A stretch of DNA of 64,000 nucleotides from Sclerodactyla briareus (lineage: Eukaryota; Echinodermata; Holothuroidea; Dendrochirotida; Sclerodactylidae). The DNA is taken from positions 186,001 through 250,000 of the forward strand of contig JAODTK010000433.1 of the NCBI GenBank assembly GCA_026419785.1. The letters run 5' to 3'. Under the pieces are notes generated by a model. It was not told where the DNA came from and ran no database searches. It saw only the letters and a list, made by a program, of their open reading frames with translations. Both the position numbers and the translations under genes were made by a program. Position 1 is the first letter of the stretch. Every line of letters starts with the position of its first letter. This document shows positions 1-64,000 of this stretch, one piece after another.

Positions 1-39
1 TGGAAATCCAATAAACACCTGCCTACGCGCGTATTGGTT

Positions 40-455
40 ATAGGGGTAGTACGTAAAACGTTAGGTCGCACGACGTAATACTATCGTCTACGTTACTCGC
101 ATAAATACGTGGTAATATTGCCGTGTAACACATTATAATAACACATACAAAATTAAGTGCGTATACTTTCTACCAGTATGTCGATAAAAAATTGTTTACG
201 TACGCACGTTGAGTGGCTTATGTAAACATATCACGCATACGTGATAATTACGTGCAAAGCAATACCACATCTTTTTTATGTCTGAACGAAATTAGTACGT
301 ATTACGTCCCGTGTTAGGTTAGTGTAAGCCTATGTCATACTATTACATACCTACCGATATACTTGTTATTAGGACTACGTAAGTACGTAATACAACATGG
401 AACGTACGTTGTCAGCATTACTTTCAAACTTGAAAATTTTCATGAGTACGTGATA
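40..455. other. ACGT-rich block
   Basis: The palindromic tetramer ACGT occurs 16 times between 51 and 451 (starts at 51, 58, 73, 90, 107, 198, 206, 239, 250, 297, 304, 377, 385, 402, 406, 448), often inside TACGTA or AACGTT. About two would be expected by chance in this length. No open frame is seen. It could be a diverged satellite, a cluster of binding sites for ACGT-core factors, or a local composition quirk. I cannot choose between these. Confidence 0.5.
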
Positions 456-1089
456 ACTTTTGCGTAAAGCCTACGACCTGGTTGTTTGCAAATATTTACT
501 AACAATAGACATTTACCTGGACACTCTCATCTAAATCGCAAAACCGCGGATGTGCTATCACTTTTTAAGCGGATGTAGAAGACCCATCCTGCCATATTCA
601 TGTTTAGAATAAAAAATCAGCCGATTTCTAAATTCGTTACTTCTGACGAATTAGAGTAAGCGCTTCTTCTGACGAATCACCCGGACGTTTGTGAATAAAT
701 GAGAACAGGTTAACAATACCAGGTGGTCACAACAGACGAGAAAGACACCGAAAAGCAATGTTCAAAATAGTTGCGTTACCTTTATTGCCATTCGATTCTA
801 TTCTCGAATAAGCGGAAACAACATGTACTCATAGAAATATGTTTTCTCCATGCAGTTTCATTAAATAGTGTGAATTACTCACCTTCATGACAGGGGCCGG
901 CCCAAGGAAATACTCTCATCATTCGTCACGGAAAAAAACCCAGACATATAGTAGCATAATATCGGTCATCACACAAAATTGAGTACCACTTTTTCACGCG
1001 TGGATTACTCACAGATATATAGATACCACACAGTGCGATATATGCCACTATTAAAAATAATATGTATAATGCACCTTTGATTGTGCCCC
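456..1089. other. No recognisable feature
   Basis: Plain A/T-leaning sequence. It does not match the module that precedes the array homology in the other two units, so the detectable tandem array begins just after it. No reading frame, hairpin or repeat that I can support. Confidence 0.4.
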
Positions 1090-1600
1090 AGTTTTGTCGT
1101 TGGGATTACAAACGTCTGACGTGTTGAATTCAGAAGTGCCAGGACATTCGACAATCTGTGACAGTTTCTCTGACTGACTGTCTGCTAAGAAATACAAGCC
1201 TTTCGAAGACAGTTATAGTAGTTCTTCGACCTCCAGTAAACCTTCTCATCTTGCCACTCTTCCGCTTGAATTTCTCTCATTAGTCATTACCTAGCTACCC
1301 TTTCGAAGATTTTCCTTTAATTTTCTGATGTTCAGTTGCGCCCTTCCGTAGCATGACGTGACGCTATATTTCCTATCAATTTTTCGGATTGGATGCTTCG
1401 ACTATACCGTTGAGGGTTGTTTCCTGCTCTGTATTGGTACTGTATTTCAACGGGCCTGAATTCATAGGACGCCGGGGGGCTCTGAATTTGCTCGAAAGTG
1501 TCTCTAATAATATGGTGCATTTTTTCTCCTACAGACGTGCTGGGAACATCTAATTCACCCCCTGTCCGTCCTGTGTTGAGACGAGCACAACTCGAGTCCT
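1090..1600. repeat. Module A, 3' end, copy 1
   Basis: Matches about 11,420-11,960 and 23,950-24,410. Shared landmarks are GACAGTTTCTCTG near 1,160, the ATGACGTGAC...CTATATTTC segment near 1,355 and the GGCCTGAATT segment near 1,452. Only the last 500 bp of the 3.7-kb module is present here. Differences are mostly small indels. No frame is conserved between copies, so I treat it as non-coding. Confidence 0.7.
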
Positions 1601-1639
1601 TCCTCTCGTTTAACGTGGGTACTTCCACGAACTAGAACC

Positions 1640-1870
1640 CACATAGCAAAATTTCTCGGTGACACTATCAATACATATCAGTAATTCCTAACTGAATCTA
1701 CATGTCCTTTAAGGCATACGATTACCGAGTTATCTCAAGTGCGGTGAAATGTAGGAGGGCTTTTTTGATCAAATAATTAACATAATATTCGTCATAATAT
1801 TTATTGATTCAACACGAATTGTCAAACAAAAGGCATATGGAATGCTAGTTTAGTTTAGTGAATAAGGGTC
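1640..1870. repeat. Module D, internal piece, copy 1
   Basis: Shares the string CAACACGAATTGTC and the following GCATATGGAATGCTAG (about 1,810-1,850) with about 16,280-16,320 and 27,418-27,453. This is the best-conserved stretch of module D across all three units and makes a good anchor for aligning the array. Confidence 0.75.
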
Positions 1871-2564
1871 AGGAAAGACAAAATCCTCATAAACGACCCC
1901 GGAGCCACAACATCCCAGGAAAGAAAAATGAACCAAACCACTAAAGAATTCGCCCGTGATTCCTGAAAAATAAATCAAGACTGTTCTTGAACGCATTCAC
2001 ACTCTTAGAGAGAACAAATTTTCGAAGACAATTCCCTCTTGATCCACTACTCGCGTGAAGAAATATTTAACGACTGTTCCAATCTCAGCGCCTTGCCACG
2101 AAGCTTGAGACAGTGGATTCTATTTGCAGTAACATTGGAAAATTCAAAGAAGTAGTGGAAGGACAGGCCATCGAGTCCATGGACAATTTTGAAAACCTGG
2201 ATCTAGTCACCCCCAATTCGCCTCAGCTCCATGGTAGTAGACCGCGACCGAGGCCCTTAATCTCTCCTCGTAGGATAAATTTTCAGACAGTCAATCATCT
2301 AATTTGCCTCTACTCCGTTGAACGTTTTCAATAACCTGCTTGTCTCTTGCAAAGTAGGGATTCTACACTTGTACAGAATATTCCAGGTGCGGTCTCACCA
2401 GTTGCTTAAAAAGCCTGACAACAATATCATTATCAAGGCCCCGGAAAACTGAAGGACATCTAATCAAGCCAAGAATCCAATTACCTCGTCTTAGCAGCTT
2501 CGGCACACTGCTTGGAAGTTCCAAGGAAAATCAAAACAAAACCCAAGGTAGTAGTTTGAAACGA

Positions 2565-2990
2565 GCACTTGCTCGCATACCAAACAACTTAGATTTAATT
2601 TAGATAACCCATAGATCTATGAATCCATCTTATCCCATTCTTACCCCATTTTATCTCAATATCAGGAGTGGATATTCCTGCTGCCCAACAGAATCTAAAC
2701 GACGAAACAGCAAACGCGGAGATTAGACGAATGGATATTAGCCGAAAAGATCATAGATTGTAGTTTTAACGTAGCCCACCTTGCCCGCATACCCAACAAC
2801 TTAGATTCAATTTAGATAACCCCGTAGATCTCTGAATCCATCTTATCAATAGACTCGAGAGCAAATTACCGTTATCTTGGAGAAGTCGGACTGTAACACT
2901 AAGTATTTCCGAATATATTTTCGAGTCGGTTTCGGCCATTTTAATTGCTTGGTCGCGAAAATGATCCATTCATCAATTGATCTGACTAAC
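2565..2990. repeat. Module E, copy 1, with a 200-bp internal direct repeat
   Basis: Two close copies of one segment (about 2,572-2,640 and 2,775-2,850, both with CAACTTAGATT and GATCT...TGAATCCATCTTAT) lie about 205 bp apart. The 2,860-2,990 part (GCAAATTACCGTTATC, ATATTTTCGAGTCGGT, TGGTCGCGAAAATGAT) matches 17,255-17,360 in copy 2. Module E is itself tandemly repeated in copy 3 (27,720-28,740). Confidence 0.7.
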
Positions 2991-3764
2991 GTTGCACGAC
3001 AAAACGGTTAAAGGCGAGGTTCACCGTTGTCCTTCAACACCCAAAACTTTGACTCTTTCACATTTCCGACCGAAGGATTTCCTTAGTCCTTAGAAGCAGC
3101 TCCGTTTGGAAGCATACCACGGGGCGTACGTTTAGAAGCTCAATGCGCTGACTGCAACGAACAAACCCACAACCAACACCAAACAAACAAACCAAACAAC
3201 AACAGACAAACTAACGAACGACAGACAAAACCAAGTTGTGATGTCTGATTGTCTGTTTCCACTTATCTAGCTATAGCTGCTATGGACTGTTGTGAAAAGT
3301 TACCAGAATAACTGTTCGATGAAGGAACGATGCATTCACGGATTGGTAAGTGGCACCCCCAGCTGATGACGGCCCTTGTGTACCAAACCACTGGATTCTG
3401 ATTCAAGCTACACACCGCAAAACATACCCGGAAACCGACTCCTTACTTTACTGCAAAGCTGTAATCTCTGACATAGGAGATGGATGATTGCCTCATCATT
3501 AAACTTTAACGATTCGAAAACTTACAACTTTTTCGGCTCTACTGTTAGCAGCTCACGAAGTCATCAATAGATCACTGAAGTTTTTAATGCTTCGTAATTC
3601 ATGTGACACGTCACGCAACCTCGGAGGTATTTTGATAAGAACAATGAAAATGGATAACTGTCAGCAAGTTCGGCAAGGCTGGTTTTTCACTATATTTTCA
3701 ATCTCAAGAAGAATTAAAAGTATATGTCCTCTAAAGCAATGAGCACTTTGGTAACATTCACATG

Positions 3765-4200
3765 TCACTTGTATTAATTGCAACAGTTTGCTCTATGGAA
3801 TTCCAGAGTATTTGACTCACAGGCTGCAACCTCTTCAGAACAGTGCAGCCAGGCTTGTTGTGGGCTGTTCTAATTTTTTTTTCACACCATCGTTGACATC
3901 GTCCATACTTTGCACTGTTTGTCCCGTTTGAGTTCAGAATTAATTTCAAAATATTGCTATTGTGCATAAATGCATATGGCCCCATCCTATCTGTTTGAAG
4001 ACTTGTCATTTCGAGTAAATACACTCTATACCTGTCTGCCCATCACAATCAGGAGTTCTCCAACACTTGGCCAGTTCAAGTCTCAATTGATGACTCATTT
4101 TTCGAGTTGGCTTTTCATTAGGGTTGTACAGCGCTATTGGATACTTTTGTAGATTTTATCGCTTTATAAGTTATGTATTATAGATATGGTTATTTCCTAA
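3765..4200 (+). mobile_element. CR1/L2-like LINE, 3' fragment of reverse transcriptase ORF
   Basis: Conceptual translation from 3,770 gives CNSLLYGIPEYLTHRLQ followed by NSAARLVVG. This is the hallmark 'YCN-LLYG-P ... LQ-QNAAAR' block found C-terminal to the catalytic domain of CR1/L2-type LINE reverse transcriptases. A frame change follows at the T-run near 3,876. A second block near 3,980 reads APSYLFEDL, and a third (about 4,045-4,110) reads RSSPTLGQFKSQL, the family's C-terminal 'F-FKS-LKTHLF' region. The 3' end has an AGCGCT...TTATAAGTTAT context like other LINE tails here but no (ATT)n microsatellite. It is non-functional: 5'-truncated and frameshifted. It sits inside module C of unit 1 and is absent from units 2 and 3 at the matching place. 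Confidence 0.75.
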
Positions 4201-5899
4201 TAATATTCGACGGATGAACGTATCTCTGCATTGTATGTTTCCGTTCTCGTATTAGGTAAACATGAGAATAATAACAGGAATTCCTATTGTGGCTACTGCA
4301 CACTTTCAGGAGCTTTAAGGAACGGGTGGGTCAAGAGCCAATAATAGAGCTGGCTACCACAGGACCTTTGACATGAATTACTAAACACCAGCGTTACTGT
4401 GAGGATGATTTTTTTTCTATCCAATCTGTCACTAGAAAACCTGGGGGCCAATATTGGCTTCGAGGCCTAGCGGTGAGAGTACAAACAATAATGAAATTGA
4501 ACAGGAGAAACTTCTTTCCCCCCAACTACATATTTTAACAGCCTTCGAATTATAAACATTAAACATCTACGAGAAACCACTGAAAAATATGCGATTGCGA
4601 AATCTACGTAACGGTACCCTAAATATTTAATCTTTACCTAGATTACCAAATATATGACCACTGTTGAAATGTAAGTTGTTATTTGCTGTCTGCAAATAAT
4701 TTATTGTGTTCTAACCGTAACCCTATTGCAAGGACCCTCTATCTCCGAATTACGATCATAGTGCCTTCGACAGGAAATATCAAATATGAGTCTCTAGTAA
4801 AAATGCCGGCCCTAACTATAATTACAAAGTGAATGTCTGCTGATTTTTGTCCACATTGGTCCCGAAAAGGCCCAGTCCCATAACGATACGTAACAATTAA
4901 TCAAAATGAATTCGCCGAGAATCCTCGGGATGACTCGAAATGCAGCAACCAACGAGTTGAAAGAAAACCGTTTCAATCGGGCTAATTAGTGAGGACTCAT
5001 GCTCGACGACTGAGATTGGAGTTGAGCAGAGGTAATGGAGCGAGGAGACCAGCACAGCTCCGGCATGGGGTTGGGACTCCAGTCCCGTACCTTGACAATA
5101 AAGCAAAAGTATTCCTCCTCGCAATAACATGCCATAATATGATTCAACAAAGACTACATAAATATACCATTGTTCCTACATCGGCCTCTTACGACAGGAG
5201 GGATACAAAACATCTGCTACCACACATGGCACGACGAATAAACACATATAACGTAACATTTACAGCCACATGACTATAGATACCATCCCAGCCACATACA
5301 TAATTCAGTAAAAACAGGGAAACCTTTCAGCGGCGAAACGGCACTTCCACGGGAAGGGGAAGGAAGAAAATACCCAGAACCCCAAACACCGCACACCAGG
5401 AATCGAGTGACTCAAAAATACCAATAATACATGGCAAGCAATACCACACGGATGTCCTCTCGTCCAGCACGTAGAATTTCGGCAAGGATGGCTGCGACGC
5501 GGAACCTCCCAATCTCGTCCAACTTCATGGAATATAAATAGTGTGACACCCGTCTAAACGACACACCTGGGAGCCGCACACCAAGGCCAACAATCACAGC
5601 AATAATAAAACTTACGGAACCAGAACCTTTCTGGACACTAAGATTCAAAACTGCAGCACTCCGCATGGCAATGTGATAATTTGGGCCTGGAACCACACTA
5701 TCGTCACTAGAATACAGACGAGCCTAATTTGAACATGGCGAATGAGTCCGCACAGCCAATACGATCTAACGGCCATGAGTGATTGGGACACACGAGAAAC
5801 ACATTGCCGTTCGACTGCCTTCGGCCACAAATACCCCCATTCCAACTGACTCACTCAATTTGGCTCCTAATTATTCGCCCGTAGGGATTAAGACGCTAC

Positions 5900-7000
5900 C
5901 CAGTACATCCTATTATGTGATATTATTGTGATATATTATAGCCGTTATCCATAGTTACAGCAGCTTAGGCTGACCATGACTATCTCGTTGGGCAATTCCG
6001 CTTCGTGTGACTCCCCCATTATCAGTAGTGCAATGGGAACAGGAAAGACGGGACCTCATTATTTCGTCACTTTTCACATACAGTAGATGCATGGTTTAAT
6101 TACGAAACTCCAGCCCATTTCAGCCCCCTTAATCCTATTTGCCTATATCACCTAAGATATTTTTTACTCAATCTGAGCGATTTTAAGCGATCTTTGTCAT
6201 CACTTTCAGAGATATTGAGCACCGTTGGTTATCCAATAGGCGACCTGACTAGTCGTTAGAAGATGAAGATAGACGATCATTCGCTCAAAATATACATATA
6301 TATTTGAAAGCGACCTCGAAAACATTTGCTTGCTTTCAAACTGCACCTTGGTACGCGGCACGGCACAGACCGTGAGATAATCGCCTGCTGGTTCAATAGT
6401 CACGCAACTTAGATCTACGTAGTTATAGAATTTATCAGTAGCATTTCACGCAGCACTGAAACCCGTTGCCAACATTAAATTTAACCCTACTTCGCTACCC
6501 GTCATTAGTGTATCCTCTAGATTACTACGAGTAAGAGGACATTTTGCTGATACCGAGCATATCACATACGACAGAATATCGTGCTTTATGAACTATAATG
6601 TCTCGTCACTTCATCATCTCTGCCTTGAGTACACTTACCATTCCTCCACGATTGAGAGTCCTTCTATGCTCTCAACCTCTGGTAATATTGAGACGGACAG
6701 TGTAATGTGATGTCTGGATGGCAAAACATAACAATGTACTCCCACATATAGACCAGCACCGCATTGCCGCAATGAGAAAACCCTGAAAGGTTAATCCAAC
6801 TCATTATTCCCTCAATATATCTACGAAGAGACATAATCCATGTTTAACCTTGACGCATATTGCAATTTGTCCTCAACAGCCCCGGCACATCCGGGTGTTT
6901 TTACAATTCATTCACCTGTTTTGACCATTTCATTGCAACCCCACTTGTGCCATAGAATTCCTATGTCAATATTGTTTAAAACTGGTTTTATTACTAATTT
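5900..7000. repeat. Module B, copy 1 (3' part)
   Basis: Matches 34,440-35,230 in unit 3 and, in its first 260 bp, 20,150-20,390 in unit 2. Landmarks are TATAGCC...CCATAGTTAC at 5,938-5,957, the GAGATATT/AAGCGATT...TTGTCATC segment near 6,150-6,205, TATATCTACG near 6,817 and CACCTGTTTTGACCATT near 6,914. The offset to unit 3 is about 28.5 kb, or twice 14.27 kb. Confidence 0.65.
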
Positions 7001-8129
7001 TGCTAATTTAGCAGTTGTGCCATAACCGATTTTCCAACCGAATCGACAAGTACAATGGCTCTATAACGAACTTGGGGGGCCACCAGCTTATACGCCCACG
7101 TGTCCCGTCCCTTGTTCCTCATACACTGAGGGGTTTTTTGCCGCTCCATAAACTGGGGAGGAAGAATGTAGGCCTAGTCTGCTTTTGTTTCCGATGTGCA
7201 ACATAAATACCTGTGGTCGGCCTGCAGTGAACATCAAGTTCGCTACGGGATATGTTATTCACTTGTTACCGTTTGGCATCGTTTGCGAACGTTTCGTTCT
7301 CATCTTCGTTTCACCCCCCCCCCCCCCCGGCCCCCATCCGTGACTGCGACCATGGGCCTTCTCCTCTTGCTAGTTATATCAATATACCGCATGGCAACGT
7401 TGACTACTCTGGGCCGCCAAGGAAGTAGTTTCTAGATGAGAGACTGAAAGAATACACGACTGTTTCTTTTGCATAGTTTATAACAAGAATTAGGTAATGG
7501 AAACAATCGAAGTAACAAACGAAATAAAAACAATAAATTCTAATGTCGACTATTTGAACATAAGAGACCATAATTTCCACAAAGAAAAGTGTTAAAACCT
7601 GTACACAACTGTCTCATTTATCAGTTTTCGTACCAATACATGGGGTATTGATTGACGGATTGATTGTCATTCAGTGTATTCAATGATGCCAGTACAACTC
7701 AACTCTCTCATCACGGTGTGGGCAGTGGGGGATAATGTGTCCCCATCCAGCATGTCAATAACCCGCCAGTATATCAGCTTTATTTTCACCACTGTTTTAG
7801 CTCCGACTCCACTGAGAACTCTTCTTCCAGCTACAAAGACCGCAAATTTAGACTAAGTTATTCACGGCCGCGACATGTCAAGATTGTATTCGATTAACAG
7901 AAAGTCGGCCCAGGTCCGTGTATTTCTTATGGGTTCTACTTATCCATTAAGCGTTCTGACTTTGTTACGTGGAATGTGTTTTCTTCGCACGCCTCCACCC
8001 GCCGCTCCCGATCGCCACCACCCTTACTATCGATTTGTTTCACAACTGTTATCAGATGGAGCTCAGAAGGGCGATTCCATAGATTCACAAATTACATGGA
8101 CAATCTACTATATAACGCATCCATGTCGC

Positions 8130-11100
8130 ATTTGTAACCGTGATGTTGGACATTGAAAACCTCTGTCCAAGGCCCCGCTTCCCTTCTTTTGGTTGCTGTT
8201 CTTCATGTGAACCTCATGGTCCCAGTTTGGTGATTGATTGTATCATTACTTTCCTCCACCCTTTCACCGGTCGCTTTGTTGTTGCAACTGTTTTAACATA
8301 GCCCAGCAATACATATTCTTTCCTTATAAAGCGGTACAAACCGTTGTATACCGCAGTGATCGTAAGGACTTGTAGGCACCTTGCAAATACTTCCTGCCCA
8401 TCCTCATTCCTTTTTTCTTATCGCCTTTGTTTATTCAGTCCAACTTCAGTCCTTTAAGCTTCAAATAACCCCTGTTTGTTACAACTCTTCTCCCAGGCTT
8501 AGCAGATTGATAGAATCACACATTATCGTAACATTAACCGCGGCAGTTCCGCGAAAGCAGCTCTTGTTCAGATTGCAATTTGCGCACAAAACATTTACCA
8601 ACTCATGAATCTCGGCACCTCCTTGTAATGAAAATAGCGCCTGCAGCTAGTTTATTTGGAGTATACTGTAACCCCCCCCCCTTCCAATTGGACTACTTTG
8701 TGAATCGTTAAACGACACCCGTTTTCAAGGCCTCTCTAAAAGGATGACGGCCTGTATGTATATTTCGAGCTCTGCTTTGCTTGACCTGATTATTCATAAT
8801 ATGTCCTGCACTCATAACAACAAGTTAAAATCAATTCAGCTTCCGCCTTGATAAAAAAAAAATACCCTACCTCGCTTCCATTTCTCAAGTCATCATTCAT
8901 GAACATTGTACTCGGAATGTGATGAAAAAAAAAAACTTAGTCCATACCTCTTTGAGACCACCTCCTTTTCGGAAAGAAAAATAAGTACTTGAACCATCTC
9001 ACACTCCACACTTCGACAGTTGCCAATGATATTTCGGGAGAACAGTTTGTTATGCTGTCAATTGATGCAGTTTGTGAATTTATTGTTCTTGGGGTCGAAT
9101 ATCAGGGTTAACATCAAACACCTGACACTGTTTCTTTATTACAATGTTTTTTAAAATAAAAACGGGCATCGTTTCGCCGAAATGGTTACGAGTATCTAAA
9201 TATTGCCGGTCCGTGATAACGGCAGGCAGAAATGTATCTGATTTGGGAACACGAAAACACAGATTAATGAATATGCAAACGCCTTTGTCAGACAACTGTT
9301 ATTCAGTGGATAGGTGAGTTTTTCGCTGGATATTAGATACCAAGAATACTACTTCATCACAGTAACTATAATTAATTATAATAATTGTCATCATTCAAAA
9401 AATTATTTAATTTGAAATAACTCTTTGGTGTGACTTTTGTTAACCAACTTCGTTAGGATTGCAGATATGACAACCAAAAATATAGTACAATTCCCGCTGC
9501 CAAAGTGTTTTTTTTTCTATTACCAGCTTTGCTTCATGAACACGGCGGCTTTATCCGCAACTTTAGATTGGAAACATCCGTTGTGTCATTATAATTTTTG
9601 GCCCCCATTGTTTTGCCGGTTCACAATAATCCGATACGAATATACCTGCTAATTGCCACGAAAAACTTGCCAAGTCGGAAAAAGCGATAAACTGCCAGTA
9701 CGTTAAACATTCCATTTCATATTCCCATATGCAAATGGTCCCTTTCCTGACAGCTGGTCAGTTGATTTGTTTCTCGGTTTGTAATTTGCTCAGAGGCTAC
9801 AGCCATGGAATCCGGCGGGATGCCATGGCAGGCCTTTGTGATTTGGTCCGGATCTTTTCATGGAACGTTCTCACCTGGAGGTCCCCTTTAAAACCTCGCT
9901 GATTATTTTGCAAATCAAAAAAAGCGAAGAGCCTATTGTCCTGATGGTAAATTTGCGAACCAGGGGTCCCGTAAATATATCCGCAACACCTACAGTTCTA
10001 TTCTATTTCATAACCAGTCTTGCTTAAATTCAATTGTTTCACTTACACTGAAGCAAGTTTAATCAGGCTTACTGCATAGCGAATAATGTCCCGCTGCTGC
10101 GTGTAACAGGCTTCTGAGCATATCAGACTCTACAAGCCAACGTGGCAATATTACAACATGGCCTACGTGATGGTGTATTCATTTCCATGGCAACCAAACA
10201 AACAAACAAACACAACCAAACAAACAAACAAACAACCATAAAACCCACAAACAAACAGATTCAACAATATGTGGCTTTCCTAGAGGGATCCGAAATGTAA
10301 ATAGGAGGACAGTACGGTAACCGAGGGTATAGTAACATCCATCCTCATGCATCCTTCATGTGATTTTACAGAGGTAAAAGTGAACAACTCACTACAAGTC
10401 CCTAGTACCCTCTTCCCAGAATGTCTTCACAGAAAAAGGAACCCGTTGTTGTGAACCTGCTGCTAGTACATTACTTTCCATCGCAAAATCACAACCATCT
10501 TTGGCAACGTACTTCACGGACTATACAGTCTACTGATTCACTTTAGTGCTGAACCGTAGACCGGGTATATCATTTACCTATATCGCGTTATTACGGGATG
10601 TCAGTCACCCGTCCGATTTATTCGACTAGAACGGTCCACCAAAGCTATTTATCCTCCCACAGACTCGACGTTTGATCGGATAAGTTGGCAAGGAATCCAG
10701 GTCCATTAAATAGATGGGAATTTAGAAACTAACCCCCTCAAGCCACACATTCTGCGCATGCAGGTTAAACCGATTAGTCACAAGGCCACAAGCTCGTGAA
10801 CGGGACTCAAACTCTGAGTGATTGAAGGTGGAGGACTTTTTGAAATATTTTGTCACTTCCGATAACGATCGGTCACCACAAGGATATAACTTGACTTAAC
10901 GAGACAACGGTGATTGTCATTTGCCTACAAGTTCCTATAGGAATCAATTAAATCCACAGAACGCTATTCGTCGAAAAGCGTTTACCGAAGAATATAGCGT
11001 ATTGCGGGTTATGGGGGAATGTTGCGTGGTAGCCAGAAACTACATCATGATCTTAAAAATTCACGTATACGCTGTAGATGCGCACGCTCGGAGGAATTCT

Positions 11101-11960
11101 GTGGTTGGCCATCTCCAAAGCTACTCCCTGATTCTAATTCCCACCTAACAAACCATATCAGCTGGGGGTTTACGCACCCTTGCTTACATAACGTCAATTC
11201 GTATACTCATCGACCCATGACATTCCGTCTCTCCTTGTTACAATTTTGGATATGATCACCACAATTCATCTAACGACAAGCAAGTATACTATTATTTTGT
11301 CGCCTATCGAGTTTTATTTTAACATTTATCTCGAAAATCAATGTCGAAATGTTTGTCGAATTAGCGAAACCAGGTACATCATGCCTCATGTATCTACATA
11401 TAGTGCCCAGGATGATTCAGTTAGTAGACTAACGCTGACGTGTCGAATCCAGATGTCTTGAAACGGTCATACGTGGCATAGCTATTGGTATCTTAGTGGT
11501 TAGGACACTCGACAGCGTGACAGTTTCTCTGTCTGTCCGAGAAGGCAAACAAACAAGTCAAAAGACTAATAGACTCTCCCTTTAAGTAATGGGTTTTTTG
11601 TTTTTCTTTGGCATCTCCGCTTTCCCAACATTTACCCAGCTACACTTTAACCCTCGAAAATCTGAATATTGCCGTTGCCTTCCTAACAATATCTATACGT
11701 CCACTTTATGTCTATATTTCTTATTAGTTTTTTTTGATTGGATGTTCGACTTCTACCCGTTGGAGTTGTTCCCGTTTGTTCCCTGCTCTGCATTATTGCT
11801 CTATTTCAGTAGGCCCAAATTTAAGACGCTCGGGTGGGATCTAGCTCTGCATGCATGTAACCAAAATTTCTCTACTAATATGGGGGCACGGGGTTTTGTT
11901 CCCCAACATACGTTCTGTGTGACATGAACACTATTCACCGCTACCTTGTTGAGCTCATCC
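8130..11960. repeat. Module A, copy 2
   Basis: Colinear with 20,670-24,410 over its whole length. Anchors (copy 2/copy 3) are GAAAACCTCTGTCCAAGG (8,155/20,695), GCAGTTCCGCGAAAGCAGCTC (about 8,544/21,080), CTGCTAATTG.CACGAA (9,646/22,468), GCTATTTATCCTCCCACAGAC (10,644/23,249) and GGCAAACAAACAAGTCAAAAG (11,547/24,065). Unit 2 has about 250 bp not seen in unit 3 near 9,720-9,950, and lacks about 230 bp present in unit 3 near 22,110-22,365. A (CAAA)n stretch lies at 10,196-10,255. Open frames in the two copies do not correspond, so there is no sign of coding constraint. Confidence 0.8.
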
Positions 11961-12170
11961 ACACAAACTCCAACTAATTTTGGTCATGGGGACAAGCCCC
12001 CCTTGAGCAGGTCGTGGTCGGAAGGCGCAGTGGTGTCGAAAATTACCCACGGAAATTACCTCGAACAATTTCCGTTGGATTCTGATTGTTGTGTCGTTAA
12101 TCATGAAATTCGCCTGCTCCCCTATAATTGAAAAAAGAACATGATTTGGTTACAGACAGTAAACGTAGAC

Positions 12171-13823
12171 CAGGGGCGGAGATTTGTGTTGCGTGGGGGG
12201 AGGACGGGACAAGATGAATCACATCTAAGGGAGGCGCCACCACAGGTGGCGCGTAGAGTTACAAGAAAATTTCGTTTGAAGGGCCCCGTAGATTGCAGAA
12301 ACGGCACTTTCCCATGCCTATGGACGGTCAGCAGCATTTACATGATAAAGTTTTTATTTCAGGAAAGGTCTCCAAAAAATATCGCCTAGGGATCATTCAG
12401 GTTTTGCGTTGGGTGCCTGTGACATTATGACATTACGATGCAAGTGAGGTGTTATTCATGAACGGGATCAACGAAAGGGCAATGCCACCATCAATACGTT
12501 CGCGCGAAGCGCGAAATGTTGCCGGATCCAATTTGACTAACGATCGACATGCACTGACCGATAGGGGCGGCCGAGTTTTTTACTCAAAGATACGGCCCCG
12601 CGTTTTTATTTTATTGCGGACCACCAGCGCATAGGAGGGAAATTTCTAATGTGGAGCCAGACTTTGGCCAAAATGAGTATAACACGAAGCAAAACCGCAA
12701 CTGCGGGCGATGCGCGGCGGAGGAGGAAAATTATACAATTTTGGACATTCCAATTAAACGTCAGGCAATCTTTTGATATAAACTTGTCTTCACCAAAAAA
12801 TTTAATCATGTCCTGTGTTTTTTTTTTTTTTTTTTTTTTTTTTTACGAAATGTGCGTTCCCGGAGAATCTAGATGGAGATTGTATGGGTTTCCACCGCAC
12901 CGTGTGCCTGCCCACTTAGTATGTGTACCGTGCACGCAACCAACTTCCAAAAATGAGTTGCACCCATAAATTGATTGCCGAATACTCTATTATAAATTTG
13001 AAGAAGACCATATTTTGCCAAAAAAACAAAATGAAGGTCCGTTAGGTGGTAGTAGACCTAGCCCCTGTTCGCCCCAGCCATTTCCCTTCAAAGACAACAA
13101 AGTTTACACTTCTGGGCGTTCCATCAAACATTCAGGCAATATTTGGACTTCACTTTGGACAGCCTTTTCTTCACTTGAATTTGATGTCTTTCTGACAACG
13201 CAATTTGTGCCATTCCGCACCGTGTGCCCTCATAGTGATAGTATGTGTACGGACATCAACTGTCAACAAGTGGTCGCACCAATAAATAACTGAAAAGTCA
13301 CAGATCCCGGACAGGTGGTAGACACAACTAGCCCCGTAGTTCAACCCTTCACCTCAACAATAGCAATTGGTTTGACAACGTCAATGAGGAGAGACACACC
13401 AAGCTGGCAAAGCCAGTCTTATGTAAACGATAGGGATTGGAGGAGAACCCTTCTTTCATTGATAATAAGAACAACCCAGAGTATTCCCGCATTTTGTGTC
13501 AAGGCACATCATATGTCTGCAGGAAGGCCCCCTCATCATAGTTCTGACCACTACCGACACATGAAATACCCGCGCGTGGCGCGCAAAAAATTTCGAAAAT
13601 GGTGGAGCAGCAGAATTCACTCAAATTGATCATTTAGGTCAGATACATTTGTTTTTAAAATGGTTGTGATGGATATGTCGGATACAGTGTCAGCGAAATT
13701 ACAGTCGGGCTTCATATGGGGGGGGGGGGGAGGGGACAAAATGCATTGCGTCCCCCCCAACCCAAATATTGGGGGAGAAACCGTCCCCCCGTCCCCCCCC
13801 CCCTCCCATGATCGCCGCCCTTG
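12171..13823. mobile_element. Non-autonomous hAT-like DNA transposon
   Basis: The left end reads CAGGGGCGGAGAT and the right end, read on the minus strand, CAAGGGCGGCGAT, an imperfect terminal inverted repeat of the CAGGGGCGG type typical of hAT elements. Both ends are bordered by CGTAGAC (12,164-12,170 and 13,824-13,830), a 7-bp target-site duplication. hAT makes 8 bp, so one base may be lost or miscalled. G-rich subterminal tracts are inverted at the two ends. Internally there is a perfect hairpin GCGCCACC/GGTGGCGC (12,234-12,252), another TTCGCGC/GCGCGAA (12,499-12,515), a T27 run (12,818-12,844) and a degenerate direct repeat with spacing of about 320-370 bp (12,743-12,970 versus 13,112-13,290). 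No transposase frame is seen; the longest frames are about 105 codons and unrecognisable. It is present only in unit 2. Confidence 0.8.
13718..13735 (+). repeat. G13-A-G4 tract
   Basis: Runs of 13 and 4 guanines within the right subterminal region of the hAT-like element, facing C-rich runs at 13,753-13,803. It could form a G-quadruplex. The exact length is unreliable in error-prone reads. Confidence 0.5.
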
Positions 13824-13830
13824 CGTAGAC

Positions 13831-14499
13831 TACTGTCTAGTGATGTATTAATAAATTTTTATTTGGCGCAATATTTCGCGAGGACGAGTAAGTCTTAATG
13901 AAATCCTTCTACATAGGTGTGTCCGGAAATGTTCTAGGCTGTTGGCACTGTGTGCACTGGTTGTGCTCATTAGATGGGCGCGGGCCTACAATAATATTGT
14001 GAGTACTCGGGTATTAGTGATTTTCGTTGTTTTCTAACAGCTGTTATATTCACGTGAAACACGACAGAAAATGTATCTTATCTAACAATGTAGAGTAGAA
14101 AATAAGCTATTTCAGTAAGCCCTCTTCGTTTTGGTCATACATGATTTAAATGATTTGATTCGATATTGTATCCAAATTCTAGGGGTTCAGGAAGCCGAGT
14201 AAGGCTAATCGAGGAATCCTTTTGCCGAATTGCTCGTGGATGAACTCAGCGACACCCAATTCCAACCTGCCCTCGGGACTGCCATTCCACGACAACTTTC
14301 TCGGAACCTGGAGGAGCAGAATTTCAAGTTCGATGTGACTGTTCACAGCCGACCGACCCGCATTACGGCAAAATAGTATCCCGAACAAAACCCAGTAACC
14401 CCAGACAGACCTGCATTACACCACGGACCATGAAGGAAAGACCAATTGATCCTTTCGCCAATCAGCAAACTGCAAGACAGCCCACTAGCAAGCTAGAGG
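13831..14499. other. Unit-2-specific DNA, nothing recognised
   Basis: Lies between the hAT-like element and the SINE-like piece. No match in units 1 or 3, no coding signature, and only short scattered open frames. Confidence 0.35.
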
Positions 14500-14590
14500 A
14501 AAAAACGTTCGTGAATCTTGATTCGAACCCGGGAATGTCCTCGCTTGCGATGCGTCAGTGCGGGATAAAAACCACCCCTGTCAGTCTGGA
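14500..14590 (-). mobile_element. Possible tRNA-derived SINE fragment
   Basis: On the minus strand 14,530-14,520 reads GGGTTCGAATC, a perfect tRNA/SINE B-box (pol III internal promoter). It is preceded by a GCATCGCAAGCGAGGAC stretch like a tRNA anticodon arm. An A-box of the expected form is not visible and the 3' half of the T-arm does not pair well. I therefore call a decayed tRNA-derived SINE head rather than a tRNA gene. Confidence 0.35.
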
Positions 14591-15057
14591 GATTCTCTTG
14601 TTCGGAAGCATTCTGAGATTCTCCTGTTCGGGAAAATTGTTTTTTTGAATACAGATATGAATAAACATTGTCTGCAGAACATTGTCTGCAGACCAATTTG
14701 ATACAAAATAGTCGTTCCCAGTTAATAGTGTCTTGCGCTGTTTGAGAGTACAATTTTACTTCGCCATTCAATCGATAACTATATTGTTTCCATAGCATGT
14801 GTTACTGTATTGATGTTATTGCAAGTTCAGTTAGTTACCCTAAATATTAACAACTGCTGTTCGGAACGATTGTGACACATCTAATCCCCAAAAGCTACAA
14901 TCGGAAGTAGTCTAGCTCTAATTCAGAATTTCTCCCAGACGGGTGAACGTTGCACTGTGGATGGAATGCAATCCGACAGTCTGATGAATAATTCAGATTC
15001 TCCTAAACAGAAGACGATTTTATTCTCTCGAATAGGAGAATCTCCCGGACTGTCTGT
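14579..15057. repeat. Cluster of a GACAGTCTGGGAGATTCTC-like motif in both orientations
   Basis: Versions of one 25-30 bp motif occur at about 14,579-14,606 and 14,607-14,628 on the plus strand and about 14,972-15,008 (split by extra bases). It is inverted at about 14,928-14,945 and 15,026-15,057. Between them a 14-bp unit AACATTGTCTGCAG is exactly repeated twice (14,665-14,692). The flanking inverted copies suggest the ends of a small element or a local rearrangement. Not matched elsewhere in the window. Confidence 0.45.
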
Positions 15058-15169
15058 CATTCTTCCACTAGAGGTGCAGAATTGGTTTTATCAGAACGCG
15101 TGATTATATGCATGTTTCTCGTTGTATCCCTCTACATCTGACCCATTAACTGCCTGAAGTTTCGCTGTA

Positions 15170-16600
15170 CTCGCTATTTTATATAATTTTAGAATAAAGG
15201 AGAGTTACTTTTTCGACCACACCACCAGTCGCTTCATTCAATTCTTGTTGTCATCCGACTCTCTCTCTCTCTCCAGAGGTTGAGAAACCTTTCTACTCTC
15301 TCGACATTTGAGCTTATTCTTTAAGCGGCATTTAAGTGGATTCCCCCACTTCTCAGTGGCTGACGATCCAACGGTATTTACGAAAATGCAGAAGTTCGCA
15401 GAATGAAGTCGGGGGGGAAAAAAAAATTTTTGTATTGTGTCCTGCGACTGATCTTGGCAGCTTTCCTGGAATTGCCAGTCATTTCATTTTGAATAGAATA
15501 TAATTACTAGTTTGCCGAACCAACCTATAAATTGAAAATAAATTTTGGGTAGTGATTAGATGATACTCAGCGAGTAGCTATTTATAATTGACCTGATCAG
15601 AAGCCCTAACACGAATATTCTTTGGCTCTTGTTCTTTATAGTATATGAACTTAATTCTCGTTATTTAGGGGTCGGGACCATCATAACAGAGGCCCATAGG
15701 AGCCACAGCTTGAATCGTAAAAGTATTCATCCAGAAGAACCCTTGAACAAACAGGTGTGAGGCGTCAATTAGCTGCACTTATTGTGTAGGACTTACACAT
15801 TTTACACATTTCTGTAGAGTGCATAGTAGAAATGGAGTATACGACTAATTATCAGGATTGTTTTTAAATACAATATGCATGTCGCATGCTTTTTTTCACG
15901 TCACAAGTTACACTTTCCAAATTGAATTTTGAATTATTAACAAGTCGGTATTGTCATGTTATGTTTTTTGCATAACAAACCATGACAGGAGTGGGTCTGC
16001 GTAATAAGTATGTCCAGGTAAAGTCATGACAATATCAATATAAAGTGGCTTCAATGCTCTTGATGCGTTGTCTTTGTACCTGTTATAACATGTGCTCATT
16101 TCGCATACTCAACACACATAACAAAGTTCTTAGTAACATTATCAATACATACAAGCAAAATACTGGAATGATCTACATATACTACCCTGACATAGCATTC
16201 ACCAAGTTGATCTCAAGTGCCGCTTCGAAATGCAGCGCTTTTTCCATTCAATGATTAACATAATATGCCATTTAATAATTCAACACGAATTGTCGAACAA
16301 AGGCATATGGAATGCTAGTTGCTGTCAGTTTACGTTGGAACGATACGCCCCGTTTCATTAGGAAATTACAGACTATCGTTTTGTCAGCGCCACAATCACC
16401 TCGTGAGATGTGAGTGACTACCGCTTATCGGCAGTATAGTTCATCGCAGTAGATGCGGAGTTCATGAATTATGTATTTTATTGAGTGAAGAAATTGACAG
16501 ACAGTGAATCCCACCCAACGCACACGGAAGCCCGAAACACAGACCGCGAAAAACAGCGTATGTGTGAGTTGGACAAATAGCGTCGGCTAAAGTTATCAGA
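15170..16600. repeat. Module D, copy 2
   Basis: Colinear with 25,290-27,690. Anchors (copy 2/copy 3) are TTCTTGTTGTCATCCGA (15,243/25,331), AGCTTTCCTGGAATTGCCAGTCA (15,459/25,537), CAACACGAATTGTC (16,281/27,418) and GTGAGTTGGACAAA (16,564/27,650). It carries no LINE at 15,690-15,716, so it preserves the unoccupied target site for the LINE inserted in copy 3. Confidence 0.8.
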
Positions 16601-16989
16601 CCTCTGTTTCAATTATAAGGCATGGATCCATCCATAGATTTTATTAGAATATTTTCTCAGCAAATAGTTGTAATCGAGCTTTACACTGGTCGCGAGTGAT
16701 CATCGAACTAACAATAATGTGCAAAAAAAAAAAAAAAAATGAAACAATTGGCCGGCCTTAGGAAATCACTGTGTATAACAGGCTACTCAAAGTTGTGAAT
16801 AAATTGTCTCTGGGCCCAGCAAAGCGTTACTTTCTGAAAGTTTATTCGGATTCTGAAAGTTACTTTATCATTGGACGGTTTTTCTGCCAAACAACTGCGT
16901 GCAGCATAGTTCCAGAGTCCCGGTAATTATAATAATTATAATCATAAGCTGAAGAGTATTCTTGCCTGAACAAACTTTCGGAGATTATT

Positions 16990-17400
16990 CGAATGAGAGA
17001 TTAGCCGAATGACTATAGATACGAAGCACCAACAAACTAGACCAAATTTAGATAAACTGAATCTCATTTTGTAAGGCAAAATGTTTTTATAATCCATCTC
17101 AAATATATTAACATTTTAAAATTTAACGCAATAAATTCATAAATTTCAACTTGATACAGGGCCTCAAGTGGGTATCGGGTTAATAACGTCTATGTATATT
17201 TGCGTGTAAGTAATGTTCCTTCGGCTCTAACAAATTCGCGAATATATTTCCGAAAGCAAATTACCGTTATCCATGAAAAGTTACTGTAACACAAGTATCT
17301 CTTAGCTATATTTTCGAGTCGGTCCGGCTTGGACAATTGCTGGTCGCGAAAATGATTCATTTCTAAAATGTCTTAACTTACTTTGCACAACGAAACGCCG
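16990..17400. repeat. Module E, copy 2
   Basis: Contains AGATTAGCCGAATGA.TATAGAT (about 16,999), TAGATAAACTGAATCTCATTTTGT (about 17,050), TTGATACAGGGCCTCAAGTGGGTATCGGGTTAA (about 17,151) and the ATATTTTCGAGTCGGT...TGGTCGCGAAAATGAT segment (17,309-17,355) shared with copy 1. In copy 3 the same elements are expanded into a tandem array. Confidence 0.7.
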
Positions 17401-17679
17401 TTTGAAGCTTTTGCATCAATCATAGAATATAGTGATTCCGATCAGTTGAGAATTTAACATGTTCAACTGGTTTCAACTCGCGCCAACTCAATGTGTTGAA
17501 TGGCAGTCCGGGAGCTCTAATCAGGAGAAAGGTGAATATTCGGGCCTGTGTCCTTTTACATCCAAGCCTTGAACCCCTGCAATTACCGATATTAATTTGT
17601 TTCAAAGTTCAAGAGCAGTGTGACTGTTTGCCGTTTTCCAATTATATTGATGGAACATTGGAACAATTTGCCAGCATAG

Positions 17680-19060
17680 GCTGTTCTGATGAAGGAGTGA
17701 TGTAGTCACTTGAGTGGGTCCGTGACAGATGATAACGGCACTTGTGTGCAAACTACCGGATTCGGGTAAACGTATCTGTATTTTACATATTCATTCTGTG
17801 ACTAGTTCATGCACTATCGTTTGCATTTTGCATATTTAACATCATAACACTAACTGCGATTTTTGATGAGTTTCGTTTGCTGTTAATCGTTTAGTAGGTT
17901 TTCCAATTACGCCGGAGTCATTCGTCCACATCCTCCTTACACCCATATTTTTGCAGGTAGCTACTGGAGAACGCAGGGCACGTGTTGACATGTCATTGTT
18001 GAAGAATGAAACACACAATAAGCACGCTTGGAGCCATACGTACCTGGATTTATGTCAGGAAGTCCACCATTTTGCATCTCAGCGCTCATAGACTGTTAGA
18101 TAACCGAAAATTTATTCCGCTCAGACCGCTCCCCCACAGAACGGCGATCACTATCACATGTTGTGCCCCCTCCCAAAAATCCAACTCGGCTTTGCCCATA
18201 TCAGCTACCTACGTAGCAAGTGAGTTATCGTTCTACTCTGACATAGCAGTCACTACCAGTACTGTTCATGCTCCTTGCCATGCCTTCTGTAATCGCTCGA
18301 CAACCCTCCCATGTAGTTAGCTCATAGCACAGTTTGTGCTATATATCCTCGTTCCTGCTCTGTCCTCTTCCTTTCGTTTATTGAGGTAGGTCCAGGTGTA
18401 GCCTCGTTGTGATGCAATGGCGGGCTGTGGATCTGCGTTGGCCTATCCATCGATCCATTAAACGACAAACCATGCCAGTGTTTATTTGGGGGCAATTGTA
18501 ACACCAATTATTCAGTGTTGGGAGTGAGTCGTCACGGGAATATTTATTGCTGATGCTATCTGCTGAAAGCAGAGTGATATAACAAATAGATAAATTACTT
18601 TTCGACCCTGAATGTTGATCCGACACCTCAGGGACTGTCGTATTTCTTACACACGGACCAGCGCTACGAGAGCGTGACCTTTCTATCACTCAGCAAATAA
18701 GATTTGCAGATAGGCATGTACAATATTAAAGGAAAAATCTTTGCAAAAATATTGTGGAACTTAGTGTCTTCCTTTTTTTGTCGAATTGAGCAAATAATCG
18801 AGCAAAGTAGGCGAACCGTATCCATATTTAAAATACGATCTGAGTTTTCAAATATTGCTTGGAAACGCTTTCAACACTGTTCCAACAACGCTTAAGCATT
18901 TGAACGCTTATTGGATCAATACGATATAATAACAGGAATCCCTCTGGTGGCTACGGTACACATTGGCACTATGGAATGGGTGGGTCAGAAGTTAATAATG
19001 GAGCTGGCTGATACTGGCATATGACATGGATTACTAAATATCAGCGTCACCGTGTATATA
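17680..19060. repeat. Module C, copy 2
   Basis: Colinear with 32,290-33,590. Anchors (copy 2/copy 3) are GATGAAGGAGTGATG...GTGACAGATGATAACGGCA (17,687/32,297), ATGCCAGTGTTTATTTGGGGG (18,472/33,034), GGGACTGTCGTATTTCTTACACACG (18,632/33,179) and GCATTTGAACGCT (18,896/33,488). Its last 120 bp (GGGTGGGTCA...GATGG/AATTACTAAA) match 4,325-4,410 in unit 1. No open frame is conserved between the copies. Confidence 0.8.
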
Positions 19061-19229
19061 AACGGAATAACCTAGATACCCAATTGTTCCAAAAAAGAAT
19101 ACGTGTAGTCATGCATTGTGTTCGTGTGTGCGGGGTGTGTTGGTGACGCTTTTTCTAAGAACTTTATTTGAAAAACGCAAGCATATATTAGGTTCAAACT
19201 ATACCCGTGGGTTTCAGTTATGAAGAGTG

Positions 19230-19690
19230 AGAACTATTTTCTGAGGTTACCTGAGGTCAAGAGAGAACGGTCTTGTAAGAAGCTTGTAAGCACGATAACT
19301 TCACACCGAAACGATGAAGAGAGCTCATTACTTGGCATAAAGGGTTGTTATGTGAAGTAACTCATCCCTATTGCTTCGGGATCAGGTCTGAAGTTTCCTG
19401 GCATGAAAGATTGCTATTTGGAGTAGAGGATCCCCGCTAGTTCGAAGTCAGGTCCAAGGTCACCTAAGGTCAAAGTCTGAAAACCAGTTAGCATGGGAAC
19501 TGGGCAACAAAATAACATACGGGCTCATACGTGGCACGAAGGGTTGTCATGTGGAGTGGATGATCCCTCTTCTCGTGGTTGAAATCCAAGGTCACCGAAG
19601 GTCAACAGAGGTCAAAATCGAATAATGTAGAGAGCTCATACTTGGCACGAAAGATTGCCACTTGGGTTAAACGTCTCCATGTGTTTGAGT
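19230..19690. repeat. AGGTCA minisatellite, locus 1
   Basis: About three degenerate tandem units of about 150 bp. Each has the pattern 'GAGCTCATACTTGGCACGAAGG ... GGTCAAGGTCACC...' with variants at 19,321, 19,527 and 19,630. Within each unit are AGGTCA-like half-sites. At 19,589-19,614 three perfect AGGTCA copies are separated by CCGA and ACAG, so successive sites start exactly 10 bp apart. At 19,244-19,269 the same layout appears as AGGTTA, AGGTCA, AGAACG. The same family is found at 28,770-30,460 and 42,330-42,740. Confidence 0.75.
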
Positions 19691-20390
19691 ATATATTTCA
19701 GATTTTTGATAGCGCCTATACTAACCTCTTGATTCTTTCATTTGATCTCGATTATATTATCTGTCCTTTCCATTCCGTAAATCGCATACCTTCCAACGCG
19801 GCACTGCGACCTTCGCGAATGTTTGGCCGCCTCGCGTGTATAAATCACTGGCTATCTTGGATTGGTTACCTTGTGCATTTCATAGTCATATTAAAATAAA
19901 CTTACTCGCATTTCCTCAGTTAATATCATTCAAAGCATATTATTGGGCGGAGAGATATTCAGTGGTGTTCCATGTTATTAGTTTGGCGTTCGATTAATAG
20001 TGTATATATTACATATTGCAAAAAACATAACGTTGTGTCATTTATCTCTACATTTTACTTTGATTATGTACTCCCATCAGACACTCCAATGATACATGTG
20101 AATATTACGCAATTGCCTCGCGGTGTCGCATATATCCAAAGTATTATTTGTCATCATCCTGGAGAATTGTTGATATAGTATAGACCCATAGTTAGAGCAG
20201 CGTAGACAAACAAAATATGTTGCACTCCCTCCTTGTACTCTATGAATCAGAAGTGAAATAGGAAGGGAAAGACGGGAAACTCCACTATCTCACTTCAGGA
20301 GTACAGTTCTGAATATGATTGCGTTTAACAAGTTTTAAAGAAAAATCGTATTTTCAAGTTGTTTAGGGACTTCCTAACTGATAGTAGGAA
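19690..20390. repeat. Module B, copy 2
   Basis: Matches 33,990-34,500 and partly 35,230-35,640 and 37,850-38,130. Anchors include GGCTATCTTGGATTG (19,851), GTGCATTTCATA (19,873), ATACATGTGAATATTACG (20,092) and TTGCCTCGCGG (20,112). Short in-frame similarities between copies are explained by DNA similarity; other parts shift frame. Confidence 0.75.
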
Positions 20391-20399
20391 ACAAAAACA

Positions 20400-20670
20400 A
20401 GTGCTTGGGCCATCATTGGTTATTTCTGCAGTTTCTGACAGACGACTCATGGACGACGCAGGAAGACCACAAGGGAACAATCAGTGTCAGTATCGGAGGC
20501 AGAACAAGTACCTACTTGCGTTTTGTAGATGACAGTGACGGGAGCTCACCAAACTCAAAAGTCAGTGAACAGCTTCAAGTACCTGAGATCAGTTAGTTCA
20601 AGACAAAGAATCAAGACCGGAAATTCTCTCCAGAATCACACGAACAACAGCTGCGCTCGCAGAACCGAGC
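20400..20670 (+). mobile_element. RTE/L1-like LINE reverse-transcriptase scrap
   Basis: Translation of 20,405-20,540 contains LTDDSWTTQEDHKGTISVS then IGGRTSTYLRFVDDSDG. This matches the 'GTISIGGR---NLRFADDID' catalytic block (motif C) of a second class of non-LTR reverse transcriptases, with the paired aspartates kept and FADD read as FVDD. From about 20,568, in another frame, SVNSFKYLRSVS corresponds to the downstream 'VNSFKYLGS' block. The roughly 60 residues normally between them are missing, so the fragment has an internal deletion. It lies exactly at the junction between module B of unit 2 and module A of unit 3. Confidence 0.65.
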
Positions 20671-23600
20671 CCGTAATCGTAAAGGTTGTACATCGAAAAC
20701 CTCTGTCCAAGGGCCCTCTTCCTTCGTTTTTGTTGCTGTTCACCATGTGAACCCTAATGGTCCCTGTTGCTATTGGATGTTATACTTACTTCCTCCAGCC
20801 TTCCACGGTCGCGTTGTTTTGTTGCATACTGTTTTGACATAGCCCCGCTGAATACATATACCTAGTTCACTGGACCAACCTTATATACCGTAACCGCATC
20901 CCTGCCCATTCCTCATTCTTCTTTCTGCTACTTTGTGCATTTATTTCAACTTTTTTAGTCCTCTGCTATGAACGGATCTTTCATCACTTCCTCTGCCCCT
21001 CCCTATAAACCGTGTTGTTCACCTCCCCTGCACAGAGCTTAGCGAGTGATAGAATCACAGTTTATCGTAACATTATCGGCAGTTCCGCGAAAGCAGCTCT
21101 CGTTTCAGCAGATTGAAATTTTGCACACAACCCATCTACCAACCCATCAACTCTGGCCCTTCGTCGTAGTGAATAGGTTTGGTCGGCGTTTCCGGACCGC
21201 GCCCTCAGCTAACCTATTTGATATAGTCGTCTGCCCTGCTCCCATTGGACTACTCAGTAAATCGTTGAGCGACACACGAACCGAGACTTCACCTCCATAG
21301 AAATGATACGGCCGTACGTATAGGCTCCGTGGCTCTGCTTTTCTTGACCTGATTTAATTCATCCTAAATCCTGCACACATTCCTCACAACAAGCCGCTGT
21401 TGAGCGCGCGTCTATGTTATGCACTAATACACACAATCAATTCAACTTCCGTCTAGTAAGGAAATAATACCAACCTCGCCCTCATTTCTCAAGGTCATTA
21501 TTCATTAACACTGTAACTCGATGGTAGGAAAATACTACTTCCTCAGACCATACCTCTTTGAGACCACTTTTTCTTCGGAAATTTTACTTGAACCACTAAA
21601 CCCACCACACTTTCCTTCCTTTCCACACTTGCTCAAGATATTCCGCGCGATACAGTGTTTGTCCTGCTTGTCACTGTATGCAGTTGTGAATTTATTGTTC
21701 TTGGGTCCATATCAGGGACACCATGTTTTTCCTTTTTACAGAATTCGCTGAAATTCTACTGATATCTCATATTGCCCGACTGTATGTTCCTGCGCGCTGG
21801 AGGAACTATATCTTTCGGTAACACGAAAACACAGATGAATGAATATTCAATTCCTACCGTCATAATTCTTTTTATAGTCTAGTGTAATAGGTTACTGGGT
21901 AAATACCATACCGTACATGACCCACTTTCTCACCGTAACTTATATTTATTATTCATAAGCATTTACTTCGAATTATCCTTTTGTCCGTTAACTATTGTTA
22001 CAACTTCGTTGGGAATTTCAAATTGAGACTTCATAAATATAGTCGATTCGCGCTGCCAAACTGGTCCTTTTCTATTCCCAGCTCCTGTTATTATGAAACA
22101 CGTATCGGCTATGAAAAATTAAATGATACATGTTATCGAGCATTCGGGAGATATAATATGTTCATTCTTCGTGTATTGTTCCTTTCATGTACACCACCCA
22201 TTTCCCCTGCTGATCTTCATGCCGGTAGATGTCCATTGAAACTTTCATTTAGGCCAATTCCACTGGTCCGCTTCATTTTTCTTCTCTTCCTGGCAAAAAC
22301 AATCGATTGCATCGTTCGAATAAAAACCCATTCAAGCGAGACCTGGTCGCCGTTTTCCCCTCTAAATGTGTTCAGTGGAAACGTCGGGTGTGTCATTAAT
22401 AATTTTTTGCTTAGTCCATAGACCTCTGGTGCGTTTTACAGCCATCTTTTTCAAGACGTTCTTACCTGCTAATTGTCACGAACACTTACCGAGTTGGAAA
22501 AAGCGACATTCTACCATAGTAAGGACTCAGTATTCCGCTCCTGACACTTAATCGGACTCTGAATGTGTAACTGAATGCTTGGAACTTACAGCATGGTAAC
22601 ATAAAAAACCTGCAAGAAAAGCTAGATTCCTATTTTCCTGTAAATACCGGATGCCTATCGCCTGATGGCAATGTTGCGAACCATTTTTCGTGGGTATATA
22701 CACAGCACTTCCAGCTCTAGGCTATTTCAGAAGCAGTCTATGCGTCCGTCCTCTCATCCTCCCTCTGATATTCAATTTCATAGAATAACCCAGATTTCAA
22801 CAAATTAGGTCTTTATGAAGGGCCATACGCACGTATTAAGGGGGAAGTACTGTAAGACTAGTGTTTAATAACATCTTCATACACTTTTCATCCGATTTTC
22901 ATGTGAGTTTAGCACGAAATTCATGAGATTTATCTAAGGCTCATACCGCAGTATCGTGGCTGCTATGGTTAAAGAGGCGATCCACACAAGTCACATAGTC
23001 CCCTCTCTCGGAGAAGTCATTCAAAAATAGGGGAACCTGGTGGTTGTGGAACCTGTTGCCAATACAGTTATACTTTCTATCGCAAATTCACAACCATCTT
23101 GGCTGCGTACCAGCAATATATGGTTATACAGGCTGCTGAATTCCTTTATACTGTCGTGCTAAACGTAAGCCCAGTATATCATCCCCTATATCGCGTTACG
23201 GAGATGTCAGTCCCCGTCCGAGTTATTTCGACCAAAAGGTCCACCTAAGCTATTTATCCTCCCACAGACCTCGACTTAGATTCAATAAGTGGCGAGTAAT
23301 CCAGGTCAATTAAATAGGAATGCTTTTGAACTAACTCCCTCAAGCCCCGAATTATGCGGCATGCAGGGTAAACCTCGATTAGTCGCAAGGACAGCAGCTC
23401 ATGAACGGACTCAAACTCCGAGTGATTGAAAGGCGGAGTATTGTTGAATATTTGTTCACTTACTTTTCCGATAACGATTGGTCACCACGAGGATATATTA
23501 TTGACCTAACGATACACGGGAATGTCCATTAGCCTACAGGGTCCTATATGGGGATCATTCAATTTCAACTGACTGCAATACTCGGAGAAGTTTTCACACG

Positions 23601-24410
23601 AACCTGACGAACAGGCATAGCGTATTGTGGTATGATGTGTTCGAGGGTTACGTGGTGCAGAAAATACTTGCAAGATGTCAAATTCATGTCTACGTCGTTA
23701 GTTTTGGGGTTTAAAACGCGCCCTCGCATACAGAACTGGCAGTTTCGTTTACTTATCGATCCGATGAAATTATTCATTGTTTCAAAATTTGAACATGATC
23801 ACCATGATTCAATCTTGCGAAACGGACAAGTATGATATTATCTTGTTGTCATTCAATTCCATTGTCGGATTAGCGGAATCCAGTGTTCAACGTTGACTGC
23901 TACATCAAACTATCCATGTTGATGCCCTAAAAGGGGTTTTTTTTTGGTCAGTGTATGACAAACGGCTGACGTTCGATTCAGACGTGCTAGGAAACCGTCA
24001 TACGTGACATAGCTACTATTTGGACACTCGACAAGCTGTGACATTTTCTCTGGCTGCCCGAGGAGGCAAACAAACAAGTCAAAAGACCAATAGACTTCGA
24101 CCTCTAGTAATTGAGTTTTACAGCCTTTAATTTGTTGCACTTCCATTTGTTCCGCTCTCACACATTACTCAGTCACACTTTAAACCTTGTTCTGAATATT
24201 GCAATTGCCCCCGTAACAAATGACGTGACTCTATATTTCTTATCATTTTTTTCTTTATGCGTCGACTGTATCGTTTTTTTTTTTCTTTCTGCTCCTGTAG
24301 CACTAACATTTATTTCGATAGGCCTGAATGTACGGATGCCTGGGGCGAATTTAGCGTTGTGTGTACTCAAAATTTCTCTCATGCAAATATATAGTCTAAT
24401 TTAAAACCTG
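20670..24410. repeat. Module A, copy 3
   Basis: Full-length partner of 8,130-11,960. It contains the longest open frame of the window (146 codons, 21,981-22,421, plus strand), but the homologous region of copy 2 (9,437-9,652) has a deletion and different frames. The frame is therefore not conserved and I do not call it a gene. Confidence 0.8.
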
Positions 24411-25289
24411 TTTTCACTAGATAGCCGGCGTAACATTAATTTGCCTACTATGGCTATACTACATATACACTCTCAGGAATATTGTTCCTGCACAATATTC
24501 AGGCTGGTATGGAGGGTTTCATGCGTAGTTGAGGTCTGAGTTGGGGTTAGTCGGATTGTGTGGTTATATTAGTGTAGGAGACTCATGGTTGGTAGAAGAA
24601 GCACGCAACGGATTCTCCACTGGAATGCCTGGTAGAAGGGTGAGCGTATAGCGCGGTCAACACTGTTACGAATAATGCGGACTGGATCCCTGAGATCGAC
24701 TATCCGATAACTTGAACGATAAGATGGTTGACCAATCAGGAGGATGTTAACACGCAACGTCACAATTTTTCAACAGCTCCCGCCGCTCCTAATCCAACTG
24801 TCTCATGAGCCTTTATCAATCCTATAGTGTGGACGCTACAATGTTATCAGTTGCGTTTTATTGCAATGGCTTCGCCATAAATATTCTTATCGTTACAATG
24901 TGACCATTCTATTTCAGAAGGTGGGTCGTTCACTGTTTACTGCATTCCCATGCGCCTACCGTCGACCCAATAAACGTTTGCACATATCGTTCAATTGGTC
25001 AGGATTGTAGATAATTACGTTCCTGTCACGTCCGTCTCATCATTACTTGCGCACCGCTCTAAAGGGATCATTCCACCTAACTGTGAGATTGGTGAATGTC
25101 CTCCATATGTTCCGAAACCTCACTCAACTGTTTGTCAACACCTATAGCCTTTCAGTGATTTCTAATCACATACTGAATCAGTTATTGTCGTAGTGAAATT
25201 TCTGTCGGTGAGTCGACAGCACCAGGATTATTATTACCTGGTCTCTTGCCAACATGAATAGTTCCGATATCGTACGCCTATGCATGAAT
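24411..25289. other. Unit-3-specific DNA, nothing recognised
   Basis: Occupies the place that in unit 2 holds the hAT-like element and the motif cluster. I found no match to those sequences and no coding or structural signature. Confidence 0.35.
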
Positions 25290-25862
25290 AGTTATATTTT
25301 CGACCAAACCCCGTCTCTCTTCGTTTAAATTCTTGTTGTCATCCGAGTCCTCATCCAGGATTTGAGAAACCTCTCTACTCCTCTCGACATAGGGGTTTAT
25401 TTCTCAACCGGCAATTAGGTGGCGTTCCCCCCCCTTTTTTCAGGTGGGTGATGATCCAGCCGGTATCTACGAACAATGCATAGGATTCCGTAGGATTAAC
25501 GTCGGAAATAGATTGTGTCTGCGAATGATCTTGACAGCTTTCCTGGAATTGCCAGTCATTTATTTTTTTATGCAAAAAGTGATATCTTAGTGTATAACCG
25601 ACTTATATAGAAAATAATTAATAAACATCGTTTGCAATATATTAAATTCGTAGCATATAAAATTCGCCATATAGCTCCAAACAGCTGCCATGGCATAAGT
25701 GGTTAGAATGAATTTCTACTTACTATCACGCTAATTTATATTGACCCAAGCGGCAGCCCTAGCTGGAATATTATTCAGCTCTTGTTTCCTATAGTATATC
25801 TACTGTATAGATTGTTCTTCACATTTGTATTCTTATTTCTCGTATTGGGGAGTCGGGCCATC

Positions 25863-25871
25863 AACTTGAAC
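25863..25871. repeat. Target-site duplication, left copy (AACTTGAAC)
   Basis: The identical 9-mer occurs at 26,922-26,930 directly after the (ATT)n tail. Unit 2 has a single CTTGAATCG at 15,708-15,716 in the same context, as expected for an unoccupied site. Confidence 0.8.
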
Positions 25872-26741
25872 TTCACTTCACCATGTTCATGCTAATGACC
25901 TGAAGATCTACCGTCGTATGTTCCCGGATATACTGCCGTCCTCTGGCCGAATTGAACTAATTTGTTATGGACGTAGGGAAATTGGAGGATAACAAACTCA
26001 TGGATGCCCTATTTGGGAACGTAAACAAGCTCATTCACGCTTCACATCGCGATTTTCCTAATCTCCAACTGATCTCCCATCCTTCGATTAAACAACAGTC
26101 TTATCACTCCCCTCAGAATGAAGCTTGCAATCTGGGTGCGTCCTGGACAGTCATCTCACTATGTCCCGATCGCGTCAATGGTATATGCCGGGATACTTCT
26201 TTGGTCTCCACATAATATTAGAATCAGACATCTGTTAGATCAGCGTAAAACCGAATTGCTGGTCCACACCTTTCCTCGTCCAACTCGACTGCTGCAACAG
26301 CCTTCTCTTTGGTATCCTGACGTGGATATATCGAAGCTCTAACGCTTACACAATTCTGCGCTCGTTAGTGCACCTGCGTGAAAAGTAATGTTCACATGAA
26401 CCCAGTCTCCGTCTACTCAACTGGCTGTCAGGACGTCAACACAGCTGCTGCTTCTCACCTACAAGTCGCACCTAATATACAGAATAACTTATCTGCTATA
26501 TACTGATAGATTAACTATAGACGTACTCTCGTTTCTCGGATGACGCCTCTCATCGCCCCTTCACATCGTCTGGAAGACATCCACATATGGCGACGAGCCT
26601 GCCATCGTTAATTCGACATAAAACCCCTCCAGTTCAACAGCTTGAAAAATATTTTTTTTATTCTAATATGTCATTGTTTTTATTTTCCGCCTCTCGCCGC
26701 TTTGTAAACCCTTTCGGGTTGTGAGGCGCTCTATATTATTA

Positions 26742-26782
<41 letters not shown>

Positions 26783-26921
26783 TATTCTTTTATTATTATT
26801 ATTATTATTACTAAATTATTTTGTGACTAAATATCTTATTATTAGTTTTATTATTAATTGATATTATTATTATTATTATTTTATATAATTATGTTTATTA
26901 TATTATTATTAGTATTACTTA
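25872..26921 (+). mobile_element. 5'-truncated CR1/L2-like LINE with (ATT)n tail
   Basis: The insertion starts inside the reverse-transcriptase catalytic block. Around 25,890 the frame reads HANDLKIY, corresponding to the family's F/Y-A-D-D-LKIY motif C with the first aspartate lost. Near 26,225 the frame IRIRHLLDQRKTELLVHTF matches the 'ARIR-FL-----LVHAFV-SRLDYCN' block, followed near 26,305 by PSLWYPDVDISKL (LLYG-P). Near 26,600 SLPSLIRHKT matches the C-terminal 'LP--IR---S---FK' region. The 3' end is TTTGTAAACCC...GGCGCTCTAT, then an (ATT)n-rich tail (26,733-26,921). The 9-bp target-site duplication and an empty paralogous site in unit 2 confirm it as one retrotransposition event, later than the unit duplication. 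It is coding-dead: truncated and frameshifted. Confidence 0.85.
26733..26921. repeat. (ATT)n microsatellite tail
   Basis: Imperfect ATT/TTA repeats interrupted by short A/T-rich stretches, forming the 3' tail of the LINE. Confidence 0.85.
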
Positions 26922-27719
26922 AACTTGAACCGTGAAGGTTTAGATCTTGAAGCCCTGCATTTTCAGTTTTGAGGTGTTGATTGTTAACTCACACTATAGA
27001 CTTGGTTGTAGAACGCACACATTATTTCAAATTATTAGGAATGGAGTAAGTATATGAAAAATTTTTTCAATATCTATGTAATACAGTAGGCTTGTCCGCA
27101 ATATCCCATCTTTGTTGAAAGTATATAGCTAACAAGTTAAAAGTTTGCCATTTTTTTGTTATACTTTGGCAAATTTCGCCATGACAGAGGTGGCCGGCCT
27201 GCGTAATAGGATGTATATCTACGTGACTGACGCATCAATATATAGTGCTATTATTATTAATGCAGTTCATGTCTTGTAGCTTATTATAACGTGCGCACAT
27301 CCCACAAACTCAAACCCACATAGTGGAAGTACTCATATCAATATCAATACAATTGGCAGGTCGAAATGTAGCGCCGCTTAGTCAATGATCAACATAATAT
27401 GCTATATTTAATAATTCAACACGAATTGTCAAACAAAGCATATGGAATGCTAGTTTGCTGTCAATTTTTATGCTAACCGATACGCCGTTTCATTAGCAAT
27501 CACCTCGCAGATATGACTACAAAGTACCACAATACTGAAAAGTAAAAAAATGTGTTTTTTGAGTCAAAGCATTGATAGACAGTGAATCGAATCTGTAACC
27601 AAACGCACACGGACGCCTCGACACGCAAACGCGAAAAACAGTGCTTCTGTGAGTTGGACAAACTAGGCTTGAATTAATACAATTGTGATTCAACTTATAT
27701 GCTCTAACCCCTAGCACTA

Positions 27720-28740
27720 ACCTCGCATATCCACAACAAGCAAGATTAATTAGATAGACTGAATCTCATTCAGGACGCATTTGTTTTTTCAAGAATTAAT
27801 GTTCACATATACTCCCATTTTTCTCCTCATAAATTCATTTTGATACTCGAGAAAAAAAAACCCCTTTTTTTGTGGGTGTGCATCATGTTAAACCTATCTT
27901 ATGCAAGAGATTCTTTCTTCTGATCACACTCTCGGGAACTGACTCGATCACTTGGCTGTGAGAGGCTTAGAGATTACCGAACTGATTATCTCGTAATGTC
28001 TTTCGAAGCACTACCTCGCATAACAACAAGCAAGATTAATTAAGGATAGACTGAAAAACCTAATTTTGTCAGGCATCTGTTTCATAAATAATTTTCAACT
28101 ATTCTCACATTTTTCTTCTCATAGATTTCCTTTGATACAGGGACTCAAGTGTGTAAATCGGGTTAAATAACCCTCTAATATTTTTTCCGGACAGTGGCTG
28201 ATTTTTATCTTGACTGACAAAAAGACCTTGAGTGTGTATCGGTTTAAACTCCATCTATGCAAGAGTATTTTTCTGAATCAAACTCTCGACCGAACTCGAT
28301 CACTTGGCTGTGAGAGGCTCAGAGATTAGCCGAATGATTATAGATCGTAATTATTTCGAAGACACCTCGCAAACCACAAACAAATATTTAATTAAATAGA
28401 CTGAACTAATTTTGTATAAAGCATCTGTTTCATAAATTAATTTCTCTTAACTTCTCTGAAGTGTGTATCGTGTAAAACCCTCGATCAGGTATATTTTCGA
28501 TCACTACCGGACCGAGAAGGGGGGTCGCATGAAGGAGGGAAAAAGAACCAACAAGAAAGGTTTAAGTGGAAAATAGGCCTCATTTCGTAATGAAGGCAAA
28601 TGTTGTTTCATAATTCAATTATGTCACAAACTAACCTTTCTCTTACATCATAAATTTCATTGATACAGGACTTGAGTATTTATATCGGGTTAATTCCATC
28701 TATGTATTTTTTTCTCCGGATCGGTTGATAAACGGTTTTT
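27720..28740. repeat. Module E, copy 3: degenerate tandem array, period about 290-355 bp
   Basis: Three to four units. Starts of the shared segment CCTCGCA.A..CACAA.CAA then TAATTA.ATAGACTGAA are at 27,720, 28,014 and 28,369, with a fourth weaker unit from about 28,560. Each also has GATCACTTGGCTGTGAGAGGCT (27,949 and 28,299) and CTC/TTGAGTGTGTATCGGGTTAA variants (28,145, 28,230, 28,455, 28,672). Unit 2 has a single copy of these parts and unit 1 a partial duplication. Copy number has therefore changed between the large units. Confidence 0.75.
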
Positions 28741-28769
28741 GTATCCTTGGCCGCCGAAGGCAAACGGAA

Positions 28770-30460
28770 TCTATGTAGTCCCGTCTCCGTGACGGCACTG
28801 AAAGCACGATTCTGAACGCAAAGTCCTGAAAAATTTCAACTTGGTAATATTGTGGCCTATGAGTATGAAAACCATATTGTTTTTTTGTGTAGTTTCAAAA
28901 TCATTTAGGGTCAAGAGGAGTCATTTTCCTGCAAAACTTGTAAGCACAATACTAAAAACGCGAATGCGTAATGGTTCAGACTTGGTCTTCGTGGTTGTCC
29001 ATATGGAGGACAAAGAGCCTATTGATTTTTGAGTTTCGAGGTCATTCAGATCAAACAGAATGGGGTGAAAAACTGTGACATTTTTCTGAACACTATACTA
29101 GTAATTACAAATGTCTATGGGGTTAATAACTGGTCTGTGAGATTGCCTATATAGTTTACAAGGATTGTATGGCGTTTGGTACATTCCGAGTCATTCGAGT
29201 CAACAACAGTGGCTGATTCCATATATATCTTTGTAACACATAACTAGTCAGAAAAAGGTCAACCAGGCTCATGCTGGCCTTGGGTTGCCATAATGGCAAA
29301 AGATGAGGATAGATTTTCAGTGTTAACCCAAGGTCATTTGAAGATCCTGGGGGGGTGAAAAACTGAAAACTTTTAAACAAGATAACTAGGGAATTCAAAT
29401 GTCTTCACATGGCTCCATACTTTTGGTTTCTAATCTTGCCCTACAACCAAGTATAATAATTCTGTCAACTTTGATAGTGTTCCACCTCCAAGTCCTTTAA
29501 TATCATAAGAGGTCAACCACCATAATAATTAATTTCAGTAATGCGAGATCTTTTTGAAGGAAAATATCAACATTGCTGATACTTGGCCTGTGGTTGCCCA
29601 TATAGAAAAAAATCCGATATCTGGCAGTGTCATTCCAAGGGCATTTGCGTAATGGGAGGTTGAACACTGAAAAACTCGTAATCAAAAAGACAACTAGAAA
29701 AACTATTGCCTATATGGTTCATATTTTGTGTATATTTCCTTACACAAAGTAACAAAAATTCTGTTTATTTTGAGGTATTCTGTTTATTTTGAGTCATTGA
29801 GATGAACAGAGGGTCGAACCTCATACATTTTTTGTAATGCGGTATCTTTTTTTCGAAGGACATATCTACATGGCTGATGCGTGGCACCTGGGGTTGTGCC
29901 CCATATAGACATGATATATCCCGATTCTTTCCCTGTCATCGAACGCATCATTTGCGGTCGAGTGAGGTCAAACATCGGAAACTTGTGAACATCAGAATTA
30001 GAGAAGCAAAGGCCTACAGGGCGATAGTTGGTCTGTAAATTGTCCATGAAGGGTCACGGAGTCTCTTGTTTCTGGCGTGGTTTTGAGATCATCTGCAGTC
30101 CAACAAATGTCAAACCATACATCTCTTTGTGTAGTGTGTTATTAATTGAGGAATGGGCTCGATCGGACTCAACTGGGTGCCCATAAAGGGTGGATAGTTC
30201 TTAGTCTGGGTAGCGTATTCCAAGGTTGTCATTTAAGGTAACAGAGTAGCGATTGCGGAATCGACTGGAAAATGAACAATATAATGCATGTTGTTCTCAA
30301 TACTATTGGGTGTCATTCCATTGAGGATGGGAAAAGAATGGTTGTGTGGGTAATGCACTATATATGTACAGTATCCGCTCAACTTGGTGTTATTCCATTT
30401 CCCAAGGTTATTTGTGGTAAACAGAGGTTGTACATAATCCAGAGACCTTTAGAAAGTGGA
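28770..30460. repeat. AGGTCA minisatellite, locus 2 (about 11 units)
   Basis: About eleven degenerate units of 135-165 bp. Core positions are near 28,907, 29,040, 29,190, 29,330, 29,490, 29,640, 29,795, 29,955, 30,095, 30,230 and 30,410. Each has a GTTGCCCATATGG-like stretch, a GAGGTCATTTGAGGTCAAACAGAGG-like core and a CTTGTAAACA.GATAACTAG-like stretch. The 10-bp-spaced half-site triplet is clear at 29,945-29,970 (GCATCA, CGGTCG, AGGTCA) and 30,405-30,430 (AGGTTA, TGGTAA, AGGTTG). Open frames here are chance products of the repeat. Confidence 0.75.
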
Positions 30461-32240
30461 ATTTGATGAGGTGAAGAAATTCAGCCAAATCTTCTTCAAT
30501 CAGAAGCCCCCCCCCCCGTCCCGCTTCAAACCACTTGCCTACATGTGTGTGATACTATACTATGCCTTTAATTGGCTGGCACCACCAACATTGGTCCCAA
30601 TTCCTAAAATAGATTCAATCTCTCAAGTTTGGATGTGGAGTAAATTAACAATAAACTTTTGTCTGCCAGTCAGAAAATCATTGGGAAATGTGCCCCGCAC
30701 TGGATACTCAGAGGTTTTGAAGGTGGCCCCTCTGTGTTTACCTTTTCAGAGTAACACTTCCTATAGCATGCAAAAAGCACACTCTCAGGATTGGAAACTT
30801 GCAGGCTGGACGACTATTGCGTATTATTAACAGTGATTCGTGGACAAGCCCTATGAGGGGATTAAATGTGGGGTGTGTAAAAAGCAGTGAGAGGGTAGTG
30901 AGTTAGTGTGTTTGGAGGGAAAAGAAGAAAACTTCTTCTTCCCGGTGCCTCTCTATTCTGGTTGTGGACGTCCACATAAAGTGACTGTATTCGGGAAAGT
31001 GGTTGCAGGATAATCCACCATTTTAAATAATTGGCGAAGGCATACTGGAGCCATCATTAACTGAGCCACAGTCATCATTCAGAAAGGTCTAATTAAAACA
31101 GTTCAATTTACGGCTTTGACTTAAACCAGTCCACTTATGGTGATGACTTTCGCTAAGTGATCCACGTATTTACTCTAGTGACTTCACCACGTTAGCCTAG
31201 CCTGCAGTCTGCAGACATCAAGTGACCGTCGCTGGGCAGCCCACCTTAACGATGAGTGGTGAACGGTATGAACATGGCTAGAGCACCTCCCAGCTAGGTT
31301 AGTCTAGGCCTTGGCCTCCAATCATATTCATAAACCTAGCCCACAACACTGATTAAATAGTTGTAGCCTAAGCACTTAGGTAATTTGATAAACCCAGTGG
31401 CGGAGGAACCGGAATGGCTGAGCTGACTGCTGAACCATTCCATTATCTTCTTCCTTTAGACATCTAAGTTGAGCAGAATATTAAACATCGCAGCGGGCCA
31501 CCCAGTCAAATCGCAATACAGTATGGAACTCGGTTGCTTCATCTCTTAAGTTCGTTATGCCTGAGATCGACATCTGCGAATCCCTGTAATCGGCCCGGTA
31601 TTTCCTGAAATTCTCAACAAGCGTTCCTCAATCCACCTAAATCATTGTATTTGATTCATTTCTCACTGTCCGTGTGCTCTTCCTCTCAATTCATTTTCAT
31701 TTCTCACGAGAAGGCCTGGGCCATCATACGCATGCTCCTGATATTTATATGTTGATATAAAATAGAGAGGTTTCAATATAATGTTCGAAAATGATTGAAG
31801 TTAAACCTGGAAACACATCCGCCTATTGCAGAGTCCTCAGCACTGTCCTTAAATCCTTGTGAAATTCAGTTTTCTGCCTTTGCACCATCTGCAGACTGCA
31901 TTTCTAAACCTCATCACTGGCCGCTTTCCAGAATAAGTCATAAAAGTAAAAGGCCTCGAATGCAGAATGGTGCGATTTTTTAGCCTAAAATTGCAGAAAT
32001 TGTCCTCGAACTTGGTAGAAAGGCCCAGTTACTTCAATTGCCGTCAGATGACCTTTCGACCTTGGTCAAAATCAACGGCCATCTCTTGCGTTTAGTTAAA
32101 TATGCAGTTTGAGTTGGGTTGAGTGGCTAACACATATCTTGCAGGGTTTGATATACGATCATCATGGTGCTGTTGTTAAATACACAAAACCTGGAGGTCA
32201 ATGCGCTGACAAAACAAACAACAAACGAAAACGATGGCCG
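30461..32240. other. Unit-3-specific DNA, no supported gene
   Basis: Contains a 124-codon plus-strand open frame (30,456-30,830) that I do not recognise; it spans a C10-11 run near 30,508 whose length is uncertain. CAGTGGCGGAGGAACCGG at 31,395-31,412 looks like a hAT-type terminal sequence, but I found no matching opposite end. The rest shows nothing recognisable. Confidence 0.35.
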
Positions 32241-33590
32241 ATGGTTAATTGGTTCCTCCGATCAGAGCAGTGCGACTGACTGCCGTGTTTTCAGGAGAAG
32301 AAGCAATGAGGTCACGTGGATGGGTCAGTGACGACTGATGACGGCAACATGTGTACAAACCACAGATTCGGAATATCGGAATATTTTAGTCCCTCATAGG
32401 GCATAATTGAGATTAGTTCCCATAGGGCCAAAACTGCGGTTTTCTTGAGTTGTGTAATCGTGAACCACTCTCCCAATTCACGTCGAAGCCCTTTGCCCAT
32501 ATCCTCATTACACCCACATCCCTGCACGTAGGTACGAGGGCATGCAGGGCACTACTGGTTAAAAAAAAAGTTAAATAGTCTAAATAGCTAAATAGAGAAA
32601 TGGACTGGAACACACAGTATTTTAAAAGCGATACGTACTGCAGTCCGCATCTCAGTCCTCCTAGAAAACCGAGGATGTTCCTCCACTTGAAACGCTTCCC
32701 CAGGACACGCGATGACTAATCCATGACCCCACCCCTCTCCGCCAAAAAAAACAACAGCCCTGGCTACGGCTCTGTCCGCATCAGCTACGTATTTATCAAT
32801 TAATGTTTCCCCCACTTTACCGTCTCATTCTAATATTACCGACACCTCCAGTACGGTACTCGTTCCTCGTCACGCCTTCCGTTATCGTCGGTAACCAGCC
32901 ATGGAACAGTGTGTACTTAGCTTCGTTCCTATTCCTTCCGTTCAATACAGTAGGCCAGGAAAGGTTTTGTAGCCTCGCTGTGGCTACAGTGGTATGGTGG
33001 TCTACGACCTATCCATAACTAATTAAATGACAACTATGCCAGTGTTTATTTGGGGGAGGAAATGGATTCAAATGATTCGTCAGTGATTATTAATGATAAG
33101 CTCTGCTCGGGGTTAAAGTGATGTTGTAACAAAAAGATAAATGTCCCATTGACCCTCAAATTTGAGTCTTCAACCCTCGGGACTGTCGTTATTTCTTACA
33201 CACGAACCAGCGAAACGAGAGCATGACGTTCCTACAACTAAGCAAATAAGGTGGACAAACAGACATATACATTACACAAACATATACTATACATATAAAT
33301 AACAGAAAAAAACATTGCCAAATGGTTCGAAAACATGTTTTCTCAATCATTTGTTAATTTGCTAATAACAATAGCAGTAGTTTTCATATTGTTACCGAGA
33401 ATATTACGACCAAACGAACTAAAAATGTTTGGTGTTTCCGAAAACTGTCTGCAAACGCTTTGAAAACACTGCTCGAACAAAGTTTTAGCATTTGAACGCT
33501 GATGGGTTCGAACGCTCAGTTGAAATGTTACGGGAACTTGTATGGCGTCGTACTCGCATTCGCTAACCGGAGAATATAAACGGAATAACC
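32240..33590. repeat. Module C, copy 3
   Basis: Partner of 17,680-19,060. On the minus strand, near 32,775-32,735, GCCGTAGCCAGGG followed by a T-run and a G-rich stretch resembles the GGCGTAGCCAGG end of hAT-type elements. Weak traces of the same are in copy 2 (about 18,155-18,185). Module C may therefore contain a very old DNA-transposon remnant. No coding frame is shared by the copies. Confidence 0.75.
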
Positions 33591-33989
33591 ATGATCCTTC
33601 TTTATTGGAGGAAGGACACTTATATTTTTGTCTCCCTTTGACTCAGCCGCGCGCACCTGTGACGCTCGAACAATTTGCAATAAGCCAGTTCGTAGTTCTG
33701 AGGTACATACTCACCACAGAACAGATCGGGGGAACAGACGCCATAGCATATCGTACGGCTTACTTTAAACTGTCACCGCTTTCGAGACGCAACCAATTCA
33801 CTCATGTTTCGGTGTTATTGTGATACGTATGGGGACAATATGTTAAAGTTTGTGATTGGCAGGCTTCGTTATTACGTTCAACGTCGAACTGCGGTCATTC
33901 CCTATGACCTTTGACACGATATAACTATCATCTCATTAACTGATAACTCTGAACAGGCTTATCTGACTAATCCATCTCGACAGTTACTT

Positions 33990-35230
33990 TCATGTCTCGA
34001 CATGTATTTGATAGTGCTTATACTGACCTCTTGATCTTCATATTCGGTCTCGATAATGGTATCTGTCCATTCCAATTCGTGAATTGCTTCTTTCCATGTG
34101 GCCTGTGACCCTTGCCGACTGTTCCACCGCCGCGTGTCTCATCACCGGCTATCTGGGATTGTTTATTTTGTGCATTTCATAGTCCTATATAAATGGACTA
34201 CCCTCGCATCCCCCGTAGTATATTATTATTATCATTTCACAGGTAAATATTACGGCGGATATTCAGCTGATGCCCTGTGTATCATTTGTTCTTTCGATTA
34301 ATGATGTATATAATAAGTAATTGGCAGACACATCAACGTTGTCTGCCATTCATCTCCATAGTTTTCTTTAATTGAGTATTTACCTCTGTCAGGCGCACTT
34401 TAATACATGTGAATATTATGTAATTGCCTCGCGGTCCTGCTTATATCCTGTGAGTTTATTTGTCATTCTTTTAATGTATTGTGATCTGTTATAGCCTTTT
34501 ACCTATAGTTACTAAGTTTAGCTGCACGGGGAATATCGCAAGGGATATTAACGCTTGTGAGCACCCCCTGTATTCAGACGTAAATGAAAAGGGGAACGAC
34601 GAGAAACTCTCTAACCCCTGTGACCGTAACTGAAAATAATTTCCTTCCAAGTTAGTGGACACAATTGCGCGAGTCAGGCCATGAGTCAGCAATTTAAGTT
34701 CCTTATATCTTATGTCGCTATACCCTGAGATATTTTAATGATTCAAGCGATTCTTGTCATCGATATGGATAACTTGGTTTTATTCTGTTCATAAATCATA
34801 CATAATCATAAAAAACAACGTTGAGCAATTGCCATGCTCTCTAGACTTACCTTATTACTAATTTTAATTGAAGAATGTGTTATGTTCTGCCACTCAGAAA
34901 CCACATTACAATCAATGCCTCCCAGCCCACAGTTGAATAATGTGGAAGAACCCTAATGTTATAGCCAAGTCTTTTTTTCCTTTTTATATCTACGGAAAGA
35001 CAAACACAGATATATGTTCGCAGCCCCGACTGCGTCCCCCCAACTACCCGATAAGAGTAGACGCCTACTCAATGCTCAATCCGTCCCCACATGTTTTTTA
35101 AAAAAAACCCATTTTTTTGTTTTTCACCTGTAGACCATTCATTGGGACAATTCTCTCATTAGCCGCAAAGCTCCACTGGCCATTCCTTTATACCTCGGTT
35201 ATTTTACCTGTTAATCTATGTGAGTTAAGA
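33990..35230. repeat. Module B, copy 3
   Basis: Joins the part seen in unit 2 (33,990-34,600 versus 19,690-20,390) to the part seen in unit 1 (34,440-35,230 versus 5,900-7,000). It is therefore the only place where the whole module can be read. Confidence 0.75.
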
Positions 35231-35640
35231 GAATGCCTTTCTTCCAGTGCGGCATTGTGACGATTGGCGACTACGTCTATTCCACCCGCCTCGCATGTAT
35301 CAATCACCGGCTATCTTGGATTGTTTATTTTGTGCATTTCATATTCCCATATGAATCTGCATCCACCATGTGTATATTATTATTACTCAAGTACATATTA
35401 CGCCGGGATATTCAGACGATGCCTTCTGTTATTATTTCGATCGTGGATTAATGATGTATATAATTAAATATCGCAGAGAACATAAACGTTGTGGCATTTA
35501 CCCATATTTTACGTTGATGGACTATTTACCTCCGACAGGCCCTCTTTAAATACATGTGAATATTATGTAATTACCTCGCGGCCTTCCATATTCAAAGTTG
35601 ATCTGAATTCTCTTGATATCTCTCGGAGTGGTATACCCTA
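35230..35640. repeat. Module B, extra partial copy
   Basis: A second B start immediately follows the first: CCTCGCATGTATCAATCACCGG (about 35,287), GGCTATCTTGGATTGTTTATTTTGTGCATTTCAT (about 35,308), TTAATGATGTATATAAT (about 35,450) and ATACATGTGAATATTATGTAATTACCTCGCGG (about 35,550). All match 34,131-34,430. Confidence 0.75.
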
Positions 35641-37849
35641 TACCTCACTGGCTGTAGCAGAAACGCTACATGAATGGATATCGCTGCCCGCCCCCGGCCC
35701 CCGTCGTCAATTAATCACACCACTAATTGGCTATAAATATAACAGACTGAAACATAATCGGACCATAGGATTACGGTACTCGTTACTGCCAGCTTATTGG
35801 TTCACTGACTATGATTGTCTCTCTTTTCCATTCAACTTGTGAATATAGTTTATTCAAAGGGAACAGTGGTTCAGGATTTACAGCGCTATTGAAACGTCTC
35901 TACGTTAAGGAATACGAATAGTATGTACGTCCATCTATAAAGTCAGTGACGAATTGCCAGTATTTGTCTTTGACCTTCCTACAGACAGTCAACTAAACAA
36001 ATGCCTTATCCATAATTCATACTTTCGGGGTTTTAAATGTTATCTTATCACATACGGTGCGAATAGGTACAAAGATGGAGATTAATAGGTCCATACGATG
36101 TGGGTATTTGAACGTCCACCACTCACCGTTTCAAGATTGACCAGTCTTGGGATATATCCTAAGTTCAAAGCCAATTAAGATCCTGACCTAACGTTATACT
36201 TATACTTGCGGTTTTTGTGATTTGGTCACGAATTTTGCGTGGAACATATTCCTAGTGGTTTCGACACAATAATCACATCACTGGCAATACACGTGATATT
36301 TGTTGGGGAGTGATCGAAGGCACCAAGTACTGATCTATTAGGTATGGTATATAAGAGTATATTTTCGATATATGTCCTATTACTCAAGTACATTTGCCCA
36401 CTGAAAGATATACACCTACACAATGGCAATTATCACCGCGGTCCCATCAACCGTTTTCCCACGCCGTACTGTTTCTGGTTGACTGGTCCTGGTCTCGTAT
36501 ATTTGGCTTTGCTAGCGGTGTTTGGCTACATTGATTGGTCGCATGTGATAACTGCTAAGAGCGGGTTAAACATAACTAAATCGACTATATCACATCTCGA
36601 GTCTAACATGTTGAGCTTCTAACTTATAATGCTAACTACATGCAGTGACTAGTACTGGAAACAACGTTTTGAACTCATGACCTGCACTCAGGCATTGTTC
36701 AAACGCTCTAAATAACTACTGAATCCGTCTGATTGACCAGTATTTTCTGTTTAGCTCACTTAAATAGGAACTGATCATAACCAGGATAACCAATCTCTTG
36801 AACTGCAACTGATGAGGACACTTTACAGGCTTTAGTAATCATATATTAGATTTAGGCCTACGATCAGTTCAACGCTTCTTCAGAAACAATAAGAAGCCAA
36901 GAGTTGTTATTGAGATGGTCATTAGTTGTTGTACCTCGTTCCATGGCCTCGAACATTATGTTCGGCTTGATGGTTGTGAACATGATCAATTAGTAGACAT
37001 AATAAGTTAAAAGCCTAACCGAAATGTAGACATAAGTAAGTTTTGGATATAATTTATGCATGGCACGAAACGAAAGTCGCGTAATAGTCGAAGGTTATAT
37101 TACTGGAATGAGAATCAGAATTAGGGTTATGGTGTTGACTATTGTTCACTGGTTCATGTTTAGTCCTGGATCTTATCGACGCTTTCGTGCCAAGGTACCG
37201 TTCCTTTGACATCGCACTTTACTCTGATCTGGTCAAACTGAGCTGTATGATTCTGCAAGGAGTTGCAATCTGCTAATTCACGATGAAGGCGGGACAGCAT
37301 ACATGACAAACACCATCCTGACACCGTACTCGCGGTAAATCAGTAACATGCCGAATCCAGTGGTGCCTAGAAACCACCTTATGTTATACACTACCACTGC
37401 GTCTAGATGGTAAGTGGGCAACTCCGCTGAAAATAGATACTGAAGCCCGCTAGACTTTGAACTCAAATAATTCTTCAATAAGAAGTCTTACAGCCCTTAT
37501 ACTATACCAATGTCCAGTTGCTCTAATTTTCCTTCAAACACCTCGTAACCTTACTCCTATAGAAGCAGCTCGTACGTGTGATATAGAAACTCCCCTGTTT
37601 AGTGGTCATTAGACCTGGGAATAACACGTCACTGACGGTCTCGTATTTGTATTTTCTGTATCAATAATATCAAGCGGAGCTAATTAGTACACCAGTTGCA
37701 AAGATATACAACGAAATATTTCCAACGTTCAATTATAACCCTAGAAAATTGTGTCTAACAATGAACCATTGCTACTCCTACCGAGTTGTCATGCTACTTT
37801 TAACCCGATTATGGTTCGTTTCAAGTCATGGAACAGCATACCTTTTCCC
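35641..37849. other. Sequence between B copies, mostly unrecognised
   Basis: Near 36,340-36,420 there is a weak further echo of module B (TATTACTCAAGTACAT as at 35,390). Otherwise I see no repeat, gene or RNA. Confidence 0.35.
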
Positions 37850-38130
37850 ATAATTTGGCACATCCCTGACGGACTGTATTACACTAGCCGCGCGAGTAGC
37901 AATCACTGACTCTCTTTCAGTCTTTATGTTGTGTTTTTTGTAGTTTTGAGTTATATACAAATATACTTACTACCGGATATTCATTCGATGTCCATTGTAA
38001 TAAATCAAATATAGATGAAAATATGAACATTATGGTATTTAGCTCTATAATTGCTTTGGTGGACTATTTACCTTGACAGGACACTCTTTCGAGACATGCT
38101 ATGTAATCCATACATTTTTCAGGGTAATTT
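37850..38130. repeat. Module B, last partial copy; end of the array
   Basis: CTAGCCGCGCGAGTAGCAATCACTG (about 37,883), ACTACCGGATATTCATTCGATG (about 37,970) and TGGTGGACTATTTACC (about 38,057) follow the order of 35,280-35,530 but are more diverged. No module of the large unit is recognised downstream. Confidence 0.6.
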
Positions 38131-38764
38131 CCAATGATACGTAACTGTTCTCCCACTTCGTCGTAATTAATATACAGTGGACAATTGTTACAATATAAAT
38201 TCACACTGAAATAAACGAGTTGGCATAACACCCTTTCTTTCAAAATTGTTGCTTTTCTGAAAATAATATCTTCATTCAATTGCTGTTATTGCTGGTTAAC
38301 TAAGATCGAATACGAAGAGATTTATTTTACTATTACTACACAAGGCTTCTCCACTATCCTGTATGGGCGAATATTGCATTTGATAGACTTTTCCTGAGAT
38401 ATATTGAGCAGTCTTCGTTTGTGTCAAATGTGCGTAGATAGGACGATAGGACACTGGCGGAATATCATCATGATACGACCATTGATTTCGTAACCGTTCA
38501 AATATTTGGGAATTTGAACTAAACGTACATATTTGCATCTCTTATGTGTTGGTGTTATTTCCAGTGGTACCTCTGCTCAGACATCTATTATTTGCTTCAT
38601 ATTAACGTTTTGTTGGGCGATGCAACATTTTGCTATCTTTGTGAATGCTCTACACAAACATTTCTGTATTCCATCTCGACTACAATGTGTGGGAATACCC
38701 CGCAAATGGTGTTCACTCCGAATAGAGGCAATCGGAATGATTACGTAGGGACCATATGGCCAGC

Positions 38765-38900
38765 TGTATGCGTTGGCACAAATGATACTGTGCAACCCAT
38801 AGAAATTTGGGCAGTCGGTCCACTCCAATCCATTTAATGGATTGCTACCGTTTTCTTTTAATTCAATTGGTTTCGATTGTGTTGACTCAGTGGAGAGGTG
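38765..38900. repeat. Local direct duplication, left copy, with palindrome
   Basis: Shares CAGCTGT...GGGCAGT, the palindrome CAATCCAT-TTA-ATGGATTG (38,826-38,844, perfect 8-bp arms) and the following TTTCGATTG...GGTGA stretch with 39,285-39,420. Spacing is about 515 bp. Confidence 0.6.
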
Positions 38901-39284
38901 AGAGAAGTCACTTTCCCAAGTGTGAATGCAATCGGACAACACTGAAGTATCTCAAAAGTATCTGATGCATATACGCAGGTACAACGCGAATGAATTAACG
39001 GATGCTAATTGACGTTACCTCAAAGATCGTTTACGTGCGAATGACACTCAACAGCTGCATGAGACGTTAACACTCAAGTATACCTATCGCCAGCGGGGAG
39101 CTGCGTAGCAATTACGGTTATACACATTTCCAAACCATTATATAGATGAATGGCTGACGTCTTTTACTTTAGACTGTTTTGCTTCGTTGGGAAGTGCGCG
39201 ACTTCATTTACTCGGTAGCAAAAAGTAAACGTCAGCTGTCAACGGCAATGTTGACACTCGAAACGGATGGCAATCGCGATTCAC

Positions 39285-39420
39285 AGCTGTGAACGTGTGG
39301 CGATGGATGTGCGCGAATTCACACAACTGGGCAGTATCACCAATCCATTTATGGATTGACAAGTCTTTATTGTTCCAATAGTTCTGATTGGTTTATTCCA
39401 TGAATCGGTGAAGCGAATTA
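39285..39420. repeat. Local direct duplication, right copy, with palindrome
   Basis: The palindrome here is CAATCCAT-TT-ATGGATTG (39,341-39,358). The arms are identical to the left copy and only the loop differs by one base. Confidence 0.6.
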
Positions 39421-40859
39421 AGCTCCGTTGGGGTGGAAGAAACTGTACCACCACTACTAGCATTCACGAGGAAACTCTGTTTCTCTTTCCTCATTCTGGT
39501 GCATGCAAAACTTCGCTGTCCTTTACTGAATGATAGTTCTACTATTCTATCCAATCATATGCAAGGAGAGTCGCTCATTGTACTAAATACTTGAAATATT
39601 TTTTATGGCCAAGTTTGTTGAATAAGTTACAACCCGCTTTCCCCGAAAAGAAATGCATGGGGCGGAATCAACAAACTGATCTAATCTAACACTTGTGACT
39701 CTGGTCCAGTGCCATTGCACAGTAGCCCCGCATGACCTGATGTTGTTATAACTTACAGATTAGGGGTTTATTGCAACCACAAAAATAACTCTGATACCTC
39801 AATGACAGGCTGCAGGCATCAAACAACCCTTCATTTCTTAGCGTTTGTCTCAGACCGAAATTTCAAATGGCTGAACGTTACTCGGCATGTCAACTTGCTG
39901 TTTTAATCCCGCAGCGGTTTGAGATGTGACCGCTTTACATTGAAATCCTGTTAAGTGGTCCATGATAATTACCTTTTGTGCAGTCCAGTCAGATCGTAGC
40001 CCATCAAAAAATAGTCAGGAACAGCGTTCATTTTTAGTTGTACGGTAAACACTGGCAACTTCGAAAACGGTACACGAATCCTTGGTGGAGGTGCCGGTCT
40101 GGGTTTTCCACAGGTTGTATTAGTTCACTCTTGAGCGTTGGCTTAGATTAAGCTCTGAACTGGGAACTTCACATTGGAAAGTTCACATTTATTATCGTCC
40201 TAGTAATCTTAGTAGGGTATGTTTTATTTTCCCATTTATCCTCCCTTCTTACGCTACTTCTTGGCTACTCGCTGCGTTATTATTTCACGTGTTTGAAGTT
40301 CTCCTTTTTCTGGTCCCCAGCACCACAAATTATAGGTGGAACTATGTATAGGCCGGTACACACCCTCGATTGATTCTCTTGAACGCAAGTTTATGTAATC
40401 GATGATGGGGAGGTGGAAACTCAAAAGTGAACACCTTCAAATGCTGATGTGTGGTATCATAATATTCCGATATAGTGGTGTTCAATTAACGACACTACAC
40501 TTCGTTGGGTGAGATCAGTTATCCGGTTAATGAGATTTATTTGTAGGAAACACCTTTCGAGGGTTATTTTTCTGGGTGTCCTGCACCAGCTCTTTATTGT
40601 TCATGAGTGTCCGCGGACGTGCATGGCAGTTACAAGTTCGTTAATTTGACTAACCAAGCATGCAGGAAGAGGATGATTTACACCCTTCTTCACAGGACAT
40701 CGAAACAGATAGTCAAACAATGAAAAAAAAAAAAAATCATTACTCGGCAATCAGGGGTGTACAGATTAGGATAGTGCATGTTGGCTTTTTCACACCTATA
40801 GTATTATGTATGTGCCCCCATTTACACTGACTAGCAGCATCGACCCCAGGGGAATAATT
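39421..40859. other. No recognisable feature
   Basis: Mixed-composition sequence without a long frame. An A-run lies near 40,721-40,735. Nothing else I can support. Confidence 0.35.
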
Positions 40860-41445
40860 GTTGTTGGTTTTTCTCTGGAATTCCATACACGCCACATAAA
40901 ACAATCAAAGGCACCAAGCCAGGTAACCCATGTTGTCTTCGATACATGTATACTAGCTAGGAACGGAGCTACGTCTTTATGGGGAGCAGGTGCTATTAGG
41001 CACCTCGGACAAATTAATATAATTCCATACAAAAAGCCCAAATAAAAATCAATACAGTACCAGTCATGTAACCCATTTTTGTCATTCCTTACCAGTATAC
41101 TGAGCTAGGAAGGAGCTACGTACTTTAGGAAGACAGGTGATATTGGCACCTCGGAAAATATAAAATTCCATAAAACGCCACATAAAATCAATAGGCACCA
41201 GCCATGTGAACCCATGTGGTCATTCCTTATAACATGTATACTGAGCTAGGAACGAGCTACGTACTTATGGAGCAGGTGAATATTGGGCACCTCGGATAAA
41301 TTAATTAATCAATAAACAGCCACATAATACACATAAAGCCACAGCCATGTAACCCATGTTGTCATGCCTATACCATGTATACTGAGTAGGAACCGAGCTA
41401 CGTTACTTTATGGAGCAGGTGATATTAGGCACCTCGGATAAAAAA
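40860..41445. repeat. Four-unit tandem repeat, period 141-147 bp
   Basis: The marker GAGCTACGT recurs at 40,966, 41,113, 41,254 and 41,395 (steps 147, 141, 141). Each unit contains GCCACATAAAA, CCATGT.AACCCATGTTGTCATTCC, CATGTATACTGAGCTAGGAACGAGC and an imperfect inverted repeat AGGTG-ATATTAGG-CACCT. Units differ almost only by one-base gains and losses, the pattern expected from long-read error on near-identical units. Outer parts at 40,800-40,860 are more diverged. Confidence 0.85.
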
Positions 41446-42254
41446 TATGATGAATAGTTAATTAGTGTTCCATGATAAATATTAGAGTGTTATACGGTTT
41501 ATTTCGGCAACTCGGCTTGCCAATCTACTGTGGTTTTCTATTCAAGTATATATTACCAAGGTGGTCTCTCCGAACTATATAATTATACGATACTCTCGAA
41601 TTTGATTCGATAAGGAGGGGGTAACCAGGGTCAATTGGAGGCTGAATTCCGAACATAGAACTCTCGCGAGTCCACAATCTGGGGTGGGGGGTGGTCATAT
41701 TCGAGCTGTCGGCGGTGCATTGTGCAAGATAGGATATTTACGAGTATGTAATCGGTTGCTCCTATTGATCAACGCAGTGGTGTCATAAGGAACATGTTTA
41801 ACGTGAACCATGGTTTGGCGTTATTCAAATTAATGTTTACTCATAAATATGTAAACACTGATTTATGCCAGTCCATGGTGTGAAGGATTGATGTGTAATC
41901 ACACTCTAATTTGTATTTATGTAGACTGATACTAAGCTTATTATCGTTGTGAACTCCACGATACGTTTCTGTTTTGTTTATCGGTGTGTGGTACATTTGT
42001 GATAGGTTTACTGGGGACGGATTGATATGATTCGCCACCCCTCCCACCGAAGGGCGTCATTCTTCAACTTAAGCTTGAAAAAGTTATGAGGAAATGCGTA
42101 AAATACAGGTCGATTTGAGTCGAAATATGTTACATTTGAACTCGCTGTCATGATGAAATGTACCATTAATTCCACAGGGTTCGAGACTGCAAACAAGTGA
42201 TTGGAGATGCCTCAGTGTCCCACGCACTCAGGAGAGACAGTGGTGCAACTGACC
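41446..42254. other. No recognisable feature
   Basis: Open frames on either strand stay below 70 codons until the G-rich tract. No repeat or RNA signature noted. Confidence 0.35.
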
Positions 42255-42297
42255 GGGGGGGGGGGGCAGGATGGGGGGTTGGTGGGGGGGGGGGCGG
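42255..42297 (+). repeat. G-rich tract (potential G-quadruplex)
   Basis: Guanine runs of 12, 6 and 11 separated by short spacers containing GG pairs satisfy the pattern of four or more G-runs. It lies about 70 bp before an AGGTCA minisatellite. Confidence 0.55.
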
Positions 42298-42329
42298 TTA
42301 AAGTGAACATAATTGAAGTCGGGAGTGAA

Positions 42330-42740
42330 CGAGGGCAAGAAATGCGTTTTTCGGAGAAAGTGAAAGGTCACCTGGGGTCAAGAGAGGTAAAATCAGAAAA
42401 ATCTGTTAACACGATAAGTTTCAGAATTCCTTGTTCGATCAGGAATTAAATTGAAACTCGGAATTGCAGCTTTTTAGGGGAGGGAATACAGGAACCCTAT
42501 TGTTTTTGGCGTAGGCCGGGGTAAGTTCTTTGGAAAAAATAAAAATTGTGAAAATAAAATGATATCACTGGATGGAGAAGCTCAACGTGGTATGTGGGTC
42601 CCATGATGAGCAAATGATCCCGAATGGTCCGGGGTCTGGTCAAAGGTAATTTGCGGTCAAGCGAGGTCAAAAGACACGCGAAACCTTGTGAACCGATAAG
42701 TCCAGCATGCCGAACCAAATGAGGTTGAAAGTTAGTATGT
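42330..42740. repeat. AGGTCA minisatellite, locus 3
   Basis: Two recognisable unit cores about 280 bp apart (two periods of about 140). The first has AGGTCA, GGGTCA, AGGTAA at 42,365, 42,375 and 42,385, followed by AAAATC.GAAAA.CTGTTAACACGATAAG. The second has AGGTAA, CGGTCA, AGGTCA at 42,644, 42,654 and 42,664, followed by CTTGTGAACCGATAAG. A CATGATGAGCAAATGATCCC stretch matches the unit body at other loci. This locus is outside the large tandem array, so the family is dispersed. Confidence 0.75.
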
Positions 42741-44589
42741 ATAAGTACAAGAACCGGATCGCACTCCCGGGCAGATTACCCTTGGAGGCCGGTGTACTGA
42801 CCTAGTATTATAAGTGTTCAGTCTCATATTCCAGTTAGTCCATTTAGAGGGAGGCCCAACAAGTCCAATTTACGAGGCACAGACGACTGTGGGACGTCGC
42901 TGCAAGTTGGACAATAACGAAGGGGTATAGAATTCGATTTGAGAGGGTAACTCTAGAACCACCACCACCTACCACTAACTAAAAAGTAAAGTTGAACGCC
43001 AACGCTCGAGTTTTCAACGGTAACGGATTGCCAAATTATGCGCGATTATCAGATGCCTTGAAAACCATATGACAACTGCATTCACGCGTTCTATGCGATT
43101 GTTCAGGGATTGTAGGGGTTGTTTAATAATACCCATCTATTCCTCAATTCAGATTAGGAAGTAGGAAATCTAAATGCATTATCAGACACTAACCTTCCTT
43201 AAGGTGAAATCGCAGTGGTGATCAGGCTAATGTATCAGCAAATGTTCTGCCTTGAAAGGTATTAGTATGCTTTCAACAGCCGCTTGTGTACTTAGCAGTC
43301 TATTCTCATCTAGTCTTCAATTACATTCATTCTCATGTGACCAGGGCGTTGAATGACCGTGTCAGTGTGACAACTTATCCACACGTATCTGTTTTTTGTC
43401 TGGGTTTCAGAGAGTCCTCCAATGCAATATATAGAAAGTAACATGTTTACTTGGCCATTGTTCTCAAAGTTAAAAGGTAATGTAGGTCTTACGCGTGACT
43501 CTGCTCGTCATCCCAACACTATAAGCTGTATGCATTCAATCGATCATAATCAATCGATCCTACCCATAATCGGAAATGTTACCTGACTCCGTTAAAGCTT
43601 ACTCATCACTGCATTTGCACTGTGGAATCAGTAATGTAAGTCAGCGTAAATGAGTTAATACAAGTTGACGGGTACAACTTAACTCAGTTTTAAACGTGAA
43701 TCTGATAAGAACGTCCCTGGTATACTTTTTGTTTCTATCTTGCCTGAACTTCATTCAAGGGGGACATGATAGCATTTGGTTCTTGTGGGTCTGTGCTGTC
43801 TGCCTGTATGTCATCCGCCTGTCCGTCGCTGGTCTGCCTGTAGGTGCGTTATGATTTCTATGAACCTTAAATGCCTGGCTAACACCTTAGTGTGTAAGTT
43901 ATGACAAAGTGGTTGTCGCCTAGCTCCAATATTCAGTCCGAAATATCATAACTTCGAAAATTAGCCTGGGAGCTTGTGAACAGATATGTTTTGATCAGTA
44001 GATGATTGGTCGTTCAATTTCAGTTGTAAGTGACCATGACGGTATACAGAAATGACTAGATTGTTGGCGTAGTATATGCTACCTTAGTACTCGAATAGTT
44101 TCCAATGCTGGATTTTGCTGGATATTAACAAAAACATGGGTGGATTAATTTGCACAGTACCAATCAAATTTATCAATGAGCCAAGGTGGAACTAAATTGC
44201 GTAAGTCATGGTAATTTCTAGGCATCGTTTGATTCCACATGAAAGTGTGTAGGCGTGGTTTTGATCACTGCAAACAGGAGAGAGCCCTGTCGCTGCTGTT
44301 CCTGTTGTTAACGCAATATGATAGAGACACAGTTTTTCCTGTCAGGGTCGCAAATGACTCAGACCTATTTGCAGCCTAATTCTCAACTGTAACAAACGAG
44401 TACAATTGATCGTATATGTTACGATCATCCGATCACAACAGACGCTATTTAATCCATTGTAATATACAGAAGTATCTACCCAAACTTGCTGCCATATTCA
44501 TCCAATTCATCATGTCTTATAATATTCACCACGAAAATTGTTTTTGCGCCATAATAGGTATTATAATTCATACCCAACTTCAGGGATAT
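42741..44589. other. No recognisable feature
   Basis: Only a short TGTC/CTGT-rich stretch (about 43,785-43,845) stands out. No frame or homology that I can name. Confidence 0.35.
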
Positions 44590-45190
44590 TATGATTTGGG
44601 CAGCGTCGTCTCCGCCCCGTCCGCCTGGAAACTTTCGTGGTAAGCGCTATAACTCTCTAACACAATGTCCAATTGACACGAAAATTTGACATATATGTTC
44701 TGGCCCTTACGGAATCTCGGATGAGTTCGAATGTGGGCATCACTGCACACTCTGGCGGCCGGCAATATTGCGGCAATTTCAACGGAAATGAATGATAGGG
44801 TTTGTACAAACACCACTAGTGCCTTGTTGGATCTTGGGCGCATACATGATCGTTTGATGAAAATCTTCGATGGGTCAAAAGTGGGCGTCGCCCGACGCTC
44901 TCACGGCGGCCATTCTGGGAGTTTTCGCGACTAGAATTTTTCGCTTATTTGCGCGTTTTGAACAGTATGGCGATCATTTTGAGACACTATTGTTTTCACC
45001 CCAGACGAACACACCCGGCGCCATTTTGAATTTTTCGAGTCTATTCATTTTGTACTCGCAGCATTCTTAACTTCAGTGTTGTAGACAGACTTTGCCACAA
45101 CATAATTGTCGTTGATGCAAATTTTGAATGGGGGAAACAGGGGCGCTCTGACCGCGCGCCATTTTTTTGAATTTCTTGCGAATTGATTTA
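44590..45190. repeat. CpG-rich degenerate tandem repeat
   Basis: Unlike its surroundings this block is rich in CG. A GGCGGCCATTTTG-like core recurs near 44,754, 44,903, 45,018 and 45,156 (steps about 149, 115 and 138). It is followed by GAATTTTTCG/GAGTTTTCGCG and preceded by GATGAGTTCGAATGTGGGC (44,718) or GATGGGTCAAAAGTGGGC (44,869). A CGCTATAACTCTCTAACACAATGTCCAATTGACACGAAAATTTG-type lead lies at 44,645-44,690. The open frames across it are products of the repeat. Confidence 0.5.
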
Positions 45191-46599
45191 CAAGAATGAA
45201 CTTTTTGGCACATTTGGACATTTGTAATTTCGGAACATGGTGTGCACTGGAACCAACCTCCCACTTCTCTGGATCATAATCCCTTTCTGGTAAAGAAACA
45301 AGGGCGCATATGCCACTCTTGATTGATCGAAAGTTGGGATATACACGTCAGTTACTATATGGGGTAATAGGTTTCTATTGCCGGTACGCACTTTAAGTAT
45401 ATTTTCAGTATGTTTCGTAAAGTACAGTTAAAGTACATTAAATCGCCGTTTCAAGGAACAAGTAACGTTCAAAATCACAGGTTCGAGATGAAAATACGTT
45501 TGTGTGTAGGTTGAATTTCTCTTATATACAAAACACGTTACATTGCAATGGACAGGACTAGCTGGAGAATATCATAGGGCAAGTAATGGATGTCGAATTG
45601 GAAGTCTGAATCATTGTGATGTGGGATATCTAAAACGGTGAAAACGTGTTTTTCGCGAATAAAGTAATTCAATGGAGTATTCGTTGACAGACGCGTTCTA
45701 GGTTCACGTGGTATTGACGAACAATTTCCAATCTGCGAGTTAATTAGGAAGCAATGAAATGGATGTTCCGTGATATGGCTGTCGAGTTTCATGAGGTTTT
45801 CATTCCAATATGAGATATGTACTCTGTTTTAGGTTTGAAAAGCAGGATGACCTTCAGTATTTTGGCTATGCATTTGCCCATTCACTCTCGTGATGGAACA
45901 AGGTATATTATGTAAAAGTATAGTCCAGTTTCCATAGACAAGATTGATTGTACTGAGTCGGCTGTAGGTCGCATTTCCTTAGGATTATGGCAAAGACTGG
46001 TGCTTATATAAAGCGCTCAATCACAAGCATCTTAGCCGCACATATCGGAGGCCGGGTAAGGGTACAGATGAGAAACTAACTAATGGTAATGTTTTGGCAT
46101 AGGTCAGTTCATATCTATTGTTATTTTATACTGTTGGTAGATGTATATTCACTCTGGATGTACTTTGATGACTTATAGAACGCAATAGCATTGAACAAAG
46201 CCAAAAATTGCACCCACTGTAATTTGCGCGTTGTAGGGGAGTTTGATCAGTTAGTTTTATAGTTAGGAAGGAATCAGTTCTCATGAATGACCTTGATGGC
46301 ACAGCCGGAAGAACTGAACACAAGAAAGCATTGCATTATGAAAACCGACATACATCACTAAAAAGTTCCAGTGTCGGAGAACAGGTTGCCGGACATCCAC
46401 CCCACGGTATCATCTACCCGGCGTATGTCTGCAAACTAATACACATATAAACCCCTCTCCTATTATTCAACCTTGTTCCAGAAGAACATTGTTCCGGGGT
46501 ATTCGCTCGGATAGTACCTGTCCGTTTACAGAGACACATCTGCCGATCGGAAGATCATTTAGAAAGATGGTTTAAATATTACCATTCAGATATATTTTT
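45191..46599. other. No supported gene
   Basis: A minus-strand open frame of 84 codons (45,792-45,538) is not recognised and lacks supporting context. The remainder is unremarkable. Confidence 0.35.
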
Positions 46600-48811
46600 T
46601 CAGCAATTGCAACATCGTTATTCGCAATACGAGCCATTGATAGAGACATGCTAAAGGATGACATAGTATCCTCACTGCCCAATCATGAACCAGACCTTCC
46701 GTCGATGATCTTGTGGAAAACTACAACCGCGTTCTACAGGAAACCATCGACCGTCATGCTCCTGAGAAATCTAAACTAGTAACACTGCGTCCACTTGTAC
46801 CTTGGTTCCACGATGATCTGCTCACTGCAAAACTGGAAAAGGCGACGAGCAGAGCGATTGTGGAAACGGACTAGATTCCCAGAGCATCTTGAAGACCTCC
46901 GCAGAATTGGAAATTAAAAGTGACTGACCTCGTAGCCTTCTTTGAAAGCCGCCTACTTCCGGGAGAAATCAACAGCACCAATTCGGTGAGAGGTCTCTTT
47001 TCTGCTGTTCGCGAAGTCCTCCATAACGACAACTGAACCTGTTAACCGCGAATGTCAATCACACGCTGAGCTAGCCTCTCTCTTCTCCACATCCTTTCCG
47101 AACCAAGGACCACAACATCAGAGAGGCCTTCCAGATAGAGGCACTCGTGCAACATGGAGACCAGGACCTTCGTGGGAGGATACCAGTCCTCGAGAGGTTT
47201 GCCCGACTGATGTAATGCAGTCGTGAGTATGATTGCAAATGCGTCAAAATCTTCGTGCAGACTCGACCATACCATACATTTCTGTTGAAAGATGTGCCAC
47301 TTCGTACATTTCACTTTCGGTCACATTTCCCATCAAGTCTGAGTCTGCCCTTCCAACCACTGTTAAAGACAACCGACATTAGACCAGGAACAGATGAACA
47401 ACTATCGTCCCATTTCTAACTTTCCTCCCGTTCCTGTTGAATTCAAACTTCTTGTAACGCATTGTCATGCCCCGTCCAATGAAACCTGCTTAGTAATAAC
47501 CTTAATGAAAAGTGGCAATCAGATTAACAGAAAATTCCGAAAGCACTGAAACTGCTATCAAGAAAAGGCCACTCCGACATTGGCAGGCGGTCTCGACCGA
47601 GGATGGTGTCATTCCTAGTTCTGACATAGCGCAGCATTCGAGACCATTGACATACCATTCTAATCGACCGCTTGCAAAGTTATGGTGTACACGGCACTGC
47701 ACTTATTGAATGGTTCCATTCATACCTAACTCAAGTAATCACGATTTTTGTCCAGAGACGACGTTTCAGAGCCCATTTATATACTCTACATACGGAGTTC
47801 CCCCAGGGTTCTATACTTGGCCCTATTCTGTTCATACTCTACCGAAGCCATTAGCTGATATAGCCGTCGACATGGCACCCATGTTCATCTGTACGCGGAC
47901 AACACACAGCTCTACCTGCCACGATAGTCACCACCCGCTGATGCCCGAAGCGCTATCTCCCGCATGGAATCATGTCTCCTGGCAGTGAAATCCTGAATGA
48001 CCAACAATAAACTCAGCTGAACGAAAACAAGACTGAAGTTCTAAACATCACATCCAGGTACTACAACCATGGTACCCAGGTACAATCACTTGAAGTTGTT
48101 GCAACGTTTTACTTGTAATCAAGCTAGGCATGCTCGCCACATCGGATTCATTTTCGATGATACCTTATCTATGAGTAACCACATCAGTGCAATGTGCAAA
48201 ACCCATATTTCCACCTGAAGAATAGCAGGTCTGTCCGCAATATCCTAACGCAATCTGAAACTGAGAAACTTGGCCATGCCTTCATATCCTCAAGACTTGA
48301 CCTAAAATGCTCTTCTGTATGGAATCCCTTCAGCAGCCATTACACCCATCCAACGTGTTCAGAACCGAGCTAGAATTATTACCGGCCACAGCAAATATTC
48401 CGCACATTCTCCATTCCCTTCCGGGCCCTCCACTGGCTTCCTGTATACTACCGTATCCGTTACAAAATTGCCCGGTAGTTTACAATGGCTCTACATCACC
48501 AGGCCCCTTCATACATTGTCGACCTTGTAACCGTCTACTCCCCAGCTCGTGCACTCCGTCCTCTCGAAGATTACCTCCAAGTCCCTCCCCCATAACAAGC
48601 TTGGCGATTCCGTATTTTTCAGCTGCCGCTGCCGCTGTCTGGGAATCACTCCCATCAGAATGTTAGGAAATCCACCAGTCCTTCTATTTAGGGCGTAATT
48701 TCAGTTCATCTATTTCACTTAGCGTTCTCATGTAAAGCGCTGCCGACATGTGTCATGATGGAGGCGCTATATTAAGTGGTTTATTACTTATTTTAATTAT
48801 TATTATTATTA

Positions 48812-48858
<47 letters not shown>

Positions 48859-48859
48859 G
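46600..48859 (+). mobile_element. Long CR1/L2-like LINE relic (reverse transcriptase ORF, 3' UTR, tail)
   Basis: Blocks appear in the order expected of a CR1/L2-type reverse transcriptase, each in its own frame. They are IRAIDRDMLKDDI (about 46,630), VPWFHDDL (about 46,800), MNNYRPISN (47,394), ILIDRLQSYGVHGTAL (about 47,660), PQGSILGPILF (47,801), LYADNTQLYL (47,889, the catalytic motif, with YADD read as YADN), NKLQLNENKTEVLNI (about 48,006), HWLPVYYRIRYKI (48,430) and SAAAAAVWESLPSEC (about 48,620). The 3' UTR has GTAAAGCGCTGCC and GGCGCTATATTAAG and ends in an (ATT)n tail. The endonuclease domain is absent, so it is 5'-truncated at about 46,600. Frame changes and stops throughout, plus the altered catalytic motif, mark it as dead, though some breaks may be sequencing errors. 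No convincing target-site duplication was seen. Confidence 0.85.
48790..48859. repeat. (ATT)n microsatellite tail of the LINE
   Basis: About 20 ATT/TTA units with one TTTT interruption, directly after the LINE 3' UTR. The same tail type is seen on the LINE at 25.9-26.9 kb. Confidence 0.85.
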
Positions 48860-51508
48860 TATTATTCAAAGCGACCTCTCGAACATTTTGTCGTCGTCCG
48901 CGAATTTCGTAACGTGGATTGTTAAATCATCGATTCGCTTGATAGAGGCAGAAGAGTATGAGGCCAAGAACCATCTCCGGAAGCATCAATTGTGACCTGC
49001 TAAGTAAAAGAACAAGCTCCCATCATTGACAACTCGCTGTTATACTAATATCAGAATATGAAACCACTCTTGATCTGTCTAAGAACTCTCCCATTTAAGC
49101 AGAGACGACGTTTCTTGGCCGGTCTGGTCATGTAGAACAGTTTTTTTTTTCAAACCTAATCCAGTCAATAAATGAGACGCAAAACAGTTCAGGAAAATAT
49201 CTCTTTCAGTGCATTAATTGAACAACGGGCAGGGTAGCAATTACTGTTATCAGTTGCGTAACTGCGCAGTTCAGTACATCATCTGATTATGAATGGACCA
49301 TATTAGGTCCCCGTGATATAATTGTAGAAATATCAAATTGCAGAAACCTGATATCACAATCAAAGTGCAACGCAGAGAGATGATGAAATGAGGGGCCATA
49401 TGTTACGGAAACTCTGAGAGGATCACATGAGTAACAAAACGTCGAAGCGTTGGTTTATAACTAGCCGTTACTGCCATTCAAAACGCTCCAAAATAAACAG
49501 ACTCGGGTTATTTCGAGAGAGAAAAAAAAAACTGTTGAAATAGTACTGGGACTCGCGTCATGTGTGTGAATTAGTAGCGGCACGAAGTAAGGGCTGTTTG
49601 GCAGTAGGTTGGGGCAAAGAAAGCTAAGACTGATGTGAGTGGATGACATATATAAAGACGTTCAGAATGACACCATCACATATGTCAAACATAACGAAGA
49701 TGCATTATTCAGAAGAAATTTATACATATCACGAATAATAAAACAAATTTTGACATACTCTACTAATTTCGTTACCGTATTCACACCAAAACTGGTCAAA
49801 CTCTGTTGTACTTCAGGATCTTATCGAAGTGCACTATGCATCATAATAGCACAGTATATGTGAATGTACGATACATACAGCATGTGCCGCTATTCCCATC
49901 ATATTGCCTGTATACACCCAAAGGACGCTTGGTATGAGGAGGAAACATTTGCAGCCAAAATGTCACTAAACAATCCCAGCGGTGAAAGGAGTTGGAAGGT
50001 AAAGGTAAAGAATACAGGGGAAGGTTATTTCTTTCGACTGAGGGACATGAGAAAGGGCTAGTCCGTAATTGTCTCGCTATATAGGGCAATCCCTGCACCA
50101 CAATATATAAATAACAGAAGGAAGATCAGGATGTGATACCCTAGAGACGCAGATCTGGATGGGGGACGAGGCAGAAAAAGTTGCAGTACGTTGCAGTAAG
50201 TTGACCATGTTTACTGAGACGATGGCCTCTCTCCTAATTCGATATGGACACTGAGAGGGGATAGTCGAACCCTACCAACTGTGGCAACTATATTTCATCA
50301 GAAACAGGAGCAAGAGTAGCTGACGTGTGGTAAAGTACTTTCAGGTACGGAAAAAAATCCCAACACAATATTCAGAAACCGCGGAAAAAAAATATTCAGA
50401 AGTAACACAAGCATAGTCACCTATTAAATGTGGCCGAAACTTGCAACTGGCATCGCTAAATTATATTTGACGAGTAAGACTAGTACTAAAACTGATGCAT
50501 AGAAACCAGCTTAGGCGAACCTACCGCATTGGTGTTAGAGAACACCTGTACTCGGTTGATTTCCGATCAAATGTCATAATATTTATGTTGTGTTTTCGTC
50601 TGTAAGGAATGTTTCCACAGGGCAATGTATGTTGTACAACAGTGCAATCACTTCGCTGACATGTTCCATATGATTGGGCTGATTGCAATGAGGGTGAATT
50701 CAGTAAGTCTAGCTAGACTGCAGTGATTGTTAGTAGTAACGCAGCTCACTGGAACTGTCCTCTACACCAAGAGGTTTTTGGTATGTCTTCGCCGTGCCCG
50801 TTTCTATTGTCATGAAGACGGGGTATTCACATATCACAATAGCATCTGTAATTCAGTTTATATGAATTCCAAAAAGGATTTTAGCTCCCTCGCTACTGCT
50901 GGCCTATAACCACTAAAGGACACTGTCAGATGGGTCTGATATAAAATGCTTCACGTTGAAAATTTAAAAGAAAAGAAGCTGCAATAACTAAATGGTCCAC
51001 CTTTTTGACACACTGCTGCTATGTTGCTTCGTAGTTTTGTTGTTGTACTACTATATTTGTCATTTTATTAGACAACTAATCGAACATAGGACCGGGGGAA
51101 GGGTGCAGCCTGGGTAAGGGTTCAAGAACATGGAATAAGGCAAAAGTCTTCGTGCGTGACCGCAATGTGAAGGAGGAAAAACCTTAGACCCCTTACGCTA
51201 ACAATCTCCATCAATCCACATTTTTGTTTCTTATTTCCTGTTTATTTTTTTTTTTCTTCGCCTTGCTATTCACACTTCGTGTTTTAAGTATATTATGTCC
51301 TCTATTCACTCCCTGCAACTCAATGTATGAGTCATCTTGGGCGCACATCCCGGGGGAATATGCCCCCACCCCCCCTTTTGCGATGCTTCCCTTGACTTTA
51401 ACATTTTCACACGTAATCTCTGGTCGAAGGCCCATCTTCCTCCCCCCACATTCTCACATGGATTTACTCCCTGGAATCCACCCCCTCCTCTCGTAGCGAT
51501 TCTCGGTA
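48860..51508. other. No supported gene
   Basis: Frames up to about 90 codons, none recognised. Poly-T runs at about 49,141 and 51,246, and a C-rich stretch near 51,366. Nothing else I can support. Confidence 0.35.
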
Positions 51509-51509
51509 C

Positions 51510-51529
51510 CGTTCGAGGCTCCTCGAACG
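51510..51529. repeat. Near-perfect 20-bp palindrome
   Basis: CGTTCGAGG-CT-CCTCGAACG: 9-bp perfect arms with a 2-base centre. It is followed within 150 bp by several TACGTA/TACGTAAAAGT motifs (51,575-51,640) reminiscent of the ACGT-rich block at the window start. Confidence 0.6.
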
Positions 51530-51821
51530 TGATTTATCCATTACCACATAGTGCACTTCGCTTCTGGTCACTATACGTAAAATCCGGGTAACTACGTAAA
51601 AGTAAAAGTAATTTTTACCGTTTCGCGAGACATTACGTATGAGCTCGCAACGATAAGTGGTTTGTGTGATTGGGTATGGTATAACACTATGCAGAGAGTT
51701 AGATGTGATGACGCCTACACACATGTTAAATTCTCATGTAAATATAAGTAATTCATTATATCGCGACCACGACTGCCAGTATTTCCTTTTGTTAATTTGC
51801 ATTAGGTAATGGCGTAGTGGT

Positions 51822-51849
51822 GGGGGGGTGTAAGGGAGGGGGTGGGGGT
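51822..51849 (+). repeat. G-rich tract (canonical G-quadruplex pattern)
   Basis: G7, then GGG, GGGGG and GGGGG separated by 1-5 bases, which meets the G3+N1-7 rule. Confidence 0.55.
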
Positions 51850-52984
51850 TAGCCGTAATAACAGAGGGGAGCCATTAACATCCACAATTATTTGATGATT
51901 CATAATGTCTTCTAATAATCCGAGCTGTGAGTACGTTTATACTATGGACTTTGTTGGATTTAACGTGATATCTCAGAAGTTCAAGAGAATAAATTTCCAT
52001 TTACTCTTTCGATTACCGGGTTAAGTGATTCACTACTGTTTATTGTCAAAATGCCAGTTAATTGTGGTGATTTATTGACATTGTCCAAACATGTAGGTAG
52101 TATCAGTGTTTTCGTGTATGTCTGTAGGAAACACATGTCATTGGTTCACACTGGGGACATGGACGATAGAGAGCTATGGAACGGTGTCTCGGGTTTCCAC
52201 AATGAGGGTGATCCCTTGGCAACAATAACAATCATGGTCAATTAGGATGAGAGATAACTCGAAGTATACTACGGCCATACCGATATACATCGATAAACCC
52301 AGAACAACAATCCTATGGTAAACAAACTAAGTAAAAGCAGGGTCAGTTTGCAAAAATACAATCGTTGGGTTTTCTCTTTTGCTCAGTCTGAAGTACACCA
52401 TAGTCACCTCTCGAATGACATTCCCTTTAGTCATCCTGTGTCACCGATCCCTATTCGTCGGTTAGCTATCGGATATGCAAATTAGCGGTCTTCCCATCAA
52501 ACACCGCCATCTCCTCCTTTCTGTGACGTGCCATCCCGCTCAGAGTCCCCCCACAACTCTCGCTTTACCCATCGTCTGCACTCAGAACCTCTACGAGAAC
52601 AAGCCAATAAACCAGGAACTCCATTTCTAATCATGTGTGTGTCCCGACATACCCAATGCTGACTGACCCTTTATATTAACATGCAAAAATGACATGGAGA
52701 CTGCGATATCATTCAAGGCAGAATGAAGTACGAGACACAAAATGGTTATTATCACAAGGTTTCTCAGTCGGTTGAATATCCGGTTAATTCAAATTGTTAT
52801 ATGAAATCGAATTCAGTTGCCCATAAAATGGCGGTTGCTCTGGTGAGAACCGGTACGGCGTGTTGCTGATATAGCTGCACGGCTGTTAGACAGCTGATAA
52901 CGCGTGTATTGGCGTATGAATCATGGAAGCATCGGTGTGCCTCTGATGTCGGCTGTTAGGTGTGGTTAGTGAGTGGTGTTTACA
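51850..52984. other. No recognisable feature
   Basis: No repeat matched elsewhere in the window and no supported reading frame. Confidence 0.35.
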
Positions 52985-53150
52985 TAACTCGCCACTAGCA
53001 AGGTACTTGTGTAGATTAATCGCCATGAGTACTTAAGAAGATGAGATGGGATATAATTCTAGCGACGCGGAAGCGACCAAAACTATCACAAGGTGTTATT
53101 GACGTATCTAGCCATGGGGAGCATCAGCGTTCACTGCATGAACGCTGATT
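52985..53150. repeat. Dispersed repeat copy ending in a perfect hairpin
   Basis: ACTTGTGTAGATTAATCGCC...GAGTACTTAAGAAGATGAG...ATAATTCTA (53,004-53,060) matches 60,959-61,015. It is followed by the hairpin ATCAGCGTTCA-CTGCA-TGAACGCTGAT (53,123-53,149), with 11-bp perfect arms, then an A-run. Confidence 0.6.
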
Positions 53151-56100
53151 CGCAAAAAAAAATGGATAATAGGCAAGTCTGACCAGTGTCGGCCTACCCG
53201 TGTGTGTCCGCGAGACGCCACTCAGTAAACCTCAATGTGACTTGTACGTAGTGTTCTGCCAGATGTTACCCAACTTTAGCAAAACTAAATTGGAAACCGC
53301 GGAAACATTATTACTATTGTTATTTATATTTTTTAATAATTTATTCTGTTTGCTTGTTGTTGGCCAAGATGTGTGCCATCATGCTGTGAACGCTGGGAAA
53401 GGGGCTACATTAAGGTGTTGAATAAAGTACTACGGTTGACTCGTCATTCGCGGATATTATCATATTTGAGATATGATATTCAGTGTAGGGTCGACTTCAC
53501 ATCGGGTAATCTACAAACATTCCAATTCATAGGATATGTGGATTGGACATACGCACGGAAATAATTCATGATCCGGAGTTCTCAATTGTTCGATTTTTTT
53601 TATTCAGTATGTCATTTTCCGCGCGACCCAATTTCGTCTTTTTTTCAATAACTGTCAGTTCGAAAACAAAGCGATGAAAACAAAGGAACTAGGTTAGTGG
53701 ACCCCACATGAGAAAAAAAAAAAACGATCGACATGAGGAGGAAGGATTCGGTGGTCTGGGTGCCTGATGTGAGGTTTCAAATACATTCGCGCTGTTCGAT
53801 GCGCACGGAACAGTCAACTAAGAAAACTGATGAAATATTAATCCGTAGATCAGGAGCTGTAGTGGGTTTTCCGCATGATTTGATTGAAAGAAATGTAACT
53901 CTTAGCCGTATCCGATTTCTATACAGAACGACTGCTGCAAGCAACGCTAGTGCAATTACCCCCTACATAGTACCCAATTTCGACAGATAATCGATCACTG
54001 TCAATGCATAGACTAAATCTACGGGTACTCAGGCCTACGGGGACGAGGGCAAAGGGGGAAACACGGAAGTCTTTCGGGTAGGATTTTTTTTTATTTGCCA
54101 TAGTTCCTTTTTTTTTTAAGTGACACCGAGGCAAACGTCACAATTGGGTGGGTATAATATGACTGAGTGAGATCCGCAGCAAAATATGACATGTGAGAAC
54201 CACCTACGATATAACACCAATCAGCTGATGGTTGTCCTATCATCAGTGTTGATGGTTGAGTTTGTCTGGTGTCAGTAAGTATACTTTCGAATCAAGACAT
54301 TCAGTGTTGAGGCTTTTGTTAATTTGCTAATTGTAACTCCGGTTTTTTGTCATTTCGAGATGAATGGAAGCTAATGCAATTATATTGGAAAATCAGATCA
54401 CCACGAGGGAGGAGGAGGGGGGGGGGCAGAATTGTCAGAATGTGTTTTTGGGGGTTTTGATGGTAAGTAGTTAGCATGATTGAAGCTGAGTCATTTTCAT
54501 TAAAAAATACACTCACACAGTCCACTTGTCTCAGATGACTCAATGTTTGTTTGATTGCATACATGTGCTCGATGTAGTCAGTACAATTTGGGATGATTTG
54601 TTGCGTTTTATTGTTGAGGGTAGGGTACTGTGTGTGGCAAATATTCCAAATTTATCGATTTTAAACGATTTCAGAGCGTCCACATTCAAGGCTCACTGTT
54701 TACAAGAGCAGGGATGCGGCAGAGTGAGAGTGGTATCAGGAATAAAAAATGCTTGTAAGGCGTTACCTTCTCCAACCTCGCTGTCCAGGCGCCAACATAG
54801 GTAGCTAAAAATATTAGTGCCAGCAGTGGTCAGGGGGCATTTCGCTCTATCATTGGGGAGACCGCAAGCCAAATATAAAGTGGCATGACAAAATTATGTA
54901 TGAAAAACAAAACGGGCCATGGGCCCGACAGAATGAGCCTGTTGCCAGTAGACCCCAATATAATATATATAATATCATCACCACATATCTCGTTGGGTCA
55001 CTTCTGTTATGAACTGTATGTCACAGGGACACACATACTGAGGGATAGAGCGTTAGGCTAACTGGATAATCCTGTAATGTTAGATAGCGCAGTGTTGTGT
55101 TCAGCGATAGTCCACATGCAGGTTAACCGTGAATGGATTTCAAGTATACGGTGTAACTGACAGACAGGGATGTCCGATAGCCGGATGTATTGAGCTGTGC
55201 GAATATTTCGAAATATGTCCCGACCATGACTGGTTTATACCAATTAGGCAGTTATACATATTCATCTGTTCAGGTCTCCACAACTAGAAGAGATGAATAC
55301 AGAGCCCCCCGACATATGGTCTCAGACAAAACATCTTTTCGGTCCCAAAAGTTCACAACCCCCTTGAAAACATTGTGTATTTTACCCCCGGTTCCACTCC
55401 TCCTACGATCACAACATACAATATAATCCACATTAACCACCATAGAAGGAAAAATTAAAAAAAAAGAAATGATGCGTATTGTGAGACTTCGTTTGCCCTA
55501 AGTAAACAGAAAAACTCTGAGTTGGAGACTGGTCAACGTGGATTACTTAGTGTCACTACATGTACTTGGTGTTCTACATCAAAGTAACGTTATATTCAAC
55601 ATGGATACCACAGCTGCAGTTTAAGCATTTGTTATGGTATGGTTGCGTCTCTTCGTGAATGTAGTATATGTAATAGGTTAACCAAATGCTGTCCAACAGT
55701 CCAGGAAGCGTACAGCACATCATGATGGTATTTTTCCTTAATATGAATCCTTTCCCGCCTTTAGGTTGATAACAATCTAGATAGTTGTTGCGAAGTTGTA
55801 TAACATTTAGAAAGGGGTTTGTAGCTTACTTTCTGAAGTGTAAATCCTCAGTGTACCTCAGAAGGCAAGATGCTAACCGAACCGCGCAGCAGGATACGTC
55901 ACTTGATACAGTTTTGTGATGTAGTAATAGATAGCTCTAATCATGTTCCCTCATCCAGGGTCAATGGGATACCCTATTCCAACAGTTAACAGCTGGGGTC
56001 TCATTTATCTTTTGGTACCCACCACCCCGCTAATGTGACCTTGGTACCATTGTGTCTAGATTTCTTAGGTATATAGGATAGGTAGATTGGATAATATCGT

Positions 56101-56405
56101 CGGCCACTGCTGGAAAAACACGTTACACTGAGAGAGCCTATAAGCAATGCTATCTAGTCAATCGTATATTAACATTAAACGTGGAAAGTTTGGGCCCATT
56201 ATGCCTTCCGCATGTAACCTGGTTATGCCCTTCAAATGATGGATTTAGTGGTGCAGTATTGTAGTTGTATGACGAACAATATAGTTAATATTCTAGCGAA
56301 GTCTGGACGATGCATCATTTTTTTGTGTTTTTTTTGTTTTTTGGCTTGCCTGTGATTAAACCTATGGAATGATGATATAGGTATAGAGTCTGGAGAGCCG
56401 GCTGA
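53151..56405. other. No supported gene
   Basis: Several frames of 70-92 codons (for example 53,733-53,990 and 54,526-54,804 plus) resemble nothing I know and have no splice or promoter context I can argue for. A G-run of about 10 lies at 54,417-54,426. Confidence 0.35.
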
Positions 56406-56409
56406 GATT

Positions 56410-56660
56410 TATTGTTAGACTGTAGAAACATGTTTATTGAAATATTCAATTCGGGGACCCATTTTCAAGCCTCGTTCAACACAACAATTAAAATCATGTG
56501 GGAAACTTTCACATTGATCTACTAAATGTTGAAAGGTTGGAGGCCGCCTCTTTGTTTGAGGAAATGCTCTATTCGATGTATTAGGCAGTTGAAATATTAT
56601 AAACCTCCATTTTCTACTTATACTGCCAATTCAACGCAATAATAGTTAGGGAAACATTTT
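56410..56660. repeat. Degenerate two-unit direct repeat
   Basis: GTTGAAATATT..., CCATTTTC and TTCAACGCAATAATAG (56,589-56,646) echo TATTGAAATATTC..., CCATTTTC and TTCAACACAACAATTA (56,435-56,490). Period about 160 bp; weak. Confidence 0.35.
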
Positions 56661-57875
56661 TGTACACGGACACGTTATCCTCTGCTGGAAGTTTATTATT
56701 TATATAAGTGGTTAGCTGTGATGCCATGTCATATTACCGCTTTCCAATCACCGAGACACGCTATTTTGTCGCATTCGTCTCTGTAATATTTTTCTTCGCC
56801 ACTTTGCCTTAATATTCTAACCTTGTATTTTTCCCCTCTTCATGTCAGTACCCTCTCACTTTTGTAAATCCATCGTCTCTTTTCCTAAAGTCCCTGCACG
56901 AACAATTTAACCTTGGTATCGTGTCATCTAATTACACCTGTAACTAGAGAACATCTGCTTTGCTATCATAAGACGCCTGGTCATGGCTGATCGAAACTGT
57001 CATGTAACCGTCTTCTTATAATGGAACTCTAATGTAACTGATTGTTATGGATAGGCTAATAAGTAGCTATCTGTTTCCGTTTTTTTTTGCACCTCACATA
57101 CATTATCTACGTGACGTATTGTTTCCTTCAGATTTATACAGTACAAGCACAGTCCCCGGCTGAGGTCAGTTCTACTAACTGTTATCTGAGTGAGACTCAA
57201 TTATGACATGTGGATGTGGAATATTAATCGAAATTCAGCTGTGAACTAAATGACATAACAAATGGCCAACTGTGGTACTTTCCTAGTCCGTTAGAGGTAG
57301 ATCGATGCAAACGTGGGCTTTCCACACACAAAAGAAGAAAAAAAAACGATGATAAACAAATGCTTAAGGTAACCTATGTCGAAGAATGAATTCTTTCTTT
57401 CTGCCTAACTACTGCCAGATTCCGAGAAAGAACGAAGGCATAGTCGCCGGTCTGATTCGGTTTCGTGTGTCATATTTTTGTGATCATTCAGACTGTGATA
57501 ACCTTTTAAGAATGAGAGTGAAAAATCCAACCTCGCGATTTTACCGTTATTTGGATAACATTTGCACCGAATCCTTCATTCATCGGGTTTGTGCATAGCC
57601 TAGGTGTCAAATTGATAACTAAACATTCTAACATTTTGCATACGCTTGAAGCTCCCTAGCTCAGTACTCAATTCTCATCGCTCGCTGTAACAAAATCTGC
57701 ACAAAGATAATACTAGGAAACATGTGGACAGCGTGGTTACGACTTCATTTCAATACCTCTCACCGAATTCTCTCCCCTGTTTATTGCTGTTTATCATCGG
57801 CTTTTGACCCATCCCTCTCCAGTTTCAAGGGTTATTATGTTTTTTCTCTCCCTGTTCCTTCCCATTTCTGAGTGT

Positions 57876-57929
57876 CCCCCCTTCGGGGATCTTCGCCGAC
57901 ACTTATCCACTTATTGGCAATAAGTGGAT
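57876..57929 (+). other. Two adjacent perfect stem-loops
   Basis: The first is a CCC/GGG stem closing a TTCG tetraloop (C-UUCG-G, an unusually stable RNA loop) at about 57,878-57,889. The second is ATCCACTTATT-GGC-AATAAGTGGAT (57,905-57,929) with 11-bp perfect arms. A CT-rich stretch precedes them. They may be a structured RNA end, for example the 3' UTR of an unrecognised retroelement. No family is identified. Confidence 0.5.
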
Positions 57930-58509
57930 TTCGCTTCCGGTTCTGTTAATTCAAAAAAATCTGCACAGGACACTCGTGGTGCCCGATATGAACTTGACAC
58001 AAATATAGGAGTCGTTTAGCGAAAGAGGAGAGTGAGTAGTTACTTTACATCATGCCCGCGATTAGCTGTTGGTGGATTGGAATTGCATACAATGGCAATA
58101 TAAGAGAGTTGGGAGTGGGAGATTGAACATTGCTCTCTCACCTCTGGATTGTTTTGCAGATGGCTTTTGGATGGAATTTGTTGCAATATATCACACCTGA
58201 AGACCCACTTCGTTCTGGAAATAATTTTGTATGTACCTGGTCTTAGAAGAGGAGGAACTTGATTTTTAGGTTGTCGATTATGTGAACATCCGTCTAAACA
58301 TCTGTCCGTTGATTTAAATTTGCAATTGTCAGGGCACCTCTTGAATGTGAGTGGGTGTCATGAAGCACACTTAAACACCTACTCCGGTTTGGAACTATTT
58401 TTGTATTTTCACTTGGTACACATGATCAAAGGATAGTTTCATGGTACTTTTCGCGCCAACCGATAACAGTAAGACATAGGGCAATGTGTCATGTGTATAT
58501 ACTTTTATT
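57930..58509. other. No recognisable feature
   Basis: Nothing supported. A short AAGACCCACTTCG near 58,201 resembles LINE C-terminal codons, but no further LINE blocks accompany it. Confidence 0.3.
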
Positions 58510-58660
58510 GCGATGTCGGATCAGCTGGTAAAGGCGAAGGAGTAGCAGAGGAATGGAAGTAGGTAATAATAGTTCACTTTGATGGAAGTTTTTCGACAAT
58601 ATATAAATGAATAGGCAGTCGTGGATCACCATAATCCTCTGTACAATCGAAATTCACGTT
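58510..58660. repeat. Local direct duplication, left copy
   Basis: GCGATGTCGGATCAGCTGGTAAAGGCGAAGGAGTAGC, GGAATGGAAGTAGGTAAT, TTTTTCGACAATAT and GAATAGGCAGTCGT.GATCAC match 59,318-59,485 in order. Spacing is about 810 bp; the right copy has an extra GAGTGCCAGTGAGTGCC stretch. Confidence 0.8.
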
Positions 58661-58836
58661 CTTCCCTGTAAATGAACACCAACAGTTGAATAGAGGACAG
58701 AACTCGGGATAGAGTGTAATACTGAGACAATCTGATACGACACAATCAATTGATTATCAAAATGCCTCATAGCGATTTATTCTAGTAATAATGACGGGCA
58801 AATCATGGCATGCCAGGGGCTGACACACGTGTTGCG

Positions 58837-58920
58837 CATGATATAACGAAGTAGGGGGTTTTCGTATCGTATTAAAAATCATGATATAACGAAGGAGATT
58901 TTCGTATTGTATTTCAAAAT
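58837..58920. repeat. 43-bp tandem duplication
   Basis: CATGATATAACGAAG begins at 58,837 and again at 58,880. Both are followed by a TTTTCGTATYGTATT stretch. Confidence 0.75.
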
Positions 58921-59317
58921 CATGGAACTCCTGAAAAGCTCCTGGAAATGTCTGTATTGGATTCATACGCTTACTGCCTCTTGTAAGTATAGAGTGAATG
59001 TCTTGCTTTCTAGTCATGACTGGGTACCGCAGTTGTTTGAGAATGTTGTAGCTACCTCCGATCAGCAGTCGTAACATTTAGCCAGAAAGTAATAAGTAGT
59101 ATATGGAACCCCTGATGGCAAGTCAGTAGTGAATAACACTCAACGGCTTAGTGCGCGAAAAGAAAGTGTGCTACAAATTGAACTGATGTGGCACGTATGC
59201 TCCGTATGCATAACTAAACATCTCAGGCAACATTTATAGTTTTCGGCAATCACTTCGCCATCTTTTCTCCTTCACTTCTTGGTATTCAAATCAGGTCATC
59301 CAGGCTATACATTTGTT

Positions 59318-59490
59318 GCGATGTTGGGTCAGTTGCTAAAGGCGAAGGAGTAGCGGGGGAATGGAAATAGGTAATGAGTGCCAGTGAGTGCCAAGATATC
59401 ATTTTGCTATATTTCACCTTGATGGAAGTAGATTTTCGACAATATCTAACATGAATAGGCAGTCGTAGATCACAATATTCCTCTGTATAT
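59318..59490. repeat. Local direct duplication, right copy
   Basis: Partner of 58,510-58,660, about 80-85% identical by eye, with differences mainly indels. The minus-strand frames that cross it are not conserved between the copies. Confidence 0.8.
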
Positions 59491-60929
59491 ATCGTGTGTA
59501 GCGGTTGTCCTTGGCCCATTGTTGGTTCCCTACTCTCCTCGTCCGCCGTTGGGGGTTGGGGCTTCCTTCAATATTATTAGTGAGGCCCTCTCTTACATTG
59601 TGTTCGCCCATTTTGCGCCGTCAGGAGCCATTGCCACATCAACGGACGTCTTGATAGCCTTCGCAGTCTATGGGCCGTTTCCCATGAGGGCCTCACATTC
59701 TTCAGCCTGTCCTCTCGTACTCATGTGAACTGGCAGCAATACTGTGTGCAGTACACTAGTTTGTTCGTCAACTTTGTCTTTGAACCCCCTACCTCTCAGA
59801 CAGGTAAACTACAAACATTTCTGAATGTATTTTCCATGGAGATGAAATAGTGGGCTCAACACTCGTGAACAGGGCACAAAGGCTTCAATGCAGCTGTCAA
59901 TTGATGACCCTGCATCGCTACACAAGGAATGGACAGTCAACTCGTCCGATGTGAGTTATACAACTCTGTAAATGACAACAAAATATGGCTCAATTTTGTG
60001 AAAGAACTACCACGTTTTCAGAAGAGGACCCAACATAATGTAAGTGAAACAAGTTCTCTTGTGAGTGACTATCCGAATGATTCACACAGCTGGAAATTGA
60101 AACAACAGTATCGGCTGATGTATGTTATTGGGCTGAAAATTTCAGTTTCTGTGTTCTTTGGGTGGAAAAGACTTAAACTGCAATGTACATTGACAGTCTT
60201 GTGTAGTCTGACATTGAGCAGATGAAGAAGAAGAAAGCTTTTCGACTTCCCATGTGAGGTGACCCACCTACATTAATGTGTGAATGAGGACTTGCTGTGA
60301 GTGACTGTTGTCCAAATCACCGAAAAAATGGTGAATGACTTGACGATGCCTCAACAACCCGGTATGATCATATGATTAGATAATGCAAATGACGGCTGCA
60401 TTAACTGCACGATGCATATTATGAAAACGCTTGAATAATTAGCGATCAGTAAGGAATCATCGTAAATTTGGCGACGATATATTGAAGATGATAATGCTCC
60501 ATAAATTATTAGTAGTATTATTATGTTACACGGTACGCATTGGTGTGCGTAACAATAAAAGAAACACGCGATTATTTCTCTTTTACACTAGGAACAGGTG
60601 AAGGGATATCAAACTCTAAGTTTGGCACTGGTCCTGATGAAGAAATGTTGTAGGTACTCGGGAGTTTTATTGTCTACACATACGATACCATTCTCATACT
60701 TTCTTTCCGACAGTAGCTCAATCTGCCGAAACTCCTTTTTTTGAACGCTGTGGCAGTAGCAAAGAACCCCTCTTGGTTTGCCATTGGATGAGAACTTGAA
60801 CATGAAGTATTTGTTTCTATTAAATATAAGGTGGCAGCTTACCATGTTCCTTAAGTATGTGAATAACAGATCGACGGTGTGTATTTGACATCGCCAGGAT
60901 CGAATCGCTCATCAGATAATATATTATTC
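59491..60929. other. No supported gene
   Basis: A 98-codon plus frame (59,929-60,225) and a 78-codon minus frame (60,845-60,609) are not recognised. A short ATTAGTAGTATTATTATG run lies at about 60,508. Confidence 0.35.
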
Positions 60930-61062
60930 ACACCTACTACCTGTATAAGGGAGGCCTACTTGTGTAGCTTAATCGCGACGGGTACTTACGAAGATGAGGT
61001 CGCCATAATTCTACTGATAGAAGAGAGCAGATTGTAACACGTTGATGCTGACGTGTTACACA
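60930..61062. repeat. Dispersed repeat copy followed by a hairpin
   Basis: Partner of 52,985-53,060. It too is followed within 20 bp by a perfect hairpin, TGTAACACGT-TGATGCTG-ACGTGTTACA (61,033-61,060), with 10-bp arms whose sequence differs from that at 53,123. Confidence 0.6.
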
Positions 61063-61689
61063 AGCGGTGGTCCCTTTTATGTTGTGTCACAGGAATATAA
61101 GGGGTAGCGGAACACAGTGTCTGTTTTGCTTGGTCAGTCGGAATGATTACTGTCACCTGAGTTAAGGAGAAAAGGGAATACCGGACCGTTTTCGAAAAAT
61201 GACGTGACTAGGTCTAACATGTGTCTATTCGTCAATTATACATATATATGCTAGTTATAATTTAGGTATATTATAGTAGTTTATATTATTATAGTTGATT
61301 ATGGGTCTATATTCGTTTGGTTGGGCGGTTTTTTGTATATGCGAATAAGTCACATTTTACAGATGACCATCCATAAGATAGGGAATCCATGTATATTTTG
61401 CTTCGTTCTTTGATGCATGTTAAGATATGCCAATATCCGGCATAGTGAATAGAAACATTTGTGTATTCGATTACAGCATTTGGCCTGCATTTATAAATAG
61501 CACTTTGTCTCCAAATCAGCGGAAGTAGATGGAGTGTCAATTACTTGAATATAACACACATGATATCGTTTGAGAAAGTAATTGTGTCAACCCCATTCTC
61601 CCATTAATTGAGTGCAAGAATCATCGCAAAATGGAAATGTAGTGCGTGTCTTATATTTGGATGTCCACAGACCTGCACTCTTAGAAATG

Positions 61690-61759
61690 TTGTGTAGAAT
61701 TCACACAAAACTATGTAACTAGCACACCTATCCCAGTGTTGTGTAGAAATTACACAACA
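61690..61759. repeat. Pair of related palindromes
   Basis: TTGTGT-AGAATTC-ACACAA (61,690-61,708) and TGTTGTGTA-GAAAT-TACACAACA (61,737-61,759) are direct repeats of each other and each is an inverted repeat. Confidence 0.65.
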
Positions 61760-63122
61760 TTCGTAACGCATGTGTATTTCAGACTGGGATGTATACGAAT
61801 GTGATCATTCCAACGGATCTCGCTATAGAGCAAAACAATGCTATACAATAGTTTGTTGCCTAGTTCATTGTTTTCGTACGAACTACAACGCTAGTGATAT
61901 TCGTATGTATACAGTCAAATTAGCCACACATTGTTTCCTCCAATATTCTCGAACAGAAAAATATACAGACAGAAACCCGGTTTCTAGCATAGTTGCATTG
62001 TATCGTTGGTATGAATACTAAGGCAGGGATCGTGTATCGCTAAGGTTATAGCAATGGTTGGTAGTCACACCGTTTACCAAATAAATAGTTCCTAACCAAT
62101 TGTTCACACTGTGACTCACGATATCATATCTAATTAGCAGTTGAAATAATTATATCAATCACATAGCTTTTGTCGGTATCCGCCGCATATGGAGAACGAT
62201 TCTTGTAATTGCTAAAATGTATTAGATATATTAGATGAAGGGGCTTGTTTAAGAGGCTCGGCAACGTAGAGGAATGTGTGGGTTGAACGCAGGTTCGTTC
62301 TTGCCTTGATCTCTCGAGTCAATAGTATTAATGGCCTCCAACAGCAAGGGACACTGTCATTTAGTTGAGTTCGAGGATTTCACCAGAAAACCAGAACTTG
62401 CGGAAGTCGTGTACACTACTGTGAAACCTTAGAGCTGTTACATGCTCGTAGTTCCTGCTGTAAGCTAAGTATTACTCTCTATGAGACAAGTGAATTTATA
62501 TTTCGTGAGAGTCATTTGTGGTATAAAATAACATCAGGGCATTAGATGGACAGGAATGATTGATAAAGCCTCCTAAGCTATTCATGTCATCACAATCCCC
62601 TTTCGACTTTATTTCGAATTTAACAAGACATTTAGGTCAATGAAGTGAGGCCTATACTCCGAGAGTCAGTCAAAGCAAAGCAACTCTCGTCGCCGGAATA
62701 GTAATAAGCGAGTATATAGCTGAGTGTTCCGTGTTGATAGAGCGAAAAATCGTCTTTAATTTTGTTTGCACTCACGTTAATGATCTGTCACTGTAACGGT
62801 ACACTTTTGACTGAAAGTAACGAGGATATTTTCAACCGTTGGTATTTTATGTTTTTTTTTTTTTTGAGTGAAGGCCAGGAGAAAGAAGGGCATACAGGGG
62901 ACACAGGGGACACAGCGAAAGAGTTAGGTTGAAGGTAACTTAAATATTAAAAAACAGAAAATCGAACAAGTGTCACTGAATCCTGCCACATACGTCGCAC
63001 AATAGCTATTCGTATACGCAAATCGATCTGTACTAAAAACGAAGGAAGGTGATGTTCAATTTAATAAGGGTTCTAATAATGAGAGCGAAAAAGACACGTA
63101 GGAAACTAGCAATGGTTGTCCC
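61760..63122. other. No recognisable feature
   Basis: Open frames up to 83 codons, none recognised. A T-run near 62,852 and a 10-bp tandem ACAGGGGACA x2 near 62,895. No other structure. Confidence 0.35.
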
Positions 63123-63123
63123 T

Positions 63124-63146
63124 GGGGGGGGGGGGTGGGGGGGGGG
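63124..63146 (+). repeat. G12-T-G10 tract
   Basis: Nearly pure guanine run, potential G-quadruplex. Its length is probably approximate in noisy sequence. Confidence 0.5.
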
Positions 63147-63789
63147 TATGTAGATGTCTCGACAAGGAAAGAGCCGTCATATACCAGCCAGTTCATACTC
63201 GGGAACAAAAAATGGGGGTAAAAAAAAACACATGGGGCAACAGATATTGGTCCTCAGTGCCAACGGTAGTGGAGATTTATCTTCATGATTGGGTTGTCTG
63301 AACTCCCCGGTATCCCCAACTAGCTGTAGAGGGGCCACCTCTCCACTTATGGGACATGTTGTCTTCATGGCGCAACAATATTTGAGTGGTGACCCCATTC
63401 TCGCAGTGAAAAATCATCGTAAACATTGTCAGCGAAAGCTGATAAAATACATTTCCCAAGTTGAAGGATTCATAAGGACCAATGCAATTCATTACTGTAA
63501 CGCGCTCCCGTCAAGACATTAGTGTGGGAAGAGTCGAGACGCATCGGTCCCGTGAATGTGAGAGCCACCTGAAACCTTAAGACCAATCTGCGAGCAGAAT
63601 TAATCACGGAATGTCAAATGAGGACGAAAGAAGAAATTAGTGACGGGTCGGGGGCCTGGGGGGTTGGGGAGGTGGACCCAAATGACATTATAGGAAACAT
63701 CTCTCAACCACGGATTGTATTGCACAAACGTAGAGAGATACACTGGCAACAGCAGGACCATAATGGCACATGCTGAGGCAGCCGGACTG

Positions 63790-64000
63790 ACTACCAGGCG
63801 GATTACTCAGTCGGTAGAGCTCCGACTGCAAATTAGTGATTGTGAGTGCGGAGCCCATGGAAGCCCGACAGACTTCCCACAGTGCTGTTGACAGGCATGT
63901 TCTCCTGAAATGTCCCACGCCACCAACGGTCGAAGTGGGTACCTTGTGAGGTGATTTGAAGAGTAGCGAGCGCCCTATGTGGCAGCCCTATTGGGAAGTC
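63790..64000 (+). mobile_element. tRNA-derived SINE, cut by window end
   Basis: A tRNA-like head has the A-box-like TACTCAGTCGG (63,804-63,814) followed by TAGAGC, an anticodon-arm-like TCCGACTGCAAATTAG (63,821-63,835) and a decayed B-box GTGCGGAGCCC (63,845-63,855). A non-tRNA body follows, with GAAGTGGGTACCTTG near 63,933 and GCGAGCGCCCTATGTGGCAGCCC near 63,968. Several stem mismatches argue against a functional tRNA. The 3' end lies beyond the window. Confidence 0.6.

Follow-up and report, generated by a model that had tools for sequence, protein, structure and literature searches.

An old triplication in the first coding intron of a GABA-B-receptor-like gene, with two short cores as candidate regulatory elements

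What is a long-period tandem array with no recognizable gene, and why does it sit in a 64-kb stretch of DNA (the whole stretch analyzed, hereafter the window) that seems to hold no gene? The original prediction described about two and a half noncoding units with a near-constant period of ~14.3 kb and offered a macrosatellite, a duplicated regulatory or noncoding RNA locus, or tandem genes with exons masked by sequencing errors as explanations. On balance, we consider it probable that the array is an old intronic triplication in which two short cores are likely regulatory elements of the host gene.

Results

Self-comparison, in which negative coordinates denote contig bases to the left of window position 1, yields direct off-diagonals at all previously named anchors (2,856 to 17,251; 3,250 to 17,621; 5,925 to 20,166; 5,924 to 34,477; and 17,684 to 32,290), and the tandem array is thus real. 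At offsets >3 kb, the segment −2,500..35,700 contains 26 direct matches (10,371 aligned columns) and no inverted ones, which bears out the claim that the modules recur in the same order and orientation. All 20 first-order Markov shuffles gave zero direct matches, and counts in six further 38.2-kb segments of this contig, which partly overlap, were 0 to 6 direct and 0 to 4 inverted matches. The predicted tandem copies therefore stand, but their number is three rather than two and a half: three in-phase, collinear, same-strand copies of a unit of ~11 to 12 kb span approximately −2.4 to 7.0, 7.0 to 20.5, and 20.5 to 35.0 kb (Table 1), and the array starts before the window, since its left match (−2,408 = 7,143) lies outside. 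Copies I and II are linked by the collinear pieces −2408..−854 = 7143..8639, 1141..1542 = 11502..11917, and 1636..6053 = 16111..20277; the I/II junction falls somewhere within 6,833–7,143 and the II/III junction somewhere within 20,277–20,673. On the right, in-phase homology extends to 34,604 (E 2e-7) and, judging from a weaker match, probably reaches 35,002; a single 104-column matching piece at 37,996 lies past the array's right end. The two ends share nearly one unit phase (the start of copy II at 7,143 has the phase of −2,408, and the last phase seen in copy III corresponds to 6,833), the pattern that a clean tandem multiplication should leave.

Table 1. Features of the array and its host intron (window coordinates)
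Feature	Position	Strand	Basis or remark
First coding intron of GABA-B-receptor-like gene	−10,191..73,647; contig 175,809-259,647	+	Splice sites, GABBR1 similarity
Copy I of unit, in-window part	1..6990	+	Begins ~−2,408 (contig base ~183,592); collinear matches to copy II
Copy II of unit	6990..20475	+	Self-comparison matches
Copy III of unit	20475..35002	+	Final 0.4 kb a weak match only, E 0.002
Core A, copy I	1772..1851	+	Three-way alignment
Core A, copy II	16245..16320	+	Three-way alignment
Core A, copy III	27384..27456	+	Three-way alignment
Core b, copy I (outside window)	~−1,009..−885		Counterpart of copy II core b
Core b, copy II	8485..8609	+	Three-way alignment
Core b, copy III	21037..21150	+	Three-way alignment
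Dispersed repeat in copy I	5448..5916	.	Nine other places match, 71-80%
Insertion specific to copy II (~1.65 kb; dispersed repeat, a transposon relic)	12171..13823	.	Genomic copies 72-84% identical
Insertion(s) specific to copy III (dispersed repeats)	28720..32230	.	Genome matches and offset jump
Local duplicate, ~1.15-kb offset	35,183-35,645		Right of in-phase homology (self-comparison)

The near-constant period does not hold. Offsets are 9.3 to 10.4 and 14.2 to 14.7 kb from copy I to II and 10.1 to 12.8 and 14.3 to 14.7 kb from II to III, and this range of 9.3 to 14.7 kb reflects private deletions and insertions, part of the variation being due to private repeat insertions. Matched pieces are 60 to 84% identical between copies, which mismatch at roughly 28 to 40% of aligned sites. 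Macrosatellites such as DXZ4 and D4Z4 consist of many near-identical units of ~3 kb each; the array resembles them as a large noncoding tandem unit but comprises three diverged units of 11 to 12 kb, and we therefore reject the macrosatellite option.

Genome searches were run on separate parts of the unit, with very common words skipped in matching. The module at 20,600–24,400 matches the genome at this locus only, as do core A and core b (three matches each). The query 15,900–20,200 has 77 matches, of which 66 fall at other loci; 64 of these involve 19,092–19,666, a dispersed repeat, and the remaining two involve sequence near 18.0–18.2 kb. The large insertion in copy II has at least 52 matches, the window itself counted (40 scored of 3,044 candidates), and the insertion region in copy III at least 78, counted likewise (40 scored of 520 candidates); across the latter, the offset from copy II to III rises from 11.5 to 14.6 kb. 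Each of these two large repeats is found in one copy and is missing at the aligned place in the others and is thus younger than the duplication, as had been proposed. The unit was also considered as a transposon family and rejected, since neither the 20,600–24,400 module nor either core has dispersed copies; it is the private insertions that have them. The array has the features of a local repeat, with collinear same-orientation copies at one locus, an intronic position, and locus-specific matches for the parts searched alone.

Host exons located by tblastn place the entire window within one 83.8-kb intron, on the plus strand. Exon 1 ends in CAG at −10,192, directly followed by GTAAGT; exon 2 starts at 73,648 and is preceded by TTTTACAG; the phases of the two exons agree, and the joined exons match GABBR1 straight over the junction (E 2.7e-14). 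From splice sites, matching phase, and cross-junction similarity, the array is predicted to be intronic in a GABA-B-receptor-like gene, and the lack of genes in the window is no mystery because the window sits inside this one intron. The host exons match the ligand-binding and seven-helix regions of GABA-B receptors, like GABBR1 and GABBR2; what sets the present gene apart is an 83.8-kb first coding intron with the triplication in it. An ANF_receptor search of the genome returned five matches, none on the array's contig, and a regular-expression search for the missing exon recovered exon 3 alone. Host reading frames shift midexon at two or three places, and the host gene may therefore be a pseudogene, or its exons may carry assembly errors.

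Of six blocks aligned three ways, blocks A, b (cut to its alignable part), c, and C were tested for clustering of three-way identity; blocks a and E were left out because one copy failed to align. Two cores of ~60 to 120 bp are retained in all three copies, with best stretches of 47/50 (core A) and 45/50 (core b) identical columns and clustering z scores of 6.1 (6.4 on repetition) and 5.9 (5.6), respectively; clustering is absent in blocks c and C (z 0.9 and −0.7). Neither core is equaled by any of the 27 small-repeat control triplets, whose largest z is 4.26, and the 10 triplets of transposon control T9 reach at most 2.47. The larger-transposon control of 105 chunk-triplets, which is not identity-matched, has a largest z of 5.63, as high as core b. 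Pairwise, identity is clustered at p<0.05 in 2/14 array alignments versus 11/86 others on the same contig, a control set that includes a few local duplicates from within the array. Pairwise MAFFT alignments of ten blocks show identity uneven along their length (dispersion 1.1–3.9), which we do not count as constraint because it comes without a control. Since the pairwise tests show no excess, we only tentatively take cores A and b for candidate regulatory elements of the intron, set within a duplication that is elsewhere in decay.

Discussion

Among the alternatives, a tandem protein-gene array with exons masked by sequencing errors gains something from the frame changes in the host exons, by which the draft may hold single-base errors; it is nonetheless scarcely credible, since the array shows neither a coding signal nor a Pfam family. 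Over 7,421 ungapped aligned positions, the mismatch signal at lags 2, 3, and 4 is 1.318, 1.286, and 1.270, with no lag-3 peak and hence no codon periodicity; 38 of 211 gap lengths are divisible by three; translated similarity shows up simultaneously in multiple frames of the two strands, stops included; no open frames are conserved between units; and at E 0.01, 0/148 and 0/78 open frames match Pfam, whereas the same kind of search in the flanks finds the receptor. The array is thus noncoding, as originally held, and the hidden-exon proposal falls. That haplotypes or misjoined contigs were placed end to end could be imagined for a draft assembly of 3,171 contigs, yet differences at ~30% of sites far exceed allelic divergence, and the private insertions, together with the receptor exons, which bracket the array on a single contig and are correctly ordered and oriented, make it very improbable. 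We also think it improbable that the unit carries a noncoding RNA, whether a microRNA-like hairpin at core A or a long noncoding RNA. The minus strand of core A can form a 24–25-bp hairpin in two of the copies (z −2.74 in II and −3.65 in III), which ranks first among 12 folds, but copy I has no such fold (z −0.29), consensus folding of the two cores gave 0/18 and 0/17 pairs changed on both sides, z falls below −3 in 1.35% of 5,094 array windows, and no Rfam family reaches its cut-off within the window. Region 7,900–9,600 has no Rfam match at E up to 1, and a subthreshold CRISPR-repeat match in 15,900–16,700 was disregarded. A microRNA cluster was likewise rejected, as no hairpin with compensatory changes is conserved in every copy.

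More serious is the possibility, which we rate as real but short of probable, that the triplication arose by chance in a long intron and is entirely neutral, the cores having survived by luck or bearing the marks of gene conversion. Duplications of this kind are tolerated in long introns, the pairwise clustering does not rise above that of other repeats, the cores occur in only two of the four testable three-way blocks, and one transposon chunk rivals core b; against this, both cores lie above every small-repeat control triplet, and conversion tracts of ~60 to 120 bp equally strong in three copies would be less expected than constraint. At the other extreme, the copies could be three tandem regulatory modules in which selection has maintained every core since an ancient triplication, forming a redundant enhancer series that tunes the GABA-B receptor, which we find unlikely. 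In the old intronic triplication that we favor, an ~11- to 12-kb piece of the first coding intron was multiplied long ago to three head-to-tail copies, each of which then gained its own deletions and repeat insertions while the bulk of the sequence drifted without protein-level constraint; the near-identity of the two cores would most likely mark DNA regulatory elements of the host gene, e.g., intronic enhancers, and the copies would be redundant. The earlier option of a duplicated regulatory or noncoding RNA locus may survive for these two short cores.

The Firre report applies the term local repeats to sequence that recurs inside a single locus and is absent elsewhere; among those at Firre, the intronic repeat R0, bound by CTCF and RAD21, can serve as an enhancer at the DNA level (PMC4820808). 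Like these repeats, the array is repeated at one locus and, for the parts searched, absent elsewhere; unlike Firre, a long noncoding RNA locus, it is an 11- to 12-kb tandem segment in the intron of a protein gene. Human segmental duplications multiply regulatory elements, which were tested by STARR-seq and CRISPRi (PMC13333887); in both cases noncoding duplication yields families of related putative regulatory elements, but the present family consists of three old local copies.

Within the set of papers searched, no report of such a triplication in a GABA-B receptor intron was found. The locus illustrates how 64 kb of DNA that looks "gene-less" can turn out to be one intron, and how an old triplication within an intron can present as a striking array of long period. 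Parallel drift of the copies in one genome also makes them a footprinting test internal to that genome: the parts that remain alike in each copy single out two short stretches as candidate regulatory elements of a GABA-B-type receptor gene.

Structure of the array

The array is an old tandem triplication within an intron, noncoding and mostly decaying, whose structure is well shown by a BLASTN self-comparison: direct, collinear matches run through 1090..38130, the region originally predicted to hold units of like order and orientation. At offsets of >3 kb, 26 of these matches are direct and none is inverted; no direct match was found in any of 20 shuffles of the region, and six partly overlapping control segments of the same contig gave 0 to 6 direct and 0 to 4 inverted matches each. 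Shifting the initial cuts (U0-U3) to the starting phase of copy I resolves the array into three copies, in place of the earlier count of about two and a half units. Subtracting the large private insertions of copies II and III gives an estimated unit size of ~11-12 kb.

Coordinates of the array and of the host receptor-like gene (window x is base 186,000 + x of contig C429, 339,299 bases; negative values lie before the window)
Feature	Position	Remark
Copy I	-2.4 to ~7.0 kb	re-cut chains
Copy II	~7.0 to ~20.5 kb	re-cut chains
Copy III	~20.5 to ~35.0 kb	re-cut chains
Chain	-2408..-854 with 7143..8639	direct
Chain	-1278..-777 with 20684..21254	direct
Chain	1141..1542 with 11502..11917	direct
Chain	1142..1478 with 24022..24345	direct
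Chain	1636..1850 with 16111..16320	direct
Chain	1611..1851 with 27287..27456	direct
Chain	2856..3006 with 17251..17397	direct
Chain	3250..3398 with 17621..17763	direct
Chain	4250..4401 with 18909..19054	direct
Chain	5924..6053 with 20166..20277 and 34477..34604	direct
Chain	6779..6833 with 34949..35002	direct, weak, E 0.002
Chain	8134..11873 with 20673..24379	direct
Chain	15203..15651 with 25290..25804	direct
Chain	15937..17201 with 27137..28711	direct
Chain	17684..18917 with 32290..33509	direct
Chain	19705..20194 with 34007..34511	direct
Copy I repeat	5,448-5,916	dispersed
Copy II insertion	12,171-13,823	~1.65-kb repeat, many copies
Copy III insertion	28,720-32,230	contains dispersed repeats
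Stretch	1,850-2,536	matches at dispersed places on contig
Core A (I/II/III)	1772-1851 / 16245-16320 / 27384-27456	best 47/50 columns identical
Core b (I/II/III)	about -1,009..-885 / 8485..8609 / 21037..21150	best 45/50 columns identical
Exon 1, signal peptide and ligand domain	-10,593	GABBR1 match, E 1.5e-5
Exon 2	73,648-73,788	TBLASTN, E 0.015 and 0.060
Exon 3, ligand domain	~85.65 kb	weak, E 0.0054
Possible exon	~90.13 kb	TBLASTN, E 0.11
Possible exon	98.56 kb	TBLASTN, E 0.090
Possible exon	99.69 kb	TBLASTN, E 0.003
Possible exon	105.92 kb	TBLASTN, E 5.5
Exon, seven-helix	~106.4 kb	GABBR2 match, E 6e-20

Four blocks aligned three ways supply 1,089 ungapped columns, on which the K2P distances are 0.437 (I-II), 0.422 (I-III), and 0.394 (II-III), and the closest pair in 1,000 bootstraps was II-III in 819, I-III in 130, and I-II in 51; copies II and III may therefore represent the younger split, without strong support.

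The noncoding character originally proposed is borne out. Mismatches between copies show no period of three, and neither the 148 open frames of at least 54 aa in 0.9-25.6 kb nor the 78 of at least 72 aa in 25.9-64 kb matched Pfam at E 0.01. Translated similarity between copies falls in several frames and on both strands simultaneously, stops included; 38 of 211 gap lengths in the copy alignments are divisible by three; a phase test in 90-base windows gave none at p<0.05, with just six windows usable; and Rfam at its own cut-offs found nothing in the window.

The host gene

Among flanking open frames of at least 100 aa, the 142 of 161 put through Pfam returned six families, 7tm_3 and ANF_receptor among them. 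TBLASTN queries were human receptor stretches, and it is order and strand, rather than single matches, that make the exons so found credible. At -10,192 exon 1 closes with GATAGTCAG ahead of GTAAGT; exon 2 opens at 73,648, after TTTTACAG, and both are in phase 0. When the two are joined, the GABBR1 match (chain 6wiv_A) spans the junction with E 2.7e-14, compared with 1.5e-5 for exon 1 alone and 0.62 for exon 2 alone against that chain (best match of the latter, 9jqx_A, E 4.7e-4), and all 10 matches listed for the joined exons are GABA-B subunits. The intervening intron measures 83,839 bases and contains the whole window.

Apparent mid-exon frame changes occur in two or three places (~90,130, ~105,900, and ~106,600; contig ~276.1, 291.9, and 292.6 kb), and exon 3 is without an obvious AG acceptor at the start of similarity, features that may reflect a pseudogene or assembly errors. 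The top-scoring ANF_receptor match in the genome among those listed, G000:C2993:60,926-61,703, is one block with in-frame stops.

Candidate conserved cores

Two short stretches alike in all three copies, cores A and b, are candidate regulatory elements. Three-way permutation z is 6.1 for core A and 5.9 for core b (6.4 and 5.6 in a repeat run), and the other three-way blocks show no clustering (c, 0.9; C, -0.7); blocks a and E, for which three-way alignment was not possible, were excluded. Control triplets, many sharing members and thus not independent, reached z 4.26 and 43/50 columns (17 dispersed-repeat triplets), z 2.47 and 43 columns (10 further triplets), and z 5.63 with a 99th percentile of 4.16 (105 chunk-triplets of a 1.65-kb transposon, higher in identity and perhaps once coding). 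Pairwise clustering at p<0.05 is no commoner in the array (2/14) than in controls (11/86); median pairwise dispersion is 1.55 versus 1.11. Recent transposon insertion is an unlikely origin of either core, since their genome matches are confined to this locus.

The minus strand of core A folds well in copies II and III and not in I, with no pairs changed on both sides; fold z below -3 occurs in 1.35% of 5,094 array windows and so is not rare.

Other local repeats

A duplication of ~1.15 kb offset (34,081-34,504 / 35,183-35,645, 73%) lies inside or just past copy III and also matches copy II at 19,737-20,142; copy III further holds short direct duplications at 27,713-28,712 (offsets 294-526 bp). 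A minisatellite at 40,879-41,456 comprises about four units of ~141 bp (79% matches), and beyond the window, on the same contig, lie two more tandem arrays (79,743-82,633 and 114,861-115,961), whose smallest self-match offsets are 88 bp and 87 bp. The upstream flank carries another direct local duplication (-59,547..-51,490; 4.6-5.2 kb offset, 75-80% identical), with related pieces near -82 kb.
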